A stretch of DNA of 64,000 nt from Teredinibacter purpureus (lineage in GTDB: Bacteria; Pseudomonadota; Gammaproteobacteria; Pseudomonadales; Cellvibrionaceae): contig NZ_CP060092.1 of the NCBI RefSeq assembly GCF_014217335.1, positions 389,501 through 453,500 of the forward strand. The letters are read 5' to 3'. The notes below the pieces were generated by a model. That model made no database searches. It was not told where the DNA came from and worked only from the letters and a program-made list of their open reading frames with translations. The translations under genes were made by a program, and so were the position numbers. Below, piece by piece: positions 1 through 64,000 of the stretch (within the stretch, counting starts at the first letter, position 1; each line of letters starts with the position of its first letter).

Positions 1-864
1 ATGTGTGACGGCTCCGGAATGGTTACATTTGCCGACCGTTTCCCCGACCAGTTTCACGATGTCGCCATTGCAGAACAACACGCCGTTACATTAGCCGCCG
101 GTTTCGCCTGCGAAAACCTAAAACCTGTTGTGGCAATCTACTCTACCTTTTTACAGCGCGCCTACGACCAATTGGTGCACGATGTTGCGCTTCAAAACCT
201 CGATGTCTTGTTTGCCATAGACCGAGCAGGCTTGGTTGGAGAAGATGGGCCCACCCATGCCGGTAGTTTCGACACATCGTTTCTACGCTGCATCCCCAAT
301 ATGATACTCGCCACGCCCAGTGACGAAAATGAATGCTACCAGCTACTCGAAGCCGCCTATCAACACTCCGGCCCTGCTGCTATACGTTACCCTCGTGGCA
401 CCGGCCCCGGCGCACCCATTGACCTGAATAGCCCGCCCTTAACCGTGGGTAAAGGCCGCGAGCTACGTAAGGGGAAACGGCTCTGTATTCTAAATTTTGG
501 CGTTCTCTTACCCCAAGCCATAGACGTCGCAGAACAATACAACTTTTCTATTTGCGACATGCGATGGGCAAAACCTCTCGACGGCACTTTGCTAATACGC
601 CTAGCCGCAGAACACGATTATTTCGTCACAATTGAAGAAAACGCCATTGCCGGCGGCGCCGGTGCAGCGGTTATGGAACTGCTCGCAACATTGGGCTTAA
701 ACAAACCTGTTTTACCTCTCGGCCTGCCCGATACCTATTATGATCACGGCAAGCGCGAACAATTATTAGCAATGGCAGGCTTAGATAGCGCAGGAATCGA
801 CGCGGCTATTAGTCTCTGGCTCCAGCGATTAATAGCCAATGGCGCGCCCAACAAAGGCCTGTAG
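1..864 (+). CDS. dxs: 1-deoxy-D-xylulose-5-phosphate synthase, C-terminal part (5' truncated)
   Basis: DXS condenses pyruvate and glyceraldehyde-3-phosphate to DXP, the thiamine-dependent first step of the MEP isoprenoid pathway, and also feeds thiamine and pyridoxal synthesis. Only the last 287 residues lie in the window; the ATG at base 1 is almost certainly an internal Met, because the family is about 620-640 residues long and the N-terminal thiamine-binding domain is missing. What is present is the transketolase-like pyrimidine-binding domain, with the signatures [31 protein letters not shown] and IRYPRGTG, then the C-terminal transketolase domain ([24 protein letters not shown]). The gene ends in TAG. 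A weak hairpin followed by six T lies just after the stop. Identity is secure; the true start lies outside the window. Confidence 0.97.
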
Positions 865-889
865 CCCCAGTAATACATCAGGCTTTTTT
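857..889 (+). terminator. Weak intrinsic terminator after dxs
   Basis: GCCTG (857-861) can pair with CAGGC (879-883) around a 17-base loop, followed by TTTTTT. The stem is only 5 bp and begins inside the stop region of dxs, so this is tentative. Confidence 0.3.
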
Positions 890-893
890 GACA

Positions 894-1058
894 TTAATTC
901 AAACAGTACGGTAAGCAAATTTGCGCAAGTAATAATAAACACGCCAATACAACCCAGCCAAGGCCATAAGGCTTTGGTTGCCCACTTAAGGGATCGTACT
1001 CCCCCTTGTGTTGCCACTCACATTTTCGCCCCACCACTTTATTTTTTTCCACTTCCAT
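894..1058 (-). CDS. Possible small membrane protein (54 aa)
   Basis: I do not recognise this ORF. From the ATG at 1058 it encodes about 54 residues: a charged N-terminus (MEVEKNKVVGRKCEWQHKG), a Pro/Gly stretch, then one hydrophobic segment (GWVVLACLLLLAQICL) that could span the membrane once and reach the C-terminus. A GGAAA stretch sits about six bases upstream as a possible ribosome binding site. An earlier TTG start at 1088 is also open. It is convergent with dxs and ends just beyond the dxs terminator-like hairpin. Other frames here are also open, so whether it is translated is uncertain. Confidence 0.35.
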   Translation of the reverse strand: MEVEKNKVVGRKCEWQHKGEYDPLSGQPKPYGLGWVVLACLLLLAQICLPYCLN

Positions 1059-1251
1059 TTTATTTCCAACGGTCATCATCACGCTCAAGGGTAAGACTTA
1101 TCGCGCCTTACCCCACGAAACGTCATCAAAACAATCAAAGCGGGCAAAACGGCCACCCAATCCTCACCGTTATCTGATCAATAATGGCGAATTCCGGCCG
1201 CACTAAAGTGGTAGAAACATCGGTTAGCGTTATACTGTACCAAGGGAACCT

Positions 1252-1434
1252 ATGGACAACCCTCAACCCCCTTCCAAAAACCCCACTTTTTTTGACCATT
1301 TAACAGGCCGAAAGAGGGAAGCGCGTGTACTGAGAAAAAATATTAGTTGCGGCAGCGCGCGTATGGAAAAGGAGCACATGAGGAAAGTTCGACAACACGG
1401 CACAAACAGATGCATATTTGTGCTTACCGGATAA
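1252..1434 (+). CDS. Possible small basic protein (60 aa), unrecognised
   Basis: A 60-residue ORF, rich in Lys/Arg, begins with ATG seven bases after a good AAGGGAA ribosome binding site (1241-1247). A TTATACT sequence a little upstream could be a -10 element. It resembles nothing I know, and the opposite strand is also open across it. It could instead be leader sequence for the yfiR-like gene that follows. The rest of 1059-1487 shows no other gene. Confidence 0.25.
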   Translation: MDNPQPPSKNPTFFDHLTGRKREARVLRKNISCGSARMEKEHMRKVRQHGTNRCIFVLTG

Positions 1435-1487
1435 AAATCAGAACGCAACCATCACCATTCAAAAGGTTGCGCGGATAGAAATTGCGA

Positions 1488-2063
1488 ATGAAGAACAAGG
1501 GTTGTTCATCAAGCGTTATCGCCTTCAAGCTCCCACGCTTGATAATAGGGTTCTGTTGTCTGATATTAACACTCCCATCTGCACCGTGGGCCAATGCCCA
1601 AGACACGCGCCGAGAAGAAGCCACCCTTCGCGCACTCATCATCCTTAAGATTATTCACCAAGTTAGCTGGCCAGAAAAAACAGGCAAACAAATAAATTTG
1701 TGTTCTGCTGGCAGTAGCCAATCTTCCAGCAAACTGCAACAACTTATTGCCAGTGGCAGAATCTCAGCAAATCTCTCCGGTGGACGCTTTATTACCAATA
1801 AGTACGACAAAGACGATACCGCGTGCCATGTGCAAATTATGGGAGCGGGCACGACACCGTCAACAACACGCGCCCACGAACCCCTACTCACCATCTGTGA
1901 TAATTGCGGTAATACGGCAAAAGAGGCTGCTGTCGAAATTATTCGCCATGGCGATCATATCGGCTTTAATCTCAACTTAGCCGAGGCAAAACGTAAAAAT
2001 ATTCGCTTCAAAGTATCACTAATGGAGCTAGCAATTAATATTGAGGGGCACCATGAGCGCTAA
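1488..2063 (+). CDS. YfiR-like (DUF4154) periplasmic protein
   Basis: YfiR-family proteins are small periplasmic repressors that bind the sensor part of a YfiN-type diguanylate cyclase and respond to envelope or redox stress through cysteines. This protein (about 191 residues from the ATG at 1488; a TTG lies two codons earlier) has a signal peptide (hydrophobic core IIGFCCLILTLPSAPWANA). The mature part shows the family layout: WPEK near the start, INLCSAGS, a cysteine at ACHVQIMG, LLTICDNCG, and a C-terminal stretch HIGFNLNLAEAKRKNIRFKV followed by LMELA, which matches the usual end. It overlaps the next gene, a membrane GGDEF-EAL protein, by 11 bases, as in yfiR-yfiN operons. I see the motifs directly; the repressor role is inferred from family and neighbour. 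Confidence 0.8.
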   Translation: MKNKGCSSSVIAFKLPRLIIGFCCLILTLPSAPWANAQDTRREEATLRALIILKIIHQVSWPEKTGKQINLCSAGSSQSSSKLQQLIASGRISANLSGGRFITNKYDKDDTACHVQIMGAGTTPSTTRAHEPLLTICDNCGNTAKEAAVEIIRHGDHIGFNLNLAEAKRKNIRFKVSLMELAINIEGHHER

Positions 2064-4482
2064 AGCGTCCCCACAACAAAAACGATCCACTATAAAACGG
2101 CGTTTAATGCGCAGCACGGGTTATACGCTCATTGTCGCCATACTACTCGTAGCAACCGTATTATCATGGGTGGGCAATAAAGATGCGAAGAAAAACCTGA
2201 TAGGTGATTTGAGTGTCATTGGGCAAATTATTGCAAACCGTTCGTCAACGGCAATGTTTTTTGCCGAGTTTGCCGATAAAGAAGCTATCCAAGAAAACCT
2301 AGAATCAGCCAGCTTTCATAGCGATATTAACCTTATTTGTGTGTTCGACCGCCAAGGTGATCTGTACCATCATTACACTAATCACCCTACCGCGAACCGC
2401 TGCGACCTGACACAAACGTATATCAAAACACTCAATGTTATCGACGATGGAAATCTCATCCGCGTTCGCATCCCCATCCTGCATTCCGACGAACATTACG
2501 GTACTATCGAAATTTATTCCAACAACAAAGGCGCCAATCAAGCTTTCTTGCGGTTCGCGCTTACGCTGGCTTTTACCCTCGCCATCGCACTGTTTGTCGC
2601 CTACTTTATTGGCGGCCGTCTCGTTACATCATCGCTAGGCCCCTTAACAAAATTATTCAAAACATCACAAGAAATTGCCGCTAGCCCATACGCCAATATC
2701 CGAGCGGGCAAGCACAGTAACGATGAGATTAGCGATCTCGTAGAAGTGTTTAATAATATTTTGGATAACCTCGAAAGCGACAATGCCGCACTCACCGCAT
2801 CCGAGTCCCGGTTTCGAGTGCTCGCCGAACACGCCCCTATCGGCATATTCCTCAAAAATCACGCGCTAGATCTTGATTACACTAATGAGCGCTGGGCCGA
2901 TATTACTGGCCTCAGTAAAAACCAAGCCGATGCGTTTTGTAACAACATAGACACCAAAGACAGCAGCCTTTACGAGAGCGTACAAGAACGCGCCCGCAGC
3001 CAACACTCACCACAAGTTATTGAATACAGCTATACAACCCCACTCGGCAGCCGCAGAATATTAATGGAACATATCGCCCCGCTGTCAGACAGCCAAGGCT
3101 TTAGGGGATTCGTGGGTTCGTTACTTGATGTTACCGAATTAAAAACAGCACAAATGGAATTAGAAAAGTTAGCCTTCTACGACCCACTAACCGATTTACC
3201 CAACAGGCGTTTCTTCCGTGGTCATTTGGAACTCACCATCGCATCCGCCAAAAAATACGATAAAAAACTAGCCGTATTAATGACCGACCTCGATGATTTC
3301 AAAAAAATTAACGATACGTTTGGCCATGACGCAGGCGATAGATTACTAACGAAAATTGGCTCTCGGTTAAAAGCCGCCGCCGCCAGTATTGATGTTGTCT
3401 CCAGAATGGGCGGAGACGAGTTTATGGTGCTTATTAAAAATGTTGAAAGTAGTTCGCAGCTCGAGCACAAAACGCAGCTTATTTTAGCGGCACTTAATGA
3501 AAAAATTGAACTTAATAATCAGCTCGTTGAGGTTGGCGGCTCAATAGGTGTTGCTGTATTCCCCAACGACGCCATCGCTTACGAAGAGCTTATTCGCTAC
3601 GCCGATATCGCCTTATACAACGCGAAAGCCCAAGGCGGCAATACGGTCTCTTACTATTCCAGCGATCTAGACAAACGCATTAAAGATAAAATGCGCCTTG
3701 AACAAAAATTACGTCAGGCACTCGAAAACGATAAGCTAGACGTTTTTATTCAACCCATTTACGATGCACAAACACGGGAGATGTATAAAGGTGAAGCACT
3801 AGCGCGATGGTTTGACGAAGAAGACGGCTATATGCGCCCCGATATTTTTGTCCCTCTCGCGGAAGAATCAGGTTTAATTTATGATTTAGGGCGTATTGTT
3901 CTTGAGAAGGTCTGTATTTTTATTCGAGACAATAAAGACAAACTGCAATCACTCGGCATGCACAGTATTGCGGTTAACCTTTCTGCGCGCCAATTCTTCT
4001 CATCGCAGCTGCTCACATTTATTCGTAACAGCTTTATCCAATACGAAATAGACCCCACGATGGTAGAGTTCGAATTAACCGAATCAATGGTCATGGATGA
4101 CGTTAGTGAAGCCATTGGGATTATGCGATCTATCCGGAATCTCGGTTGTAAATTGTCCATCGATGATTTCGGCACAGGCTATTCGTCACTGTCATATTTA
4201 AAACAATTCCCTATCAATACGTTAAAAATTGATAGGTCCTTCATTAAAGATATTCCAGAAGACAAAAACGATATTGAAATTGCCTGCACCATTATTGCAA
4301 TGGCCCACAACATGGGGTTAACCGTAGTGGCCGAAGGCGTTGAAACCCGCGAGCAATGGCAAATGCTCAAAGACCAGAATTGCGACCACCTACAAGGCTA
4401 TTATTTTTCAAAACCTTTGCCCATGGCCGAAATACTCGCCTTAGACAATATACTTAGCTTCACCAACGATTCCAGTGCCTAA
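2053..4482 (+). CDS. Membrane CHASE8-HAMP-PAS-GGDEF-EAL c-di-GMP enzyme (YfiN-like input)
   Basis: This is a dual-domain c-di-GMP turnover protein of about 810 residues. The start is taken at ATG 2053 because AGGGG lies 4 bases upstream; an in-frame TTG at 2041 is less likely. In order: TM helix near 15-40, periplasmic domain of CHASE8 type to about 150, second TM near 170-190, HAMP to about 250, PAS near 255-370, GGDEF domain (RMGGDEF near 452) and EAL domain (GEALARW near 581, NLSARQ, ELTES, DDFGTGYSS near 704, EGVET, LQGYYFSKPLP). Both catalytic domains keep their signature motifs, so both making and breaking c-di-GMP is possible. The RxxD inhibitory site before GGDEF reads ASID, so product feedback may be lost. 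It is translationally coupled to the YfiR-like gene, which probably controls it from the periplasm. Confidence 0.92.
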   Translation: MSAKASPQQKRSTIKRRLMRSTGYTLIVAILLVATVLSWVGNKDAKKNLIGDLSVIGQIIANRSSTAMFFAEFADKEAIQENLESASFHSDINLICVFDRQGDLYHHYTNHPTANRCDLTQTYIKTLNVIDDGNLIRVRIPILHSDEHYGTIEIYSNNKGANQAFLRFALTLAFTLAIALFVAYFIGGRLVTSSLGPLTKLFKTSQEIAASPYANIRAGKHSNDEISDLVEVFNNILDNLESDNAALTASESRFRVLAEHAPIGIFLKNHALDLDYTNERWADITGLSKNQADAFCNNIDTKDSSLYESVQERARSQHSPQVIEYSYTTPLGSRRILMEHIAPLSDSQGFRGFVGSLLDVTELKTAQMELEKLAFYDPLTDLPNRRFFRGHLELTIASAKKYDKKLAVLMTDLDDFKKINDTFGHDAGDRLLTKIGSRLKAAAASIDVVSRMGGDEFMVLIKNVESSSQLEHKTQLILAALNEKIELNNQLVEVGGSIGVAVFPNDAIAYEELIRYADIALYNAKAQGGNTVSYYSSDLDKRIKDKMRLEQKLRQALENDKLDVFIQPIYDAQTREMYKGEALARWFDEEDGYMRPDIFVPLAEESGLIYDLGRIVLEKVCIFIRDNKDKLQSLGMHSIAVNLSARQFFSSQLLTFIRNSFIQYEIDPTMVEFELTESMVMDDVSEAIGIMRSIRNLGCKLSIDDFGTGYSSLSYLKQFPINTLKIDRSFIKDIPEDKNDIEIACTIIAMAHNMGLTVVAEGVETREQWQMLKDQNCDHLQGYYFSKPLPMAEILALDNILSFTNDSSA

Positions 4483-4514
4483 CCTCTCGCTTTAATCTAC
4501 CCAATAAATAGATC

Positions 4515-6218
4515 CTAAGGTTTTTTAGATAAGGCTTTTTCGGCAAGTTCCGTCAGTGAGCCCGCATAATTCATCGCATGAAAAACAACATTTTGCTCAT
4601 GACTACCCGACAATAAATAAGCGCCCGGCCCTTGTGCATAAATCGCCACATCTTCGCCACCATGCGTTTCCGCCTCCATGCCAATTAGCGCCTCTTGATG
4701 AAAACCTACATTTTCCGTGTCTATCTCACGTAAATCGCGGCGACCTGGGCTAATAGCCTGTTGATAACCACTATCGGCATTGGTGTCTCCTAGCTGTAAC
4801 GACAACCCACGGCCATTCATATAACCCAAGGTGGTGTAAGGCATACCCAGCTCGTCTAGCGAATATTCATCGCTCGGTTTACCCGCATTATCCAAACCTT
4901 TCACCTTGCCCAATATTGGGTTGCCGCGCTGAGGATAACCCGCCATTGTGAACACATGACTATGATCCGCTGTGACAATAATCAACGTTTCCTGTGCGTT
5001 GGTGTGTGCCACCGCAGCTGCCACCGCCTCCGACAATGCCACCGTATCAGACAAAGCATTAAACGCGTTGCCCGCATGGTGAGCATGATCAATGCGGCCC
5101 GCCTCTACCATCAAGAAAAAGCCTTCTTCTTGATGGTCTAAAAACTCAATCGCCGTACGCGTCATTTCCGCTAACGAAGGCTGAGTGCCTACGACTGTTT
5201 TTTGAGTAACGCCTTCTCTGCGCTGTGCCTCGTACGCCATATGCGACGGGCTAAAAAGCCCCAATATTGCCGTAGCGTTTTGGTTTCCTATAGTCGCAAG
5301 CGCAGAGCGATCATGTAAAAGAATTCCATCGGGATGACTACGCTGCCATTCTGCCATCAGGTTTCGGCCATCGCTGCGCTTACCTTTCGCTTTTATATTG
5401 TGAATAAGGCTTTGATTGTTTTTCGGTAAAAAACTTCGAAAGCCTCCGCCGAGAATAATATCAATACCGTTCACGTGCGCTAATTGCGCAGCAGAAAAAG
5501 AACGAGAGGGGAACTGCTTCGCGACATGCTCTCTTAAGCGCGGTGCAAAATTCATCATTTGGCTTGCGATATCTTCACAACCCGCACGAATTGCCGCTGC
5601 GGGCATATCACTATCATTTTCCCAATCGCGCTCTACCGAATGTGCATAAGTCGCTGCCGGTGTGGCGTGCGTTAGACGTGCCGTAGAAATAATACCCGTT
5701 GCTTTGCCAGCCAGTTCAGCCAGAGCAACCGCACTAAGTAACGTGTTCCCCGTTTGCGATTGGCAATTTTGACGTAACGCAGCATCACTCACACTCAGCA
5801 GACCAGATTTGGTTTTAACTCCCGTCACAAGGGCCGTCATAGTACCAGCCGAATCTGGCGTTTGAGCATTGGTGGTATAGGTGCGCGCCAACCCAGAATA
5901 CGCAAAACGATCAAATGACAATTCATATTCTTCGCCACTCAATCCTTTTTGTTGGCCTGCAAAAATACGCGCAGCCGTAATAGTACTGACCCCCATTCCG
6001 TCGCCAACAAATAAAATAATATTGCGCGCTTTACCTTTACCTAAAGCGTTATGGTTACTCGCCTTTTGTTCAATTTTTTGTGCAGCTGCCGAGTACCATT
6101 GTTGTGCATCGTTCGAATATTGCTTTAGCCCACCACCAAAACCAACAGGGGTATACATAAACATTGACGTTAAAACGGAAGTACGTATTAAAAACCTGAA
6201 ATTCAAACGACAAACCAT
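4515..6218 (-). CDS. phoA: Secreted alkaline phosphatase (PhoA family)
   Basis: This enzyme hydrolyses phosphate monoesters outside the cytoplasm. The family's metal- and phosphate-binding motifs are all visible: FVGDGMG (first Asp ligand, near residue 73), TPDSAGT with the phosphorylated Ser near 120, HATPAA, MVEAGRIDHAHHAGN (Glu, Asp and His ligands), VTADHSH and a late ETHGGEDVAIYA. From ATG 6218 it is 567 residues with a signal-like N-terminus; a GTG eight codons upstream (6242) is also in frame but lacks a ribosome binding site. Length is larger than E. coli PhoA and closer to marine relatives. It is convergent with the GGDEF-EAL gene. I found no convincing Pho box upstream. The gene symbol reflects the family rather than proven orthology. 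Confidence 0.93.
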   Translation of the reverse strand: MVCRLNFRFLIRTSVLTSMFMYTPVGFGGGLKQYSNDAQQWYSAAAQKIEQKASNHNALGKGKARNIILFVGDGMGVSTITAARIFAGQQKGLSGEEYELSFDRFAYSGLARTYTTNAQTPDSAGTMTALVTGVKTKSGLLSVSDAALRQNCQSQTGNTLLSAVALAELAGKATGIISTARLTHATPAATYAHSVERDWENDSDMPAAAIRAGCEDIASQMMNFAPRLREHVAKQFPSRSFSAAQLAHVNGIDIILGGGFRSFLPKNNQSLIHNIKAKGKRSDGRNLMAEWQRSHPDGILLHDRSALATIGNQNATAILGLFSPSHMAYEAQRREGVTQKTVVGTQPSLAEMTRTAIEFLDHQEEGFFLMVEAGRIDHAHHAGNAFNALSDTVALSEAVAAAVAHTNAQETLIIVTADHSHVFTMAGYPQRGNPILGKVKGLDNAGKPSDEYSLDELGMPYTTLGYMNGRGLSLQLGDTNADSGYQQAISPGRRDLREIDTENVGFHQEALIGMEAETHGGEDVAIYAQGPGAYLLSGSHEQNVVFHAMNYAGSLTELAEKALSKKP

Positions 6219-6354
6219 AATAGAAAGCCCGTAAAGAAACACCAGTAGAAGGAGCGATAATATTCACGCGATCGTACGCCAACAGAAAAACAAACCTGTG
6301 ACGATAGGCGCAGCTACACGCTCCCCAGAAGCCCCCATAGTAAATCAACTACAC

Positions 6355-6394
6355 CAAAAACAAAAAGCCCCCGTCTTCTTCAAGACGAGGGCTT
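6355..6394 (-). terminator. Strong intrinsic terminator (minus strand)
   Basis: The stem pairs 6382-6394 with 6365-6377 (13 positions, one mismatch) around a GAAG loop. On the minus strand it is followed by TTTTTGTTTTT. The T-tract lies only on this side, so it terminates transcription coming from higher coordinates, where no protein gene is present. Confidence 0.85.
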
Positions 6395-6517
6395 CTGCTT
6401 GCTAGACCCTGTGAGTGATGTAGCAAAATCACGTAGCTGTGAGCTGCGCTTTAGAGCTGATAACCTCAGCGGTTGTCGCTATTGGCGGAAATAATCCTAA
6501 CTCAGTGCGACCTTTCT
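6355..6517 (-). ncRNA. Candidate small RNA with own promoter and strong terminator
   Basis: Between phoA and hemB no ORF covers 6243-6692, yet the minus strand carries a complete transcription unit. It has a perfect -10 (TATAAT, 6529-6524), a predicted start near 6517, and a transcript of roughly 160 nt. Hairpins can be drawn: GGTCGC pairing with GCGACAACC, GCTGA/TCAGC, and GTGAT/ATCAC. The unit ends in a 13-bp terminator stem with a U-rich tail. The sequence does not match what I know of 6S, 4.5S, tmRNA or RNase P RNA. It could alternatively be a leader or attenuator for phoA, which starts about 140 bases downstream in the same direction. The structure is seen in the sequence; the RNA itself is inferred. 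Confidence 0.45.
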
Positions 6518-6523
6518 GACTAA

Positions 6524-6552
6524 ATTATAGCCTTGCCAGCGCGCATCACATA
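6524..6552 (-). promoter_or_regulatory. Promoter for the candidate small RNA
   Basis: On the minus strand a consensus -10 TATAAT (6529-6524) is preceded at 17 bases by TATGTG, a poor -35. The first transcribed base would lie near 6517. Confidence 0.4.
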
Positions 6553-6593
6553 AGAATGAATACGTATGGAAACCCGATAACGCCACTATTTGA

Positions 6594-7688
<1,095 letters not shown>

Positions 7689-7719
7689 AACCCGTCGATT
7701 CACTAAAGGCTTTCATTCT

Positions 7720-8715
7720 TTGCTGCAACACACCCTTAACGCCATCATTGCCACCGCAACACGAGTGGCTCGAATCATCATATTAGTAGCCGTCATCGCG
7801 ATGGCTATTGTTGTCTGGCATCATTATTCCACCCCCCCAACTCCAGCCTCCAACGTTCCCGCGCCAAACACGGTACCACCAAGCATACATGACGCCCCCT
7901 TGCCGGAAGCCTCTAACGTAACCCTTGTTCGCTTTCCATCGCCCACCTCCAATACCGACAAGCGCAACGACTTTACCATTGCACTGCTACACAGAATTCT
8001 AGAGGCTACAGTAAACAGCTACGGCCCATACAAAATTGAAATGGCCTCCAGTATGTCTCGGGAACGGCAACACACAGAACTCATCAAAGGCAACGGCATC
8101 ACTCTAATCGATAACGCCGCCAGTATAGAGTGGGAAAAAGAACTAAAAGCAATCACCTTTCCACTGAGACGCGGCCTACAAAACTACCGGCTATTACTGA
8201 TACATAAAAAGAATATTGCACAGTTTTCAGCACTGCGTTCATTAGAGGAATTAAAATTATTACGCGGGGGATTAATGTCTGATTGGATGACCGCCTCCGT
8301 CATGAAGGCCGCCAACTTCAACCTTGTGCTAGGCAACGATTATGAAGGACTCTTTCATATGCTAAACCACGGTCGTTTCGATTATTTTCCTCGCGCACTC
8401 AATGAAATTCATATTGAATACAATGCGCGTAAAGCACAACTACCCTCTCTTGCGATAGCACCCGGTATAGCGCTTCATATTCCCTCGCCTACGTTCTTCT
8501 ACGTGAATAAAAATAACACAGTGCTTCACGACCGCTTAGAGACAGGTTTATGGATACTTCACAAAAACGGCGAGCTAGATACTCTGTTTAAAGAACACCA
8601 TAATATCGACCACCTACGGAACGCCTTACGCAATCGAATATTATTTAAACTGGATAACCCCTACCTACATCAACATTCTATTTATGACACACCAGAATTG
8701 TGGTTTACGCCATGA
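7720..8715 (+). CDS. Membrane-anchored solute-binding-like protein (SBP_bac_3-like)
   Basis: The reading frame is open from within hemB, and no ATG precedes the membrane helix. The chosen start is TTG 7720, 10 bases after AAAGG; GTG 7765 is an alternative. One TM helix (IIILVAVIAMAIVVW) is followed by a Pro-rich linker (PPTPASNVPAPNTVPP) and about 270 residues resembling a periplasmic amino-acid-binding domain (LVRFPSP, IALLHRILEA, SLEELKLLRGG, a repeated lobe structure, ILHKNGELDTLFKEHH). No ABC transporter permease or ATPase is nearby, so it may be a sensor or orphan binding protein rather than part of an importer. The family call rests on overall pattern only. Confidence 0.6.
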   Translation: MLQHTLNAIIATATRVARIIILVAVIAMAIVVWHHYSTPPTPASNVPAPNTVPPSIHDAPLPEASNVTLVRFPSPTSNTDKRNDFTIALLHRILEATVNSYGPYKIEMASSMSRERQHTELIKGNGITLIDNAASIEWEKELKAITFPLRRGLQNYRLLLIHKKNIAQFSALRSLEELKLLRGGLMSDWMTASVMKAANFNLVLGNDYEGLFHMLNHGRFDYFPRALNEIHIEYNARKAQLPSLAIAPGIALHIPSPTFFYVNKNNTVLHDRLETGLWILHKNGELDTLFKEHHNIDHLRNALRNRILFKLDNPYLHQHSIYDTPELWFTP

Positions 8716-8831
8716 TCAATGCCCGAAGGCACTGCACAATTTTCACTTTACTGTATTCACTGCACGGTTTTCACAACACGCCTCTCACCGCGCTTCCTTC
8801 ACCGCCCTACCCTTACTAAAAGCAAAAAACA

Positions 8832-9974
8832 CTAATACTCTTGGTACCAGGCGCCGCTATTTAAGCGCCGAATAAAGACATGAGAATACCAATAAAAACG
8901 CCCGCCACCAGCGTGCACCGTACAGTTATAACGGCTGCGCCCCACGGGCAGCGGCCCTGCCGGTCGAGCCACTAAGCTGCTCCCTTTAAGCTGAACCGCC
9001 ATCGCGCCTTGCCCCGAGGCAAAGCACTGCGCTTGCTTAGAAAAGCGTAAAATGGGCGAAGACAACGTTAAGACAGGCTGATGCTCTCCCAGAGGTAACT
9101 CGGGGTTCACCAGTAAACGGCCTTGTGAATCCTGTACCATCGCGGTTAATTTTGGAAACGGCAAACTGTATAACTTTGCTGCTAGATCGTCGCCACCGTA
9201 TACGCCGCCAAACGGAAACCGAGGCAATAATTGAGGGTGAGACTCTAGGCTCAGTGGCCCTGATTGCTGACCGAAGGCCAAATAGCCTTTATCTGAAAGG
9301 TGCTTCAGCAAGGCCTCATCGTACTCGCCGTAGGTATGCGCATACATTTTTACCGCACGCCCTATTTCCTTTTGAATACGTTTTTGTGCAAAAGCAATTT
9401 CTGCTTCACGTCGTTGTTGCCAGCCACTCAACGATTCACCTTCTCGACGGCGTAAAAAATGCGGGTGGCTATCACTATGATTCGCAATAGTCACACCCCC
9501 TTTACTCATTTCACGTAATTGCGCCCAACTCATATACCGTGGGTTTTTCACGTCGTGCGGCTGACTATTCACGAAGACAGCGGCGGGCCACCCCCGCTTT
9601 TTTAACAATGGCCATGCATGCTCATAAATAGAACCGTAGCCATCATCAAAGGTTATGATCGCGGTCTTATCGGGCAAATGTGCACCGGTCTTTCGCGCCT
9701 CATCCAGCAATGCCGGTAGTGTTTCGATAGAGATAACAGAAAACTTTTCATTCTCCAAAAACTGTAAATGCTCGGCAAAAAGCGCCGGTGAAATACTGGT
9801 TGATGAGGGCGTTTCCGTCGATACATGGTGATACTGCAACACCACCAAACTAAAAGCACTACCGCTGAGCACACTCAAAAAAAACAAACTACCAATACGT
9901 ACCAACCCACTAAAACCCATTACTCTGGATAACATCTTCACCATTCTCATTCTTATCAAACGCATTGGAACCAT
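8832..9974 (-). CDS. Secreted polysaccharide deacetylase (NodB/CE4 domain)
   Basis: CE4 enzymes remove acetyl groups from N-acetylglucosamine polymers or acetylated xylan, using a metal held by an Asp and two His. The protein has a signal sequence (SLFFLSVLSGSAFS), then LQYHHVS, the catalytic TFDDGY motif, and the HSDSHPH metal-binding motif. The arrangement resembles the deacetylase half of PgaB. The last 120 or so residues (after FPKLTAMVQ) form a beta-rich extension of unknown role ending in VHAGGGRFYWYSHVF. Several Met codons cluster at the N-terminus, so the exact start is uncertain. It is divergent from the MltF-like gene. The polysaccharide substrate cannot be told from sequence. Confidence 0.85.
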   Translation of the reverse strand: MVPMRLIRMRMVKMLSRVMGFSGLVRIGSLFFLSVLSGSAFSLVVLQYHHVSTETPSSTSISPALFAEHLQFLENEKFSVISIETLPALLDEARKTGAHLPDKTAIITFDDGYGSIYEHAWPLLKKRGWPAAVFVNSQPHDVKNPRYMSWAQLREMSKGGVTIANHSDSHPHFLRRREGESLSGWQQRREAEIAFAQKRIQKEIGRAVKMYAHTYGEYDEALLKHLSDKGYLAFGQQSGPLSLESHPQLLPRFPFGGVYGGDDLAAKLYSLPFPKLTAMVQDSQGRLLVNPELPLGEHQPVLTLSSPILRFSKQAQCFASGQGAMAVQLKGSSLVARPAGPLPVGRSRYNCTVHAGGGRFYWYSHVFIRRLNSGAWYQEY

Positions 9975-10093
9975 TCTCAGTTAAATCAATCTGCGCCGTA
10001 TTGCATACGGCATAACAGGGTATTATTGTGGCTTAGTCGATTTACCCCTGACTTGCCAACGTTTTACAACGAAAGGCGGGAGAGAACAACACT

Positions 10094-12253
10094 ATGCTCA
10101 ACCCTACACGCGCGAATAGCACGCTAACAAAGACTTCATGGTTAAAACGCTTTAGCTTCACTTGCTGTTGTTTTCTCACACTTTCAGCTTGCGATTCCAC
10201 TAAAGAGCCTACTCGCCCGGCCAATAACGGCGTATTAACCCCTACCGTGCAACCGATAGCGATCGCCGCGAAAACGCCTTCATCCTACATCGAACAAGGC
10301 GATTTAACGGCAATAGCAACTCACAACACCCTGCGAATATTAGTGCCTCGCTGGGAAGATACTGGGCTGCCTCGAGCAGGCTTACCTTCACACGGCTTTA
10401 GAGAGCTGGCCGAAGGCTTTGCCGCATCACAAGGCCTAAGCGTGCGGTGGATACTCAGCGATAATCATACACAGTTAATTGAACAACTCGAAAAAGGCGA
10501 AGGTGATTTAATCGTCGCGCACCTCACCCAAACCCCGGCACGCGAAACACGCCTTGCATTTAGCGTTCCCATCTCCAGTGCGCACGAACAAATTATTGGG
10601 CCAGCCGAGCAACGCTTTTCTCAACCCGCACACTTGGCCAACAAACATATTGCCGTGGGTGCTGGCTCCTCTTTCGTTGCGTCTTTATCTCACTACGTAA
10701 CCCAACACCCCGACCTAAATCTCACCATTAGTGAACACCCTAATGGTGACCCCGAATTCTATGTAGACGACATCCAAAGCGGCCGTATAGATGCAACCGT
10801 CATGGATAACAACGTCGCCGAGTCGCTTAGCCAACTACGCGACGATTTTAGCGTGGGCCTCACCATTACACCCACACGCCCTATCGCATGGGCTGTACGC
10901 AAAAATAACCCTCAATTGTTAGCCAAGCTCAATACGTACCTCACCGAAGCACGCATTACGCACAATAGAGACAGTCGGTTTACGGGTGACTTTAACGCTA
11001 TTAAAGCACGTAAAACCCTACGCATGATTACCCGCAATAGCCCAGCCTCCTATTTTGTCTGGCGCGGTGAGCTAATGGGCTACGAATACCAATTAATGAA
11101 AAAATTTGCCGAACGCCAAGGCTTACGTTTAGAAGTTGAAGTTGCACCGCCTGGCACAAGCATGATCGACATGCTTAAAAATGGACAAGGCGACGTTATT
11201 GCCGCGAGCAGTACCATTACCGACGCCCGGGAAGCACAAGGCATTGCATACAGCCGCCACTATCATCTCATCCACGAACAGCTCATCACCCATACCAATG
11301 CGCCGCCACTGGATTCACTCGATGCACTAAACGGCCGAACACTCACTATTCGCCCCGACCATGCCTTCTGGTCAACCGCCTCCGCACTATTAAATGAAGG
11401 GTATAAATTTACACTAAAGGCCGCCGACCTCACTCAAACCTCTACCGATTTAATTACCGCTGTCGCGCTAGGCGAACTTGATGCAACCATCTCAGATAGC
11501 CATCTGGTATCCATAGAACATAAGTTTAACGAAACCCTTCAGCCAGGTTTAATGCTAGAGCCCGAGCGCTCGCTTGGCTGGGCCGTTCGCGACAATAACC
11601 CCGAATTGTTAACGGCACTCAATCGGTATATAGATTTACATTACAGAGGTACTTTTTTTAACGTTACCTATAACAAATACTTTCGCAATGAAAAGCGCAT
11701 TGATAAATACCAAGGACAACGCTTAACCGATTCCTCACAGCTTTCACCTTTCGACAACCTCATCAAACCGCTCGCAGAGCAATACCACTTTGATTGGCGC
11801 CTGCTAGTTGCCCAAATGTACCAAGAAAGTAAATTCAACCCGCAAGCCGAGTCCTTTGCGGGTGCGCTAGGCTTATTTCAAGTTATGCCGCGTACGGCAA
11901 AGGAATTGGAAGTGCCATTACCCTTTACACCCGAAAGCGGTATTTACGCCGGTATACGCTACCTAGATTGGGCACGCGACCGCTTTGAACCCACCCTGCC
12001 ACTGGAAGAACGGCTTTGGTTCACCCTAGCCGCTTACAACGCAGGCTTTGGCCACGTTAACGATGCACGTCGGTTAGCGCGACAGCAGGGGCTTGACGGC
12101 GATCGCTGGTTTGGGCACGTAGAACACGCCATGCTCATGCTATCCAAACGCCAGTTTTATACAAAAGCACGGTTCGGTTACGTGCGCGGCACAGAGCCCG
12201 TCAATTACGTTCGGCAAATTCGCAACCGCTACTATGCGTACTTAAAACTCTAA
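10094..12253 (+). CDS. MltF-like lipoprotein lytic transglycosylase with two solute-binding domains
   Basis: MltF-type enzymes cleave the peptidoglycan glycan strand and carry a regulatory solute-binding domain. This 719-residue protein has a lipoprotein signal (LSAC, Cys33). Two tandem SBP_bac_3-like domains follow (about 75-305 and 308-535), each ending with the same kind of phrase (AWAVRKNNPQLL and GWAVRDNNPELL). The C-terminal SLT domain (about 560-715) has the catalytic Glu in YQESKFNPQAES (near 577), GALGLFQVMPRTA, AGIRYLDW and LAAYNAGFGHV. E. coli MltF has one binding domain, so the duplication is notable. It probably acts at the outer membrane. Confidence 0.92.
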   Translation: MLNPTRANSTLTKTSWLKRFSFTCCCFLTLSACDSTKEPTRPANNGVLTPTVQPIAIAAKTPSSYIEQGDLTAIATHNTLRILVPRWEDTGLPRAGLPSHGFRELAEGFAASQGLSVRWILSDNHTQLIEQLEKGEGDLIVAHLTQTPARETRLAFSVPISSAHEQIIGPAEQRFSQPAHLANKHIAVGAGSSFVASLSHYVTQHPDLNLTISEHPNGDPEFYVDDIQSGRIDATVMDNNVAESLSQLRDDFSVGLTITPTRPIAWAVRKNNPQLLAKLNTYLTEARITHNRDSRFTGDFNAIKARKTLRMITRNSPASYFVWRGELMGYEYQLMKKFAERQGLRLEVEVAPPGTSMIDMLKNGQGDVIAASSTITDAREAQGIAYSRHYHLIHEQLITHTNAPPLDSLDALNGRTLTIRPDHAFWSTASALLNEGYKFTLKAADLTQTSTDLITAVALGELDATISDSHLVSIEHKFNETLQPGLMLEPERSLGWAVRDNNPELLTALNRYIDLHYRGTFFNVTYNKYFRNEKRIDKYQGQRLTDSSQLSPFDNLIKPLAEQYHFDWRLLVAQMYQESKFNPQAESFAGALGLFQVMPRTAKELEVPLPFTPESGIYAGIRYLDWARDRFEPTLPLEERLWFTLAAYNAGFGHVNDARRLARQQGLDGDRWFGHVEHAMLMLSKRQFYTKARFGYVRGTEPVNYVRQIRNRYYAYLKL

Positions 12254-12417
12254 GAGTAGGGCAATAGCGCGCATACGCTTCAAAGGCCTTTAATCAGCGT
12301 TAATATCACTGTAATGTTAATTGTCTTAGCACTCTATACTTAGCCTAGTGATTAACCTAGTTATCAGCCGTTGCAATCAACACTTACAATGAACACATCA
12401 TTGAAAAAGGAAAGACT

Positions 12418-13953
12418 TTGCCAGCCAATAACGAAATCTTTATAAGCTATGCGCATACCGATAACGAAAACCCCATCGGGGCTGGCTGGGTGGAGCAGTT
12501 CCACAAAACGCTTAAATTACGCATTAAGCAAATATTGGGAGCAAGACAGCCAGACGATATGCCCGACATATGGCGCGACAAAGAACTACAGGGCAACGAT
12601 GAATTGTCCGATATTCTGGTCGACAAAATTAACCACGTTGATTTACTCGTTTCAATATTATCCCCTAGCTATATCAATTCAGACTCGTGCCTAAAAGAGC
12701 TCAATACCTTTTCCGCTATAGCGGCACAAAATGGCGGCCTAACCGTCGATAACAAAGCACGAATATTTAAAGTTATCAAAACCCCTGTAGAACTCGAGCA
12801 GCAACCAGCACCGGTGCGCGGGCAACTCGGCTACCCCTTCTTTTATTTCGACGAAGATGAAGAGATTACTCGCGAATACACCCTTATGCCGGGCGACAAA
12901 CATACCGCGCAAGCGCTGCAAGAAATTAACGATTTAGCCCACAATATTATTAAAACACTGCGTACATGGCGTGAGCACAAACCGGGTGCTGCCGTAGGGC
13001 GTAATGTAAACAACGAACCTAGCCCCCTAAAACCCGCCGCCAACGAGCCAGCCTCTACTACGGCTAAAACAATCTACCTCGCCGAAACCTCCTACGACTT
13101 AGACGATCACTACAAAGCCATGCGACGCGAACTCGAAAGTCGTGGTCACCGTGTTTTGCCGGAAGGTGAGCTACCCATTCGTAACCCCGACCATTTCAAC
13201 GAACACGTGAATAACGCCCTCAACCAAGCCGACCTTGCCATACATATGATTGGCGCTAACCGTTCCGCGTGCGTCGCGGGAGGAAGCCAAGACATTGTTG
13301 AACGACAAAACACCCTCGCATCAGAGCACCTCACGTTAAAACGAATTATTTGGCTACCCTCGCATCAAACGGTTACCGATGAGGCCCAGCAGGCGTTTAT
13401 TCACCAATTGCAATTTGACCCTGACGTACAAAAAAATGCCGACGTATTAAGGCAATCATTGCAAGACTTAATGACCAGCGCCCACGATACACTTGCCCGT
13501 AAGCCCGACATAACACCTACGGCAAAACATCACGATAACCGCACCGTTATTTATGTCGCTTACGCACAAGAAGATTACGACTACGCTCAACCGCTCATAA
13601 CCGCACTCTTTAAAGACGGTTACGATGTGCTCGAACCCCTATTCGACAGCGGCATTTCAGATGAACAATTCTTAGAGCTACACAAACGCAATGCCTGCAA
13701 CTGCGACGCCCTCATTCTGTACCACAATGCAGCCGGCATTTTTTGGCTACACACCCAAAATAGTGATTTCCAGCGTCTAGAGACCGAACGTCAAGATCGC
13801 CCACTTAAAGCAAAGGCGATTTTTCTCGGGCCCAACTCTGCCGCACGGCAACACCCGCTCCGCACCCACAACTTGGTTATTGATGGCAGCAATGCATTTA
13901 CCGCTTCCCAACTTTCACCCTTCCTTTCATTGTTAACGGAAACGCCTAAGTGA
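12418..13953 (+). CDS. Protein with three TIR-like domains
   Basis: TIR domains bind partner TIRs or degrade NAD+ to make signals. The start is TTG 12418 after AAAAAGGAAAG; no in-frame ATG fits. Domain 1 (about 5-110) is a clear TIR: EIFISYAHTD, DIWRDKEL, VDLLVSILSPSYINSDSC, then KELNTF, so the Glu typical of NAD-cleaving TIRs is present. Domain 2 (about 215-330) begins TIYLAETSYDL and looks like the TIR-like folds attached to STAND proteins. Domain 3 (about 375-505) begins TVIYVAYAQEDYDYAQPL with EPLFDSGISDEQF. The later two lack an obvious catalytic motif. It overlaps the following nSTAND gene by four bases (GTGA), so the two proteins are probably made together. Domain limits are by eye. 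Confidence 0.82.
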   Translation: MPANNEIFISYAHTDNENPIGAGWVEQFHKTLKLRIKQILGARQPDDMPDIWRDKELQGNDELSDILVDKINHVDLLVSILSPSYINSDSCLKELNTFSAIAAQNGGLTVDNKARIFKVIKTPVELEQQPAPVRGQLGYPFFYFDEDEEITREYTLMPGDKHTAQALQEINDLAHNIIKTLRTWREHKPGAAVGRNVNNEPSPLKPAANEPASTTAKTIYLAETSYDLDDHYKAMRRELESRGHRVLPEGELPIRNPDHFNEHVNNALNQADLAIHMIGANRSACVAGGSQDIVERQNTLASEHLTLKRIIWLPSHQTVTDEAQQAFIHQLQFDPDVQKNADVLRQSLQDLMTSAHDTLARKPDITPTAKHHDNRTVIYVAYAQEDYDYAQPLITALFKDGYDVLEPLFDSGISDEQFLELHKRNACNCDALILYHNAAGIFWLHTQNSDFQRLETERQDRPLKAKAIFLGPNSAARQHPLRTHNLVIDGSNAFTASQLSPFLSLLTETPK

Positions 13954-16730
13954 CTGACGCGCCAACGCCTCTATTCAACCCATACCCTGGCCTTCGCCCT
14001 TTTGGCAGCAACGAATCCCACCTATTTTTCGGCCGCGATACGCAACGCACAGCCTTACTAAGACGCCTGCGCATGACACGCTTTCTTGCCGTTGTTGGCT
14101 CTTCTGGAAGCGGCAAATCATCTCTGGTCAAAGCAGGCCTATTGCCAGGCTTACACGGCGGGTTTATGTCCGGCCACGGCAGCCAGTGGCGCATTGTAGA
14201 CACTCGCCCCGGCGGCAATCCCATTGTTCGGCTCGCCACCGCCCTCGACTCGCCCGGCGCACTGTCCGATTCAGGTTTTCCACAAGAGGAGTTCAGTTTT
14301 ACCGAAGCCACTCTAAGGCGCAGCTCGTTAGGCCTTATCGAAGCCGTTACCGAAGCACAGCTGGAACCGGGTGAACGCGTACTAATTCTCGTTGACCAAT
14401 TTGAAGAAATATTTCGTTATATTGATGAAGGGAACGAATCCGATCGCGCGGCAAACGAAGCCTCAGCCTTCGTAAAATTATTACTCGAAGCTGCCGCGCA
14501 AGACGATGTTCCAATCTATATTGTGCTCACCATGCGCACCGATTACATTGGCGATTGCGCACGATTTAGAGGTTTACCCGAAGTCATTAACGAAGGCCAA
14601 TATTTAGTTCCTCGCCTAACGCGAGAGCAATTACGCGAAGTGATTCTCGGCCCGACAAAATTAGCGGGTGCATCACTCTCTGCCGTGCTCCTCAATCACT
14701 TGCTCAACGATATCGACGATAGCGCCGATTACCTGCCCATTTTACAACACGCGCTCATGCGCACATGGGAATACTGGCAACAAAAAGGTGGCCAAAACTC
14801 ACTCGATATAACCCATTATCAAGCCATCGGCGGCATGGCCAAGGCACTGTCGCTACACGCCAAGTCAAAATATAATTCACTCAGCAACGACGAAGCTAAA
14901 CGCATTGCCTCATGCCTCTTTAAAAGTCTGACCGACCGAGGCGAAGGCGGCCAATTGGTTCGACGCTTAGTGTGCATTGACGAAATTGCACACATCGCCT
15001 GTGCCAGCGGTGAAGACGTCATCAGCGTGATTGACGTTTTTCGAGAAGCCAATACGTCTTTTATTATGCCGCCAAAGGAAGTTGCACTTACGCCCAGCAC
15101 CATTATCGATATTTCCCATGAAAGCCTTATTCGCAATTGGAAAACGTTAAAAGATTGGACAAACGAAGAAGCCGAATCGGCGACAAGCTACAAGCGTATT
15201 TATCAAACCGCAGCGCTCTATCCAGAAAAAGAAGATCTTTTAAGTGGACGACGCTTAAAAGCGGCAAAGGAATGGTTTAAGCAACAACAACCCAACGCCA
15301 ACTGGGCAAGACGATACGATAAAAGTAATTCCTGCTTTAATACCGCGATGACTTTCTTGTATGAAAGCCACACGGCCAACCAAATTCAAATAGAACGCGC
15401 AGAAGCTTCCCGACGAACAAAGCGTAAATTATTCTCGTTTATAGGCATGATAATACTCGCCATTACTTTAGCGGGTACGTTAAAGCTTGCGAACAATTTC
15501 GACGATATTCAGCAAGATATTCAATTACGCCATAATGCCGACAAAATCTTGCAGCAAAGTTATGCCACTTTGGTACAGCGGCTCAATGAAAAACAAGATT
15601 ATTCAAAACGGGCCAGAAAGATCGATGTTGCAAGCTATGCCAACGATAGAGATGACGATTTCAAGTCCAAACTGGCTTCAGACTTTTTACAAGTCAAGCG
15701 CGCAGGATCGTCCTACTACACCGTAGCACTGTCCCAACGTAAAAGACTTAAAAACAACAATGAAATATCGTTGTATGAAAATGAAAAGCTACTGTTCACC
15801 ATTTATCAAGATGTCGACAGCGCACAAGCCTATAGCAAGCTAACATCCTCCAATGCTCCCAGCAGTGGCAACCACAATTTTGACGAAGCCATTATCGAAA
15901 TTGCCCACTCCCACATGAGGCGCAAACATCAGTCTATACAAACCTTTGTCGATTCCCTCTTCAACAACGAACAACAAACACAGATACTGAATTACTGGAA
16001 TCGATGGGGCATTTTTCTACAAGGCTTTGGTCTTTTTCTACTCTTGCCTTTATATCGATGGTTTCAAATATACCGACAAAAACCTGCGCGCTTCCCTACT
16101 TTAGCGCGCTGTTATGCCGCGCTAATCGACATTGGTATCGGTGGTATATTCGGGTATATCGTGGGTATATCGGCCTTTATGTTTTTGAGTGTATTGGCGC
16201 CTTTTTACCCATGGTTAGCAAACGATATACCTTCCGCGTTCGGCGCGTTTATGGGTGTGCTGACAGGGCTTACCTACCTGTCATTTCGCGACGCAATGCA
16301 CCTGCGTTATAGGCGCTCATTTGGCAAGATTGTTTTCGGGCTATGCCCGGTATTCAAAGGCCAACACCCTCTAACGGCTAAAGTGGCTTTTTTAAGAAAT
16401 ACGATGATTATCGCATTTGCAACGCTGGCACTAACTGTAGGAGGTATTTGCAGCGTGCTTAAGTCAGACGACCCCTTGACGGTGGCCATAATTGGGTTTT
16501 TCATCATCATGCTCGGATGGAGCATAACGTGGCTAATACTTGTCAGTACAGGGCGAAAACAATCATTGGGTGATCGCGTCGCTAACACTCAAGTGCTCGA
16601 TACCTGTAGTGAGGAATTTAGTTGGCTAACGGCGCAAACTCGTCATTACTTTAGCCATGAAAATGACCTTAATATTCCTTTAAGTACACCCGTACTACGC
16701 GATCATTTTACCGCCCAGCCAACAACCTAA
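13950..16730 (+). CDS. nSTAND ATPase fused to membrane RDD domain
   Basis: This 926-residue protein starts at GTG within the stop of the TIR gene. NPYPGLRPFGSNESHLFFGRD is the typical nSTAND1 opening. Walker A is GSSGSGKSS (about 48-56) and Walker B ILVDQFEEIF (about 147-156); MRTDYIGDCARF and QYLVPRLTREQLREVI follow. Instead of the WD40 or TPR sensor common in STAND proteins, there is a TM helix (about 490-512), a 170-residue charged region, another TM (about 686-702), and an RDD membrane domain. The RDD signatures are ARCYAALIDI, RRSFGKIVFGL and RKQSLGDRVANTQVLD. STAND proteins act as ATP-dependent switches; membrane tethering here suggests an envelope-linked signal or effector. The function is inferred. 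Confidence 0.85.
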   Translation: MTDAPTPLFNPYPGLRPFGSNESHLFFGRDTQRTALLRRLRMTRFLAVVGSSGSGKSSLVKAGLLPGLHGGFMSGHGSQWRIVDTRPGGNPIVRLATALDSPGALSDSGFPQEEFSFTEATLRRSSLGLIEAVTEAQLEPGERVLILVDQFEEIFRYIDEGNESDRAANEASAFVKLLLEAAAQDDVPIYIVLTMRTDYIGDCARFRGLPEVINEGQYLVPRLTREQLREVILGPTKLAGASLSAVLLNHLLNDIDDSADYLPILQHALMRTWEYWQQKGGQNSLDITHYQAIGGMAKALSLHAKSKYNSLSNDEAKRIASCLFKSLTDRGEGGQLVRRLVCIDEIAHIACASGEDVISVIDVFREANTSFIMPPKEVALTPSTIIDISHESLIRNWKTLKDWTNEEAESATSYKRIYQTAALYPEKEDLLSGRRLKAAKEWFKQQQPNANWARRYDKSNSCFNTAMTFLYESHTANQIQIERAEASRRTKRKLFSFIGMIILAITLAGTLKLANNFDDIQQDIQLRHNADKILQQSYATLVQRLNEKQDYSKRARKIDVASYANDRDDDFKSKLASDFLQVKRAGSSYYTVALSQRKRLKNNNEISLYENEKLLFTIYQDVDSAQAYSKLTSSNAPSSGNHNFDEAIIEIAHSHMRRKHQSIQTFVDSLFNNEQQTQILNYWNRWGIFLQGFGLFLLLPLYRWFQIYRQKPARFPTLARCYAALIDIGIGGIFGYIVGISAFMFLSVLAPFYPWLANDIPSAFGAFMGVLTGLTYLSFRDAMHLRYRRSFGKIVFGLCPVFKGQHPLTAKVAFLRNTMIIAFATLALTVGGICSVLKSDDPLTVAIIGFFIIMLGWSITWLILVSTGRKQSLGDRVANTQVLDTCSEEFSWLTAQTRHYFSHENDLNIPLSTPVLRDHFTAQPTT

Positions 16731-16782
16731 AAGCTAACGAATGAACCTTACAGTTTTCATTGGCCGTATCTAAACTTGCGGG

Positions 16783-18186
16783 TCAACGAGCCAAATTATT
16801 CATCCAAACACGCAAGCCAATGCGAATTCTTACCGGTATAAACTTCGCTGCATCCTCCACAAACATGAGCGCATAAATCGTTAAAAACGAAACACCACCA
16901 AAAAATACGGCAAAGGTATACAAAGGAATACCCACACCCCACATCACAATGGCATCGGTAATCAGGCAAAAACGATTATCACCCCCCGCCCGCAATACGC
17001 CCAATATGCGCACCATATTCAGCACTTTCACCCAAATAAGCATACAAAAAATCGCTAGCGTGTCCATTAATAGCGCGGCGGTTTCACTATCAAGCTCATC
17101 GAAAATACCCACCACCCACGCACGGCTCAGCCACAAAATACCACTCAAGGACACCACTAAACCAATGGTTAACTGATCAAAGAAACGGTGCAGTAACCAC
17201 GCCTGATCACTCTTATCGCCGCCAAGCGCCCTACCAATCAGAACCGTCGACGCATTCGATAACCCCACAAACAAAGAAAAGAATAAACTCTCAATGGGCA
17301 CAATAACCCCCATCACCGCTAGCGCTTCCGTTCCTGCGTAGCCCGTGAGTATGTGGTAGGCCGCGTTACCCAACCCCCAAATAATGTGATTAACCACCAC
17401 GGGTAAAGAAAAATTAATAAATCGCGATAATTCAAAACGATTGAAGGCCGCCGCAAAATGACGAGGCATTAATGCAAAAGCGTGTTTCGTACGGTACAGC
17501 CACGTAATTGTGGCTATCAACTGCAACACTCTCGAAAATAATGTGGCCCACGCAGCGCCCTCTACACCCATCGCGGGAAAACCCCAGTGGCCAAAAATTA
17601 AGGCGTAGTTCAGCACCACATTCAATGCCGCCGCCAAGGCGCCCATTACCAGGGGTACCCCTGTATTCCCCAGTGCACGAAGGCCCGCCTCAAAAACGAC
17701 AATAAGCTGTGCTAACAACAAAACAGGCGCGGTAATCGTCAAATAACGCGCCGTGAGTGCGGCAACCTCAGCATCGGGATTAATCAGCGGTACCCACCAC
17801 TCACTAAAAAAGCCAAACGCTACAGTGAATGGAATCATCACAACCGCGCCGACCATTAACGTTAACGCTACCGTGCGCTGGCAGGCGAGAAAATCTTTCG
17901 CGCCGGTATATTGCGCCACCAAAATACTACAGCCCGCGCCAATGCCCGCCATCAAAACCAATAACAGAAAATGCAGCTTCGCCGCCAACCCGACAGCCGC
18001 CAACGCTGTTGGGCCAAGGCTACCCACCATCAGTACATCAGCCATGCCTAAGAAGGATTGCAGCATCATTTGTGCAGCGACGGGCAAAGCCAGCGTCATC
18101 ACACTCACCCAAAGGAATTTATTCTGAAGTGGCGCGAACGATTGCTGACAATAGCGGCTCGCTTTTTTGAAGAGCTCTACGGGCAT
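16783..18186 (-). CDS. MATE family multidrug/metabolite exporter (NorM-like)
   Basis: MATE proteins are 12-helix Na+ or H+ antiporters exporting drugs or metabolites. From ATG 18186 the protein has about 467 residues; an earlier in-frame start at 18261 would add a non-hydrophobic tail. The features are ALPVAAQMMLQSFLGMADVLMVG, AGIGAGCSILVAQYTGA, ALRALGNTGVPLVMG, FPAMGVEGAAWAT and a later HIIWGLGNAAYHILTGYAG with GRALGGDKSDQAW. It is divergent from the AraC-type regulator at 18369, which is a likely controller. It is well separated from the second MATE gene at 19880, and the two are not close copies. Confidence 0.92.
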   Translation of the reverse strand: MPVELFKKASRYCQQSFAPLQNKFLWVSVMTLALPVAAQMMLQSFLGMADVLMVGSLGPTALAAVGLAAKLHFLLLVLMAGIGAGCSILVAQYTGAKDFLACQRTVALTLMVGAVVMIPFTVAFGFFSEWWVPLINPDAEVAALTARYLTITAPVLLLAQLIVVFEAGLRALGNTGVPLVMGALAAALNVVLNYALIFGHWGFPAMGVEGAAWATLFSRVLQLIATITWLYRTKHAFALMPRHFAAAFNRFELSRFINFSLPVVVNHIIWGLGNAAYHILTGYAGTEALAVMGVIVPIESLFFSLFVGLSNASTVLIGRALGGDKSDQAWLLHRFFDQLTIGLVVSLSGILWLSRAWVVGIFDELDSETAALLMDTLAIFCMLIWVKVLNMVRILGVLRAGGDNRFCLITDAIVMWGVGIPLYTFAVFFGGVSFLTIYALMFVEDAAKFIPVRIRIGLRVWMNNLAR

Positions 18187-18368
18187 TACATCTACCGGAA
18201 TAATTGAAAATACATTGTTGGAATTACGGTGCAGGGCTATCTTAAAGACTACCCTACACATCCAAAGTGGCGCACACTATAAAGACTGGCCTGCATGCTG
18301 GCTATGTTTTAACCTATCAACCCCATGTTCTAAACTATCATTTAGGCGATCTACAAATAAAGAGCACC

Positions 18369-19220
18369 ATGCAAAGCCAAGAGTGGGAAGACCAACTGGA
18401 ATTAGGCCCCGAATGCCACGAACGCTTTTTAAACAGCGATAACGTCCCAGAATTACCGGCACTGGGCATCGGCTTTGCGGGGGTCTCACAATTAAAAGGG
18501 CGCTATTGGGTAGGCCGTAAAGCCTCCGATTATCATACGCTGCTCTTCACCACAGAAGGTCGAGGAAAACTGTACACACCCTCCGGCGAGCAGGCTATCG
18601 AAGCGAACACGCTCACCTTACTGCCCTGCGGCAAGCCCTTCCTTTTTTCACTCGACGCCGAGCATTGGTCCACCGCATGGTTTTGCCTGGACGATAGCCC
18701 ACACTGGCATCACCTAAATCAAGAACCCAGCGATGTCCATTACAGCGCGATCGCGGCGCCTATCTATTACCTGTTGTGTCAGCTGTATTACGAACCCAAT
18801 GAAGCCATGCGTCAATCGCCTGTCAAACAACTGAGCCTTTATCTCAACCAAGCGCTCGGTACACCCACTGCCAGCCGTACGCATCTCGATCAAGCCAAAC
18901 GGCTGGAAGGGCTGTTTAATGAGCTACAACAACAGCTTCACGTAGAATGGACCGTTGCGGATATGGCAAGCCGCATCCATTATTCGGCCCCACATCTGCA
19001 CCGGCTCTGTCAACAGGAATACAATCAAAGCCCCATGCAACGCCTTATTAGCCTGCGTATGGACAGAGCACGACAACTGCTAACCGACACCAACTGGCCA
19101 CTCGGCCAAATTGCCAACACTTTGGGCTATCAAGATGTGTTTAACTTTTCGAACCGGTTTAAAAAAGTCGTGGGCATTTCACCCACAGGCTATCGCCAGC
19201 AGCACCCGAAATCTTCGTAA
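18369..19220 (+). CDS. AraC family transcriptional regulator
   Basis: The protein has about 283 residues from ATG 18369; an earlier GTG at 18267 is in frame but would overlap the divergent promoter region. The N-terminal half resembles the AraC cupin sensor domain (LLFTTEGRGKLYTPSGEQ and a later LPCGKPFLF). The C-terminal half has two helix-turn-helix motifs: VADMASRIHYSAPHLHRLCQ and LGQIANTLGYQDVFNFSNRF, then KKVVGISPTGYR, the standard AraC ending. It is divergent from a MATE exporter and may sense a sugar or toxic compound and control that gene. The ligand is unknown. Confidence 0.93.
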   Translation: MQSQEWEDQLELGPECHERFLNSDNVPELPALGIGFAGVSQLKGRYWVGRKASDYHTLLFTTEGRGKLYTPSGEQAIEANTLTLLPCGKPFLFSLDAEHWSTAWFCLDDSPHWHHLNQEPSDVHYSAIAAPIYYLLCQLYYEPNEAMRQSPVKQLSLYLNQALGTPTASRTHLDQAKRLEGLFNELQQQLHVEWTVADMASRIHYSAPHLHRLCQQEYNQSPMQRLISLRMDRARQLLTDTNWPLGQIANTLGYQDVFNFSNRFKKVVGISPTGYRQQHPKSS

Positions 19221-19260
19221 TACGGTGATATAATGACGGTTTTGCCAAGAGACAAATCCC

Positions 19261-19746
19261 ATGCAAGTGTCTAAAGACAACGTAGTAAGCTTCCACTACA
19301 CCCTAGGAGAAGCCGGTGGCCCGCCACTAGAATCCAACCACGACTCTGTACCTATGGCCTATCTTCACGGGCACGGCAACCTATTGGCCGGTTTGGAAGA
19401 CGGTATGGAAGGCCTCTCCGTTGGAGAAACGAAAAAAGTCACCCTCTCTCCAGAACAAGCTTACGGTCCGCTTCGAGAAGACGCATCAAAGAAAGTACCC
19501 ATTAAGCATTTGGCTGGAAAATATAAACGTTTACTTCCCGGTATGATCGTAAAAGTGAATACCGAAAAAGGTGTCATCAATGCCACTGTCATTAAGCCGG
19601 GATTAAAAATGGTCACAATAGACCTCAACCATCCGTTTGCCGGCAAGACATTAGAATTTGATGTGGAAATAAAAGATATTCGCGCTGCGACCGAAGAAGA
19701 AATTACACACAAACACGCCCATGGTGCAGGTGGGCACCACCACTAG
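19261..19746 (+). CDS. slyD: FKBP-type peptidyl-prolyl isomerase, SlyD-like
   Basis: SlyD isomerises prolyl bonds and has a chaperone insert and a metal-binding tail used for nickel delivery. This 161-residue protein begins MQVSKDNVVSFHYTL and shows MAYLHGHGNLLAGLEDGMEG, VGETKKVTLSPEQAYG and the inserted flap. It ends in a short histidine-rich tail (HKHAHGAGGHHH), shorter than in E. coli. It lies 40 bases after the AraC gene and is followed by a hairpin terminator. Confidence 0.93.
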   Translation: MQVSKDNVVSFHYTLGEAGGPPLESNHDSVPMAYLHGHGNLLAGLEDGMEGLSVGETKKVTLSPEQAYGPLREDASKKVPIKHLAGKYKRLLPGMIVKVNTEKGVINATVIKPGLKMVTIDLNHPFAGKTLEFDVEIKDIRAATEEEITHKHAHGAGGHHH

Positions 19747-19756
19747 AATCCATACA

Positions 19757-19794
19757 AAAACGTCATTTTGAAAAACAACACAGAATGACGTTTT
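19757..19794 (+). terminator. Hairpin terminator after slyD
   Basis: AAAACGTCATT (19757-19767) pairs perfectly with AATGACGTTTT (19784-19794) across a 16-base loop. The T run forms the end of the stem. It could serve both strands. Confidence 0.5.
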
Positions 19795-19879
19795 CTGTGG
19801 CTACACACCTCGGCCAACACCGCACTACGGAAGAGTAACCGCCCTGCTCACTAGCCGGTGCACGCTGATACGACAACGA

Positions 19880-21337
19880 TTAACCACCGCCCTCACCAGA
19901 CAGCATCTGTTTTTTATTCCGAGGCAACACAAGTCGCATTAACTCCGTTCTCATTACAGAGAAAAATCCCCCCTGCAAACCCGCGTGTTTAGAATACCAG
20001 CGCGATAAATTAGCGATCGAACGCAATAACTCATCCAAGAATATCGCCCATAAAATGCCGAGTAAACCCAACTCAAAATAGAGCGTTAATAGGAACGCAC
20101 TGGGTAACGCTATAATCCACGTAATAATACAGGACCTAAAGGTGATAACCCACGCATCACCAACCGCTTTAAGCGAACCCGTCACCACAATATTAATCGT
20201 TCGTGGTATTTCCGTTAGGAAATAAATCATAAATACCGTAGCCGCCATTTCTATTACATTGTCGTTTTCCGACAAGTAGCGAATAAGACTATCGGCATTC
20301 AACCAAAATAGAATCGAAAGAGCACCTATAATTAAGCAGCTAATTTTAACACTATGAGTGAGCTCTAAATGCGCTCGCCTCAGCTGTTTCGCCCCGTACA
20401 ACTGCGCAACGATCATTTGCGTAGCAATCGAGAAAGAAATGCTCACAACCAAACAAATAGTAAAAATATTATTCGCGTAAACCCGCATCGTCACCTCTTC
20501 CACACCGACACGCGCAATCAATAAATTAAGAATAAAAGCGTAAACGTGATAAGACAGAGGTTCAATCGAAGACGGGATGGCAATGTTTGCTATTGGCCGC
20601 CACATTGACCGCATGGAATCTAACGACGGAAAATCATATAACCGAATACCAAATTTGTATCTAACAACAATCGCCAAAAATGCCAATGATACAAATGCTG
20701 CAATTACACTAGAAATCGCCACACCCGTAACACCCATTTTGGGAAAACCAAACAAACCGAACACCACAATTGAATTTAACGAAATATTAACAACCGTCAA
20801 TATAGACGTAGCCGCCAGGTTCCACTTAGGGTGCCCATACAAATTAAGTACGCTTTTATAAGCCGCCGCTGCGCCCCAGCCAACGAGAATAAAGGCACCA
20901 ATTGAAAGGTATTGCTCTGCCTCCACACTCACGGCCTGCGGCAAGTGCATTAATGCCACAAGAGAACCAGAGAAACTACCCAGCAACGTCGCCAATAGCG
21001 CTAACACCACTGTGACAACAATCAACATAAAAGACAAAGTTTCTCTAGAAACTGTAGACTCGCCCTTCCCCATTTTTTGGCCGGCAATGCTTACGCAGGC
21101 AATACAGATCGCCTCAATAACAACAAAACAGCCTAAAATATAAGGCGTAACCATACCCACACCGGCTGCTGAATTATCCGATATCCTACTGAGAAAAAAT
21201 ACATCGGCAAAAGGTACGGAGAGCAATATAGCCCACTCAAAAATCATAGGGGGCACTAACCCCTTAAGGCCCTTTTCAATAACGCTACTTTTCTGCTCTT
21301 GTGGCTTCGTCTCTTCATTTGCTGCATCATCGATCAT
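19880..21337 (-). CDS. MATE family exporter of the biosynthetic island
   Basis: A 485-residue membrane protein with MATE features: FEWAILLSVPFADVFFLSRIS, AAGVGMVTPYILGCF, SIAGQKMGKGESTVSRE, YKSVLNLYGHPKWNLAATS, FGFPKMGVTGVAISSV and NIVVTGSLKAVGDAW. The N-terminus is a charged 20-residue extension (DDAANEETKPQEQK). It is the last gene of a minus-strand series that runs from the GNAT-like gene at 31689 through an RND pump, with short gaps. It therefore may export the product of those genes or protect against it. Substrate is unknown. Confidence 0.88.
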   Translation of the reverse strand: MIDDAANEETKPQEQKSSVIEKGLKGLVPPMIFEWAILLSVPFADVFFLSRISDNSAAGVGMVTPYILGCFVVIEAICIACVSIAGQKMGKGESTVSRETLSFMLIVVTVVLALLATLLGSFSGSLVALMHLPQAVSVEAEQYLSIGAFILVGWGAAAAYKSVLNLYGHPKWNLAATSILTVVNISLNSIVVFGLFGFPKMGVTGVAISSVIAAFVSLAFLAIVVRYKFGIRLYDFPSLDSMRSMWRPIANIAIPSSIEPLSYHVYAFILNLLIARVGVEEVTMRVYANNIFTICLVVSISFSIATQMIVAQLYGAKQLRRAHLELTHSVKISCLIIGALSILFWLNADSLIRYLSENDNVIEMAATVFMIYFLTEIPRTINIVVTGSLKAVGDAWVITFRSCIITWIIALPSAFLLTLYFELGLLGILWAIFLDELLRSIANLSRWYSKHAGLQGGFFSVMRTELMRLVLPRNKKQMLSGEGGG

Positions 21338-21454
21338 GTTATTCGCCCGTCAATACCCAATGTTGTTCGCTCATCTAGCGCCTAGGTCAATACCACTATA
21401 AATGCGTACTGAACGCTACAATAAGATGGCCTATCTTCTTATAGTTAAACGCTA

Positions 21455-24400
21455 CTATTTCGGCATAGTGAACCGATCCCTTAAATAGCGCGAGGCACGA
21501 TAATTAAACACCACAACGGCAGGGAAAAAGGCAACGGCGAAAAGCACCGTAGCCAAAACCATGCCGGTAACGGATATACCTAAGGCAAATCTAGCCCCCG
21601 CACCTGCGCCAGACGTAAAGACCAATGGCATAACGCCAGCAATAAAAGAAATGGATGTCATTAAAATTGCGCGACCACGCTCGTTAACGCCCTTAATTGC
21701 TGCACGGTAAATGCTCGCTCCTGACTCAAGACTTTTATAGGCTCTATCGACAACAAGCACCATCGATTTCACATAAAGTGCCACACCCAAAATCAAACCA
21801 ACTGTCGAATAGATGTTTAAATCTGAAGAGAACAACACCAATAAGGCTAAGCCGCCAATAACTGCAACCGGGATACCAGCAATAATGGCGAATGGCGTAA
21901 CCCAACTGTTATACAAAATCACCAACACCAGATAGATGCACAGTATTGCGCCCAATAACAACAGGTTACCGTAATCAGATTGAACGCTGGTCATCGCAGC
22001 CTCACCGCTCCAGCCCAACGAATAGCCTTGAGACATTTCATTCTTAATTGCTTCTATATCGGCAACAACTTCGCTTATAGAATATCCAGACGCTGCAGAG
22101 CCGCTAACGCCAATGGACAATCGACCGTTATAACGACTCAACGAATTGGGACCTTCACTCACAACAATTTGAGCAAAAGACGTAACGGGAATGAGATCGC
22201 CCACTTTATTTCTTACACGAATAAACTGTAACGAATCTTTATTAGCTCGATACCCCGATTCCGCCTGAACAATTATGCGGTAACTACCCTTAGCTGCAGC
22301 AAGGTCACCAATATAACGCGAGCCCCATAAGGTTTGAATGGTTCGATTAAAGCTCCCAATATCAACACCCAAAGCTTTCGCTTTTAACGAATCAACTTCA
22401 AGGGAATAACGAACAGTATCAGCATTAAAATTGCTATTCGCAGAACCTACAGATGGCAGAGCCGATATTTTTTCAACGAATTTTTTTGCCTCAACATTCA
22501 ATTCTCTCATCGACTGATTGTTGTAGCCAAATATTTTTAAATCAAAACCACCAGCCTGGCTCAGGCCCGATATTGCCGGAGGCGCAAAAACATAGACAGT
22601 GCCATGAGCGCCCAAAACCGATAATTTCTCGCGTAATCGATCTACGGTACTATTCATGCCTAAATGGCTTTCCTGACGATCAGACCAATCATTAAGCACC
22701 GCAAAAGCCAAACCGTTATTAGAACTATTGCCCCCAATAAAACTGTAGCCATTAATAACGATTGTAGAATCCACGGCGACATCATCAGTGACAATAGAGG
22801 ACAGCTCGTCCATAATTTTTGTTGTCTCACCCAACGACGAATTATCGGGTAGCACCACAGCCATCACCACGTAACCGGTATCCTCCTGAGGAACAAAGCT
22901 ATTTGGTAAGCGAAAAAACAACACAACGTTAAGCGCTAAAACAACAATAAATACGATAATCGAAATAAGCCAGTGTCTAATAAAGTAAACAACAGCAGCA
23001 TTCAACCAACGCGCCAATATTTTAGCCAAACGATCAGTACGACTACTTTCTATTTGCGCGACACTTAACTCCGGTAGCTGGCTACACATTACGGGGCTCA
23101 GTGTTAAGGCCAGCACAGAGGAAATTGTTACCGATATAATAAGGGCAAAAGCAAATTGGCCATAAAGAATGCCTTGTACACCGGGGAAAAGATAGAATGG
23201 CAAAAATGCAATAACGAGAATTATCGTGGTAGTAATAATGGGCTTACTAATATCCCGCATTGCCCTTAATGTCGCATCGTAGCTGGATAATTTATACGCC
23301 GTTTTTAGGTGGGTTACGCGCTCAACTACAAGAATCGCATCATCAACCACGACCCCAACAGACAAAATCAAACCCAACAATAATATGAGATTAATACTTA
23401 CACCGGCGACAAATAGAATAAATATGGTACCCAACAGAGAAATAGGAATAACTAAACCAGGTACCAGTGTAGCCGCCGCAGAGCGCAAACAGATAAAAAC
23501 CACAACCACCACAATAAAGAACGCTAGCGCCAAAGCAGAAAAAACCTCATTTGAGGCTTGATCAACAAACAACGATGTATCGTATTTTATCGCGTATTCA
23601 ACACCTTCCGGCAGGCGTTCGTTATACGCTGCCATACGCTCTCTAATTTCACGCGAGATTTTTACGGCGTTACCATTACTGTCTTGAAAAACGCCGAGCA
23701 TAACGGTCGAAAAATTATTAATCTTCGCCGTCTCGTCGTAACTCTCGGCGCCTTTATTGATTCGAGCGATATCACTAAGCCGTATAGCACCGCCTAACGA
23801 ATCCATTTTTACAATAATTTCAGCAGTTTCAATTTCGTTGCTCGGGTAATTATTTGAAACAACAATCACTTCGGACTCGCTATCATGAACACCCGGAGAC
23901 TGCCCAAGCCTACCCACAGACGCCACTGCACCCTGCTCTCGAATGGCCTCGAGAACTTGGTCCGCATCAATATTAAACTTGTACATTTTAACGGGATCTA
24001 ACCACACCCTAATAGAGTGTTTCATCTCACCAAAAATGGTAACCTTTGAAACACCCTGAATGCCGCTAAGTTCGTTCAGTAATTCTTCACTGGCAAAATT
24101 ACTTAAATAAATTCGATCTAGCTCCGGCTTCGTTGACAGCAGGTTTACCGTCATCAATAGACTGCCACCACCTTTTGCAACTGTAATCCCGTTTCTAGCG
24201 ACTATAGCAGGCAAACGTGACTCTAACTGAGCAACCACACTCTGAACATTGACTAGTGCTTCAAGCTCGTTCTCTCCAGGTGCAAAAATTGCCGTTACGC
24301 TCGCGGCACCACGATTATTGGCGCTAGACTCGGTATAGATAACATTTTCTATTCCCAGTAATTTAGGCTCTATTAACGCATTAATGGAGCGATCGGCAAT

Positions 24401-24571
24401 TTCCGCACTCGCACCAGGAAAATTAGCCGATACGGTAATAGCGGGAAAAGCAATATTGGGGTAAGCGCTCATTGGAAGTTTAAAAAAAGCATAGACTCCA
24501 GCGCATACAATTAGCAGACTCGCTATAACCGTGAATTTTGTATTATTTAAGCACAAGGATGTAATTTTCAT
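21455..24571 (-). CDS. RND efflux pump inner-membrane transporter (HAE1/AcrB-like)
   Basis: RND pumps use the proton gradient to drive export through a tripartite complex with an adaptor and an outer-membrane channel. At 1038 residues it has full family length. The N-terminal helix, the first porter domain (LPMSAYPNIAFPAITVSANFPGASAE), the TM4 proton-relay pair of Asp (GVVVDDAILVVERV) and the TM10 Lys region (ALYVKSMVLVVDRAY) are all present, so it looks functional. The matching adaptor lies just upstream; no TolC-type outer-membrane gene is in the window, so a distant TolC is probably used. It is co-directional with the NRPS-like genes, which suggests product export. Confidence 0.95.
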   Translation of the reverse strand: MKITSLCLNNTKFTVIASLLIVCAGVYAFFKLPMSAYPNIAFPAITVSANFPGASAEIADRSINALIEPKLLGIENVIYTESSANNRGAASVTAIFAPGENELEALVNVQSVVAQLESRLPAIVARNGITVAKGGGSLLMTVNLLSTKPELDRIYLSNFASEELLNELSGIQGVSKVTIFGEMKHSIRVWLDPVKMYKFNIDADQVLEAIREQGAVASVGRLGQSPGVHDSESEVIVVSNNYPSNEIETAEIIVKMDSLGGAIRLSDIARINKGAESYDETAKINNFSTVMLGVFQDSNGNAVKISREIRERMAAYNERLPEGVEYAIKYDTSLFVDQASNEVFSALALAFFIVVVVVFICLRSAAATLVPGLVIPISLLGTIFILFVAGVSINLILLLGLILSVGVVVDDAILVVERVTHLKTAYKLSSYDATLRAMRDISKPIITTTIILVIAFLPFYLFPGVQGILYGQFAFALIISVTISSVLALTLSPVMCSQLPELSVAQIESSRTDRLAKILARWLNAAVVYFIRHWLISIIVFIVVLALNVVLFFRLPNSFVPQEDTGYVVMAVVLPDNSSLGETTKIMDELSSIVTDDVAVDSTIVINGYSFIGGNSSNNGLAFAVLNDWSDRQESHLGMNSTVDRLREKLSVLGAHGTVYVFAPPAISGLSQAGGFDLKIFGYNNQSMRELNVEAKKFVEKISALPSVGSANSNFNADTVRYSLEVDSLKAKALGVDIGSFNRTIQTLWGSRYIGDLAAAKGSYRIIVQAESGYRANKDSLQFIRVRNKVGDLIPVTSFAQIVVSEGPNSLSRYNGRLSIGVSGSAASGYSISEVVADIEAIKNEMSQGYSLGWSGEAAMTSVQSDYGNLLLLGAILCIYLVLVILYNSWVTPFAIIAGIPVAVIGGLALLVLFSSDLNIYSTVGLILGVALYVKSMVLVVDRAYKSLESGASIYRAAIKGVNERGRAILMTSISFIAGVMPLVFTSGAGAGARFALGISVTGMVLATVLFAVAFFPAVVVFNYRASRYLRDRFTMPK

Positions 24572-24675
24572 AGATACTCATTAGAGGCTAACAAAAGGTC
24601 TTGCCAACGTTTCACAGACCACCCAAAAGCGCCCAAATGGCCGCTAAGAAGGTTGCTGAAAAACCAGGGTTTACA

Positions 24676-25842
24676 CTATGGCTCTACAGTTACACGAGCG
24701 CTATCTTGGATGGACTGTAAATTTGTAGACGCCAAACGAACGCCTAGAGCCAAATCACCTTCTACCCAATAGGTATTCGCTGTCTCCTCGACAACACGCA
24801 CCAACAGTTTTTGCACGACATTATTGTCGTCTATTTTAAACACGTGTTGGCTTTCATTGTCCTTTACGACGATATTTCGGGGAATGGAAAATGGTGCTTT
24901 TTTATTGGCGACTCTTACCTCAACGCCCACAAACGAGCCATCAATAAACAGACCGTCGTCATTGGAAAACTCTGCCCTAAGAATTACCGCCCCTTGATTT
25001 TCCTTTATTCGTCTAGCGCCTATATTAAGAGTAGCTGCCACTTTTCTATCACCATTTTTCGACACTAAAACTGTCACACGCTCGTCAAGAGCGTCGTTTT
25101 TATTACCCACAAAATAGTGATTAAAAACGAGCTCAGGCATGGCGAACTCTACGTACATGCGACTATCATTTATTAATTCAACGAGTTTTGACTCGCCGGC
25201 AACCGCAAAATCACCTTCCGTAAAATCAGTAAACGACGTTCGACCAGCAATAGGCGCCTTTACATAAGTTTCGGCTAGATTGTACGCCGCCGATTTTTTT
25301 TCAACTTCACGTTTCCTTAGATTCAGCTCATCAACCTCTAATCGTGTTTTAAGTAAATCTATATCCGATTCGCTCACCGAACTGCCCGCACTCAATACAA
25401 CATTCCGATCAAATTCACGCTGAGATTGCTGATAAGTTGCCCGTTGTACCGCTACGTCGTAATGTGCTTTCTCTGACGCATAGCCATAGGATTCCCTCTC
25501 GATCTCGAACAATACAGCGCCGGACGCTACACCATCACCCTCGACGAAGTTTCGTTTTATTACCACGCCCGATACTTTTGATATAACATCAATCCGAGTT
25601 GCAGCTTTGGCAAACCCCGTATAGAAATGGTCATTAAAATCTTTCTGGCTAGACACGGTATAAACGCCCACCGATACTTGTTCGTCTTCGGCCTTGGTTT
25701 CGTTTGCACCGCTATCCGTGCAGCCGCTTATAAACGCAACTACAACCATCAAGCACACGCAGGTCAAACCGGCACGTAGCGACTGTCGTCTTAACGTATT
25801 GGTGTTGCGTATTGCGTCTATGCGCGAAGCTAATTTATTCAT
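24676..25842 (-). CDS. RND pump periplasmic adaptor lipoprotein (AcrA/HlyD family)
   Basis: This 388-residue protein links the inner-membrane RND pump to an outer-membrane channel. It has a signal peptide with a lipobox (FISGC), a lipoyl/beta-barrel core (TRIDVISKVSGVVIKRNFVEGDGVASGAVLFEI), a central alpha-hairpin, and the return strand ETYVKAPIAGRTSFTDFTEGDFA typical of the family. It lies 104 bases before the RND gene and 85 bases after an acyl carrier protein gene, on the same strand. Confidence 0.93.
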   Translation of the reverse strand: MNKLASRIDAIRNTNTLRRQSLRAGLTCVCLMVVVAFISGCTDSGANETKAEDEQVSVGVYTVSSQKDFNDHFYTGFAKAATRIDVISKVSGVVIKRNFVEGDGVASGAVLFEIERESYGYASEKAHYDVAVQRATYQQSQREFDRNVVLSAGSSVSESDIDLLKTRLEVDELNLRKREVEKKSAAYNLAETYVKAPIAGRTSFTDFTEGDFAVAGESKLVELINDSRMYVEFAMPELVFNHYFVGNKNDALDERVTVLVSKNGDRKVAATLNIGARRIKENQGAVILRAEFSNDDGLFIDGSFVGVEVRVANKKAPFSIPRNIVVKDNESQHVFKIDDNNVVQKLLVRVVEETANTYWVEGDLALGVRLASTNLQSIQDSARVTVEP

Positions 25843-25927
25843 CTTTTTATCACATTATGTTGAGTTCACCGCTAGGGTACCGACTTTCGCAATGTACTGG
25901 GTTTATATTCCACATTTAATCTAATGG

Positions 25928-26173
25928 CTACTGCGCCGCTATATCATTCACTATTGCTATAATGTCGCCGACCGTATTCGCCTCAATAAACTGCTCCGCG
26001 TGCTCGGCCAGATCTAATGAAGTTCTGGATTCAAGCTCCACGATTATTGATACAAGCGAAATGGAATCAAAATTCAGATCATCGATTAAATGAGACGCTA
26101 ATTCTACGGATTGTGGGTCAACATCCGGTTTAATATCGAAACAAACCTCTCTAAGCAGGTCAATATCTATCAT
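25928..26173 (-). CDS. Acyl/peptidyl carrier protein 1
   Basis: An 81-residue acidic protein with the carrier fold. The phosphopantetheine attachment site is Ser37 in DDLNFDSISLVSIIVELE, followed by a third helix region and a C-terminal helix. Carrier proteins hold acyl or aminoacyl groups as thioesters. It lies 41 bases after the stand-alone condensation protein and before the efflux adaptor in the same direction. It is the likely partner of that condensation protein, though two other carriers are in the island. Confidence 0.9.
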   Translation of the reverse strand: MIDIDLLREVCFDIKPDVDPQSVELASHLIDDLNFDSISLVSIIVELESRTSLDLAEHAEQFIEANTVGDIIAIVNDIAAQ

Positions 26174-26214
26174 TGCTGTGTCTCTCCATACTTGTTTATA
26201 ATTTCACCAGCCAA

Positions 26215-27786
26215 TCATTGTTGCCCAAAGTTTTGCTCTGCACAAAAGAGTATATCGTCCATCTTGTTCGTCATAAGTAGCATTTTTTCTCGCTTATGGT
26301 ACTTGGCACTGTAACTAACCGAGAAACAAAAAACACCGTTCTTTTTATAGACTCTTACCCATACCAGCTTCGGCGACGTATTGTGATCATTTTTAACGCG
26401 CGTTAATTTTTTATCTAAACTGAATTGTTCATACTCAATACTGGATAGCTCACGATAAAATTCGCCAGAGAAAATCAGTGTCGAATTAACATGTTTTGTC
26501 AATCGAGAATCAATTGACGAGACTCCCAGTGGCAGAAGGTCGGTCGAGTTAACATTGAGCCTAAGCTGAAGGCTCAACAGTAACTTTCCTAGCTTTTTAG
26601 CCATTGCAACTGCATCGGTAGGTGAGTCTACCCTGCTTTTAACAAATACCATTTCTGCAAAATGACCGGCAATAGTCTGTGTTTCGGGCAAAAGACGCCC
26701 CGTCATAATGGTTGGAATAGTGAGGTCTTGCTGGTCCAACGTGTCCGCTAGCACCAAGAACACAGCACCAAATAAGAGGTTAAATTCCGACACTTTGGCC
26801 GAAGCTGCAGCCGCTGTAATACGAAGCGAATGCTCTTCAGAAAAACGGTAGTGAATAAATTCGGTTTCATCGGCCTCGTTTATGTCTGTGTCATGAGGAA
26901 TTGGGCTAGATATCATATCAGCATAATATTTTTCCCAGAACTGTCTTTCCTTTAACGTCCAGACCGATTGCGGGTTATAAAACGTATTATGCCAGTCAAC
27001 GTAATCAAGGAAAGGCAACGTTTTTTTAAGCGGCGACTCAATGCCTTCTAGCGCGTTTACATAAAGGGTATGCAATTCATTACGTACCAATTCAACACTT
27101 AAACCATCTGAAATTAAATGGTCTGTATACAGTGCAATTTCCCAACGTTGATCTTGAGTTTTAATCACTGATACACGAAACAGCGGTTTATCTGTTTTTA
27201 ATAGTGTTGCCTCGGTGGGCAGATCGCGGTATTGACGAGTATATTCATGAACAAACTCGTAGGTGGCCGAGTAGCCCGTGGTACCAAAACGTTCCATTAT
27301 TTTGGTAAGCTCTACTTCATCGGAAAGATTATAATAGGGTATGTCAAACTCATCCCATCTATGCACGTATTGCACGATGGTATCGTGCTCCCCTGGCCTA
27401 ACGCATAGAGCCAAAGCATCATGCCGCTCCACCAACTTCATAAGTGCCACTTGCAACACTTCACGATTAATTGTGCTGTACGACACTACAGGCTTAAAAC
27501 CAATCCCCGAAAATCCCGTGCCGGCTTTAACCGCATTCCACCAATTTTTTTGCTTATAATGCAAGCCGCTCTCTGCACTGATACGCGGAGTAATTGGCGG
27601 TAATTTTCTATAGCTCCATCGCCGCTGCAGTAACAGCTCACTAATTTCTTGCTCGTGGTGAGCAATGGATTTTTCGTCATCGCTATTCAGATTAGCGAAA
27701 TGATCAGTCACCATTATGCGCTCGTTTTCAAGTGAGATTTCAACTCCCTTGCACCCTAAGTCCCACAAAATATTTTGCACTGTCAT
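26215..27786 (-). CDS. Stand-alone NRPS condensation protein with TubC-like docking region
   Basis: Condensation domains join a carrier-bound acyl group to an amine. This 523-residue protein has only that domain plus an N-terminal region (about 1-55; ILWDLGCKGVEISLENERI then HEQEISELLLQRR) resembling TubC docking domains, which pair NRPS subunits. The catalytic motif reads DHLISDG (His223 as the active-site base): the first His of the usual HHxxxDG is Asp, but the catalytic second His and the DG are kept. Further family features are ERHDALALCVRPGE near the start and GRLLPETQTIAGHFAEMVFV late. No adenylation or carrier domain is fused. It probably works in trans with one of the three separate carriers. 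Confidence 0.9.
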   Translation of the reverse strand: MTVQNILWDLGCKGVEISLENERIMVTDHFANLNSDDEKSIAHHEQEISELLLQRRWSYRKLPPITPRISAESGLHYKQKNWWNAVKAGTGFSGIGFKPVVSYSTINREVLQVALMKLVERHDALALCVRPGEHDTIVQYVHRWDEFDIPYYNLSDEVELTKIMERFGTTGYSATYEFVHEYTRQYRDLPTEATLLKTDKPLFRVSVIKTQDQRWEIALYTDHLISDGLSVELVRNELHTLYVNALEGIESPLKKTLPFLDYVDWHNTFYNPQSVWTLKERQFWEKYYADMISSPIPHDTDINEADETEFIHYRFSEEHSLRITAAAASAKVSEFNLLFGAVFLVLADTLDQQDLTIPTIMTGRLLPETQTIAGHFAEMVFVKSRVDSPTDAVAMAKKLGKLLLSLQLRLNVNSTDLLPLGVSSIDSRLTKHVNSTLIFSGEFYRELSSIEYEQFSLDKKLTRVKNDHNTSPKLVWVRVYKKNGVFCFSVSYSAKYHKREKMLLMTNKMDDILFCAEQNFGQQ

Positions 27787-28087
27787 ACGTTAAGCCTACT
27801 GTTAGTCTCTGTTCGTCACGTTTACGCTCGACAAGCGGATGTCAAGCCGTAGTTGCTGGGGGCACATCACTTGTCGCTAAATCGGTATTGTAACTATTCA
27901 TTTTTGTCAAACATCCTGATCTAGAAAGTATTGACGAGGGCACAACAGCGCAATGCCGCCTATGTTTTTACTCCGGCTGGGAAAGCAGCCTTTCGTGAAT
28001 AACGGCTATTGAATACCGACACAAAGATAATCTATTTTTTATAGTATTGAACTGAATTGGAACCGGTTTTTTTGGCGTGAGTAATTT
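27787..28087 (-). promoter_or_regulatory. Intergenic region before the condensation gene; possible promoter
   Basis: This gene-free stretch of about 300 bases splits the minus-strand series. On that strand TTGACA occurs (27910-27905) with a weak TACCGA 17 bases on; TACAAT lies at only 13 bases. It may start a separate transcript for the condensation, ACP and efflux genes. I see no ORF or repeat in it. Confidence 0.3.
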
Positions 28088-29029
28088 TTATAACGCCTCA
28101 CCACCCAAAAGTCGCGGTGTTATGCGCTTAATATTATCGGATAGAATATAGATTTTTTCCTTTTCAGGAATAGCCTCAAGCGTTTTATCGAATTTAGACA
28201 TTAATTGCTTTTGCCCACCCGGCGCTCTCGCTACCGGCCAATCGGTTCCAAATATAATTTTGTGGTTCACACCCATCCGAAATAATTCAGTAAGCGCATG
28301 CTGCCAACCATCTGGATGATTTATTGTGGTGAATCCGCCCAGGTCCAAATAAACATTCGGCCTGAAGACACACAGATCTACCACGGTATCTCGATTGAAT
28401 ACGCCGCCATGAGCGAGAATAAAATTAACATCCTGAAAGTTTCGGGCCGCCGAGTCGATAAGCTCAGGCGCAGAGAACTCGAAGCTCATTTCTGGCGACG
28501 TAGGGCCCGTGTGTAGTAGTACCGGAAGAGAGTATTGTCGACAAATTTCGTAGTAGGGAAACAACGATGGGTCGCTCGGGCTATAGCCGCATGGCGGGTA
28601 GAGTTTAAGGCCGGCAAACCCGTAGTCTGTTACGCCTTTTTCAAACAGCGACACACCATCTGCGCCCCATCGTGGATCTACCCCTGCAAATACTGAAAAT
28701 TGTGTGCTATGTTTTTTTAGCAGAGTAAAATGCTCGTCGTACATTTCCGCAATCGTCAACTCAGACTGCATGCAATAGGTGAAATCAGGCAATAACAATA
28801 CCGATTTTTCAATGTTCGCCTTCTTCATCTCAGCCAGTAATGCCTGTCCTTCATGGTCATTATGCTGACTTTTAACCATATTCGTGAGTAAATCAAGATC
28901 ACGTTCTACGCCGTTTTTACGAAGGCTTACCTGTGTATTTCGGGCGATACCCCTAAAAAAATCATCCGGAATATAACGCGTAGATGATAAATGTGTATGT
29001 GCATCTATAATGATAGTGTTCTCCGACAT
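28088..29029 (-). CDS. Amidohydrolase-2 family metal-dependent hydrolase/decarboxylase, paralogue A
   Basis: The amidohydrolase-2 family (PF04909 type) includes hydrolases and non-oxidative decarboxylases on a TIM barrel. Visible here are the metal-binding DAHTHLSS near the start, GLKLYPPCGYSPSD, VLLHTGPTSP, FILAHGG and the Asp-bearing IIFGTDWPVA. At 313 residues the length is normal. Its ATG abuts the TAA of the upstream carrier protein (TAAATG), so it is translationally coupled. A second copy sits at 41952-42908 beside the other ACP/AMP-ligase set. This pairing suggests a step on carrier-bound or released intermediates, but the reaction cannot be read from sequence. Confidence 0.88.
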   Translation of the reverse strand: MSENTIIIDAHTHLSSTRYIPDDFFRGIARNTQVSLRKNGVERDLDLLTNMVKSQHNDHEGQALLAEMKKANIEKSVLLLPDFTYCMQSELTIAEMYDEHFTLLKKHSTQFSVFAGVDPRWGADGVSLFEKGVTDYGFAGLKLYPPCGYSPSDPSLFPYYEICRQYSLPVLLHTGPTSPEMSFEFSAPELIDSAARNFQDVNFILAHGGVFNRDTVVDLCVFRPNVYLDLGGFTTINHPDGWQHALTELFRMGVNHKIIFGTDWPVARAPGGQKQLMSKFDKTLEAIPEKEKIYILSDNIKRITPRLLGGEAL

Positions 29030-29281
29030 TTACGAAAGCCCTATCATTAAGGTGTTGAGGTCACCCACCGTCGCAACATCTGGAGCCTCTAAGATCGCCG
29101 CTTGAATAGGAAGGTTAGTATCTTCCTCTAACTTAAAAACCATCGTTATAAGCGTAATGGAGTCAACACCAAGGTCGCCTTGAAGATCCGTTTCCGCATT
29201 AATGTCCGGTGCGCTTGCCGCAACAGGCGAGATCTCGATCAGAGTAGAAACGATCAGGGGAATGTAGTCAGTTATACTCAT
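29030..29281 (-). CDS. Acyl carrier protein 2
   Basis: An 83-residue carrier with the attachment site Ser41 in GDLGVDSITLITMVFKLEED and the usual acidic helices. It lies five bases after the AMP-ligase stop and directly abuts the amidohydrolase start, so these three form a tight cassette. The AMP-ligase probably loads this carrier. Confidence 0.92.
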   Translation of the reverse strand: MSITDYIPLIVSTLIEISPVAASAPDINAETDLQGDLGVDSITLITMVFKLEEDTNLPIQAAILEAPDVATVGDLNTLMIGLS

Positions 29282-29286
29282 AGGGC

Positions 29287-30765
29287 CTATACCTCCACGG
29301 CTGATTCAGAGTTTAAAGACTCCAGAACCATCCTTCGTATTTCAATTCGATTTAGTTTCAGATTGGGCGTTAACATTTTGTTTTCTCTAGACAACGTCAC
29401 GCGCAGTATTGTCCAGGCATGAACTTGTCGATTCGGGTCCAACCCCTTATTAACGCTCTGAATATGTTTTTCAACTACAGTGTCTATGTCGGCGCGCTCG
29501 TCTAGCGTAAAAATGGCCGCAAAAACATTTTGTCGAGCATCTGTTAGCACAACAGATTTATCAATACATTCCAACTCATCAAGTAACTTCTCAACCGTGA
29601 CAGGCTGAAACTTCTCTCCAGATCGCGTTACAATGCCGTCTTTTTTACGCCCTTCTATATAGAGGTTATGAGCGGCATCAACACTAGCGATATCACCAGT
29701 AGCCACAAGTCCATCGTGCATAAATGTGTTACTAATATCGTCTTCCGAGGCTTGGAAATAATTAATAGTAAGTTTAGGTTTTTTTAACACCACCACTTCG
29801 CCGTCATCGCCTATTTTCAGCGATACGCCCTTAATAGGCTTACCTACAGAGCCCACGCAGTTATCGTTGGGTGTATTCACCGTAATGACACCCAGTTCCG
29901 TTTGCCCATAAACTTCAACAATGGGCAACCCAGCATTCGCTAACTTTTCGAGTGAAGATTTTGCAATGGGCGCCATGCCCGTTATACAAAAACGAATATT
30001 ATTGCCGACCAATTTATGGAGAAATAAAGGCCTACTTTCCGGGCTGGCTCCACTGATAATCTTCAGTAGATTATCGTAGTAGGAGGGGGGCGCAATAAAA
30101 AAGGTGGGGTTTAAAGCCGAGGAGTCGGTATATGCAGCGCTTACAGGTGTAACAACAATACTGCAGCGTGCGAGTAAACAGGACCAATATAACAATCGTT
30201 GCTGATTATTGCTCAGGGGTAAAAATGTGAGCATCGAGTCTTGGCTGGTTAAACTATACAACTCCGCAAATACCGTAACATCATGCTGAAAACCTTGGCG
30301 ACTAATCGTCAAGCCCTTTAAGTTTCCGCTACTTCCCGATGAAAAAACCAAACTAAGTACATCGTCGTCATCCACTGTAGCGGCTCGATTCTCAGTGGGT
30401 AACGTAGGGGGCGCATCAATACTGCAGTGATAAGGGTATTCATCATCACCACAATCGGACACAATCAAACTCAAACCATAGGTTTCAGTTAACTCAGAGA
30501 CATTGTCATTCTCAAAATCATCCGTAAAAATAACCGAAGTTCTGCCAGAATAAAGTAACGCGATATCCCATACTAGCCAACGATAGGCATTTTTAGCCAA
30601 CAAGCCTACCCTGCAACGCTTGGGCAACCCAATATCGTCTAACGTCTTTGCTAGCGCTCTCGCATCGGTATATAGCTCAGCTAATGTATTCGTACTAACG
30701 CTCTTGGTTTTCGCGTTCCGTATAAACACGGTACTTTCAGTACTAGAAAAATCAACATCAAACAA
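29287..30765 (-). CDS. AMP-dependent acyl ligase A (ANL superfamily)
   Basis: ANL enzymes activate a carboxylic acid as acyl-AMP and transfer it to CoA or a carrier. At 492 residues this has the P-loop motif FSSGSSGNLKGLT, a YGQTELG motif, TGDIASVD, a hinge region (IEGRKKDGIVTRSG) and a C-terminal lysine region (TPNLKLNR). The order of genes (ligase, ACP, amidohydrolase) implies loading of an acid onto the neighbouring ACP. It could be a fatty acyl-AMP ligase; the substrate is not clear from sequence. A divergent paralogue is at 43845-45395. Confidence 0.9.
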   Translation of the reverse strand: MFDVDFSSTESTVFIRNAKTKSVSTNTLAELYTDARALAKTLDDIGLPKRCRVGLLAKNAYRWLVWDIALLYSGRTSVIFTDDFENDNVSELTETYGLSLIVSDCGDDEYPYHCSIDAPPTLPTENRAATVDDDDVLSLVFSSGSSGNLKGLTISRQGFQHDVTVFAELYSLTSQDSMLTFLPLSNNQQRLLYWSCLLARCSIVVTPVSAAYTDSSALNPTFFIAPPSYYDNLLKIISGASPESRPLFLHKLVGNNIRFCITGMAPIAKSSLEKLANAGLPIVEVYGQTELGVITVNTPNDNCVGSVGKPIKGVSLKIGDDGEVVVLKKPKLTINYFQASEDDISNTFMHDGLVATGDIASVDAAHNLYIEGRKKDGIVTRSGEKFQPVTVEKLLDELECIDKSVVLTDARQNVFAAIFTLDERADIDTVVEKHIQSVNKGLDPNRQVHAWTILRVTLSRENKMLTPNLKLNRIEIRRMVLESLNSESAVEV

Positions 30766-30903
30766 AACAGCTCCTCCGCACGCAACTCACGCACTCAATA
30801 CTAGAATGGTTGGAAAAGCCAGACATCCGCTACAAACCTAACCAATGCACTTTGACGGGGACAATACCGGTCGAAATCAATTTTCGACGCGCCCAGCTCG
30901 AAC

Positions 30904-31689
30904 TTAAAGGATGTCCCACTTATTACGACGCACAACTTCATCACGTTCGGTGTCCGATGGGATATCGATCACACAAAGAATTTGATCGTCTCGCGAAAGA
31001 TGGGTCGTAAAATGATTCCAGATGGCTTCAACACTGGTTTTTTGCATATAGGGAAAGAAGTCCGGCGCTACAGCGGCTTGCCCGCCGTAAACAGTAGAAC
31101 TTTCAGCGCAGTAGTCCAGTTTTGGTGCTACCAACCTTGCCACCCTTCCAGCATCTTCCTTTACTTTTTCACTGATCTCTCGCCCTACAAGGCTTGGATA
31201 CATTGACACATTCGGCGTTTTGCAAAACATGATGTCCAGCAACCTGTAAACCAGGGGGTTGTATGTTTTGGTCGCGACAACAGCAGGAAATGGCGTTTCA
31301 TCATTGAGAACACGATTAAAATGCACGCGTAACATCTCGGGAAAGCAAGTTGTACGTCGGTAGTCATTCCCCACAACCGCCGTCCAAATATACAGACATT
31401 CGACCTCCTCCGAACGGAGCCAGCGCGAGCCAATGAGACCTACAATTTTACCCGTAGCATCATCTATGGTCAGTACAAGATGGTCGTAATCTGAAAAGAT
31501 AGTGGGTTGGGAGGAAAAGTACTGATCTATATTAAAGTCGGGAAGCGCTTCGGCCAAATCGTTAAGCACCCAGTCCTTCACCTCACCCACAATTGGCTCG
31601 TGGCAGTCAGTATAGTAATGGGAAAAGTTCTTAGTTTTATGACAAAACTCAAATGTATAACCGCAACTCATACTCGGCGAAACGACCAC
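30904..31689 (-). CDS. GNAT-like acyltransferase, probable
   Basis: A 261-residue protein whose central part fits a GNAT fold: DDATGKIVGLIGSRWLRSEEVECLYIWTAVVGNDYRRTTCFPEMLR, which corresponds to strands beta 3-4 and the acyl-CoA-binding loop, though the usual Q/RxxGxG/A motif appears as NDYRRTTC. The N-terminal part contains HYYTDCHEPIVGEVKDWVL. It opens the minus-strand biosynthetic series, 138 bases before the AMP-ligase, and faces the divergent SDR operon over an AT-rich 570-base region. The GNAT assignment is moderate; donor and acceptor are unknown. Confidence 0.6.
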   Translation of the reverse strand: MVVSPSMSCGYTFEFCHKTKNFSHYYTDCHEPIVGEVKDWVLNDLAEALPDFNIDQYFSSQPTIFSDYDHLVLTIDDATGKIVGLIGSRWLRSEEVECLYIWTAVVGNDYRRTTCFPEMLRVHFNRVLNDETPFPAVVATKTYNPLVYRLLDIMFCKTPNVSMYPSLVGREISEKVKEDAGRVARLVAPKLDYCAESSTVYGGQAAVAPDFFPYMQKTSVEAIWNHFTTHLSRDDQILCVIDIPSDTERDEVVRRNKWDIL

Positions 31690-32265
31690 AACGTTAAACT
31701 CCCCATAGATTAAGGATCTAGAAAAGCAGCCGTTTACTCTCTCTTAGTATTTCAATTGAGTGCTTGATCAGGCTAACTTTTAGCAATTTACTGCGGATAT
31801 TCCATAAATCACATCTAGCCTTTTACGCGGCTAAATGCGTTTTTAAATATCGCCACACTAAACACGGCGGATCATATAGACCTAAACTTTAAATGTAAAC
31901 ACTGTATACACCACACATTTCGCCAATAAAACACTCACGATTTTAAATACCCAAAAGCTAATTCTTTTGTACTAAACAATTCTTTTTGCGAAAAATTTTT
32001 AGAAAAACAAAGTTCTAACCAATAAGCATTAATATACTTGCTAATTAACATTTTTTTACAGTTTTAAGCGTAATTAACGAAAAAATGTTTGCTCAAAAAG
32101 CCTACAAAGCAATATCATGCGGCCGCTTTTAATTCACAAGTGAAACACATCCCCTAAAATACTAGGTGGCAAATGTTAAGCGGGGTTTTTACCCGTAAAA
32201 CATAGTGTGCTATGCAAGGTATTTGCTGCTTTGGGCTAACCAACACCAAGACACCGGAACTAGAT
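31690..32265. promoter_or_regulatory. AT-rich divergent control region of the biosynthetic island
   Basis: About 575 bases without a gene separate two divergent operons. The middle is strongly AT-rich (long A and T runs about 31980-32090). A possible plus-strand promoter is TTGCTC (32089-32094) with TATCAT (32113-32118), 18 bases apart. Base composition differs clearly from the neighbouring coding sequence, as often seen for regulated or H-NS-type-silenced islands; that last point is inference. Confidence 0.45.
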
Positions 32266-33012
32266 ATGCTGACCAATGAATGCGTTGTAGCGATCACGGG
32301 GGCCACTGCAGGAATTGGCCGAGCTTGCGTAGATTTATTAATGTCGCGGGGAATTAAAGTTATAGCGCTCGGTAGACGAACCGACCGACTAAACGCACTA
32401 ACAGACCTGTATGGTAGCGATAAGTTGTTGGCCGTTACCTGCGATGTTCGAGATGAACAATCCATTCAAACGGCTATAGATAATATTCCGAGCGCGTTTA
32501 GACCCGTTAGCACGCTCATCAATAATGCCGGTTTAATACAGGGATCCGGCTCTCTTGACGAACTCGATAGCAAAGATATAGAAGCCATGCTTCTGACCAA
32601 TATATTTGGTGTCGTCAATATGACGCGGCTTTTTTTACCCGACCTATACAAAGCTAAATCGGCACATGTTGTTAATGTCAGCTCAATAGGCGCGTTCTAC
32701 CACTATAAAAACGGCCATATTTACGCCGCTTCTAAAGCGTTTGTTCAGCACTTTGGCCGCTGCCTTAGTGTTGATCTTGCAGAAAAAAACGTGCGCGTGA
32801 CTAACATAGCGCCAGGGAAAACGGTTAGCGAGTTTTCGTTAGTACACAAAAAAGGGGACACCGAGCTAGCCGATAAAGTGTACGAAAACCTTACACCTCT
32901 TACTGCGGATGATGTTGCCAAATCCATTATTTGGGCAATGGATCAACCAAATCACGTGCAGATTTCGACGATCGAACTATCACCAGCAAATCAGGTGCTG
33001 TCATACCGGTGA
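32266..33012 (+). CDS. Short-chain dehydrogenase/reductase (SDR)
   Basis: A classical SDR of about 248 residues, starting at ATG 32266 (GGAA six bases upstream); an upstream in-frame ATG at 32212 is less likely. It has the NAD(P) motif TGATAGIGRA, NNAG (INNAGLIQGSG), the catalytic Ser in VNVSSIGAFYHY, YAASK with Tyr/Lys, and an NIAPGKT loop. It resembles YdfG-type reductases acting on hydroxy acids. The Arg residues after the second strand (GRRTDR) favour NADP. It is the first gene of a plus-strand operon whose other members are an unknown protein, a desaturase and an oxygenase. Confidence 0.92.
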   Translation: MLTNECVVAITGATAGIGRACVDLLMSRGIKVIALGRRTDRLNALTDLYGSDKLLAVTCDVRDEQSIQTAIDNIPSAFRPVSTLINNAGLIQGSGSLDELDSKDIEAMLLTNIFGVVNMTRLFLPDLYKAKSAHVVNVSSIGAFYHYKNGHIYAASKAFVQHFGRCLSVDLAEKNVRVTNIAPGKTVSEFSLVHKKGDTELADKVYENLTPLTADDVAKSIIWAMDQPNHVQISTIELSPANQVLSYR

Positions 33013-33017
33013 CCACC

Positions 33018-34226
33018 ATGATCAACAAAGAGATTGAATACCTCTACGTACGAAACAAGCTGTCAAACAGTATGATCAGCTCTTATATTTTATCTCCCAT
33101 TTCAGGTGGAGATGCGCCTCCCGAGGCGCTCGTACGCACACTGGGTATTGAGAGTGAAGTTTCAAAAATATTTCAAATATACGATCACTATGCATCAAAA
33201 ATAGCCGACGCCAGCATCGATACTCGACCACGTTTTCTACCTTTCTATCAGTACATTCAAGAAAACTTTGCAGATTTCCGATGGCGAGAGGAACTTAAAG
33301 ACGGGCAGGTAATTACGTTGATTGAAAAACCTTACATACACAATAAAAAACCGACACTACTTGAATTAATTATTGCTTGCTTACGCGGTCAGTCTGCGAC
33401 AATGCCAAAGATAAAAGTGAAGTACCCCTGCTTAAATGAGCTACCTAATGAATTCTGCTCCGAGCTTGAGAATCTCATACAGCATTTCTCGATTTCGTCC
33501 ATATCGACTCCGCATATGGAGAGCTTCGTTAAGGCCATCGAGGCTTCAAATACAGGCAAACCATTAGACATCATTTCCCCCGTTTGCCCTGACTATAGCT
33601 ATATCACCATCGGCGATAAGTATCAGTATACGTTTAATAGCCTAGGTGATGGTATTGGCCTCGTTGCCAGTAGAATCGTTCGGGTATTACCTAGTTTTTC
33701 GGATGTTTTTAGCCGCTTCGATATTAATCATAGAACCGTCATTGCCGCCGGAGATTTTGAAGCACTTGATAAGACAACAATAGATAGTGTTGGCGAGAGT
33801 TATAGCAGTTTTGTAGAGAAGGTCGATATAAGCCAAGGCAAAATCGTTAACGCCATAGACCGTAGCACGTCGTCTCTTTCGATCACATCACTCGCTGGCG
33901 GGCCGAGTCATTGGCTTGCACTTGTCGAAGAAAGTGCTGCAATGCTTAAACTCGGTGATTTTGGGGGAATTGTACAAAGCCAGGTGGATTTCGAAGCAAT
34001 TTTTCAATCCCGACTAGCGCTATACCGTGCATGGCACAAGGGTAAAGGCGATAGCGAGCTGCGAGACATTTTATACAATCAAGCCGCCGAGTATGCCGTA
34101 ATGGGGAAACTTTTTATGGAGCACTATGACAACCCAATGGTTATAGGTGCTGACCACAATAAAATGATGCCGTTCTATTGGCTTCACGGACAGTTTCCCG
34201 TTATGTATTTAAAACGAGTATATTAA
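33018..34226 (+). CDS. Unrecognised biosynthetic-island protein (402 aa)
   Basis: I do not recognise this protein. It starts at ATG 33018, five bases after the SDR stop, so it is probably co-translated. There is no signal peptide or membrane helix. Distinct phrases are PVCPDYSYITIGDKYQYTFN with SLGDGIGLVASRIVRVLP, then AAGDFEALD, and near the end GADHNKMMPFYWLHGQFPVM with YLKRVY. The CPDY and LGDG stretch faintly recalls enzymes such as isocyanide synthases, but I cannot align it and do not claim that. It ends two bases before the desaturase gene. Its place in the operon points to a soluble enzyme acting between the SDR and desaturase steps. Confidence 0.85.
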   Translation: MINKEIEYLYVRNKLSNSMISSYILSPISGGDAPPEALVRTLGIESEVSKIFQIYDHYASKIADASIDTRPRFLPFYQYIQENFADFRWREELKDGQVITLIEKPYIHNKKPTLLELIIACLRGQSATMPKIKVKYPCLNELPNEFCSELENLIQHFSISSISTPHMESFVKAIEASNTGKPLDIISPVCPDYSYITIGDKYQYTFNSLGDGIGLVASRIVRVLPSFSDVFSRFDINHRTVIAAGDFEALDKTTIDSVGESYSSFVEKVDISQGKIVNAIDRSTSSLSITSLAGGPSHWLALVEESAAMLKLGDFGGIVQSQVDFEAIFQSRLALYRAWHKGKGDSELRDILYNQAAEYAVMGKLFMEHYDNPMVIGADHNKMMPFYWLHGQFPVMYLKRVY

Positions 34227-34228
34227 GT

Positions 34229-35437
34229 ATGGATGATCTTAATAAATTCGATACGCTTTACGGGCGTCACGGCTTTCAATTCAACGTTAGAGAGACCTAT
34301 GCGCACCTGCCCTTTCAGGCTTTCTGGACGTGGGTTACAGGGAAAGGTTTACCCCAACCTAAAAAGAAAGCGCTCAAATTACTGAAGCGCCCAGGACCTA
34401 CGTTTTTATTTTTGCATCTTCTGTTTACGTGGTCTCTCCTTATAGCGTGCTTTGTAGTCGGCTATTTCGCCCTAAACGTTATCGAAAATCGCTTCGCCCA
34501 GGTTTCGCTCATAGCGCTTTGCTGGCTCATTACCGTTAATCGTTTCCGCAGTTTACAGGCGACTTTTCATTATCTCTCTCACCGGTCCATAGTAGAAAAT
34601 ATTAGCCTAGCCAAAATTGCGTCTTGCGTATTTATCACTACGCCGTTGCTTTATATTTCGTGGCACTCCTACTGCGAATCTCACGTCCGCATTCATCATA
34701 ACCTTAAAGTACTTTGTGGCCCAGACGACCCCGATCAAAAATTTATTTTACGGCATCGTTTTCGGTTGGGAATGCCTGAATGGGAATTTTGGTTGAGAAC
34801 GTGGCTAACACCTTTTCATCCACGCTACCTCTCTGACATGGTTCGCGATCTATTCAGCAATAATTTCGTCGGCCCGCAGCTAGGGGAAATAATTTATCGC
34901 ACTCTATTTATAACAGGTGTTGTATCGTTAACCCTGTATTTTAACGTGCTCACCGAGTTTCTAATGTTGTTCGTTTTCCCTCGGTTAGTACTATTTGAAC
35001 ACTCTATGTGGTTACAAGTGCTCACCGAACACCTTTGGTTATACGAGCGGAATACCGCGCTTACCGATAAGCAAAACTATGGTCGAGTAACGTGGGGACG
35101 ATTTCAAGGCCGCCCCCCTGAGTTTACGTCTTTTTCGCGCAGCCTATCTTGGCTGCTCAAGATAATACTGTATGACATACCCGTAAGACTTTACGTATAC
35201 CCTCAAGATTTACCTAATCACGATTTTCATCATCGCCTCCCTCGCGCGCCTTATCGAGCAATTGGTGATACGCGCGCCTCGATGGAAGGAAAAGAAAGTC
35301 TTTATGGTCCTATGTACGAAGTGTGGGGATTCTATTCAACCCTACTGCTACTGAGAGATCACTTTTGTAACGGTGTGCGCGACAGTTTTATTAAAAAACT
35401 AACCCTATCCAAGCCTATTAAGGAGACCACTCAATGA
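34229..35437 (+). CDS. Membrane fatty acid desaturase-like di-iron enzyme
   Basis: Membrane desaturases and hydroxylases use two irons bound by histidine boxes to oxidise acyl chains. This 402-residue protein, from ATG 34229, has hydrophobic segments (FLFLHLLFTWSLLIACFVVGYFAL and others) and three His clusters: HYLSHRS, HSYCESHVRIHHN and HDFHHRLP. The order and spacing fit the family. It begins two bases after the unknown gene and overlaps the next gene by four bases (ATGA). It may desaturate or hydroxylate a carrier-bound chain or lipid product; the substrate is not known. Confidence 0.85.
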   Translation: MDDLNKFDTLYGRHGFQFNVRETYAHLPFQAFWTWVTGKGLPQPKKKALKLLKRPGPTFLFLHLLFTWSLLIACFVVGYFALNVIENRFAQVSLIALCWLITVNRFRSLQATFHYLSHRSIVENISLAKIASCVFITTPLLYISWHSYCESHVRIHHNLKVLCGPDDPDQKFILRHRFRLGMPEWEFWLRTWLTPFHPRYLSDMVRDLFSNNFVGPQLGEIIYRTLFITGVVSLTLYFNVLTEFLMLFVFPRLVLFEHSMWLQVLTEHLWLYERNTALTDKQNYGRVTWGRFQGRPPEFTSFSRSLSWLLKIILYDIPVRLYVYPQDLPNHDFHHRLPRAPYRAIGDTRASMEGKESLYGPMYEVWGFYSTLLLLRDHFCNGVRDSFIKKLTLSKPIKETTQ

Positions 35438-36066
35438 GTATCGTGGAGAATCTCTGCAATTTTGCAGAAACGAGTTTAGCCAACGGCCCCTACGCCACAT
35501 TTGCTGCCGAAAATCTATTTGATCAAGCCGACCTTTCGTATATGGAGACGTCGTGCAATGCTCTCCCGAAGGAGCGTATTGAAATTGGTGATGTAGGTGA
35601 ACTGAATTATTTGGATGTTGGTCGCTTTATGGAAGATAAAAAGGGCGAGCTGCCGGTTTACCGTAACGATCCCATAGGCCAAAACGTAGTTAAGATACTC
35701 ACAAGTGGAAAGTGTAAGGAATTATTCGAGCATTTAATGGGTGGCGAATATTTTATACGCCGTTGCCAGTCCAATATATTAATTGAAGGCTCACATATCG
35801 GCCGTCATATCGATACTTACAGTAATTTTAAGTATAAATACTCGGTAGTCATTCAGTTTGGCGAAGACTATGACGGTGGATCGTTTTTCGTAGAACACGA
35901 AGGAAAAGACCTGGAAATAAAAACCGGCTACCACGATATTCTTATCAATAAATGTGAAATTCCACATGGCGTTAATACCGTTACCGGTGGCCGCAGGTCT
36001 TCGCTCGTCTTTTTTGTAAGTCAGTCACCGTTAGATGAACGTAACTTAGAAAACAACCAGATATAA
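35434..36066 (+). CDS. 2-oxoglutarate/Fe(II)-dependent oxygenase
   Basis: A 210-residue protein with the iron triad of the 2OG dioxygenase double-stranded beta helix: HID in IGRHIDTYSNFKYKYSVVIQ, a distal His in CEIPHGVNTVTGG, and an Arg (RRSS) for 2-oxoglutarate a few residues on. DYDGGSFFVEHEGK also matches prolyl hydroxylase-like members. It probably hydroxylates the pathway product or an amino acid precursor. Its start overlaps the desaturase stop, and it ends the plus-strand operon. Confidence 0.85.
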   Translation: MSIVENLCNFAETSLANGPYATFAAENLFDQADLSYMETSCNALPKERIEIGDVGELNYLDVGRFMEDKKGELPVYRNDPIGQNVVKILTSGKCKELFEHLMGGEYFIRRCQSNILIEGSHIGRHIDTYSNFKYKYSVVIQFGEDYDGGSFFVEHEGKDLEIKTGYHDILINKCEIPHGVNTVTGGRRSSLVFFVSQSPLDERNLENNQI

Positions 36067-36092
36067 CTATAAGTACCAGAGCAACACTTTAA

Positions 36093-36134
36093 CCACTCCT
36101 TTAACCTATGCCGGTAAATAGACTAAAGGAGTGG
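36093..36134. terminator. Inverted repeat between converging operons
   Basis: CCACTCCTTTA (36093-36103) and TAAAGGAGTGG (36124-36134) form a perfect 11-bp stem around a 20-base loop in the convergent gap. There is no U-tract on either side, so termination is likely but not certain. Confidence 0.45.
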
Positions 36135-36223
36135 GGTCTGTGATTGCTGTTAGCACCAACTCAGCGCTCATACAGGCTTTCGCCTAATAGAAATACGGCC
36201 CCTCAGCAACTCAAAAAATATCG

Positions 36224-37432
36224 TTAAAACGCCGTATGATTTGATAGTTCAGAAAAGCTACGCTCTAACTCTGCCATACCCATGGGTAAATCCACTTTCA
36301 TGCCTTGAGCCGAAAAGGAGTTCCCTAGCGCGTGAAGTGTTCTAAATAAATTATGGCCTCGACACTGTTCGCCCATTTGCCCAATACGGACTATTGGCGC
36401 CCCAAAAGTGCCCGATATTTCAACCTTGTGCATGGTCGACATTTCATTGAGTAACATCTTACTATCTATGCCCTCCGGTACACGAATACCAACGACCGCG
36501 TTAAGACGGAATGCAGAAGGTACATACAATTCGACACCCATCGCCGCTATTCCGCTCTGCAATGAAAGTGAGCACACCCGGTGACGTTTATAGCGTAACT
36601 CTATCGTTTCTTCACACACCAGTTTAAGTGCTTCGTGCACCGCCAATATACCTGAGACAGGGGCCGTATAATGGTAGCCATCGTTATGCCAAAAATTATT
36701 GGCCAGTATCGCGTCGTAACACCATTGTGCTGGGCTCGCTTTGCGGGCAAGAATTTTTTCCCAGCTGCGCACAGAAAACGCAATTAAAGAAACACCGGGT
36801 ATAGACGAAAGACCTTTTTGGCCACCGGTAATCAACACGTCGATATGCCATTCATCCATTGGCAACGGCATGGTACTCAGTGTACAAACACCGTCGACCA
36901 CGGTAATAGTATTGCTCTCGTGAGCGAGCTTGCAGATAGCTTCTAGCTCGATATTACATACCGTAGAAGACGTTTCACCATGTACGATGGTTAACACATC
37001 GTAGTGTTTTTTTGCGAGCGCCTCTTTTACACGTTCAGCACTCACCGGTAACACGCCATCCTCCTCTAGAACAGTAACATCGCCACCGCAACGTCGGGCC
37101 ATTTCGGCCATACGCTGGCTAAAGAAGCCGTTACATAAACATAGAACGCTGTCCCCCTTCTCGACAACATTACAAATGCCCATTTCCATTGTTGCAGAGC
37201 CTGGGCCCGACACACCAAAAACATGGGAAGAGCGGGTCTGAAAGACGTACTTGGACATCTCCTTAACCTGAGAAATAATTTTCGACATTGGCTCGCCAAG
37301 ATGGTTTACCACTACGCTGTTCGCAGCAGCTACTCGGCTCGAGATGGGTACAGGGCCAGCCCCCATCATTAAGAGTGGTTCGCTCGGTAAAATGTCGCTA
37401 AGAGGGGTGGTAACGGGAGGAGGTATTGGCAT
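36224..37432 (-). CDS. Class V aminotransferase (serine/alanine-glyoxylate type)
   Basis: A 402-residue PLP enzyme of the class V family. It has MGAGPVPISSRV near the start (like alanine-glyoxylate and serine-glyoxylate aminotransferases), GSATMEMGICNVVEKGD, VVDGVCTLSTMPLPMDEWHID, and the PLP lysine in TGGQKGLSSIPG. It may supply glycine or serine-derived amino groups, or transaminate an intermediate. It is a single gene on the minus strand, divergent from the KAS-like gene at 37719. Confidence 0.9.
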   Translation of the reverse strand: MPIPPPVTTPLSDILPSEPLLMMGAGPVPISSRVAAANSVVVNHLGEPMSKIISQVKEMSKYVFQTRSSHVFGVSGPGSATMEMGICNVVEKGDSVLCLCNGFFSQRMAEMARRCGGDVTVLEEDGVLPVSAERVKEALAKKHYDVLTIVHGETSSTVCNIELEAICKLAHESNTITVVDGVCTLSTMPLPMDEWHIDVLITGGQKGLSSIPGVSLIAFSVRSWEKILARKASPAQWCYDAILANNFWHNDGYHYTAPVSGILAVHEALKLVCEETIELRYKRHRVCSLSLQSGIAAMGVELYVPSAFRLNAVVGIRVPEGIDSKMLLNEMSTMHKVEISGTFGAPIVRIGQMGEQCRGHNLFRTLHALGNSFSAQGMKVDLPMGMAELERSFSELSNHTAF

Positions 37433-37718
37433 TGTTCGATCCTAAATCGCCTATTAAATGGCTGTGTAATCCGGCGATTCTACCATATAATGCTAACGTT
37501 ATAGCGAGCGCGAAAATCATCGAAAACTATTACGCTAGTTCGGCACAGCACAAAACAGACTACAATGCGTTCTCTAGAAGTCACACCCCTAGATTTTTCC
37601 CTCTGCGATGCTTTAAAAGGCTGTGCTTGGCCGCTATCCAGCACTCACCGCTCTTACCCTATCGCCTCGCAAACACACAATAATAAAAGCCCATTGTTCC
37701 AATATTCGAGACAGTAAT

Positions 37719-38696
37719 ATGACCACCCACCGCACACGATTTCTGGATATCGCCAAGCTCCCCTTCGATATCGATTTGGTTTCTCCGGCCTATAGCCTGG
37801 GGGAACGCAGCCTTAGTTTTAAGGATATTGAGAACTATCAAGCTACTGGCGATCAACTCAATATTGACTTCGATCGAGTCGCTCCAATTTTTGGCTGCTC
37901 TCAATTCTGGGCAACATCCCAAACCCCATTCGAGCTCGCTTTCGACAGCGCGAAGAAAACCCTATCCAGTGGTGACGTGGCTGCCGAAGAAATCGACATG
38001 GTAATGTTGTGTGGGAACGCATTCGTAGAGAAAGATGAAGAGCGTCTATTACGTAAAACTGGGCATTTCATCGCTTCTTTAGGCTGCGAAAAGGCAATGC
38101 CTGTAGGTGCGTCTTTACAAGCCTGTGCAACATTGATATCGGGCATAGAAACCGCAACGCTAATGCTAAACACCTACCCAGACGTTAACCATATTTTACT
38201 CGTGGGCGTTGATATCTCGGCCAGCGATCAAGAAAGATTAACCGGTTTTGGCTTGTTCAGTGATGCCGCATCCAGCTTTGTTTTATCCCGCACAACCAAA
38301 GGAATGGCCCAACGCCCACTAAAGGCAACAAACTTTATAGCCGCAGGTGAAGTAATGGCCGAACCAGACGCCGATAAAGCGGCGAAACAAGATGTAGTTA
38401 CGCAACTACACACAACGCTATTTAATCAATTCAAACAAGATGCGAGCATTATTGAACGCGTATTTTCGGTCAATATTTTTAGGCCTTTTTTCGGGTTTTT
38501 AATGATGAAAACGGGCTTTAACAAACCGCAGTTTTATACCAAAAATTTAACCACAAAGGGACATAGCTGGAACTCTGACATCATCATCAACATGTGCGAC
38601 TATTTTGACGATGACGTGCAGCCTAGAAAAGGCTATTTTCTACTTAGCTCGTTTACCTTTGGTCTAGGCGGGGCGGTAATTTTCGAAGTACGCTAG
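37719..38696 (+). CDS. KAS III-like (thiolase-fold) protein with altered catalytic residues
   Basis: The protein has about 325 residues from ATG 37719. It shows the KAS III layout: an N-terminal half with EEIDMVMLCGNA, the nucleophile Cys136 in GASLQACATLISGI, VNHILLVGVDISA and FGLFSDAASSFVLS. The C-terminal half has IERVFSVNIFRPFFGF where the family His motif (HQAN) is expected, and KGHSWNSDIIIN where the GNT motif is expected, so the usual His and Asn are apparently replaced. It ends FTFGLGGAVIFEV. Such changed members can be acyltransferases rather than Claisen enzymes. It overlaps the 3' end of the convergent CapA-like gene by four bases. Confidence 0.78.
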   Translation: MTTHRTRFLDIAKLPFDIDLVSPAYSLGERSLSFKDIENYQATGDQLNIDFDRVAPIFGCSQFWATSQTPFELAFDSAKKTLSSGDVAAEEIDMVMLCGNAFVEKDEERLLRKTGHFIASLGCEKAMPVGASLQACATLISGIETATLMLNTYPDVNHILLVGVDISASDQERLTGFGLFSDAASSFVLSRTTKGMAQRPLKATNFIAAGEVMAEPDADKAAKQDVVTQLHTTLFNQFKQDASIIERVFSVNIFRPFFGFLMMKTGFNKPQFYTKNLTTKGHSWNSDIIINMCDYFDDDVQPRKGYFLLSSFTFGLGGAVIFEVR

Positions 38697-39685
38697 GGCA
38701 TGGTGGAAAAGGGGAGATGGTCAACCACATCAATTAGAATTTCTCGTGATCCTATTTGTTTTGACTTTAAGCAGCCCAGCTCGGTCGAATAGAGCTTCAT
38801 CTCTCCCACACTATTCGCACGTAGCTCAACGATAAGATAATGCCCATAGTGAAAAGTGGGCTTAATATCGCCACTCACCAAGTTACCTAAACTAAAGAAG
38901 CACGGCTTTTGTTCCCCTTGTACTTGAAAAATGGCATTTGCCTGAGGGTAATGGGAGTGGTGGCCGACAATCATATCAAACCGCTCACTGTATTGACGCG
39001 CACGGCGAATTGAATCCAGCCGTGGAAAAAGCTCCAGCTCATAGCCCCAATGCGGGTACATAATATTGAAGCCCTCTACTACCGCTTGGCTAGCAACATC
39101 ATCACAGTTCGCTATAAAATCGCACGGCTGATTACTCCACTGAGTACCCGTTAGAATGTTAACCCCGTTATCAAGCTCAACACTAAAATTATCTTTTGTA
39201 CCGAATATTCTAAAACCCAATTCCTGGTAGCGTGAACAGGCGTCTTTGAAAACAGCTTCGCCAAAATCTGCGGCATGATTATTAGCAACCGATAAATACG
39301 TTTTATTTAGCGGAAAACTTTTCGCAATAGCCTGTAACGTGTCGTACTCTATTCGCTGTTCACGCCCCAACCAAACACCCTTCGGCCTCGGCTCGTTGGT
39401 CGTCAATCCTTCAACATTAATGAAGTAAGCATCCGCATCACGTATAGCGGAGAGCAGCGAATCACCAAAACTTACCGCCTTATCAAAAGATGTCATACAG
39501 TCGCCAAGAAAAACCAACCGCTGGCACTTAATCAAAGACGTTAGAGAACGATCAAATAGTTTGCTACCAGAAAAATACCGCAAATTCCGGTCCGCAACCT
39601 TCGTTGATACGCCTCTTTCCGTTCTGAGTACCGTCGCAATTGTCTCCGACAATGAGTACGGCGTTGCAATTTTTCTGAATGCCAC
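38693..39685 (-). CDS. CapA-like (PGA_cap) calcineurin-fold protein
   Basis: A 330-residue protein of the poly-gamma-glutamate capsule CapA family, which has a metallophosphatase-like fold. Motifs: VFLGDCMTSF, FINVEGLTT, SVANNHAADFGEAVF, a later IMYPHWGYE, MIVGHHSHYPQ and FSLGNLVSGD. There is no clear TM helix or signal peptide, unlike CapA, so it may act in the cytoplasm. Its GTG start overlaps the last base of the glycosyltransferase stop (TAGTG), so it is coupled to that gene. No ligase of the CapB/CapC type is nearby, so a capsule role is doubtful. Confidence 0.83.
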   Translation of the reverse strand: MAFRKIATPYSLSETIATVLRTERGVSTKVADRNLRYFSGSKLFDRSLTSLIKCQRLVFLGDCMTSFDKAVSFGDSLLSAIRDADAYFINVEGLTTNEPRPKGVWLGREQRIEYDTLQAIAKSFPLNKTYLSVANNHAADFGEAVFKDACSRYQELGFRIFGTKDNFSVELDNGVNILTGTQWSNQPCDFIANCDDVASQAVVEGFNIMYPHWGYELELFPRLDSIRRARQYSERFDMIVGHHSHYPQANAIFQVQGEQKPCFFSLGNLVSGDIKPTFHYGHYLIVELRANSVGEMKLYSTELGCLKSKQIGSREILIDVVDHLPFSTMP

Positions 39686-40776
39686 TATAGGCGCTCCTGT
39701 AGAAGCTCGAGAACCAGTGACGCAACACGGTAATTTGGCTGCGCGAGAGTGCGGAGCCGGTTGCGATTGCCTTGGTAATCGATATCTGTTCGTTGCACCG
39801 CACTCAAAAGTACGTGAATTTTATCGATCGATAGCCCTACGCCTTCTCTTTCTATATAGGTGACAATATCGCGTTCCTGCGGCATAACCTCGCGCGAGGT
39901 ATCAACGAGCAGGGTCACATCCAAAGCCAAACACTCATACAGGGTCGCGGCCCCAACCTTGCCAAAGCTATACTGCGCTCGGCTATACAACGCTGCCATT
40001 TCTTTAGCCGATAACAACCCATAAACCTCAACGGAGCGATTGCCTGCATAACGTTGCTCTAGCGACTGATAGAGCGTGATGTTCCCACCACACACAATCC
40101 CGATTAAGCATTCCCTTGAAAGCGCATCAATCACACCCGTATCGGCGTAGCGAGCAACACCAGAAAAACCACAATTGATTACGAGTAACCGTTCTTTTAC
40201 GCTGTTTTTCGAGCGCTGCGTGAACTCCCGCCGAATAGGATACTGAACGACACGCGTACTCGATTTTATTGCGCCTAATCGTAGAGATTCATCTACGTTA
40301 TCCGAACTGGGACAAAGCTGGAGCGTAACATCGGGGTTTATCCAAGCATGCAAGAACTGTTTGAAAGGATCGGTATTGAAAACTAAAAAAGGCACGTTCT
40401 TAACCGTAAAAATATCATCGCATACTTGCTTTGGAATATGGTTAGTCATTGGGTAGACAGAGATAATAATATCTGGCGAGACACGCCGATAGAGTTCCGC
40501 TAGGTAGCCATATGTTTTCGTCTTAAACCCTTCAGCAATATGAGGCTTCGACCAATTGAGATAGCGTACATAGTACTTGTACGACCACGGACAGTATTTA
40601 ACCATCGTATTGTAAAGCCAAACCATTGCTCGAGATAAACGATTCGATGCCACCACTGGGTCGTCCAAAGTAACCATAATATTCGCTTCAGCGCTAGCCA
40701 ACAGCTCTTGCTCTATTGCGGCCGCGGCGGAGTAATGCCCACGGCCTGCAGAGGAGTATAAAATCAGAACGTTCAT
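39685..40776 (-). CDS. MGDG synthase/UgtP-like glycosyltransferase
   Basis: A 363-residue glycosyltransferase of the MurG/MGD1/UgtP type. It begins MNVLILYSSAGRGHYSAAAAIE, where the GxGH motif binds the acceptor or membrane side. The C-terminal half has GKVGAATLYECLALDVTLLVD followed by MPQERDIVTYIEREGVGL, the nucleotide-sugar-binding arrangement. Known relatives add galactose or glucose to diacylglycerol or glycan to lipid carriers. In this island it may glycosylate a lipid-like product. It follows the radical SAM gene by 23 bases and overlaps the CapA-like gene. Confidence 0.88.
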   Translation of the reverse strand: MNVLILYSSAGRGHYSAAAAIEQELLASAEANIMVTLDDPVVASNRLSRAMVWLYNTMVKYCPWSYKYYVRYLNWSKPHIAEGFKTKTYGYLAELYRRVSPDIIISVYPMTNHIPKQVCDDIFTVKNVPFLVFNTDPFKQFLHAWINPDVTLQLCPSSDNVDESLRLGAIKSSTRVVQYPIRREFTQRSKNSVKERLLVINCGFSGVARYADTGVIDALSRECLIGIVCGGNITLYQSLEQRYAGNRSVEVYGLLSAKEMAALYSRAQYSFGKVGAATLYECLALDVTLLVDTSREVMPQERDIVTYIEREGVGLSIDKIHVLLSAVQRTDIDYQGNRNRLRTLAQPNYRVASLVLELLQERL

Positions 40777-40799
40777 ATAGAATAGAGAGGCCTTGGCAT

Positions 40800-41915
40800 T
40801 TAAGCCGTTTCTAAATGTGGCTGGAACCGGCTAAATATTTCAAACAGCTCGCTCTCACGGTGCTCAGGCAGGGAGAATGGAATAGACGGCCCCAAGTATT
40901 CTGTTTCATGGGTACACGGAAAATGTTCGCATACTTCTACCGCCTTTCGCTCTGTATCCATGGCCTCTGAGTAGAATATTTTCTTAAAGTCATAGTCGTT
41001 GTCCCGCAGTTTTGCCACTTCTTTTCGCACTTCACACGAGTAGATACCGCCCATATTATCGAACAACACAGAAGCCTTACCTGCAACACAAGGCATATAG
41101 ACTTCACCACTTTTCAATGTATCGTAGATTATGCGATACATTAATAGCTGTGACGACTTAAATAATGCGGATAGGTAATCTTTTGGCTTGGCCGTTTTGT
41201 ATACCCAATCTTCAATGCGCTGTGTGTAGTGCCGATAGTTCTCAAGACTAATATCGCTCTTAATATCTTTGTCCCACTGCTCTTGCCGAACATACAGAAC
41301 CCCTATATGCGAGGCCTCCATTGTATTCGTAAATAGGTCATACATATCATCGAGCTGTTCATGATTATATTTATTGACCACAGACGACAGCTCAACCGAT
41401 AAATTTGGGTATTGGCTTTCTAGCTTCTTGGCCTTTTCCCACGTTACCATTAATTTATCGAAAGATTTACGTTTTTCGTGATCGCGAATAAAGTCATGCG
41501 TATCCTTAACGCCATCTACAGAAAATACCAAGGAGTAATTAATATCCGTTTCCGCAACTAGCTGCTCTACCTTAGGTATTGTTTGCCGCCATGCGTAGCC
41601 ATTTGTCGATAGTCCAATTTTAGAAACGTTGTTATTCTTAATGAATAGCTTAACTATGTCTGTTAGATCTTTTTTTAGAAAGGGTTCGCCACCACACACC
41701 ATCATCATGCCGATGCGGCCCATAGAGTCCGATATTTTCTTATACTCATCGAAGCTAAGATCTACATTTTCCTTAATATTGTTTGTACTATCGGCAGCAA
41801 AACAATGACGACAATTAAGGTTACAGGTATTCGTCACCAGAAGATGGATAAGCGGCGGATCAAAAAGCTCACCTTTCTTAAACTTTTCTTTCAGGCCAAG
41901 ATAGTATTCAATCAT
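40800..41915 (-). CDS. Radical SAM enzyme with SPASM-like C-terminal cysteines
   Basis: From ATG 41915 (GGAG six bases upstream; a GTG at 41927 is also in frame) it has 371 residues. The [4Fe-4S] cluster motif CNLNCRHC has Cys31, Cys35 and Cys38, and is followed by the GGEP motif (MMVCGGEPFLKK). The C-terminal part has more cysteines (YMPCVAGKA, GGIYSCEVRKE, VEVCEHFPCTHE) as in SPASM or twitch domains that hold extra iron-sulphur clusters. Such enzymes modify peptides or small molecules. No obvious precursor peptide gene is next to it. It lies between the amidohydrolase and glycosyltransferase genes. Confidence 0.92.
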   Translation of the reverse strand: MIEYYLGLKEKFKKGELFDPPLIHLLVTNTCNLNCRHCFAADSTNNIKENVDLSFDEYKKISDSMGRIGMMMVCGGEPFLKKDLTDIVKLFIKNNNVSKIGLSTNGYAWRQTIPKVEQLVAETDINYSLVFSVDGVKDTHDFIRDHEKRKSFDKLMVTWEKAKKLESQYPNLSVELSSVVNKYNHEQLDDMYDLFTNTMEASHIGVLYVRQEQWDKDIKSDISLENYRHYTQRIEDWVYKTAKPKDYLSALFKSSQLLMYRIIYDTLKSGEVYMPCVAGKASVLFDNMGGIYSCEVRKEVAKLRDNDYDFKKIFYSEAMDTERKAVEVCEHFPCTHETEYLGPSIPFSLPEHRESELFEIFSRFQPHLETA

Positions 41916-41929
41916 TTTACGCTCCACTT

Positions 41930-41951
41930 TTTATATTTATATTTATATTTT
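41930..41951. repeat. Short AT tandem repeat
   Basis: The gap before the radical SAM start holds ATATTT-like units in series (three copies). It may be chance in AT-rich DNA or a slippage-prone promoter spacer. Confidence 0.35.
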
Positions 41952-42908
41952 TCATCTAAAGGAAACTAATCTTCTTATATTGCCAGACAAAATCATTTCT
42001 CTTTCGTTAAACGGAAGAGAGGAAAACGCACAGCCATGCGTCTGCAACGTGTTATAGAAACACCCCTGTGTTTTAGTAGCACTAAAAACGGGCCAATCTG
42101 TTCCATAGATTATTTTATGGTTAATCCCCATCATGAATATTTCCTGGTACGACGCTATAACCTGTTCGTTATATATCACAGATTGCATACCGCTAAGATC
42201 TAAGTAAACATTCGGTAGATTTCTGGCATACATCACACAATCACGAACATGATGAATTGCTCCGTGGGCCAATATAAAATTTACTGACGGAAATTTTATT
42301 GCAGCATTTGCGACTAAATCCGGCGTTGCAAAACAATGGCCAAGCGTAGGCGAGGTTGACCCAATATGAATCAATACAGGCAGGCCATTTGAATGACAAC
42401 ACTCGTAGAAGGGATTAAAACGTTCGTCGTCAGGCGCGACCCCACAAGGCGGGTAGATCTTTAACCCTTTACACATTTTATTTTCAACGGCATCTAAGAA
42501 AATGTCGAATGCATGTTTCCCGTGCCGAGGATCCACTCCCGCAAAATACTCAAATCGGGTATCCATAAGAACCAATTCATGATGGCGGTCAATCATACTC
42601 TCGATTGTCGTCGATGCATCATCAAGGCAATAGGTAAAATCTGGCAAAAGAATCAGTGCGTTTTTAATTCGCGAAGTAGACAAATACCGTTCTAGACGCA
42701 CATATTCTGCATCATCAAAAGTTTTGCACAGCTGCTTACTTAACAGTTTTTTAGGTACCGTGTAGTTGTCTGCTTTTAGACGTTCCGAGACGTTTCGCCC
42801 AATACCGTCAACAAATGACTTAGGTGTAAACTCTAAAGATGACAAATGTAGGTGTCCATCAACCACCTCTATTTTCTTAGTGCCTTTACTATCAGGCTGG
42901 CTATTCAT
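41952..42908 (-). CDS. Amidohydrolase-2 family enzyme, paralogue B
   Basis: A 318-residue protein similar in length and motifs to the copy at 28088-29029: VVDGHLHLSSLEF (metal His pair), LLPDFTYCLDD, FAGVDPRHG, GLKIYPPCGVAPDD, VLIHIGSTSPT, FILAHGAI and IIYGTDWPVFSATK. Shared phrases LLPDFTYC, AGVDPR, KxYPPCG and GTDWPV show that the two diverged from a common ancestor. Its start overlaps the preceding FeeM-like gene by four bases (ATGA). The conserved link with ACP and AMP-ligase in both copies suggests the same kind of step in two branches. Confidence 0.88.
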   Translation of the reverse strand: MNSQPDSKGTKKIEVVDGHLHLSSLEFTPKSFVDGIGRNVSERLKADNYTVPKKLLSKQLCKTFDDAEYVRLERYLSTSRIKNALILLPDFTYCLDDASTTIESMIDRHHELVLMDTRFEYFAGVDPRHGKHAFDIFLDAVENKMCKGLKIYPPCGVAPDDERFNPFYECCHSNGLPVLIHIGSTSPTLGHCFATPDLVANAAIKFPSVNFILAHGAIHHVRDCVMYARNLPNVYLDLSGMQSVIYNEQVIASYQEIFMMGINHKIIYGTDWPVFSATKTQGCFYNTLQTHGCAFSSLPFNEREMILSGNIRRLVSFR

Positions 42909-43492
42909 AACTGCATTATGCCCATTTTATGAACCAATCCGCCGAATGGGCCAGAATGATTTTCATAGACAAACTCATTCGTACCTACCTGAAACCCCAT
43001 TTTCCTGAAATAGACTTGTTTACTATCAAGCGCATGAAAAAATATTACAATATATTGAATATTTTCTTTTTTTCCGTACTGTTTTGCATAGTTAAATAGC
43101 CTAGCCGTTACCGTAGGAGAAATATTACCTGTTTTTACAATGAGCTTTGAAACTTCGGCAATTCGATAATTATCCGTTAACAACGACAAGTCTATATAGG
43201 AAGACGCCTCTAATTGGACATTCGTCGAGAATCTCGCTCGCAAAGTACCAACAATATTGCCTTCTTTTCGTGCAATAAAGTGAACGGCTTTCTCGTCATA
43301 TTCGTCAACAATTTTTCTGGTGGGAAATAGCGTACTCTTATCTTCGCAAGAATAGGTTTCATAACGAAACACCGATATCTCGTCAATAATATGTGCATCA
43401 CCCTTGGAACATTCGAAAGTGTAGGTCGCGCCATCTTTTTGCCCACGACTATGCGTCGACACTCCCTCAACGGTACAGTCTTCAGCTATCAC
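42905..43492 (-). CDS. FeeM-like GNAT, probable N-acyl amino acid synthase
   Basis: A 195-residue protein with a GTG start one base after the ACP stop (TAA C GTG). FRYETYSCEDKSTLFP, DEYDEKAVHFIARKEGNIVGTLRARFS, EVSKLIVKTG and VYFRKMGF follow the pattern of long-chain N-acyl amino acid synthases (FeeM type) and related autoinducer-synthase folds. These move an acyl group from a carrier to an amino acid. It sits directly after ACP 3 and overlaps an amidohydrolase gene, which fits such a role. The family call is from pattern and context; a plain GNAT is the alternative. Confidence 0.6.
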   Translation of the reverse strand: MIAEDCTVEGVSTHSRGQKDGATYTFECSKGDAHIIDEISVFRYETYSCEDKSTLFPTRKIVDEYDEKAVHFIARKEGNIVGTLRARFSTNVQLEASSYIDLSLLTDNYRIAEVSKLIVKTGNISPTVTARLFNYAKQYGKKENIQYIVIFFHALDSKQVYFRKMGFQVGTNEFVYENHSGPFGGLVHKMGIMQL

Positions 43493-43493
43493 G

Positions 43494-43748
43494 TTAAGCG
43501 TTCTCCGCAGCTAGAATCTCTATTATTTCACTTAACTGACAGTCTGGGCTCAACTCATATATCTCATCAGGAAGATCGTCTTCGAACGTTGCCTCTAATC
43601 GAGATAACATTAAAATGACCATCAATGAATTTGCCTCTAGGTCAGATCCTAATCGCGACGCCACTGTTACGTCTCGGTCAATATTATACGAAGCCAAAAT
43701 CGCAGAGACCTCGACCAAAACCAACTGGGTTAACTCATTTTTATTCAT
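43494..43748 (-). CDS. Acyl carrier protein 3
   Basis: The start is taken at ATG 43748 (MNKNEL), giving 84 residues; earlier Met codons up to 43781 are in frame. The attachment Ser41 lies in GSDLEANSLMVILMLSRLEATF, where Asn replaces the usual Asp before Ser. The acidic nature and helix pattern match the family. It lies between the AMP-ligase and the FeeM-like gene and is the likely donor carrier for the latter. Confidence 0.85.
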   Translation of the reverse strand: MNKNELTQLVLVEVSAILASYNIDRDVTVASRLGSDLEANSLMVILMLSRLEATFEDDLPDEIYELSPDCQLSEIIEILAAENA

Positions 43749-43844
43749 ACGCACACTCATCATACGATCCATTAATTGCATTAATAGATTGCCTTACACT
43801 ATGTTTTACCGATCAGCATTTTCTATAGACTCTTGAAGGGCGCT

Positions 43845-45395
43845 CTATTCACTTTTTACTGTATAGCGGTCTATGTCCGCTGATGAAAAATATCCTCTGT
43901 TGATCTTCATATTTCTCGTAAACATATCATCCGATATATCGGGCTCCCGCAGTACTGCGAATTGCCTAACCATAAATCCGTGCGACCTCTTTCTATTTTC
44001 ACGCATGACGATTAAGTTTAATTCGCTATCACTTAACGCTTTATCGTATAAGCCGACGTAGAGCATTAATGAATCGTCTTTCATTTCAATGACGCACCAC
44101 CGGCAACCAATCGCTTCAACAAATTCGGCTTCTATCACTTCAGGAGAAACTTTTCGGCCGTCAGGGGCAACAATTAAAAAATCTTTCCGCCCTATAAAAT
44201 CAATGTTTCCAGAAGAGTTTCGCCTACCAAGATCACCGGTATGCAATACCCCTCCTTTATACACGGGGTATTCACTCATATCCGCGAGGTTGATATAGGC
44301 GACGGCTAAGGGATAGTCCTGCGTAATGAGTATTTCGCTAGTGTCATTATCTAGATATATTTCGCAAGATTTAGGTATTACGTGCCCAAGCGATAACGGA
44401 TCCCTCGCTCCCCTCACGTTTGCCGTTATAGGCCCTGTTTCGATTAGACCGTACGCATTAATCAAGGGAAACCCCAGCGCTTGAAAAAACTGCACAGTTG
44501 ATTCTTTTGTTGGCGCCATTCCCGTCCATAAATATGCGCAACACGGCTTGAATATCTTGTATAACTCGGAAAAAAATAGTTTTTTAACGAAGGGCAGTCG
44601 AATGAGGCCCGTATTTTTAGAAAAATTAAAGAGCTTTTTCGCCAAGGGCCTGGCCGATATACCTTGATTAAACAAGTTTTCAAAATTCTCCCACATCAAT
44701 GGGGGCGCCATAAGACCCGTAAACGGGTATTCGCTCAGCGCTTTAAAAGTGTGCCGCTCGTCGACAACCAACATATTGATATTATTCACGAGGCAGTAGT
44801 ACATCAAGATCTTCTGTTGGAAGAAGGAAAAATGCATGAAGAGTATCGTGCTATTATGGTTTCCCGAGGGAAATACAGATGACATGCATTTTATTATCTC
44901 TATTAATCCTTTAGCGCTAACTTTTATGCCTTTTAAACTTCCTGTACTGCCACTCGAAAATATGACAGAAAATACATCTTCGCTATCGATATTTTTCTCT
45001 ACAGGAAAAACCTCACCGACAAACTCCAACGACGTTATATTGAGTATTGGCGCATTCTTACTCAATACTTTTTTGAATTCTGAACGACCACAAAGAACAA
45101 CCGAGCATTTGAACTTATCGCATAGTTCAGCCACATTATTGTTGTAGTATTCACGCGGAAACCCTACCGTAATACACTGAAGCTGAGTAATTGCACATTC
45201 GGCCACAATACTCTCGATACCGTTTTTGCACATTACGCCAATTCGCGCTTTATCTTTCACCCCAAGGCTGAGCAACTTTAGCTTTAATCGATCAACTTTA
45301 TTTTGTAACTCTTCTTTGCTGACTGATTTTATTTCGCCTTTTTGTACAAAGGAAAAAACACTTGATGAGTGCTGCAAGAAATTGTTTCTTTCCAT
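43845..45395 (-). CDS. AMP-dependent acyl ligase B (ANL superfamily)
   Basis: A 516-residue ANL enzyme with VFSVIFSSGSTGSLKGIKVS (P-loop), LINAYGLIETGP, a TGDLGRRNS motif, IGRKDFLIVAPDGRKVSPE hinge, and a C-terminal KINRGYFSS. It probably activates a fatty acid or other carboxylic acid and loads ACP 3, which lies downstream in the same direction. It is a paralogue of ligase A (29287-30765) rather than a recent copy. AT-richness and codon choice look stronger here than in housekeeping genes at the window ends. Confidence 0.9.
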   Translation of the reverse strand: MERNNFLQHSSSVFSFVQKGEIKSVSKEELQNKVDRLKLKLLSLGVKDKARIGVMCKNGIESIVAECAITQLQCITVGFPREYYNNNVAELCDKFKCSVVLCGRSEFKKVLSKNAPILNITSLEFVGEVFPVEKNIDSEDVFSVIFSSGSTGSLKGIKVSAKGLIEIIKCMSSVFPSGNHNSTILFMHFSFFQQKILMYYCLVNNINMLVVDERHTFKALSEYPFTGLMAPPLMWENFENLFNQGISARPLAKKLFNFSKNTGLIRLPFVKKLFFSELYKIFKPCCAYLWTGMAPTKESTVQFFQALGFPLINAYGLIETGPITANVRGARDPLSLGHVIPKSCEIYLDNDTSEILITQDYPLAVAYINLADMSEYPVYKGGVLHTGDLGRRNSSGNIDFIGRKDFLIVAPDGRKVSPEVIEAEFVEAIGCRWCVIEMKDDSLMLYVGLYDKALSDSELNLIVMRENRKRSHGFMVRQFAVLREPDISDDMFTRNMKINRGYFSSADIDRYTVKSE

Positions 45396-45465
45396 TATCT
45401 ATACAACCTATAACTGCCCACTTTGTGACATAGAACGTAACGGCCTATTGATACTGCCTTACTGC

Positions 45466-46491
45466 TCAAGAAATGATACTGTGTTTGCCAACGAGATATT
45501 TTTTATCTGAGAATAACGCGTAAAAAATCGATATATTTAATGCCAGTGCAATAAAGCCGATTATCACTAAATTTACAGTAAAAGGTATAATAAGCACTGT
45601 TGTCACAAATTCTATTGCTATTAGCGCCAGCAAAAACATCACTATTCGGTCTCGATCTAGTCGGCTACAAAGATAAGCACCAAGAGGCGCGCCTATCACA
45701 ACAATTGGCACTGCCGATAACCAGTAGTTGTAGACGGTTTCACCAACACCATCCCCAAATAAATGTATAAAAACTACGCCAATAAGTGCGTTTATTGCCA
45801 TCAAAATCACCGACGTGGGTGTGGCTATTTTTTCATCTAACTTTAAGTACAAAACAATAAAGGAGAAGGATATTATATCTATCCCATTGCCGACTAACCC
45901 GCTAACTATGCCGCCCAGAAAACCTACGAAGTAAAGCGACAACAGTGATTTTCGGTCAATAAAATTTACGGTCGAGTGCCTGCCATAGGGTTTTGAATTG
46001 AGAATATAAAGCGTTACAGCGAAACTAGTAACAAGCACTGTAAACAGGATTTTGATAACGACAGGAGAAAAAATATGAGCAACATAGAACAAGCCGAACG
46101 CAATACCAACTGCACCACCCACGCTAACTCTAACAATTATATTCCACTGAACTTTTGTTCCGAGTAGTACAATCAAAATGCTTGCCGCTGTCATCCCTAC
46201 ACTTTGAATGGCTAAGGAAAATAGTTTTGCATCGGAAGGCGATACATTCAGTATCTTGGTAAATACGGGAAACGCGATGGCTCCCCCACCCTCGCTAGTT
46301 GCTCCAGCGATAAATGATCCGAAAACCATGGTGAGTGACACTTGCCAATACTCCTGCACAATAGATAGTGCACGCTCCACACCCAACGAATGCATCCACA
46401 GAAACCAGACTACAATAATTAGTGCGCCTTGCACCCAATAGGCTCGTCGATTACCGCCCGCAACAACTTCCTTAAAGATTGAGAATGACAT
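45466..46491 (-). CDS. TauE/SafE family permease
   Basis: A membrane protein of about 341 residues from ATG 46491 (AGAG upstream; a further start at 46542 is possible). TauE/SafE proteins export sulphonates or small anions. It has two homologous halves with GSFIAGATSEGGGAIAFPVFTKIL and VGFLGGIVSGLVGNGIDIISF, the typical GxG-rich repeats, and about eight hydrophobic segments. It is the first gene of the minus-strand set that continues with AMP-ligase B. It may carry an organic acid precursor or product. Confidence 0.88.
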   Translation of the reverse strand: MSFSIFKEVVAGGNRRAYWVQGALIIVVWFLWMHSLGVERALSIVQEYWQVSLTMVFGSFIAGATSEGGGAIAFPVFTKILNVSPSDAKLFSLAIQSVGMTAASILIVLLGTKVQWNIIVRVSVGGAVGIAFGLFYVAHIFSPVVIKILFTVLVTSFAVTLYILNSKPYGRHSTVNFIDRKSLLSLYFVGFLGGIVSGLVGNGIDIISFSFIVLYLKLDEKIATPTSVILMAINALIGVVFIHLFGDGVGETVYNYWLSAVPIVVIGAPLGAYLCSRLDRDRIVMFLLALIAIEFVTTVLIIPFTVNLVIIGFIALALNISIFYALFSDKKYLVGKHSIIS

Positions 46492-46542
46492 ATCAACTCT
46501 TTTTATTATTATTCTATACAGAGAAAAAGTTAACACAGACAT

Positions 46543-47142
46543 AAAACTATTTTCCGTTGAGATACTAGAGCCATGGAAAACCCTTGTAAATAGAGACTTA
46601 TGTAAACCACTCGATTTTATCAGACAATTTACGCAGCACTTAATCAGATCTTATTACTACGCATCCGCCCAAAAAATACATTGCACCCATTAATGCCTAC
46701 CCACCCGTATAGACATAAAACTGTTCTGTAAATTACAACCATAAAACGTTACAAGAATTAAAGGCGAAGGTACCCAGAGTTAAAATTAGCTGGACGCTAT
46801 TATTAATAATTGCTCGACCCGATAATGCCGACACTAACGTCGACGATGCCGCATTCATCAATACGGCGTAAGCGGAAGTATTGTAGATAATTTATTTTAT
46901 GAAGGGGTTAACACGGAGATATTGCGGGTAACGATCTATAGTTCACTGTCAGTATTGCGACTAAAGGTTTCGTTAAAGAAGTTGTGCTCATGACGCACAT
47001 TATTCGCAGCAACAGCGTATGCATCGGCTAGATGCTATTCGTCATAGCGTTGCGCAAATACACGCTCGATAAAAATGCAGCTTAATGGACCCTTATGCTT
47101 TTCGTACGGCAGCGCTCTATTAGCATTGCCTTGACGGCACGA
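46543..47142. other. Gene-poor gap at the right edge of the biosynthetic island
   Basis: About 650 bases without a convincing ORF. Short open stretches (for example near 46880-46990, VDNLFYEGVNTEILRV) could be remnants of a decayed gene, but I recognise nothing. Composition changes here from AT-rich island to the later region. Confidence 0.4.
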
Positions 47143-47589
47143 TCACTCACTCGCCACCAGCGCCGCCACAGGTACTTCGAGCAGTGTATTTAATAGCGCT
47201 AGCTCCTCGGGTTCCAGCCCTTTAAATGCTTGATGCAATATCGGCAAGCAGCGAACCCGAGCTTCCATTAATCGCGCTAGGCCTTGCTCGGTTATATACA
47301 GGTGGGTCACACGCGCATCGCTCTCGTCTTTTTCTCGACGAAGCAGCGCCGCCATAACCATCGCTTTCACCGCTTTGGTTACCGCAGGCTGGTTCATTTT
47401 CATAGACTCGGCTAAATGGCTGATGGTTTCTGCTGTTTCAGGCTGCCATGAAAAATGCGTCAACAAGGACATTTGCGTCATGTTCAGGCCGAGTGGTTCA
47501 AGCACTCGGTTAAAACGGCCAGAGAGCTGCTGATAACAGATGGCTAACCGGTGGATAGTGCTGCCTAGAAGTTCATTATGGCTTTTCAT
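47143..47589 (-). CDS. MarR family transcriptional repressor
   Basis: From ATG 47589 it has 148 residues. The winged-helix core reads LNMTQMSLLTHF, TISHLAESMKMNQPAVTKAVKAM with LLRREKDESDARVTHLYITEQG, which is the canonical recognition helix and wing of MarR proteins (DxRxxxxxLT). It faces the membrane protein/xylanase operon across a promoter carrying two ATTCC-n2-GGAAT palindromes, and so probably represses both directions until a ligand binds. Confidence 0.92.
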   Translation of the reverse strand: MKSHNELLGSTIHRLAICYQQLSGRFNRVLEPLGLNMTQMSLLTHFSWQPETAETISHLAESMKMNQPAVTKAVKAMVMAALLRREKDESDARVTHLYITEQGLARLMEARVRCLPILHQAFKGLEPEELALLNTLLEVPVAALVASE

Positions 47590-47598
47590 GGCAACATC

Positions 47599-47641
47599 TT
47601 GACATACATTCCTAGGAATGCAAATATACATTCCACGGAAT
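47599..47641 (+). promoter_or_regulatory. Promoter with two MarR-type operators
   Basis: TTGACA (47599-47604) and AAATAT (47622-47627) lie 17 bases apart. Palindrome ATTCCTAGGAAT (47608-47619) sits in the spacer, and ATTCCACGGAAT (47630-47641) covers the expected start. Their centres are 22 bases apart, two helical turns, so two dimers would bind on the same face and block transcription. Confidence 0.8.
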
Positions 47642-47659
47642 ATAACTAAAGGAACTCTC

Positions 47660-48289
47660 ATGACGTCGTTATTTACGCGCTATAAAGCTAGCCTACAAAA
47701 CTTTGCGCTCCAGCGCTTTTCGATTACCGGCTGGTGGCTACTCGCTGCCCTCGCTTATGCCATTGCACGTCTACTGCAATTCTGGCTAGACGGCTCTTAT
47801 GCGGCCAGTCGGTTTCCCGTGCCATTTTTTGTTGGTCAAACAACCTTTGATGCCATCGAGCTTAAGGGGTACTTTGCTGTACTTGTCCAGCAAGGAACAC
47901 TCGGTATTTTTGCCCGTACACAGATAATCGATTACGCCTTTATGGCGGGAACCTTTGTATCGTTTTATTGCCTTGCCAGCGCGTTAATGCGCACAGTTAA
48001 AAGGGTGTTTAGCGGCCGGGTGATGCGCTCCATTGCACTGGTATTTGTTTGGCTCTCCCCACTGGCCGCCGTAATGGATGCTTTAGAAAATGCCGTTTCA
48101 TTTGTAATGCTAGCCAATCCGCTGGGCTTCTATGACTGGCTGGTTTACCCTTACTCCAGTTTTGCAGTCATTAAATTTGCGTTATTCGCCCTCACTTATT
48201 GTTGGGCAATCGTGGCCTTGGCTAGCTGCCTGCTTGCGGGCTTTGCGTCTCTATTTTTTCGTTCTACCGAACAGGGTGTTGCTAAATGA
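47660..48289 (+). CDS. Membrane protein of the xylanase operon (unknown)
   Basis: I do not recognise the family. From ATG 47660 (AAAGGAAC upstream) it has 209 residues with four to five hydrophobic segments: WWLLAALAYAIARLLQFWL, YAFMAGTFVSFYCLASAL, SIALVFVWLSPLAAVMDALENA and ALFALTYCWAIVALASCLLAG. It has no obvious catalytic motif. Its stop overlaps the xylanase start by four bases (ATGA), and both sit behind the MarR-type operators, so they are likely one unit. Confidence 0.85.
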   Translation: MTSLFTRYKASLQNFALQRFSITGWWLLAALAYAIARLLQFWLDGSYAASRFPVPFFVGQTTFDAIELKGYFAVLVQQGTLGIFARTQIIDYAFMAGTFVSFYCLASALMRTVKRVFSGRVMRSIALVFVWLSPLAAVMDALENAVSFVMLANPLGFYDWLVYPYSSFAVIKFALFALTYCWAIVALASCLLAGFASLFFRSTEQGVAK

Positions 48290-49437
48290 ATACGACCGCT
48301 ATCACGATAAAGAAATGGGGCCTACGCGTCGTTGTAACGCTAACCGTGCTGGCGGTTCTCACCGCCATTACCTACGGAATACTAATGCGACCGCTGATGT
48401 TCGAGCGTCATTACCTTAGCCAAGCGTCAGAACTGCTCGATGTGCGGGCTCAGGCAGAGCGCAATAACATTTTTATAGGAGCGAGTACGGATGACCTTTC
48501 GAGCCTTACTAGCAGCCACTTTACGCACAGTTTTAATTCAACAACGCCTACCAACCTGCTGAAACTTGGCCACCTTTTGGACGATGCCGATACGCTACAC
48601 TACGATTTCTCCGCCGCCGATACTTTCGTTAATCAGGCTATTAACGGCCATCACCGGGTACGCGGTCATACACTTGTGTGGGGAAGGCTTTCCGATACTT
48701 ATCAATCGCCGAACCTGCAACGCTGGCTCGATCAGTTTTCGACCACTGAACAACAGAAAGAAAAACTACAGAACTTGTTGGACAATCATCTCGTGCAAGT
48801 TCTCACGCAATTTAAAGGCCGCATCCATCAGTGGGATGTGGTAAATGAGCCTTTAAAGTTATTAGGCAACGGAGAATTCGAGGACGACGTATTTTACCGT
48901 TATTTTGGCGAGCACTATATTGAATGGGCGTTTAACCGAGCCCATGAGTTAGACCCATCACTAAAACTGTTTATCAACGAGCAGTTACACAATTACACGA
49001 GTAAAAAAGCACAAGCGTTCTACACACTGGTGGCGCGGCTAGTAAAGCAAGGCGTTCCCATTCATGGCGTGGGGCTACAACATCACATGTTATTTTTTCT
49101 CGAATCACCCGAAGCAACCCGCGCCTATTTAGCGAAGTTCGCAACGCTTGGCATTAAGGTAGAAATAACAGAGCTGGATGCACGGCTACGATTATTTAAA
49201 AATGAAAACGACCCCTATAAAGCACAGGGTGAATACTATCGCGATATTGTCGGCGCGTGTCTCGACGTTAGCGCCTGTAGCGGCGTAACATTTTGGGGGG
49301 TTAACGATAAAGATAGCTGGCATGATGAGCTCGGCTACATGTTCGCCAAACCGAATGAACCCTATTTGTTTGATGAGAACAATATTGCTAAGCCCGGCGT
49401 AGCGTTACTTTATGATTTGCTCAACCAACAACTTTAG
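48286..49437 (+). CDS. Membrane-anchored GH10 endo-1,4-beta-xylanase
   Basis: GH10 enzymes cut xylan backbones by a retaining mechanism. The protein of 383 residues has one N-terminal membrane helix (VVVTLTVLAVLTAITYGILM) and a GH10 barrel. Motifs: VRGHTLVWG, WDVVNEP with the acid/base Glu188, VEITELD with the nucleophile Glu296, and GVTFWGVNDKDSWHDE. No carbohydrate-binding module is present. Anchoring suggests it acts at the inner membrane or periplasm on imported oligosaccharides. The probable MarR control is unusual for a xylanase, which is normally sugar-induced. Confidence 0.95.
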   Translation: MNTTAITIKKWGLRVVVTLTVLAVLTAITYGILMRPLMFERHYLSQASELLDVRAQAERNNIFIGASTDDLSSLTSSHFTHSFNSTTPTNLLKLGHLLDDADTLHYDFSAADTFVNQAINGHHRVRGHTLVWGRLSDTYQSPNLQRWLDQFSTTEQQKEKLQNLLDNHLVQVLTQFKGRIHQWDVVNEPLKLLGNGEFEDDVFYRYFGEHYIEWAFNRAHELDPSLKLFINEQLHNYTSKKAQAFYTLVARLVKQGVPIHGVGLQHHMLFFLESPEATRAYLAKFATLGIKVEITELDARLRLFKNENDPYKAQGEYYRDIVGACLDVSACSGVTFWGVNDKDSWHDELGYMFAKPNEPYLFDENNIAKPGVALLYDLLNQQL

Positions 49438-49487
49438 GTGTGTGTCGATCAAAATTCCTGCACTAAACTGCGCTAAAGCGCGTTACG

Positions 49488-49519
49488 CGGCTAGGGTTGC
49501 TTTTCTACCCTAGCCGTTT
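49488..49519 (+). terminator. Hairpin terminator after the xylanase gene
   Basis: CGGCTAGGGT (49488-49497) pairs perfectly with ACCCTAGCCG (49507-49516) around a 9-base loop and is followed by TTTACC. The U-run is short. Confidence 0.6.
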
Positions 49520-49586
49520 ACCTTGACTCGTCCGCCCCGCAATAGAGGGGCGGAGCTCTCAAGCAAAGTGCAACACAAACTCTTTG

Positions 49587-49892
49587 CTACACCACCACAA
49601 CAGAATTATCAGCGCCACAAACATTGGGCACGTATTTATCCGCGTCGTAATCGTTCTCCCAACGCTCACCATCCAGCACATACCGGTACTCATATTCCTG
49701 ACCTGTCGCCAAATCGATAGTCGTGGCATAGGAACCGTCTTTTTGTTTTTTCAGCAGCGCACTCGAAAAATCCCAGCCATTAAATTCTCCGGCGAGATAA
49801 ATCTTTTTAGCAGATTCCGTAAGAGGATCTGGCGCAATAAATTTTACTTTGCAAACAGGCTTGGATTTCAAATAACGTTTATCTAGGCTCAT
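49587..49892 (-). CDS. Small CBM48/glycogen-debranching E-set domain protein
   Basis: A 101-residue protein consisting of one isoamylase N-terminal (CBM48/AMPK-like) fold: VKFIAPDPLTESAKKIYLAGEFNGWDF, then LKKQKDGSYATTIDLATGQEYEYRYVLDGERWENDY. This matches glycogen-binding domains that normally precede a catalytic domain. As a stand-alone protein it may bind alpha-glucan and direct or regulate another enzyme. It is single and antiparallel to the xylanase gene. Confidence 0.85.
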   Translation of the reverse strand: MSLDKRYLKSKPVCKVKFIAPDPLTESAKKIYLAGEFNGWDFSSALLKKQKDGSYATTIDLATGQEYEYRYVLDGERWENDYDADKYVPNVCGADNSVVVV

Positions 49893-50230
49893 ACCAAAAC
49901 TCCATGGTCAAAAAAGAGGGCAACGCGAACAGTATTTCTATATCCAATACGATAATACAGAGTGTTAGACAGGTTTCCCCAAAAATCAAAATAGCGGCGC
50001 ATAAAAGAGGGAAACTGTCACTTATAGCGCCCTCACAACGTACGAGCAATTTTTTTGCCAACTCTTGATTTTAAACCAATGTGCCACCTGTACATGCAAC
50101 GCTGCCCGTAGTCACACGGCTACCATCGAACCTTCAGGTAGCCACACACAACTTACACGTATGATTTGCGTGCACCTCACGCGTTCACTGTTACAATAAT
50201 GCCCCACTTTTAAACACCTAAGGCTTCCCC
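49893..50230. other. Intergenic stretch before the aldo-keto reductase
   Basis: About 340 bases with no credible ORF. A TACAAT sequence (50192-50197) could be the -10 of the downstream gene, without a clear -35. Confidence 0.3.
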
Positions 50231-51148
50231 ATGTCTGTATCTCGTATTGCTATGTGCCCTGAAGGGCCAGAAGTCTCTCGCTTTATCGCCGGTTTCTGGC
50301 GGCTAAACCACTGGAACATGAGTGACCAGGCGGTATTGACCTTTATTGAGCAATATCTTGAACGCGGGGTCACCACCGTCGATCACGCAATGGTCTACCG
50401 CAGTGAAGAACCCTTCGGCCGCGCCTTAAAACTACAACCCGCCCTCCGGCAATCGCTAGAGATTATTTCTAAATGCGGTATCCGGCCTTGCGGATTTGGC
50501 CCTCTCGGTGCGCAAGCGGTAAACCATTACGACAGCAGCAAGGCCCACATCATTGCATCAGCAGAGGCGTCCCTGCGAGATCTCGGCACAGACTACCTCG
50601 ACGTCCTCCTCATTCATCGCCCCGATTATTTGATGAACGCCGATGAAGTAGCCGAGGCTTTTCTTGCGCTAAAAAAAGCCGGCAAAGTAAAGCACTTCGG
50701 TGTATCCAATTTCACCACTGCACAATTTGAACTGCTACAGCAATCAGTAAAAAGTTTTGCCCCCGAGGGCCTCGTAACCAATCAAATTGAATTTTCGCCC
50801 TATCATTTAGAGGCTCTCGACAGCGGCATATTTGAGCAATGCGGTCGCCACAAAATAGCGCCCATGCTTTGGTCTTGCTTGGCTGGCGGGCAATTACTGC
50901 AACCCGACACCGAAAAAGGTAAGCGCCTGATACAAGCACTTACAAACGTTGCGGGCGAACTCGGGCTCACACAGTTAGAACCCGTTATTTATGCCTGGGT
51001 ATTAACACTCCCTTACAACTGCTTACCACTATTAGGTACCAGTAAAATCGAACGGGTCGACAGTGCACTGCAAGCCAACGAACTCACGCTTAATAGAGAG
51101 CAGTGGTATCGTATATGGGAAGCCTCAAAAGGACACGCCGTACCCTAA
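50231..51148 (+). CDS. Aldo-keto reductase (YdhF type)
   Basis: Aldo-keto reductases reduce carbonyls with NADPH on a TIM barrel. This 305-residue protein has RFIAGFWRLNHW, GVTTVDHAMVYRSEE (with catalytic Asp and Tyr), IISKCGIR, YLDVLLIHRPD with HR near the active site, GKVKHFGVSNF and LLGTSKIERV. The phrase set matches the YdhF/YgjR-like group. Its TAA shares a base with the recQ ATG (TAATG), so the two are coupled. Confidence 0.92.
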   Translation: MSVSRIAMCPEGPEVSRFIAGFWRLNHWNMSDQAVLTFIEQYLERGVTTVDHAMVYRSEEPFGRALKLQPALRQSLEIISKCGIRPCGFGPLGAQAVNHYDSSKAHIIASAEASLRDLGTDYLDVLLIHRPDYLMNADEVAEAFLALKKAGKVKHFGVSNFTTAQFELLQQSVKSFAPEGLVTNQIEFSPYHLEALDSGIFEQCGRHKIAPMLWSCLAGGQLLQPDTEKGKRLIQALTNVAGELGLTQLEPVIYAWVLTLPYNCLPLLGTSKIERVDSALQANELTLNREQWYRIWEASKGHAVP

Positions 51149-52953
51149 TGTCTGATACCCCCTTACATATTCTGCAACATACCTTCGGTTACGATAATTT
51201 CCGGGCACCGCAAGACCGTATTATCGACTGCTTATGTGAGGGCGGTGATGCCCTCGTCATTATGCCGACCGGCGGTGGTAAATCGCTATGCTATCAAATT
51301 CCCGCACTAGCACGTGACGGTGTTGGTGTGGTTATTTCACCGCTAATCGCCTTAATGCAAGATCAAGTTAGCGCCCTACGCGAACTCGGCGTTAATGCAG
51401 GGTTTTTAAACTCTACGCAAGATTGGGAAACCGTTCGCGAAACCGAAAACGCGATACGGCGCGGGGAATTAGACTTGGTCTATATCGCGCCCGAAAGGTT
51501 GAAGCAAGACCGTACACTCGAACTACTACAACAATCCCCTATTGCTTTATTTGCTATCGACGAAGCCCACTGTGTCGCTCAATGGGGGCACGATTTTCGC
51601 TCCGATTATTTAAAGCTTAATATTTTGCACGAAATGTTCCCCACCGTGCCGCGTGTGGCACTCACCGCAACCGCCGACGAGCGCACCCGCGCCGAAATAA
51701 TTGAACGACTAAATCTTCACACCGCTGAGCAATTTCTGAGCGGTTTCGACAGACCTAATATTCAGTATCGCATTCAGCAAAAAAACAAACCGCGCAATCA
51801 ACTGTTACATTTTTTGCGGAACGAACAGCAAGGTAACGTTGGCGTTATTTATTGTCTCTCGCGTAAAAAAGTGGAAGATACTGCCGAATGGCTTGCCCAA
51901 CAGGGGTTTAATGCCCTTCCCTATCATGCAGGCTTGAGCGCCAGCCTTCGCGAAAAAAATCAAACACGTTTTTTACGGGAAGATAATATTATTATCGTCG
52001 CCACGATTGCCTTCGGCATGGGGATTGATAAGCCCGACGTGCGCTTTGTGGTGCATTTAGACTTACCTAAAAGTATAGAAGCCTATTACCAAGAAACCGG
52101 CCGCGCGGGTCGCGATGGCGATGCGTCGACGGCATTACTACTCTACGGCCTAGAAGATATCGTAAAACTACGGCAGATGATGGAAGGCTCCGACGGTAAC
52201 GAACAATTTAAACGTCACGAGCAACAACGCTTAAACGCCATGCTAGGCCTATGTGAAATAACCACCTGCCGCCGCCAGGTGCTGCTGCGCTATTTTGGCG
52301 ACGACCTTCCTGAACCTTGCGGTAATTGCGACAACTGCATAGATGCGCCCGACACATGGAATGCCAGTGAGGCCGTGCAAATGGCATTAAGTGCCGTGTA
52401 CCGAAGCGATCAACGTTTTGGCGCAGGACAAATTATTGATATTTTGCGCGGTGCGGATACCGAAAAAATCCGTCAGTTTAGTCACAATCAACTCTCTACA
52501 TACGGCATTGGCAGCAAATTGTCCGTCAACGAATGGCGCTCTATTTTTAGGCAATTAATTGCCCGCGGCCTATTAGGGGTCGACCACGAAGGCTACGGCG
52601 CCCTCAAACTTACGGAAGCCTGCCGCCCTATCTTACGAGGTGAAGACACTATTCAATTGCGGCGCGATACCGCACCGCTCAAAACGGCCTCTATTCGCAA
52701 AAAAGTATTGGACGTTGCAGAAGAAGATATGGGCTTATGGAATGCACTACGACAATGCCGGAAAGAACTTGCAGAAGAACACGGCGTGCCTCCCTACGTT
52801 ATCTTTCACGATGCAACGCTAAAAGAGATGGTAGAAAAGCGACCGCTCAATGATCACGAATTACTGTGCGTTTCAGGCATTGGCGATCGAAAACTCGAAC
52901 AGTTTGGTGAGGCATTTATAGAGGTGATTCACGAATTCGAATATCAACAATAA
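51148..52953 (+). CDS. recQ: ATP-dependent DNA helicase RecQ
   Basis: RecQ unwinds DNA in recombination and repair of stalled forks. From ATG 51148 it has 601 residues. The helicase core shows motif I MPTGGGKSLCYQIPAL, motif II FAIDEAHCVAQWGHDFR, ALTATA, IVATIAFGMGIDKPDVRFVVH and ETGRAGRDG. The zinc cluster (CEITTCRRQ, PEPCGNCDNC), the winged-helix domain, and a C-terminal HRDC domain (DHELLCVSGIGDRKLEQFG) follow. All domains are present in the typical order. It begins on the last base of the reductase stop codon. Confidence 0.97.
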   Translation: MSDTPLHILQHTFGYDNFRAPQDRIIDCLCEGGDALVIMPTGGGKSLCYQIPALARDGVGVVISPLIALMQDQVSALRELGVNAGFLNSTQDWETVRETENAIRRGELDLVYIAPERLKQDRTLELLQQSPIALFAIDEAHCVAQWGHDFRSDYLKLNILHEMFPTVPRVALTATADERTRAEIIERLNLHTAEQFLSGFDRPNIQYRIQQKNKPRNQLLHFLRNEQQGNVGVIYCLSRKKVEDTAEWLAQQGFNALPYHAGLSASLREKNQTRFLREDNIIIVATIAFGMGIDKPDVRFVVHLDLPKSIEAYYQETGRAGRDGDASTALLLYGLEDIVKLRQMMEGSDGNEQFKRHEQQRLNAMLGLCEITTCRRQVLLRYFGDDLPEPCGNCDNCIDAPDTWNASEAVQMALSAVYRSDQRFGAGQIIDILRGADTEKIRQFSHNQLSTYGIGSKLSVNEWRSIFRQLIARGLLGVDHEGYGALKLTEACRPILRGEDTIQLRRDTAPLKTASIRKKVLDVAEEDMGLWNALRQCRKELAEEHGVPPYVIFHDATLKEMVEKRPLNDHELLCVSGIGDRKLEQFGEAFIEVIHEFEYQQ

Positions 52954-52962
52954 AGAGCCACA

Positions 52963-54342
52963 ATGCCTATAAATAGATGCATTACATTAACCCCGCTCCT
53001 CATCGTTTTGTGCACAGGTATTCTTATTAGCGCTAACGCAACCGCCGAAAATACCCTAACAGCCGAGCAAGATCACACCTACATGCTGGAACAACTAGGC
53101 ATTAAACATCTTCGCCGGGGCGCCGACGGTGATCCACGTTCAGAACACGCTGCGAATTACGACGAAGCCAATGCTAACGGCAATATGGGGTCTTTACCCG
53201 AACTGCTTAAGTTACAAAACGGCACACCCGTTACAACCCCAGAGCACTGGTGGAGCACTCGTCGCCCAGAAATAATGGCGTTATTCGATCAAGAGATATA
53301 CGGCTACACGCCCCATACGCTGCCAGCGGTTTCGTGGGAAATCAAAAACAAAATCGCCACGACCAAGGCCAATATTGCAGTGATAACCCACGAACTTATG
53401 GGTACTATTGACAACAGCACACACCCCGCTATTTCTGTCAGTATTCGGCTTAACCTCACCCTACCCGCCCAACAAAAACAGCCTGTACCTGTAGTACTGC
53501 AACACAGTTTTGATCCAGAAGTATTGGCCCGATTGCTTAGCCGCTTTAGCCCTGAACAAATAAAAAGTTTTAACGGCAATGCCATTCCTTGGGATGAACA
53601 AATTATTGCCAAAGGCTGGGGCTATGCCGAATTAATAAGCACCAGCGTGCAAGCCGACAGTGGTTCTGGCTTACGCGAAGGAATTATTGGCTTGGCCAAT
53701 AAAGGCCAACCACGCTCACCCGAAGAATGGGGAACCCTTAAAGCGTGGAGCTGGGCGGCAAGTGAAGCCTTGAATTATTTTGAAAAAACGCCCTCAGTAG
53801 ACGCCAGTAAAGTCGCCATCGCAGGTCACTCTCGTTTTGGTAAAACCGCATTAGTAACTATGGCCTACGACCAACGCTTTGCCGCCGCCTATATCAGTTC
53901 ATCAGGCGAAGGTGGCGCGAAGTTATGGCGGCGCAATTTTGGCGAGCAAATAGGCAATATTGCCGGTAGTGGTGAATACCATTGGGTTGCGGGCAACTTT
54001 ATTCGCTATGCGGGCCTTTTAACGGCAAATGATTTACCCGTAGATGCGCATCAATTAATTGCGCTATGCGCGCCGCGACCGGTTTTCATTAGCTCCGGTA
54101 ATAATGGCGACCAATGGGTAGACCCAAAAGGCATGTTTTTAGCCGCCCTCCATGCTAGCCCCGCTTACGTTTTACTCGGAAAAAACCCTTTAAGCGGCGA
54201 TGTTTTCCCCCCAGTAGGAACCGGCTTATTGGACGGCGATATAGCGTTTAAACAACACAGTGGCGGGCACACAGCGGGGCCTAATTGGGCTTTATTCTTA
54301 GCCTTTTTCGACAAGCACATTCAAACGCAGGCTAACCAATAA
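52963..54342 (+). CDS. Glucuronoyl esterase-like CE15 enzyme
   Basis: CE15 esterases cut ester bonds between glucuronoxylan and lignin. The protein (459 residues) has a signal peptide and an alpha/beta hydrolase core. The CE15 nucleophile motif reads GHSRFGK (Ser about 290; Cys is usual before Ser in fungal members). It also has SSSGEGGAKLWRR, LCAPRPVFISSGNNGDQWVDP and the catalytic His in GGHTAGPNW (near 436). It begins 9 bases after recQ, on the same strand. With the xylanase it suggests a xylan/lignocellulose-using lifestyle. Confidence 0.9.
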   Translation: MPINRCITLTPLLIVLCTGILISANATAENTLTAEQDHTYMLEQLGIKHLRRGADGDPRSEHAANYDEANANGNMGSLPELLKLQNGTPVTTPEHWWSTRRPEIMALFDQEIYGYTPHTLPAVSWEIKNKIATTKANIAVITHELMGTIDNSTHPAISVSIRLNLTLPAQQKQPVPVVLQHSFDPEVLARLLSRFSPEQIKSFNGNAIPWDEQIIAKGWGYAELISTSVQADSGSGLREGIIGLANKGQPRSPEEWGTLKAWSWAASEALNYFEKTPSVDASKVAIAGHSRFGKTALVTMAYDQRFAAAYISSSGEGGAKLWRRNFGEQIGNIAGSGEYHWVAGNFIRYAGLLTANDLPVDAHQLIALCAPRPVFISSGNNGDQWVDPKGMFLAALHASPAYVLLGKNPLSGDVFPPVGTGLLDGDIAFKQHSGGHTAGPNWALFLAFFDKHIQTQANQ

Positions 54343-54395
54343 GATCCAATTCAAATACACTGCATATTCAATGCAACTCACCAAGGACAGGTAGA

Positions 54396-54965
54396 ATGCA
54401 CCCATTTCAACTATGCTGGGCATTGACGATTATTTTTCTATTGTTCAGCTGCGATAATAATTCAACGAACGAAAAAATTATCGACACTCGAACACTCGAA
54501 GAAAATCGACTGTACTATTACACATGGTTTGATAGTACATATGTGGTTTTTAAACCCAGCCCAGCCTTTCTATTAAATACCGATAACTCAATGGCTAAAA
54601 ATGCAAATATTGTTGACCCACCCGAGACCATCGCTCGCGACCGTTACCCCGTGAAGATATTTTTACTGGAAAAGGTTGCAGGTCACGTTGTATTTCCTTA
54701 TCAAAAATGGCATCGATACCAACTGCCTTGCGCTAACCTTTTACTTTTTCTAGAACCGTTTACCCATAAAGGCACCACCACTTCCGCTGGGTTTCGGTGT
54801 AACTTATCTGTAGACGAATTTTGGAACGACCATTTAGTATTTGATATGAATGGCCGTAGTCAATCCTCCCAAATGCCCGATTTGTATGTGCCGCTACACT
54901 ACCAAACGGACAGTTCGCTTGTCATTGGCGTCAACCAGCCCGCGCATACTGTTCTGTCGCGCTAA
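54396..54965 (+). CDS. Hypothetical lipoprotein
   Basis: A 189-residue protein with a lipoprotein signal (WALTIIFLLFSC, Cys about 20). I recognise no domain. The mature part is rich in aromatic residues (LYYYTWFDSTYVVF) and has a Pro-rich tail near MPDLYVPLHYQ. It follows the CE15 gene by about 50 bases on the same strand and meets the L,D-transpeptidase gene tail to tail with a four-base overlap. Confidence 0.75.
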   Translation: MHPFQLCWALTIIFLLFSCDNNSTNEKIIDTRTLEENRLYYYTWFDSTYVVFKPSPAFLLNTDNSMAKNANIVDPPETIARDRYPVKIFLLEKVAGHVVFPYQKWHRYQLPCANLLLFLEPFTHKGTTTSAGFRCNLSVDEFWNDHLVFDMNGRSQSSQMPDLYVPLHYQTDSSLVIGVNQPAHTVLSR

Positions 54966-55672
54966 TCAAACACATAACGACTCGCCTCCACTGTGACATT
55001 TGGCGGCACTTTATGGCTTTCGAAAAAATCGTAACCCTCTTTCAGGTTTTTCCAAAACTCGTACCATTGATGGTGTTGATAAGGCTTTAGCTTTTCATCG
55101 GTTAAATGAAACGGAAAAATGTGGACACGCACAAAAGGCTGGCCACCACGTAAGGCCGCGGCTAACAATGTGTATATTTCATTAATGTAAGCATTTGTCA
55201 TGGCATAACACCCTATGGAAACACAGCGACCATGAACCATCAAGGCGCTGCCCGTTCGCCCATGAGAGCGATCGTAAGCATTAGGGTAGCCAAGATTAAA
55301 TGAAAGGTGATAGCGGCTCCAAGGATTAAGGCTTGCAGGTGGAACGAAGTAGAAGCCTTCTGGGCTCTGCAAATCGCCCTGTCGTGTTTTAGGGCCTAGC
55401 GCACCAGAGAAATAGCACGTGTTATAGCGTTTAAACAATTCAAATTTGCCCAAGGCATTTTCTTTCCACACCTCTAACACACCCGGCTGCTTGAAAATAC
55501 GTATAAACAACGGTGTTTCTAAGGCTAGATTTTTTGATTGTAACTGCTCTCTGAGCGAGGGTGATACTCCCTCAAAAACCTGCCGAGAACGATCGCTTTC
55601 AGGGATCTCCGCGAAAGCGACTACGCTGTATAGCGGCACCCAAAAAAACAAAATAAACGCTATTTTTACCAT
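54962..55672 (-). CDS. L,D-transpeptidase YafK-like
   Basis: YkuD-family enzymes make or break cross-links in peptidoglycan through a cysteine. The 236-residue protein has a signal peptide, the substrate phrase IFKQPGVLEVWKEN, LGPKTRQGDLQSPEGFYFV, and the catalytic motif HGRCVSIGCYAM. These closely match the YafK/DpaA group, which detaches Braun lipoprotein from peptidoglycan in E. coli; a comparable role is inferred. It is on the minus strand and may be single. Confidence 0.9.
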   Translation of the reverse strand: MVKIAFILFFWVPLYSVVAFAEIPESDRSRQVFEGVSPSLREQLQSKNLALETPLFIRIFKQPGVLEVWKENALGKFELFKRYNTCYFSGALGPKTRQGDLQSPEGFYFVPPASLNPWSRYHLSFNLGYPNAYDRSHGRTGSALMVHGRCVSIGCYAMTNAYINEIYTLLAAALRGGQPFVRVHIFPFHLTDEKLKPYQHHQWYEFWKNLKEGYDFFESHKVPPNVTVEASRYVFD

Positions 55673-55745
55673 TATCGTTGGGTGTCAAATACCTGCAACA
55701 TAAAAAACACGCCATTACGATTTTATTTAACGTGCCTGGAATTGG

Positions 55746-56828
55746 TTACTCAAAAAAACCCGGTATTAATTTTTCAAAATCAGAATTCATTTTATACCTC
55801 ACACCTTCACCGAGGAACCTATCAGAAAAGCCCGATATCCTTAAAAACAGTGTCTCCATTGCTTCATCCAAGGTGATGTCTACCGGCGTTTTCTCTACAA
55901 TAGGAAATTCAACTGCACCCGGCCCAACCGGAAACGTTCTTCCAAGCATATATTTCCCACGAATATACTCGTCAACCAGCGCGTCGAATTCAGCGTATGT
56001 CATCTTAAATGCGTATTCAAATGCCGCATCGTAGGCATGTTCTTTATCGCGCAAGTGTAAATAGAGGTACATTTGCTTTCGTCGATCTACATCGGCATTC
56101 AAGTAATGTACAACCGCCACGGAGCGAGCGTAGAATTTATCAAGAAAATCATTATGTTTGCGACTGTTACCTGCGCCCACTTTTAAATCTGCTTGACGAA
56201 CTTTAAACAAGGACGCCGTGTCGACACTTTCATAGCGTCGACCGTTACCTTCAATGAGGCCATAGAATCGATTACCTAAGATTGACATATCGCCCAACAC
56301 CACAGAATCTTTAGTTTGTTTATAGGTGCTAAAATATTCTGCCACGCCCTCGTTAAACCACGGCGGTGTTGAAAGCTCAAAGATGGAGCCAGATATAAGC
56401 AAATGCACCAATTCATGCAAGACAATAGACCGCCCCCAATTACTACCTTTTGTAGCCGCTCTAAACTTATCAGCGCGCGCAAAAATTACGTCGCCATCTG
56501 ATCTCTTAGAAAAAACACCTGCATACTCTTTCGCAATACCCATAGCCACAAAACTAGATTTGTTTTTCGCCAAAATAACCGGTATTTTCTTCTCAAGATT
56601 ATTCTGTTTAAAGCCTAGTACGTCGGTCATGAAATAGTTGAAGTTTTCGAGTTCATCCAACATCTCGCCGGCTTTTTTAGGGCTAGCATTAGACATAACG
56701 GAAAAACGTTCGCTTTCCACGCCAATCCATTTTTGCTTCATTAATTTCTTAACCTGCACATCAGCCATTGCTGTTGGCGAAAAAGACCAAACCAGCAACA
56801 TTACACACGCAAATACCATCCTGTACAT
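55746..56828 (-). CDS. Secreted HExxH metalloprotease-like protein, copy 1
   Basis: A 360-residue protein with a signal peptide (LLVWSFSPTAMA) and a gluzincin-like zinc motif: HELVHLLI (HExxH), then PWFNEGVAEYFSTY supplying the distal Glu, as in peptidase_MA-like proteins (DUF1570 type). SERFSVMSNASPKKAGEML is a shared opening that it has in common with the next gene. Both copies lie in tandem with the same orientation and a gap of 116 bases. The substrate is unknown; surface or envelope proteolysis is likely. Confidence 0.85.
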   Translation of the reverse strand: MYRMVFACVMLLVWSFSPTAMADVQVKKLMKQKWIGVESERFSVMSNASPKKAGEMLDELENFNYFMTDVLGFKQNNLEKKIPVILAKNKSSFVAMGIAKEYAGVFSKRSDGDVIFARADKFRAATKGSNWGRSIVLHELVHLLISGSIFELSTPPWFNEGVAEYFSTYKQTKDSVVLGDMSILGNRFYGLIEGNGRRYESVDTASLFKVRQADLKVGAGNSRKHNDFLDKFYARSVAVVHYLNADVDRRKQMYLYLHLRDKEHAYDAAFEYAFKMTYAEFDALVDEYIRGKYMLGRTFPVGPGAVEFPIVEKTPVDITLDEAMETLFLRISGFSDRFLGEGVRYKMNSDFEKLIPGFFE

Positions 56829-56944
56829 AACATTCTTCCCCTATAACTCATTTAAAGTTTCACTTTTATTTTTTACGTTAGGTTAAACGCTAAAGCAACC
56901 ACAACTTACGTTTTTACTCCAAACACTATCATTAGGGCTAACCG

Positions 56945-58054
56945 CTATAAATCGTCAGCCGCCAATTCGGAAAATAAACGTTCGAAGTTTGCATCCATTT
57001 TTTCTCTTACCCCAGCGCCCAAAAAAGTATCAGAGAACAACGATATTTTCGCATGTAATAACACCATGGTTTGCCACTGGCTCAATTCCACGACGGTTAT
57101 AGTTTTTTCCTTTTTTGCCATTGCCTCTACGTCTAAGGGGAATGTTCGAACGCCCATTTTCCGTTTACGTACGTAATGGTTAACCCGCTGATCAAATGCC
57201 CTATACGTACCGCCAAAAGCTTGTTCAAACGCATTATCGATACTTACACCCTCATGAATGAGGCTCAAATAGCGGTGCATTGCTTTCCGCCGTTCGGGCG
57301 TAGCATCTAAGTAATGCACTACAGCGGCTGAACGCGCGTAAATGCCGTCGACAAACGCCGTATGGCTCGGGCTAACTTTCGCACCTATGGTAAGTTCTTG
57401 CTGTGTTAATTTAAACAGCGATTCGCTATCCACGCCTTTATAACGCTGACCACCACGCGGGGACTGGCTGTAAAACCCGTCTCTTAATGCTGCAATATCA
57501 CCAATAATAACGGCACCATTTTTTTGCTGATAAGTACCGAGATACTCCGCTATTCCTTCGTTATACCATACTGGCGAAGGCTTGCTTTGTTGATTTAAGC
57601 GCATAAGCACGTGAACTAACTCATGAAACACAATAAGCCGACCTGAACTTCGCCCGTTATCGACAGAACGAAATTTATCAACGCGGGCAAATACCACACC
57701 ACCCTCGCGCTCAATAAAGATACCCACATAATTTTTAGGCATGCCAAGCGCCCGAAACAGTTTATCGTCGGTCACTAGTACCAAGGTTATTTTTCGCTTG
57801 AGCCTAACAGGGGAAAGGTTAAGAGTGGTGATTACAAACTGACTAAAATAGTCTAGATCGTTAATGATCGTGGTCGTTTGAGCCAGATCAGCATTCGACA
57901 ACACCGAGAATTTTTCACTCTCCAGCAACACCCAGTGTTCAGCCGCAAGCTTTTTCACGTTGACGCTCGCCGCCCAGCCTATTGGGGGCAGACAACATAG
58001 CAGGTATAAACTGCACATGAATAACACGATAACCGAAGCTTTCGGGCTAGACAA
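56945..58054 (-). CDS. Secreted HExxH metalloprotease-like protein, copy 2
   Basis: A paralogue of the preceding gene, about 369 residues. I prefer the TTG start at 58054 because AAGGAG lies six bases upstream; GTG 58078 would place the ribosome site inside the gene. It keeps the signal peptide (LYLLCCLPPIGWAASV), SEKFSVLSNADLA, HELVHVLM and VWYNEGIAEYLGTYQ, and ends with LHAKISLFSDTFLGAGVREKM, paralleling copy 1. The two copies differ throughout, so the duplication is old. Confidence 0.85.
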   Translation of the reverse strand: MSSPKASVIVLFMCSLYLLCCLPPIGWAASVNVKKLAAEHWVLLESEKFSVLSNADLAQTTTIINDLDYFSQFVITTLNLSPVRLKRKITLVLVTDDKLFRALGMPKNYVGIFIEREGGVVFARVDKFRSVDNGRSSGRLIVFHELVHVLMRLNQQSKPSPVWYNEGIAEYLGTYQQKNGAVIIGDIAALRDGFYSQSPRGGQRYKGVDSESLFKLTQQELTIGAKVSPSHTAFVDGIYARSAAVVHYLDATPERRKAMHRYLSLIHEGVSIDNAFEQAFGGTYRAFDQRVNHYVRKRKMGVRTFPLDVEAMAKKEKTITVVELSQWQTMVLLHAKISLFSDTFLGAGVREKMDANFERLFSELAADDL

Positions 58055-58082
58055 TCCTCTCTCCTTTTCGGTGAACACTCAA

Positions 58083-58111
58083 AAAAATAGCCGCACTAGG
58101 CGGCTATTTTT
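58083..58111 (-). terminator. Intrinsic terminator after cysteine synthase
   Basis: AAAAATAGCCGC (58083-58094) and GCGGCTATTTTT (58100-58111) form a perfect 12-bp stem with a 5-base loop and A/T-rich ends on both strands. It lies six bases beyond the cysK stop. Confidence 0.9.
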
Positions 58112-58116
58112 ACCTG

Positions 58117-59163
58117 TTAATCTAACTGAAAACCCGGTGTTGAGAGCGATATTGCTATTTCTTCTTCGCTCATCTCAACCCCTACATCTTCAAATAATGG
58201 CGTGGACAAATAACGTTCTCCTGTATCGGGCAACATACATAAAATATTACTCCCATCCGGCGCAGTTTTAGCCACCTCTATGGCTGCCGCAAAAGTACCC
58301 CCAGCAGAAATTCCAACGAAAATACCTTCTTCACGTGCCAACGCCTTAGAGGCGGCAATAGCTTGCGGGCCAGTAACAGCAATATTCTCATCAAAGTATT
58401 GCGCTACTATCGTGTCCTCCACCAATTGAGGAATAAAATTGGGGGTCCAACCTTGAATAGGATGCGGCGCAAAGGAGGGGTGAGCCGCTGCAGGCGAGCC
58501 ATCGGCGTTACGTTCTTGCTTGATACCACTGCCAATTTCAGCGGCATTTGCGGGCTCAGTGACTACAATTTTGGTATTTGGGCTTTCCTCGCGTAGAACC
58601 CGCGCCACACCTTTTAGCGTGCCTCCAGTCCCTGTACCGGTTACCCAATAATCCAAAGCGATATCGTCAAAGGCTTCTATTATCTCGCGCGCAGTTGTGC
58701 GGGAGTGCATGTCTGGGTTCGCTTCATTTTCAAATTGTCGTGCCAAAAACCAGCCATTTTTTTCGGCTAGCTCTTTCGCCTTATCGACCATACCCGTGCC
58801 ACTTTTAGGGGCCGGTGTTAAGACCACTTTGGCCCCCAGAAAGCGCATCAATTTACGTCGTTCAACGCTGAAGGACTCTGCCATCACAATGACCAAAGGG
58901 TAGCCTTTTTGCGCACACACCATGGCCAATCCTATACCGGTATTGCCACTTGTCGCTTCAACTACGGTTTGACCCGGCTTTAACTCACCTGACGTCTCCG
59001 CAGCTTCAATAATACCAAGTGCTAAGCGATCTTTAACGGAGCTCATGGGATTGAAACACTCAGCCTTTACATAAAGGTTAACATTGGCGGGTGCGAGTTT
59101 ATTGATACGAATAACGGGTGTATTACCGATTGTCGATAAAATATTATTATGACGCTTAATCAT
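58117..59163 (-). CDS. cysK: Cysteine synthase (O-acetylserine sulfhydrylase A type)
   Basis: A PLP enzyme forming cysteine from O-acetylserine and sulphide. From ATG 59163 (GGAGAGAG upstream) it has 348 residues, slightly longer than typical. The PLP lysine lies in NPMSSVKDRLA, and TSGNTGIGLAMVCAQKGYP, GTGTGGTLKGVARVL and GISAGGTFAAAIEVA are the phosphate and substrate loops. The C-terminal 25 residues (EEEIAISLSTPGFQLD) are an extra tail. The CysK/CysM distinction from sequence alone is not certain. Confidence 0.92.
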   Translation of the reverse strand: MIKRHNNILSTIGNTPVIRINKLAPANVNLYVKAECFNPMSSVKDRLALGIIEAAETSGELKPGQTVVEATSGNTGIGLAMVCAQKGYPLVIVMAESFSVERRKLMRFLGAKVVLTPAPKSGTGMVDKAKELAEKNGWFLARQFENEANPDMHSRTTAREIIEAFDDIALDYWVTGTGTGGTLKGVARVLREESPNTKIVVTEPANAAEIGSGIKQERNADGSPAAAHPSFAPHPIQGWTPNFIPQLVEDTIVAQYFDENIAVTGPQAIAASKALAREEGIFVGISAGGTFAAAIEVAKTAPDGSNILCMLPDTGERYLSTPLFEDVGVEMSEEEIAISLSTPGFQLD

Positions 59164-59330
59164 TTTCTCTCTCTCCATTGATCGTTATACGTTGGAATCG
59201 GGCGAACACAGGGCCTCTACGGGCAGCAAGGCGTGCGTTAGCGGATCCGGCCAAGCATTGTATCCCAAGATTCATGGCTTTATCTTCTGCGAAGAATAGG
59301 AAAACGCTATCTAAGGGCACCGGCTACCGC

Positions 59331-59336
59331 TATAAT
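59331..59336 (+). promoter_or_regulatory. Likely typA -10 element
   Basis: A perfect TATAAT occurs 66 bases before the typA start. The -35 region is weak. Confidence 0.45.
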
Positions 59337-59402
59337 GCGCGCCTTTTGTACAGCTAGGCTCATAAGGCCGCTGTAGACACCCCGATTTTAGAGGCCTCTC
59401 CT

Positions 59403-61220
59403 GTGATAGAAAATCTGCGCAATATCGCCATTATTGCCCACGTTGACCATGGTAAAACCACGCTCGTCGACAAACTCCTGCAGCAATCCGGTACCTTAGA
59501 CCGCAAAGACGCAAGCGCCGAGCGCGTGATGGATTCCAACGATCAGGAGCGTGAGCGCGGCATCACCATTCTGGCCAAGAACACCGCTATAACGTGGAAC
59601 GGCTACCGCATTAATATTGTGGACACGCCAGGACACGCCGACTTCGGTGGTGAGGTTGAGCGCGTATTGTCCATGGTCGATTCGGTATTACTACTCGTTG
59701 ATGCTGTTGATGGCCCTATGCCTCAAACACGCTTCGTAACAAGCAAAGCCTTCGAAAAAGGCTTGAAACCTATTGTTGTTATTAACAAAATCGATCGACC
59801 AAGTGCCCGCCCGGATTGGGTAATGGACCAAGTATTCGATCTTTTCGATCGCCTTGGCGCCACAGAAGAGCAGCTCGACTTCCCCATTATTTATGCATCA
59901 GCCCTAAACGGCTATGCAGGCTTAGAAGAAGACAACCTTGCCGATGACATGACGCCGCTGCTACAAATGATCGTCGATAAAGTAGAGCCGCCTAAAGTCG
60001 AAATGGACAAGCCTTTCCAAATGCAAATTTCAGCATTGGATTACAACAGTTATGTAGGTGTTATTGGTATTGGCCGTATTTCACGCGGTAGCCTAAAGCC
60101 CAACCAACAGGTTGTGGTTATCAATAAAGATGGCGATACACGGAAAGCCAAAGTATTGCAGGTTATGGGCTACAAAGGCCTAGAGCGCGTGGATACCGCC
60201 GAATCGAATGCGGGCGACATTGTGTGTATTACCGGCGTCGATAAGCTCAGTATTTCCGATACGCTTTGTAGTGCAGAAGCCGTTGAAGCACTGCCACCGC
60301 TTAGTGTAGACGAACCAACCGTAAGCATGACCTTCCAGGTAAACGACTCACCTTTTGCGGGTAAAGAAGGTAAATACATTACCACGCGCAATATCAAAGA
60401 ACGTCTCGATCAAGAGTTGATCCACAACGTAGCGCTGCGCGTTGCGCAAGGCGAAACGCCGGATAAGTTTATCGTTTCCGGTCGTGGTGAACTTCACCTT
60501 TCAGTGCTTATCGAAAATATGCGCCGAGAAGGTTTCGAGCTAGGCGTATCGCGCCCCGAGGTCATTCAAAGAGACGTTGACGGCGAAATACACGAGCCTT
60601 TCGAGCATGTGGTTATCGATGTTGAAGACGCTCACCAAGGTTCCATTATGGAAGAGCTTGGCTTGCGTAAAGGTGAACTCACCAATATGGAACCCGATGG
60701 CCAAGGTCGCGTCAAACTGGAATTCACCATTCCGTCACGCGGATTGATTGGTTTCCGTGGTTTGTTCCTTACACTGACCTCTGGCTCCGGCATTATGACC
60801 AGCATTTTTGATCACTATGGCCCCGTAAAAGCCGGTGAAGTTTCCAGCCGCCAGAATGGTGTATTGGTCAGCATGGTGAAAGGTAAGACTTTGGCCTACG
60901 GCTTGTTTAACTTACAAGACCGCGGTCGTTTGTTTTTAGGCCACGGCGCTGAAGTTTATGAAGGCCAGGTAGTAGGTATTCATTCCCGCGATAATGACCT
61001 AGTGGTTAACCCCACCAAAGCCAAGCAGTTGAATAACATTCGTGCGGCGGGTACAGACGAAGCGCTAACCTTAGTTCCACCGATTACTCACACGCTTGAG
61101 CAAGCACTGGAATTTATTGAAGACGACGAGCTGGTAGAAGTTACGCCAGAAAGTATTCGTATTCGTAAAAAATTGCTTACCGAAAACCTGCGTAAACGTT
61201 CAAAGAATGCGAGTAAATAA
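59403..61220 (+). CDS. typA: Ribosome-associated translational GTPase TypA/BipA
   Basis: TypA (BipA) is a ribosome-binding GTPase involved in ribosome assembly and stress adaptation. It starts at GTG ([19 protein letters not shown] follows). G1 is [10 protein letters not shown]2 RGITI, G3 [12 protein letters not shown]4 NKIDR. The EF-G-like domains and C-terminal TypA domain ([27 protein letters not shown]) are intact over 605 residues. A strong hairpin terminator follows the stop. Confidence 0.97.
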
Positions 61221-61242
61221 ATAGCTTTCTCCGTTTAACGCT

Positions 61243-61267
61243 AACGCCCGCTTTCGCGGGCGTTTTT
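61243..61267 (+). terminator. Intrinsic terminator after typA
   Basis: AACGCCCGC (61243-61251) and GCGGGCGTT (61256-61264) form a perfect GC-rich 9-bp stem with a TTTC loop, followed by more T. Confidence 0.92.
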
Positions 61268-61303
61268 GTATCCGTAAATTTTAATTACGCTCTAAACCCA
61301 CGT

Positions 61304-61816
61304 TTATTCAAATGAAAAACCTGGGTCGTAATGATGAAAACCATCAAAATCGCCTTTCGTTAAAGGCGCACCGTCCTTTCGTGCAATTGCATACACCATA
61401 CTAAGGTGAAAGAAAAAATTGGGTAAACAATATTGATGGAGAAAGCTTTCGGCCGGCAAACGCACTGTCGCAAACCCAGCCTCTTCTTGAATGAACTTGC
61501 TTGCACTGTCACCAACATGCTCATCCGCTACGGTTTCGAGATAGGCAATCGTTTCAACGAGCTGACGACGCAAACCCTTTAGGCTCGCATCGTCATTGCT
61601 AAAAGAAACGATTTCTTTATTGTGCAACGGGCAACAGCCTCGCAACGAAAAACTAGCCGCCGCTCTCACCTGCTGAGCCAGCGGTAGCATATCGGCAATA
61701 AGACGGCTCTGCAGTAAGGTCTCTGGCGCCGGCGAGTGCTGCTCAATACGCTCCAACATACGCGCTAAGTTAGATAGGTAATAAATAAAGACGGTGTGAA
61801 TTAAAGATGTGTTCAT
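61304..61816 (-). CDS. DUF1993 family protein (DinB-like fold)
   Basis: A 170-residue protein with the DUF1993 layout: LARMLERIEQHS, LIADMLPLAQQVRAAASFS, AFATVRLPAESFLHQYCLPNFFFHLSMVYAIAR-type helices (here FATVRLPAESFLHQYCLPNF) and a C-terminal GDFDGFHHYDPGF. The fold is DinB-like and several His residues could bind metal. Function is unknown. It starts four bases after a short ORF that resembles a truncated glutathione transferase. Confidence 0.9.
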   Translation of the reverse strand: MNTSLIHTVFIYYLSNLARMLERIEQHSPAPETLLQSRLIADMLPLAQQVRAAASFSLRGCCPLHNKEIVSFSNDDASLKGLRRQLVETIAYLETVADEHVGDSASKFIQEEAGFATVRLPAESFLHQYCLPNFFFHLSMVYAIARKDGAPLTKGDFDGFHHYDPGFSFE

Positions 61817-61820
61817 AGCG

Positions 61821-62006
61821 TTACACTAGAAAGCTTTTAACTTGTGAGAGAGTTATCTGGTGATATTTTTGATTTTTTTCATCTCCGCCAAGTATTTTCG
61901 ACGGCACTGCTAAACCCGCTTTTACGCTGCGACCAAGCTTTAATGCGTCTAATACGAGAGAGGCTTTATGCCCGTTGGGCGTTCCAGCGGTTAACCATTC
62001 AATCAT
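61821..62006 (-). pseudogene. Glutathione S-transferase N-terminal remnant
   Basis: A 61-residue ORF opens with MIEWLTAGTPNGHKASLVLDALKL, which matches the start of YfcG/GstB-type glutathione transferases (xxTPNGxKVSIMLEEL). A short LGGDEKNQKYHQI may correspond to the next element, after which homology stops. The 200-residue enzyme is missing. It lies just before DUF1993, with spacing that would still allow translation, so it could be a small decayed gene or a minimal protein. Confidence 0.5.
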
Positions 62007-62111
62007 AATAATTGCTTTTCAATACTTTTAGACAACACGCTTAACCGCCACTTAAAATCACATAACATATTAATTTCTTCATAAATACATAAGCGGCAGG
62101 CCAAACCGTAT

Positions 62112-62645
62112 CTAGTTCGCGACTATTGCGCCCACACTGCTTCCATGACAACTATTACACGAACCATTAGTGACCAAGCCCGGCATCGTACGAATGCCAT
62201 CACGGCCTTCCACTTCAACATCAACGCCGGTGACTAAATCGCCGCCCGTAAACAAACCATCGACCGCCATTGACGTAAAAAAATTGCCATTGCCGTCCGT
62301 TTGCAGTTCAGCCGATAACGTATTGGTATTGTGTATGTATAACCGCACAACCGCATTTACCAAGGCAACACCACCCGATTGATAGACTGTGCCCGCCGCG
62401 CGAAACTCAGGCCCTGCGCTATTTGCGGCATGGCAACCACTTTGCATGCAATCTTGGCCGGCGTTATGGCTTCCCGCTAGCGCCGGTTCACTGGAGGAGC
62501 TTGAAGACGAACTCATTGTATTCTCGTTATCATTACCGCTCGGCGACCCGCCCCCACAGGCCGACAATACAACACTCAACGACAGGGTGCACACCCACCA
62601 AAAAAAATCCCTCGCTGTAAGCTGACCGCCCAATACCTTTAACAT
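62112..62645 (-). CDS. Haem-binding lipoprotein with poly-serine linker
   Basis: A 177-residue lipoprotein (LSAC signal, GGGSP following). A run of eight serines makes a flexible linker, typical for Saccharophagus-like secreted proteins. Two haem c motifs are seen: CMQSGCH (CX4CH) near the middle and CNSCH (CXXCH) at the end, separated by a predicted beta domain (YQSGGVALVNAVVRLYIH, DGNGNFFTSMAVDG). It starts with ATG at 62645 after AGGAG. It may carry electrons outside the cell. The CX4CH spacing is rare and seen in some multihaem cytochromes. Confidence 0.8.
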   Translation of the reverse strand: MLKVLGGQLTARDFFWWVCTLSLSVVLSACGGGSPSGNDNENTMSSSSSSSSEPALAGSHNAGQDCMQSGCHAANSAGPEFRAAGTVYQSGGVALVNAVVRLYIHNTNTLSAELQTDGNGNFFTSMAVDGLFTGGDLVTGVDVEVEGRDGIRTMPGLVTNGSCNSCHGSSVGAIVAN

Positions 62646-62844
62646 CTTTGTATCTCCTCTAATTCACGCGAAGTACGCGTCACAAATTAAACAATCGCAT
62701 CACATTAAAGGATCCGTAGAGGAGGAAACGGAACGAAACAAATTTTTTACAGGTTTTTACATAACGAGAACCAAGAATCCCTTTCCATTAAGCGGATCAC
62801 TGTCACTTAAGTGCACAGCATTACAACGACATTTTGGCGGTATA

Positions 62845-62864
62845 TGTGACAAACCGCCGTCACA
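62845..62864. repeat. Inverted repeat in the 62.6-63.2 kb intergenic region
   Basis: TGTGAC (62845-62850) faces GTCACA (62859-62864) across eight bases. An overlapping GGCGGT/ACCGCC pair gives an alternative hairpin. The spacing is wrong for a standard CRP site. The other bases in 62646-63209 show no gene; TGTCACTTAAGTGCACA nearby is also partly palindromic. Confidence 0.35.
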
Positions 62865-63209
62865 TCGCCTTTCTCTTACAGACATTTTTTCCTCGGCGTC
62901 GTTTTCGAACATAATCGTTATATCAAAGGCTAAATCTATAATTTTATACGTAGACGCATACCTGCAAAAAAACGAAAAATACCGATATCAATCCACTGAT
63001 TCCGTGAATTCTACCGATTTCATTCGGTTCGCAATAACACGCTCACCTTTCGAGTTGGACTTATTTCTCGTCACCTGTATTATCCAGTGAAGGGCGAATT
63101 AAGACGACCTCGCGGCAATAATTCCGTTCTATACTTTGTTGGTCCGTCGACGGTCAGCAATCACCTGTAGACGCATGGATAAAACACAGCCCACGGTATA
63201 CAAAGGTCA

Positions 63210-64000
63210 ATGAAATCAAATTTATTTATTCTCCTTCGATTTGCAATTGCAATTTTAACCATTGTTGTCATCGTCGGCTCACCGTATATCCCACCAAAAA
63301 CATTGGCGATACACCCTCTGTCGTCCACAAGTACGTCAATCAACGGCTACTACGATCCAGAGTACGGCGCGTCTAGCCAATGGATAGACGAGTCACAACA
63401 TTACTGGCGCTGCGATTACAAACCCGAGTTTGGCCGCAGCAATACCTGTGGTTTCTCGATTAGCTGGGGCTCCACCTTCGAAAACACGGCGAGTAACGCT
63501 AACAATATTCCTTCGTGTACCACCGCTGATTCTGATGATGATGGCGACGGCTGGGGATGGGAGAACAACCAAAGCTGTATTGTAGGCGAGCTTAGCAAGC
63601 TACCTAGACGCACACTATCCCCTCCCCCTTCAGTGGCTGCAGGAGAGCCCCCCATTTGCGACAGCCTGGACTCCGACGAGGATGGCGATGGCTGGGGCTG
63701 GGAGAACGAGCAAAGCTGTATCGTCGTCGATGGGCATCAACCAAAAGAAACGCCCTCTATTGCAGGTAAAACTCACAGTAAAGACGACGCGCCGCCTTGT
63801 GAAGACCCAAAAACCGATTTAGACGGCGACGGCTGGGGATGGGAGAACGAACACAGCTGTATTGTTAAGAACGATTCCGCTCGTCATCAAATCATCAGAA
63901 GCGCGGATTTCTCGGCATTTGATGCGCTGAACCTCAATATCCATTACGAAGGGCGAGCCAACAGCATTCGTGTGTACTTACGCAATTTCAACCCCGCCTA
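63210..64000 (+). CDS. Secreted or membrane protein with three WGWEN repeats, N-terminal part
   Basis: The reading frame begins with ATG 63210 and is open to the window end (263 codons, 3' end missing). A hydrophobic N-terminus (FAIAILTIVVIVGS) is a signal anchor. A Cys-containing segment (YWRCDYKPEFGRSNTCGF) is followed by three repeats of DGDGWGWENxxSCIV, each with acidic residues before and a Cys after. These resemble the second half of CBM10 cellulose/protein-binding domains and calcium-type DxDGDG loops. After the repeats, SADFSAFDALNLNIHYEG and IRVYLRNFNPAY resemble the extracellular segment that precedes signalling domains in some GGDEF or sensor proteins. The rest is outside the window, so function is not settled. 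Confidence 0.8.
   Translation, partial: MKSNLFILLRFAIAILTIVVIVGSPYIPPKTLAIHPLSSTSTSINGYYDPEYGASSQWIDESQHYWRCDYKPEFGRSNTCGFSISWGSTFENTASNANNIPSCTTADSDDDGDGWGWENNQSCIVGELSKLPRRTLSPPPSVAAGEPPICDSLDSDEDGDGWGWENEQSCIVVDGHQPKETPSIAGKTHSKDDAPPCEDPKTDLDGDGWGWENEHSCIVKNDSARHQIIRSADFSAFDALNLNIHYEGRANSIRVYLRNFNPA
63528..63866 (+). repeat. Three DGDGWGWEN coding repeats
   Basis: Units at 63528-63584, 63669-63725 and 63816-63866. Each encodes DGDGWGWEN followed by two variable residues, SC and I-V. Spacers of about 84 and 90 bases are unrelated in sequence to one another. Confidence 0.9.

What the first reader, a model, noticed from the sequence alone, without database searches (positions are those of the whole stretch)
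19880..46491. A 27-kb biosynthetic island of no recognised type
Carrier proteins, AMP-ligases, a lone condensation protein, radical SAM, desaturase, 2OG oxygenase, KAS III-like, glycosyltransferase and export genes lie together, without a modular NRPS or PKS. Enzymes are discrete and act in trans. Established: each family named has these motifs. Inference: an acylated amine or lipo-amino acid is made, tailored and exported. I know no described pathway with this combination.
Basis: partly seen in the sequence, partly recalled or inferred. Interest (0 to 1): 0.9.

Follow-up and report, generated by a model that had tools for sequence, protein, structure and literature searches.

The report
Inserted non-modular biosynthesis gene island
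A 30-kb stretch of inserted DNA appears to build an unknown small molecule with separate carrier, loading, shuttling and joining enzymes instead of one giant assembly-line protein, and it contains a gene family with no assigned function that also travels with oxidising enzymes in other bacteria.

Summary
The named genes are there, plus two paired amidohydrolases, an SDR, a class-V aminotransferase, a FeeM-like acyltransferase, a CapA-like protein, a weakly GNAT-like protein and an unknown ('U431'). The unit is larger than reported: three same-genus relatives carry the flanks joined, so about 19747-49587 is one insertion.

'No recognised type' is only partly right. Both AMP-ligases fall in the clade of the azaserine loading ligase AzsP (fork 100/99; 10/10 share a QQ[R/K] motif, 0/9 outgroup). 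The KAS III-like protein is a relative of AzsD, which moves acyl groups between carrier proteins. The hydrazine synthetase of that pathway was not found in the genome. A free-standing condensation protein plus amidohydrolase recalls pyrrolamide assembly.

A building-block cassette (SDR - U431 - FADS oxidase - 2OG oxygenase) recurs, complete in 15 of 19 named loci found by U431 (9 Pseudomonas, 5 Burkholderiales, 1 Halomonas).

Best reading: amino-acid-like units are N-acylated, loaded on dedicated carriers, deacylated there, shuttled and condensed, then tailored and exported. The right-hand half has no syntenic relative and the product is unknown. New variant of a known kind.

The parts
19747..49587 (.). 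Whole inserted island (approximate ends)
   Evidence: Flanks lie about 250-370 bp apart in same-genus genomes G001, G003 and G004; GC of genes from MatE to TauE 0.39-0.48 against 0.47-0.51 in three left-flank genes
19880..21337 (-). MATE-family exporter
   Evidence: PF01554, 128.9 bits
21455..24571 (-). RND pump (AcrB type)
   Evidence: PF00873, 778 bits
24676..25842 (-). HlyD-type membrane fusion protein
   Evidence: PF13437 26.4 bits (cut-off 22.2), PF16576 29.5 (cut-off 30)
25928..26173 (-). ACP1, free carrier protein (DSISL serine)
   Evidence: PF00550 25.9 bits; sequence; 48% over 46 aa to the Nonomuraea carrier
26215..27786 (-). Free-standing condensation protein (DHLISDG)
   Evidence: PF00668, 124 bits; motif
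28088..29029 (-). AH1, amidohydrolase with HxH...H...H...D metal-site residues
   Evidence: PF04909 112 bits; alignment
29030..29281 (-). ACP2, free carrier protein (VDSIT)
   Evidence: PF00550 33.3 bits
29287..30765 (-). AMP1, AzsP-clade ligase
   Evidence: PF00501 127.9 bits; 28.8% to the S. lavendulae AzsP counterpart, E 3e-52; tree
30904..31689 (-). P261, GNAT-like protein
   Evidence: weak Acetyltransf_1 E 0.053; 38.6% to a protein in the Massilia operon
32212..33012 (+). Short-chain dehydrogenase (YdfG-like), cassette gene 1
   Evidence: PF00106 170 bits; present in 15 of 19 cassette loci
33018..34226 (+). U431, unknown enzyme family, cassette gene 2 (start corrected to ATG 33018)
   Evidence: 0 of 18 aligned members has a confident Pfam family; 19 named loci; alignments
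34229..35437 (+). FADS-type membrane di-iron oxidase, cassette gene 3 (start corrected to 34229)
   Evidence: NCBIfam GntB E 1.9e-12; conserved histidine boxes; 17 of 19 cassette loci
35434..36066 (+). 2OG-Fe(II) oxygenase, cassette gene 4
   Evidence: PF13640 25.1 bits, under its cut-off of 27; 18 of 19 cassette loci
36224..37432 (-). Class-V aminotransferase of the serine/alanine-glyoxylate type
   Evidence: PDB relatives E 1e-56; 57% and 54% homologues near the cassette in Halomonas and Massilia
37623..38696 (+). KAS III-like, AzsD-related, predicted carrier-to-carrier acyltransferase
   Evidence: 25% to the AzsD counterpart, E 2e-21; Cys kept, FabH His not found
38693..39685 (-). CapA-like (PGA_cap) protein
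   Evidence: PF09587 64.6 bits
39685..40776 (-). MGDG-synthase-type glycosyltransferase
   Evidence: PF06925 48.9 bits
40800..41927 (-). Radical SAM enzyme with extra C-terminal cysteines
   Evidence: PF04055 53.6 bits; CNLNCRHC; sequence
41952..42908 (-). AH2, second amidohydrolase, 38% to AH1
   Evidence: PF04909 91.4 bits
42905..43492 (-). FeeM-like N-acyltransferase
   Evidence: PF21926 43.7 bits, cut-off 27
43494..43781 (-). ACP3, divergent carrier protein (ANSLM)
   Evidence: NCBIfam acyl carrier E 6e-5; PF00550 E 0.04
43845..45395 (-). AMP2, second AzsP-clade ligase
   Evidence: PF00501 102.7 bits; 24% to the AzsP counterpart, E 9e-30; tree
45466..46542 (-). TauE/SafE-type membrane protein
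   Evidence: PF01925 80.5 bits

Best explanation
A horizontally acquired island that makes a small amide- or ester-linked metabolite on free-standing carrier proteins. Two sets of the same four roles (AzsP-clade ligase, carrier, GNAT-type N-acyltransferase, amidohydrolase) each handle one amino-acid-like unit: the amine is acylated, the ligase loads the N-acyl unit on its own carrier, and the amidohydrolase removes the acyl group while the unit is on the carrier. One unit is the product of the SDR-U431-FADS-2OG cassette, with the aminotransferase. The AzsD-like KAS III moves a unit between carriers, the free-standing condensation protein joins the units, then the radical SAM enzyme and glycosyltransferase tailor and the RND/MATE pumps export. 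Shown here: gene content, insertion, clade of both ligases, AzsD relationship, cassette conservation, metal and active-site motifs. Inferred: every reaction, the order of steps, and the product.
For: Ligase tree: AMP1, AMP2, Nonomuraea and Massilia ligases join the AzsP group at 100/99, apart from EntE, FadD, MenE, the AzsO A domain and five other ligases; QQ[R/K] motif 10 of 10 in, 0 of 9 out. KAS III: 12 of 14 plasmid-collection records with a homologue also hold an AMP1 homologue 2.8-19.6 kb away, though these are only four or five independent lineages. In vitro, AzsS succinylates the unit, AzsP loads it on AzsQ, AzsT removes the succinyl group on the carrier and AzsD moves the acyl group to another carrier (PMC10445470, passages). 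AMP2-ACP3-FeeM-AH2 lie in the same order of roles as AzsP-Q-S-T. Nonomuraea has ligase-carrier-amidohydrolase (41% to AH1), then carrier and KAS III. Amidohydrolase gene beside free-standing PCP and C genes: pyrrolamides, with gene deletion and a proposed carrier-bound deacetylation not shown in vitro (PMC4047045, passages). The Massilia operon holds 2OG-P261-FADS-U431-ligase/carrier fusion, with the aminotransferase about 10 kb on, tying cassette, P261 and AMP1 together. A FADS oxidase acting on an amino acid residue has precedent in AfcC, by gene deletion (PMC12186527, section 11).
Against: AzsT is a C45 peptidase, not an amidohydrolase; the deprotecting role of AH1/AH2 is by analogy. P261 and the FeeM-like protein show no significant similarity to AzsS-type GNATs, and P261 is only weakly GNAT-like. 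Among the frames scanned, no thioesterase for product release, no phosphopantetheinyl transferase and no TolC-type channel were recognised. The right-hand half (38693-46542) has no relatives with conserved synteny, so its link to the rest rests on the shared ligase clade and the amidohydrolase pair. AMP2 is a long branch and the inner group with AMP1, Nonomuraea and Massilia is only 87/87. The ligase rows were chosen mainly from hits to AMP1, which favours a joint clade. The condensation protein itself gave only distant NRPS matches on plasmids (59 records, 20 listed at 21-26% identity, none covering 80% of it).
Confidence: 0.5

Rival explanations
1. The end product is a lipo-amino acid or aminolipid: the FeeM-like enzyme transfers a long acyl chain from ACP3 (charged by AMP2) to an amine and the acyl group stays; the glycosyltransferase then decorates it.
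For: FeeM-like domain over its cut-off; AMP2-ACP3-FeeM order; MGDG-synthase-type glycosyltransferase; hits, far under cut-off, to exosortase-associated acyltransferase (FeeM-like protein) and ligase (AMP2) models.
Against: Two amidohydrolases stand in the same gene runs as the carriers; AMP1/AMP2 group with AzsP, which loads a short succinylated hydrazino acid, and not with E. coli FadD. The FeeM-like protein gave no significant phmmer hit in the PDB, which neither helps nor hurts much.
Confidence: 0.22
2. The island is a composite of two or three independent pathways that happen to lie together: the amino-acid cassette with the left module, and a separate FeeM/radical SAM/glycosyltransferase module on the right.
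For: The cassette stands without the ligase, carrier or amidohydrolase genes in the 15 complete loci; the right part has lower GC (0.39-0.41 for radical SAM to TauE) and no syntenic relatives; mixed strands.
Against: AH1 and AH2 are 38% identical and both ligases share one clade; Massilia carries cassette and ligase in one operon; the whole stretch is extra relative to three relatives.
Confidence: 0.2
3. It is a divergent member of the azaserine/triacsin hydrazinoacetic-acid pathways that makes an N-N bond product.
For: Homologous ligase and KAS III enzymes.
Against: No match to the monooxygenase, FAD enzyme or cupin-tRNA-ligase in the island; the cupin-tRNA-ligase query finds in the whole genome only two frames of 678 and 839 aa at 25-30% identity, which look like housekeeping tRNA synthetases (not checked further); no AzsF or C45 match.
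Confidence: 0.03
4. AH1 and AH2 are not deacylases but oxygenases or decarboxylases acting on carrier-bound thioesters; the overall assembly is otherwise as in the best explanation.
For: PtmU3, a diiron monooxygenase on CoA thioesters, is 27% identical to LynB7, which resembles the putative metallo-amidohydrolase BarH (PMC10127204, passages); Amidohydro_2 also holds decarboxylases (recalled).
Against: An amidohydrolase gene beside free-standing PCP and C genes is tied genetically to pyrrolamide assembly, with deacetylation proposed.
Confidence: 0.15

Closest known systems
Azaserine pathway (azs; with triacsin Tri13/Tri29-31)
   Same: Homologous ligase and KAS III-like enzyme; free carrier; acylate-load-deacylate-shuttle logic shown in vitro for azs (PMC10445470, passages)
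   Different: No hydrazine synthetase, no AzsF, no C45 peptidase, acyltransferases not similar in sequence; two ligase-carrier sets; free-standing C protein instead of Cy-A-CP
Pyrrolamides (congocidine, distamycin)
   Same: Free-standing C and PCP proteins and an amidohydrolase proposed to deacetylate the carrier-bound unit (PMC4047045, passages)
   Different: Homology of these proteins was not tested here; no KAS III shuttle named in the passages seen
AFC-BC11 (afc cluster, Burkholderia)
   Same: Non-modular assembly, one free carrier, KAS III-like acyltransferase AfcL, FADS enzyme AfcC acting on lysine, UDP-glycosyltransferase-type gene (PMC12186527)
   Different: Lacks C domains; citrate synthase, methyltransferase and PLP decarboxylase genes; homology to afc enzymes was not tested directly
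Massilia forsythiae plasmid cluster (NZ_CP051686.1; I know of no study)
   Same: U431, FADS, 2OG, P261, aminotransferase and AMP1 homologues
   Different: Ligase fused to its carrier; a TubC-C-A-T-TE NRPS; ATP-grasp, annotated gamma-glutamylcyclotransferase and penicillin acylase; no amidohydrolase or KAS III match in the 41 kb taken
Nonomuraea gerenzanensis locus (10.21-10.25 Mb, no gene listed in the collection)
   Same: Ligase, carrier, amidohydrolase (41%), second carrier, KAS III-like, in that order
   Different: PLP decarboxylase, TauD, GMC oxidoreductase, weakly BtrH-like and ATP-grasp genes; no match to the cassette genes in the 37 kb taken

Membership tests
Azaserine/triacsin (hydrazinoacetic acid) pathway | Hydrazine-forming trio (monooxygenase, FAD enzyme, cupin-tRNA-ligase) | tested here: not met
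   No matches in the island; whole-genome search with a cupin-tRNA-ligase protein finds two frames of 678 and 839 aa at 25-30% identity, consistent with housekeeping tRNA synthetases. The other two enzymes were not searched genome-wide
Azaserine/triacsin (hydrazinoacetic acid) pathway | AzsP-clade ligase with free carrier | tested here: met
Azaserine/triacsin (hydrazinoacetic acid) pathway | AzsD/Tri13-type KAS III-like acyl shuttle | tested here: met
   sequence relationship only: 25%, E 2e-21; Cys kept, FabH His not found, GH..D shared with two relatives. Activity not testable here
Azaserine/triacsin (hydrazinoacetic acid) pathway | AzsS-type acyltransferase and C45 peptidase | tested here: not met
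   No significant similarity of P261 or the FeeM-like protein to AzsS-type GNATs; no C45 match
Modular NRPS or PKS cluster | Multidomain C-A-T or KS-AT-ACP protein in the island | tested here: not met
Dissociated (free-standing) NRPS assembly | Separate adenylating, carrier and condensation proteins with core motifs kept | tested here: met
FeeM-type N-acyl amino acid synthase | FeeM domain with adjacent carrier | tested here: met
   PF21926 43.7 bits (cut-off 27), ACP3 adjacent
FeeM-type N-acyl amino acid synthase | Transfers a long acyl chain from acyl-ACP to an amino acid as end product | not testable with these tools
   needs assay
Isocyanide synthase (DIT1_PvcA) for U431 | Profile similarity to PvcA | tested here: not met
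   hhalign probability 0.1% (template of only 2 sequences); no Pfam hit in 18 members
Pyrrolamide pathway | Homologues of Cgc2/16, Cgc19, Cgc14 | not tested
   sequences not fetched

The most novel reading that the evidence does not exclude
The island makes a new class of metabolite by a two-track 'protect, load, deprotect, shuttle, join' system in which amidohydrolases serve as carrier-bound deprotecting enzymes, and U431 is the founding member of a new enzyme family that does the key reaction of a cassette shared by Pseudomonas, Halomonas and Burkholderiales, yielding a reactive or non-proteinogenic amino acid not yet known.
Probability: 0.27. Interest if true: 0.8.

Novelty: new variant of a known kind. 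Interest (0 to 1): 0.6.

Why it matters
If right, it separates the loading and shuttling enzymes of azaserine-type pathways from N-N chemistry and shows them as a reusable module, so clusters missed by searches for modular NRPSs could be found by the ligase motif, the ligase-carrier-amidohydrolase run or U431. The U431 cassette, complete in 15 named records, gives a small, testable unit for a new enzyme family.

Tried and rejected
U431 as an isocyanide synthase (PvcA family): suggested by motif layout and a neighbouring 2OG gene; rejected on sequence, though the PvcA profile had only two sequences. No solved-structure relative for U431 or the FADS enzyme by profile. TubC-type docking domain at the N-terminus of the condensation protein: Pfam finds none; similarity to the Massilia docking domain is weak, 17 of 1000 shuffles score as high; not claimed. 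A RiPP with a peptide precursor for the radical SAM enzyme: frames of 22-101 aa in eight intergenic stretches were listed, none convincing by eye. Mobile-element ends: no repeats of 25 bases or more, no tRNA in the window. A first scan of named genomes with the condensation protein found no relative, and on plasmids it gave only distant NRPS matches. Plasmid hits of the glycosyltransferase (2 records) and of the radical SAM enzyme in relatives (13 of 117 including its own genome; the best other covers most of it at 26% identity, the rest cover 90-175 residues) gave no related cluster. One search failed and one search used a wrong record for Massilia, so its Massilia part is void; its window-against-window part stands, and one search replaced the rest. 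Naming the organism was not achieved; Cellvibrionaceae/Teredinibacter-like is a guess.
Full report
WHAT IS THERE. The window lies at 389501-453500 of contig 1 of a 4.89-Mb genome. Two starts were corrected from homologues: U431 at 33018 and the FADS enzyme at 34229. Core motifs are kept: DHLISDG in the condensation protein, the serine in all three carriers, CNLNCRHC in the radical SAM enzyme, histidine boxes in the FADS enzyme, HxD...H...R in the 2OG enzyme, and HxH...H...H...D in both amidohydrolases.

ONE INSERTION. AraC was found in 6 of 8 genus genomes, own included. Stretches around it were taken from four of the other five (G001-G004; G005 was not fetched). In three (G001, G003, G004) the FKBP gene that ends at 19746 is followed after about 250-370 bp by the small gene at 49587 and then by the genes at 50231 and 51103; in G002 no right-flank match lies in the stretch fetched. 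No tRNA and no repeats of 25 bases or more were found. Genes from MatE to TauE have GC 0.39-0.48, three left-flank genes 0.47-0.51.

THE CASSETTE. U431 is a family without a confident Pfam match in any of 18 aligned members and was found only in its own genome among 369 class genomes, but a pattern scan of named genomes gave 19 loci, a lower bound: nine Pseudomonas, five Burkholderiales, and one each of Halomonas, SAR116, Rhodobacter, Rhizobium and a Kerfeldbacteria MAG. Of 19, the 2OG gene is nearby in 18, the FADS gene in 17, the SDR gene in 15; all four in the window's order in 15. Among the 20 loci clustered (these 19 and Massilia), 10 also hold one transporter family (EamA in the member scanned) and 16 one aminotransferase-like family (MocR type in the cassette-locus member scanned). 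Halomonas carries the aminotransferase at 57%, Massilia at 54% over 317 residues. In Massilia the operon is 2OG-P261-FADS-U431-ligase/carrier-NRPS. I infer an amino-acid-modifying pathway: the aminotransferase is of the serine/alanine-glyoxylate type and FADS relatives act on arginine (GntB, family name only) and on a lysine residue (AfcC, deletion mutant).

THE CARRIER SYSTEM. AMP1 and AMP2 are 24% identical; AH1 and AH2 38%. In the plasmid collection AMP1 hit 447 records (30 listed). Streptomyces lavendulae pSA3239 and Streptomyces NBC_00158 show the azs gene order (read against the table in PMC10445470). AMP1 matches the pSA3239 AzsP counterpart at 28.8% (E 3e-52), AMP2 at 24% (E 9e-30), the KAS III protein the AzsD counterpart at 25% (E 2e-21). 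A tree of 19 ligases puts both window ligases, Nonomuraea and Massilia with the AzsP group at 100/99; the inner group of the four is only 87/87 and AMP2 is a long branch. All 10 share QQ[R/K] where 0 of 9 others do. KAS III homologues: 14 plasmid-collection records, 12 with an AMP1 homologue within 20 kb; six are near-copies from Sinorhizobium and two from S. lavendulae. The other two are Pseudoalteromonas pTML1, the best hit, and Nostoc. Aligned with E. coli FabH, the window protein and two relatives keep the Cys, show a gap and no His where FabH has PHQAN, and have GH..D near the FabH Asn, which fits acyl transfer rather than decarboxylative condensation (inference).

In azaserine synthesis AzsS, AzsP, AzsT and AzsD acylate, load, deacylate and shuttle the unit (PMC10445470, passages); a second team sees the C45 step after oxidation (PMC13061610, one passage). 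The window repeats the roles twice: AMP2-ACP3-FeeM-like-AH2 in that order, and P261-AMP1-ACP2-AH1, followed by the condensation protein and ACP1. AzsS-like GNATs and C45 are absent. The amidohydrolase as deprotector is supported by Nonomuraea synteny and by pyrrolamides, where an amidohydrolase gene lies with free-standing PCP and C genes and deletion plus complementation led the authors to propose carrier-bound deacetylation, not shown in vitro (PMC4047045, passages). PtmU3-like oxygenase chemistry is the alternative (PMC10127204, passages). In samples, relatives are few: this amidohydrolase type at E 1e-25 in 4 of 398 phylum genomes, own included, the other three at 91-97 bits against 557-568; AMP1 at E 1e-40 in 3 of 392 relatives, own included. 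Those searches scored only the best four or five candidates per genome, so counts are lower bounds. Of the other two AMP1 genomes, G1037 holds a hydrazine-type cluster and G957 a longer fused ligase. The FeeM-like protein: 2 of 398, own included.

WHAT IT IS NOT. The cupin-tRNA-ligase of hydrazine formation was not found in the genome (one search finds only two frames that look like normal tRNA synthetases) and its two partners have no match in the island, so it is not filed as an azaserine/triacsin cluster. There is no modular synthase in the island.

LIMITS. No assay, no structure model, no antiSMASH/MIBiG. The right-hand half has no syntenic relative, and the product cannot be named.

Noticed in passing
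window 47618-49437: A GH10 glycoside hydrolase with a 223-aa unknown neighbour lies inside the inserted stretch, beyond the biosynthetic genes.
   Followed up: partly
L044 10000-24200 (Nonomuraea gerenzanensis): Probable gene cluster with no genes listed in the collection: decarboxylase, methyltransferase-like, TauD, GMC oxidoreductase, ligase, carrier, amidohydrolase, carrier, KAS III-like, weakly BtrH-like, ATP-grasp (some names by eye).
   Followed up: partly
L041 7484-11020 (Kerfeldbacteria MAG): Two divergent U431 genes close together, with no FADS or 2OG match in the 21 kb held.
   Followed up: no
L060, L062, L067: An AMP-ligase follows a gene annotated 'thermostable hemolysin' in Citrobacter and two Streptomyces plasmids; in the two Streptomyces it is followed by a TauD gene. 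These ligases fall outside the AzsP clade.
   Followed up: partly
   Followed up: partly
L055 9019-9942 (Pseudoalteromonas pTML1): The best plasmid match of the island's KAS III-like protein is a 'hypothetical protein' gene directly after a 20-kb gene on pTML1.
   Followed up: no
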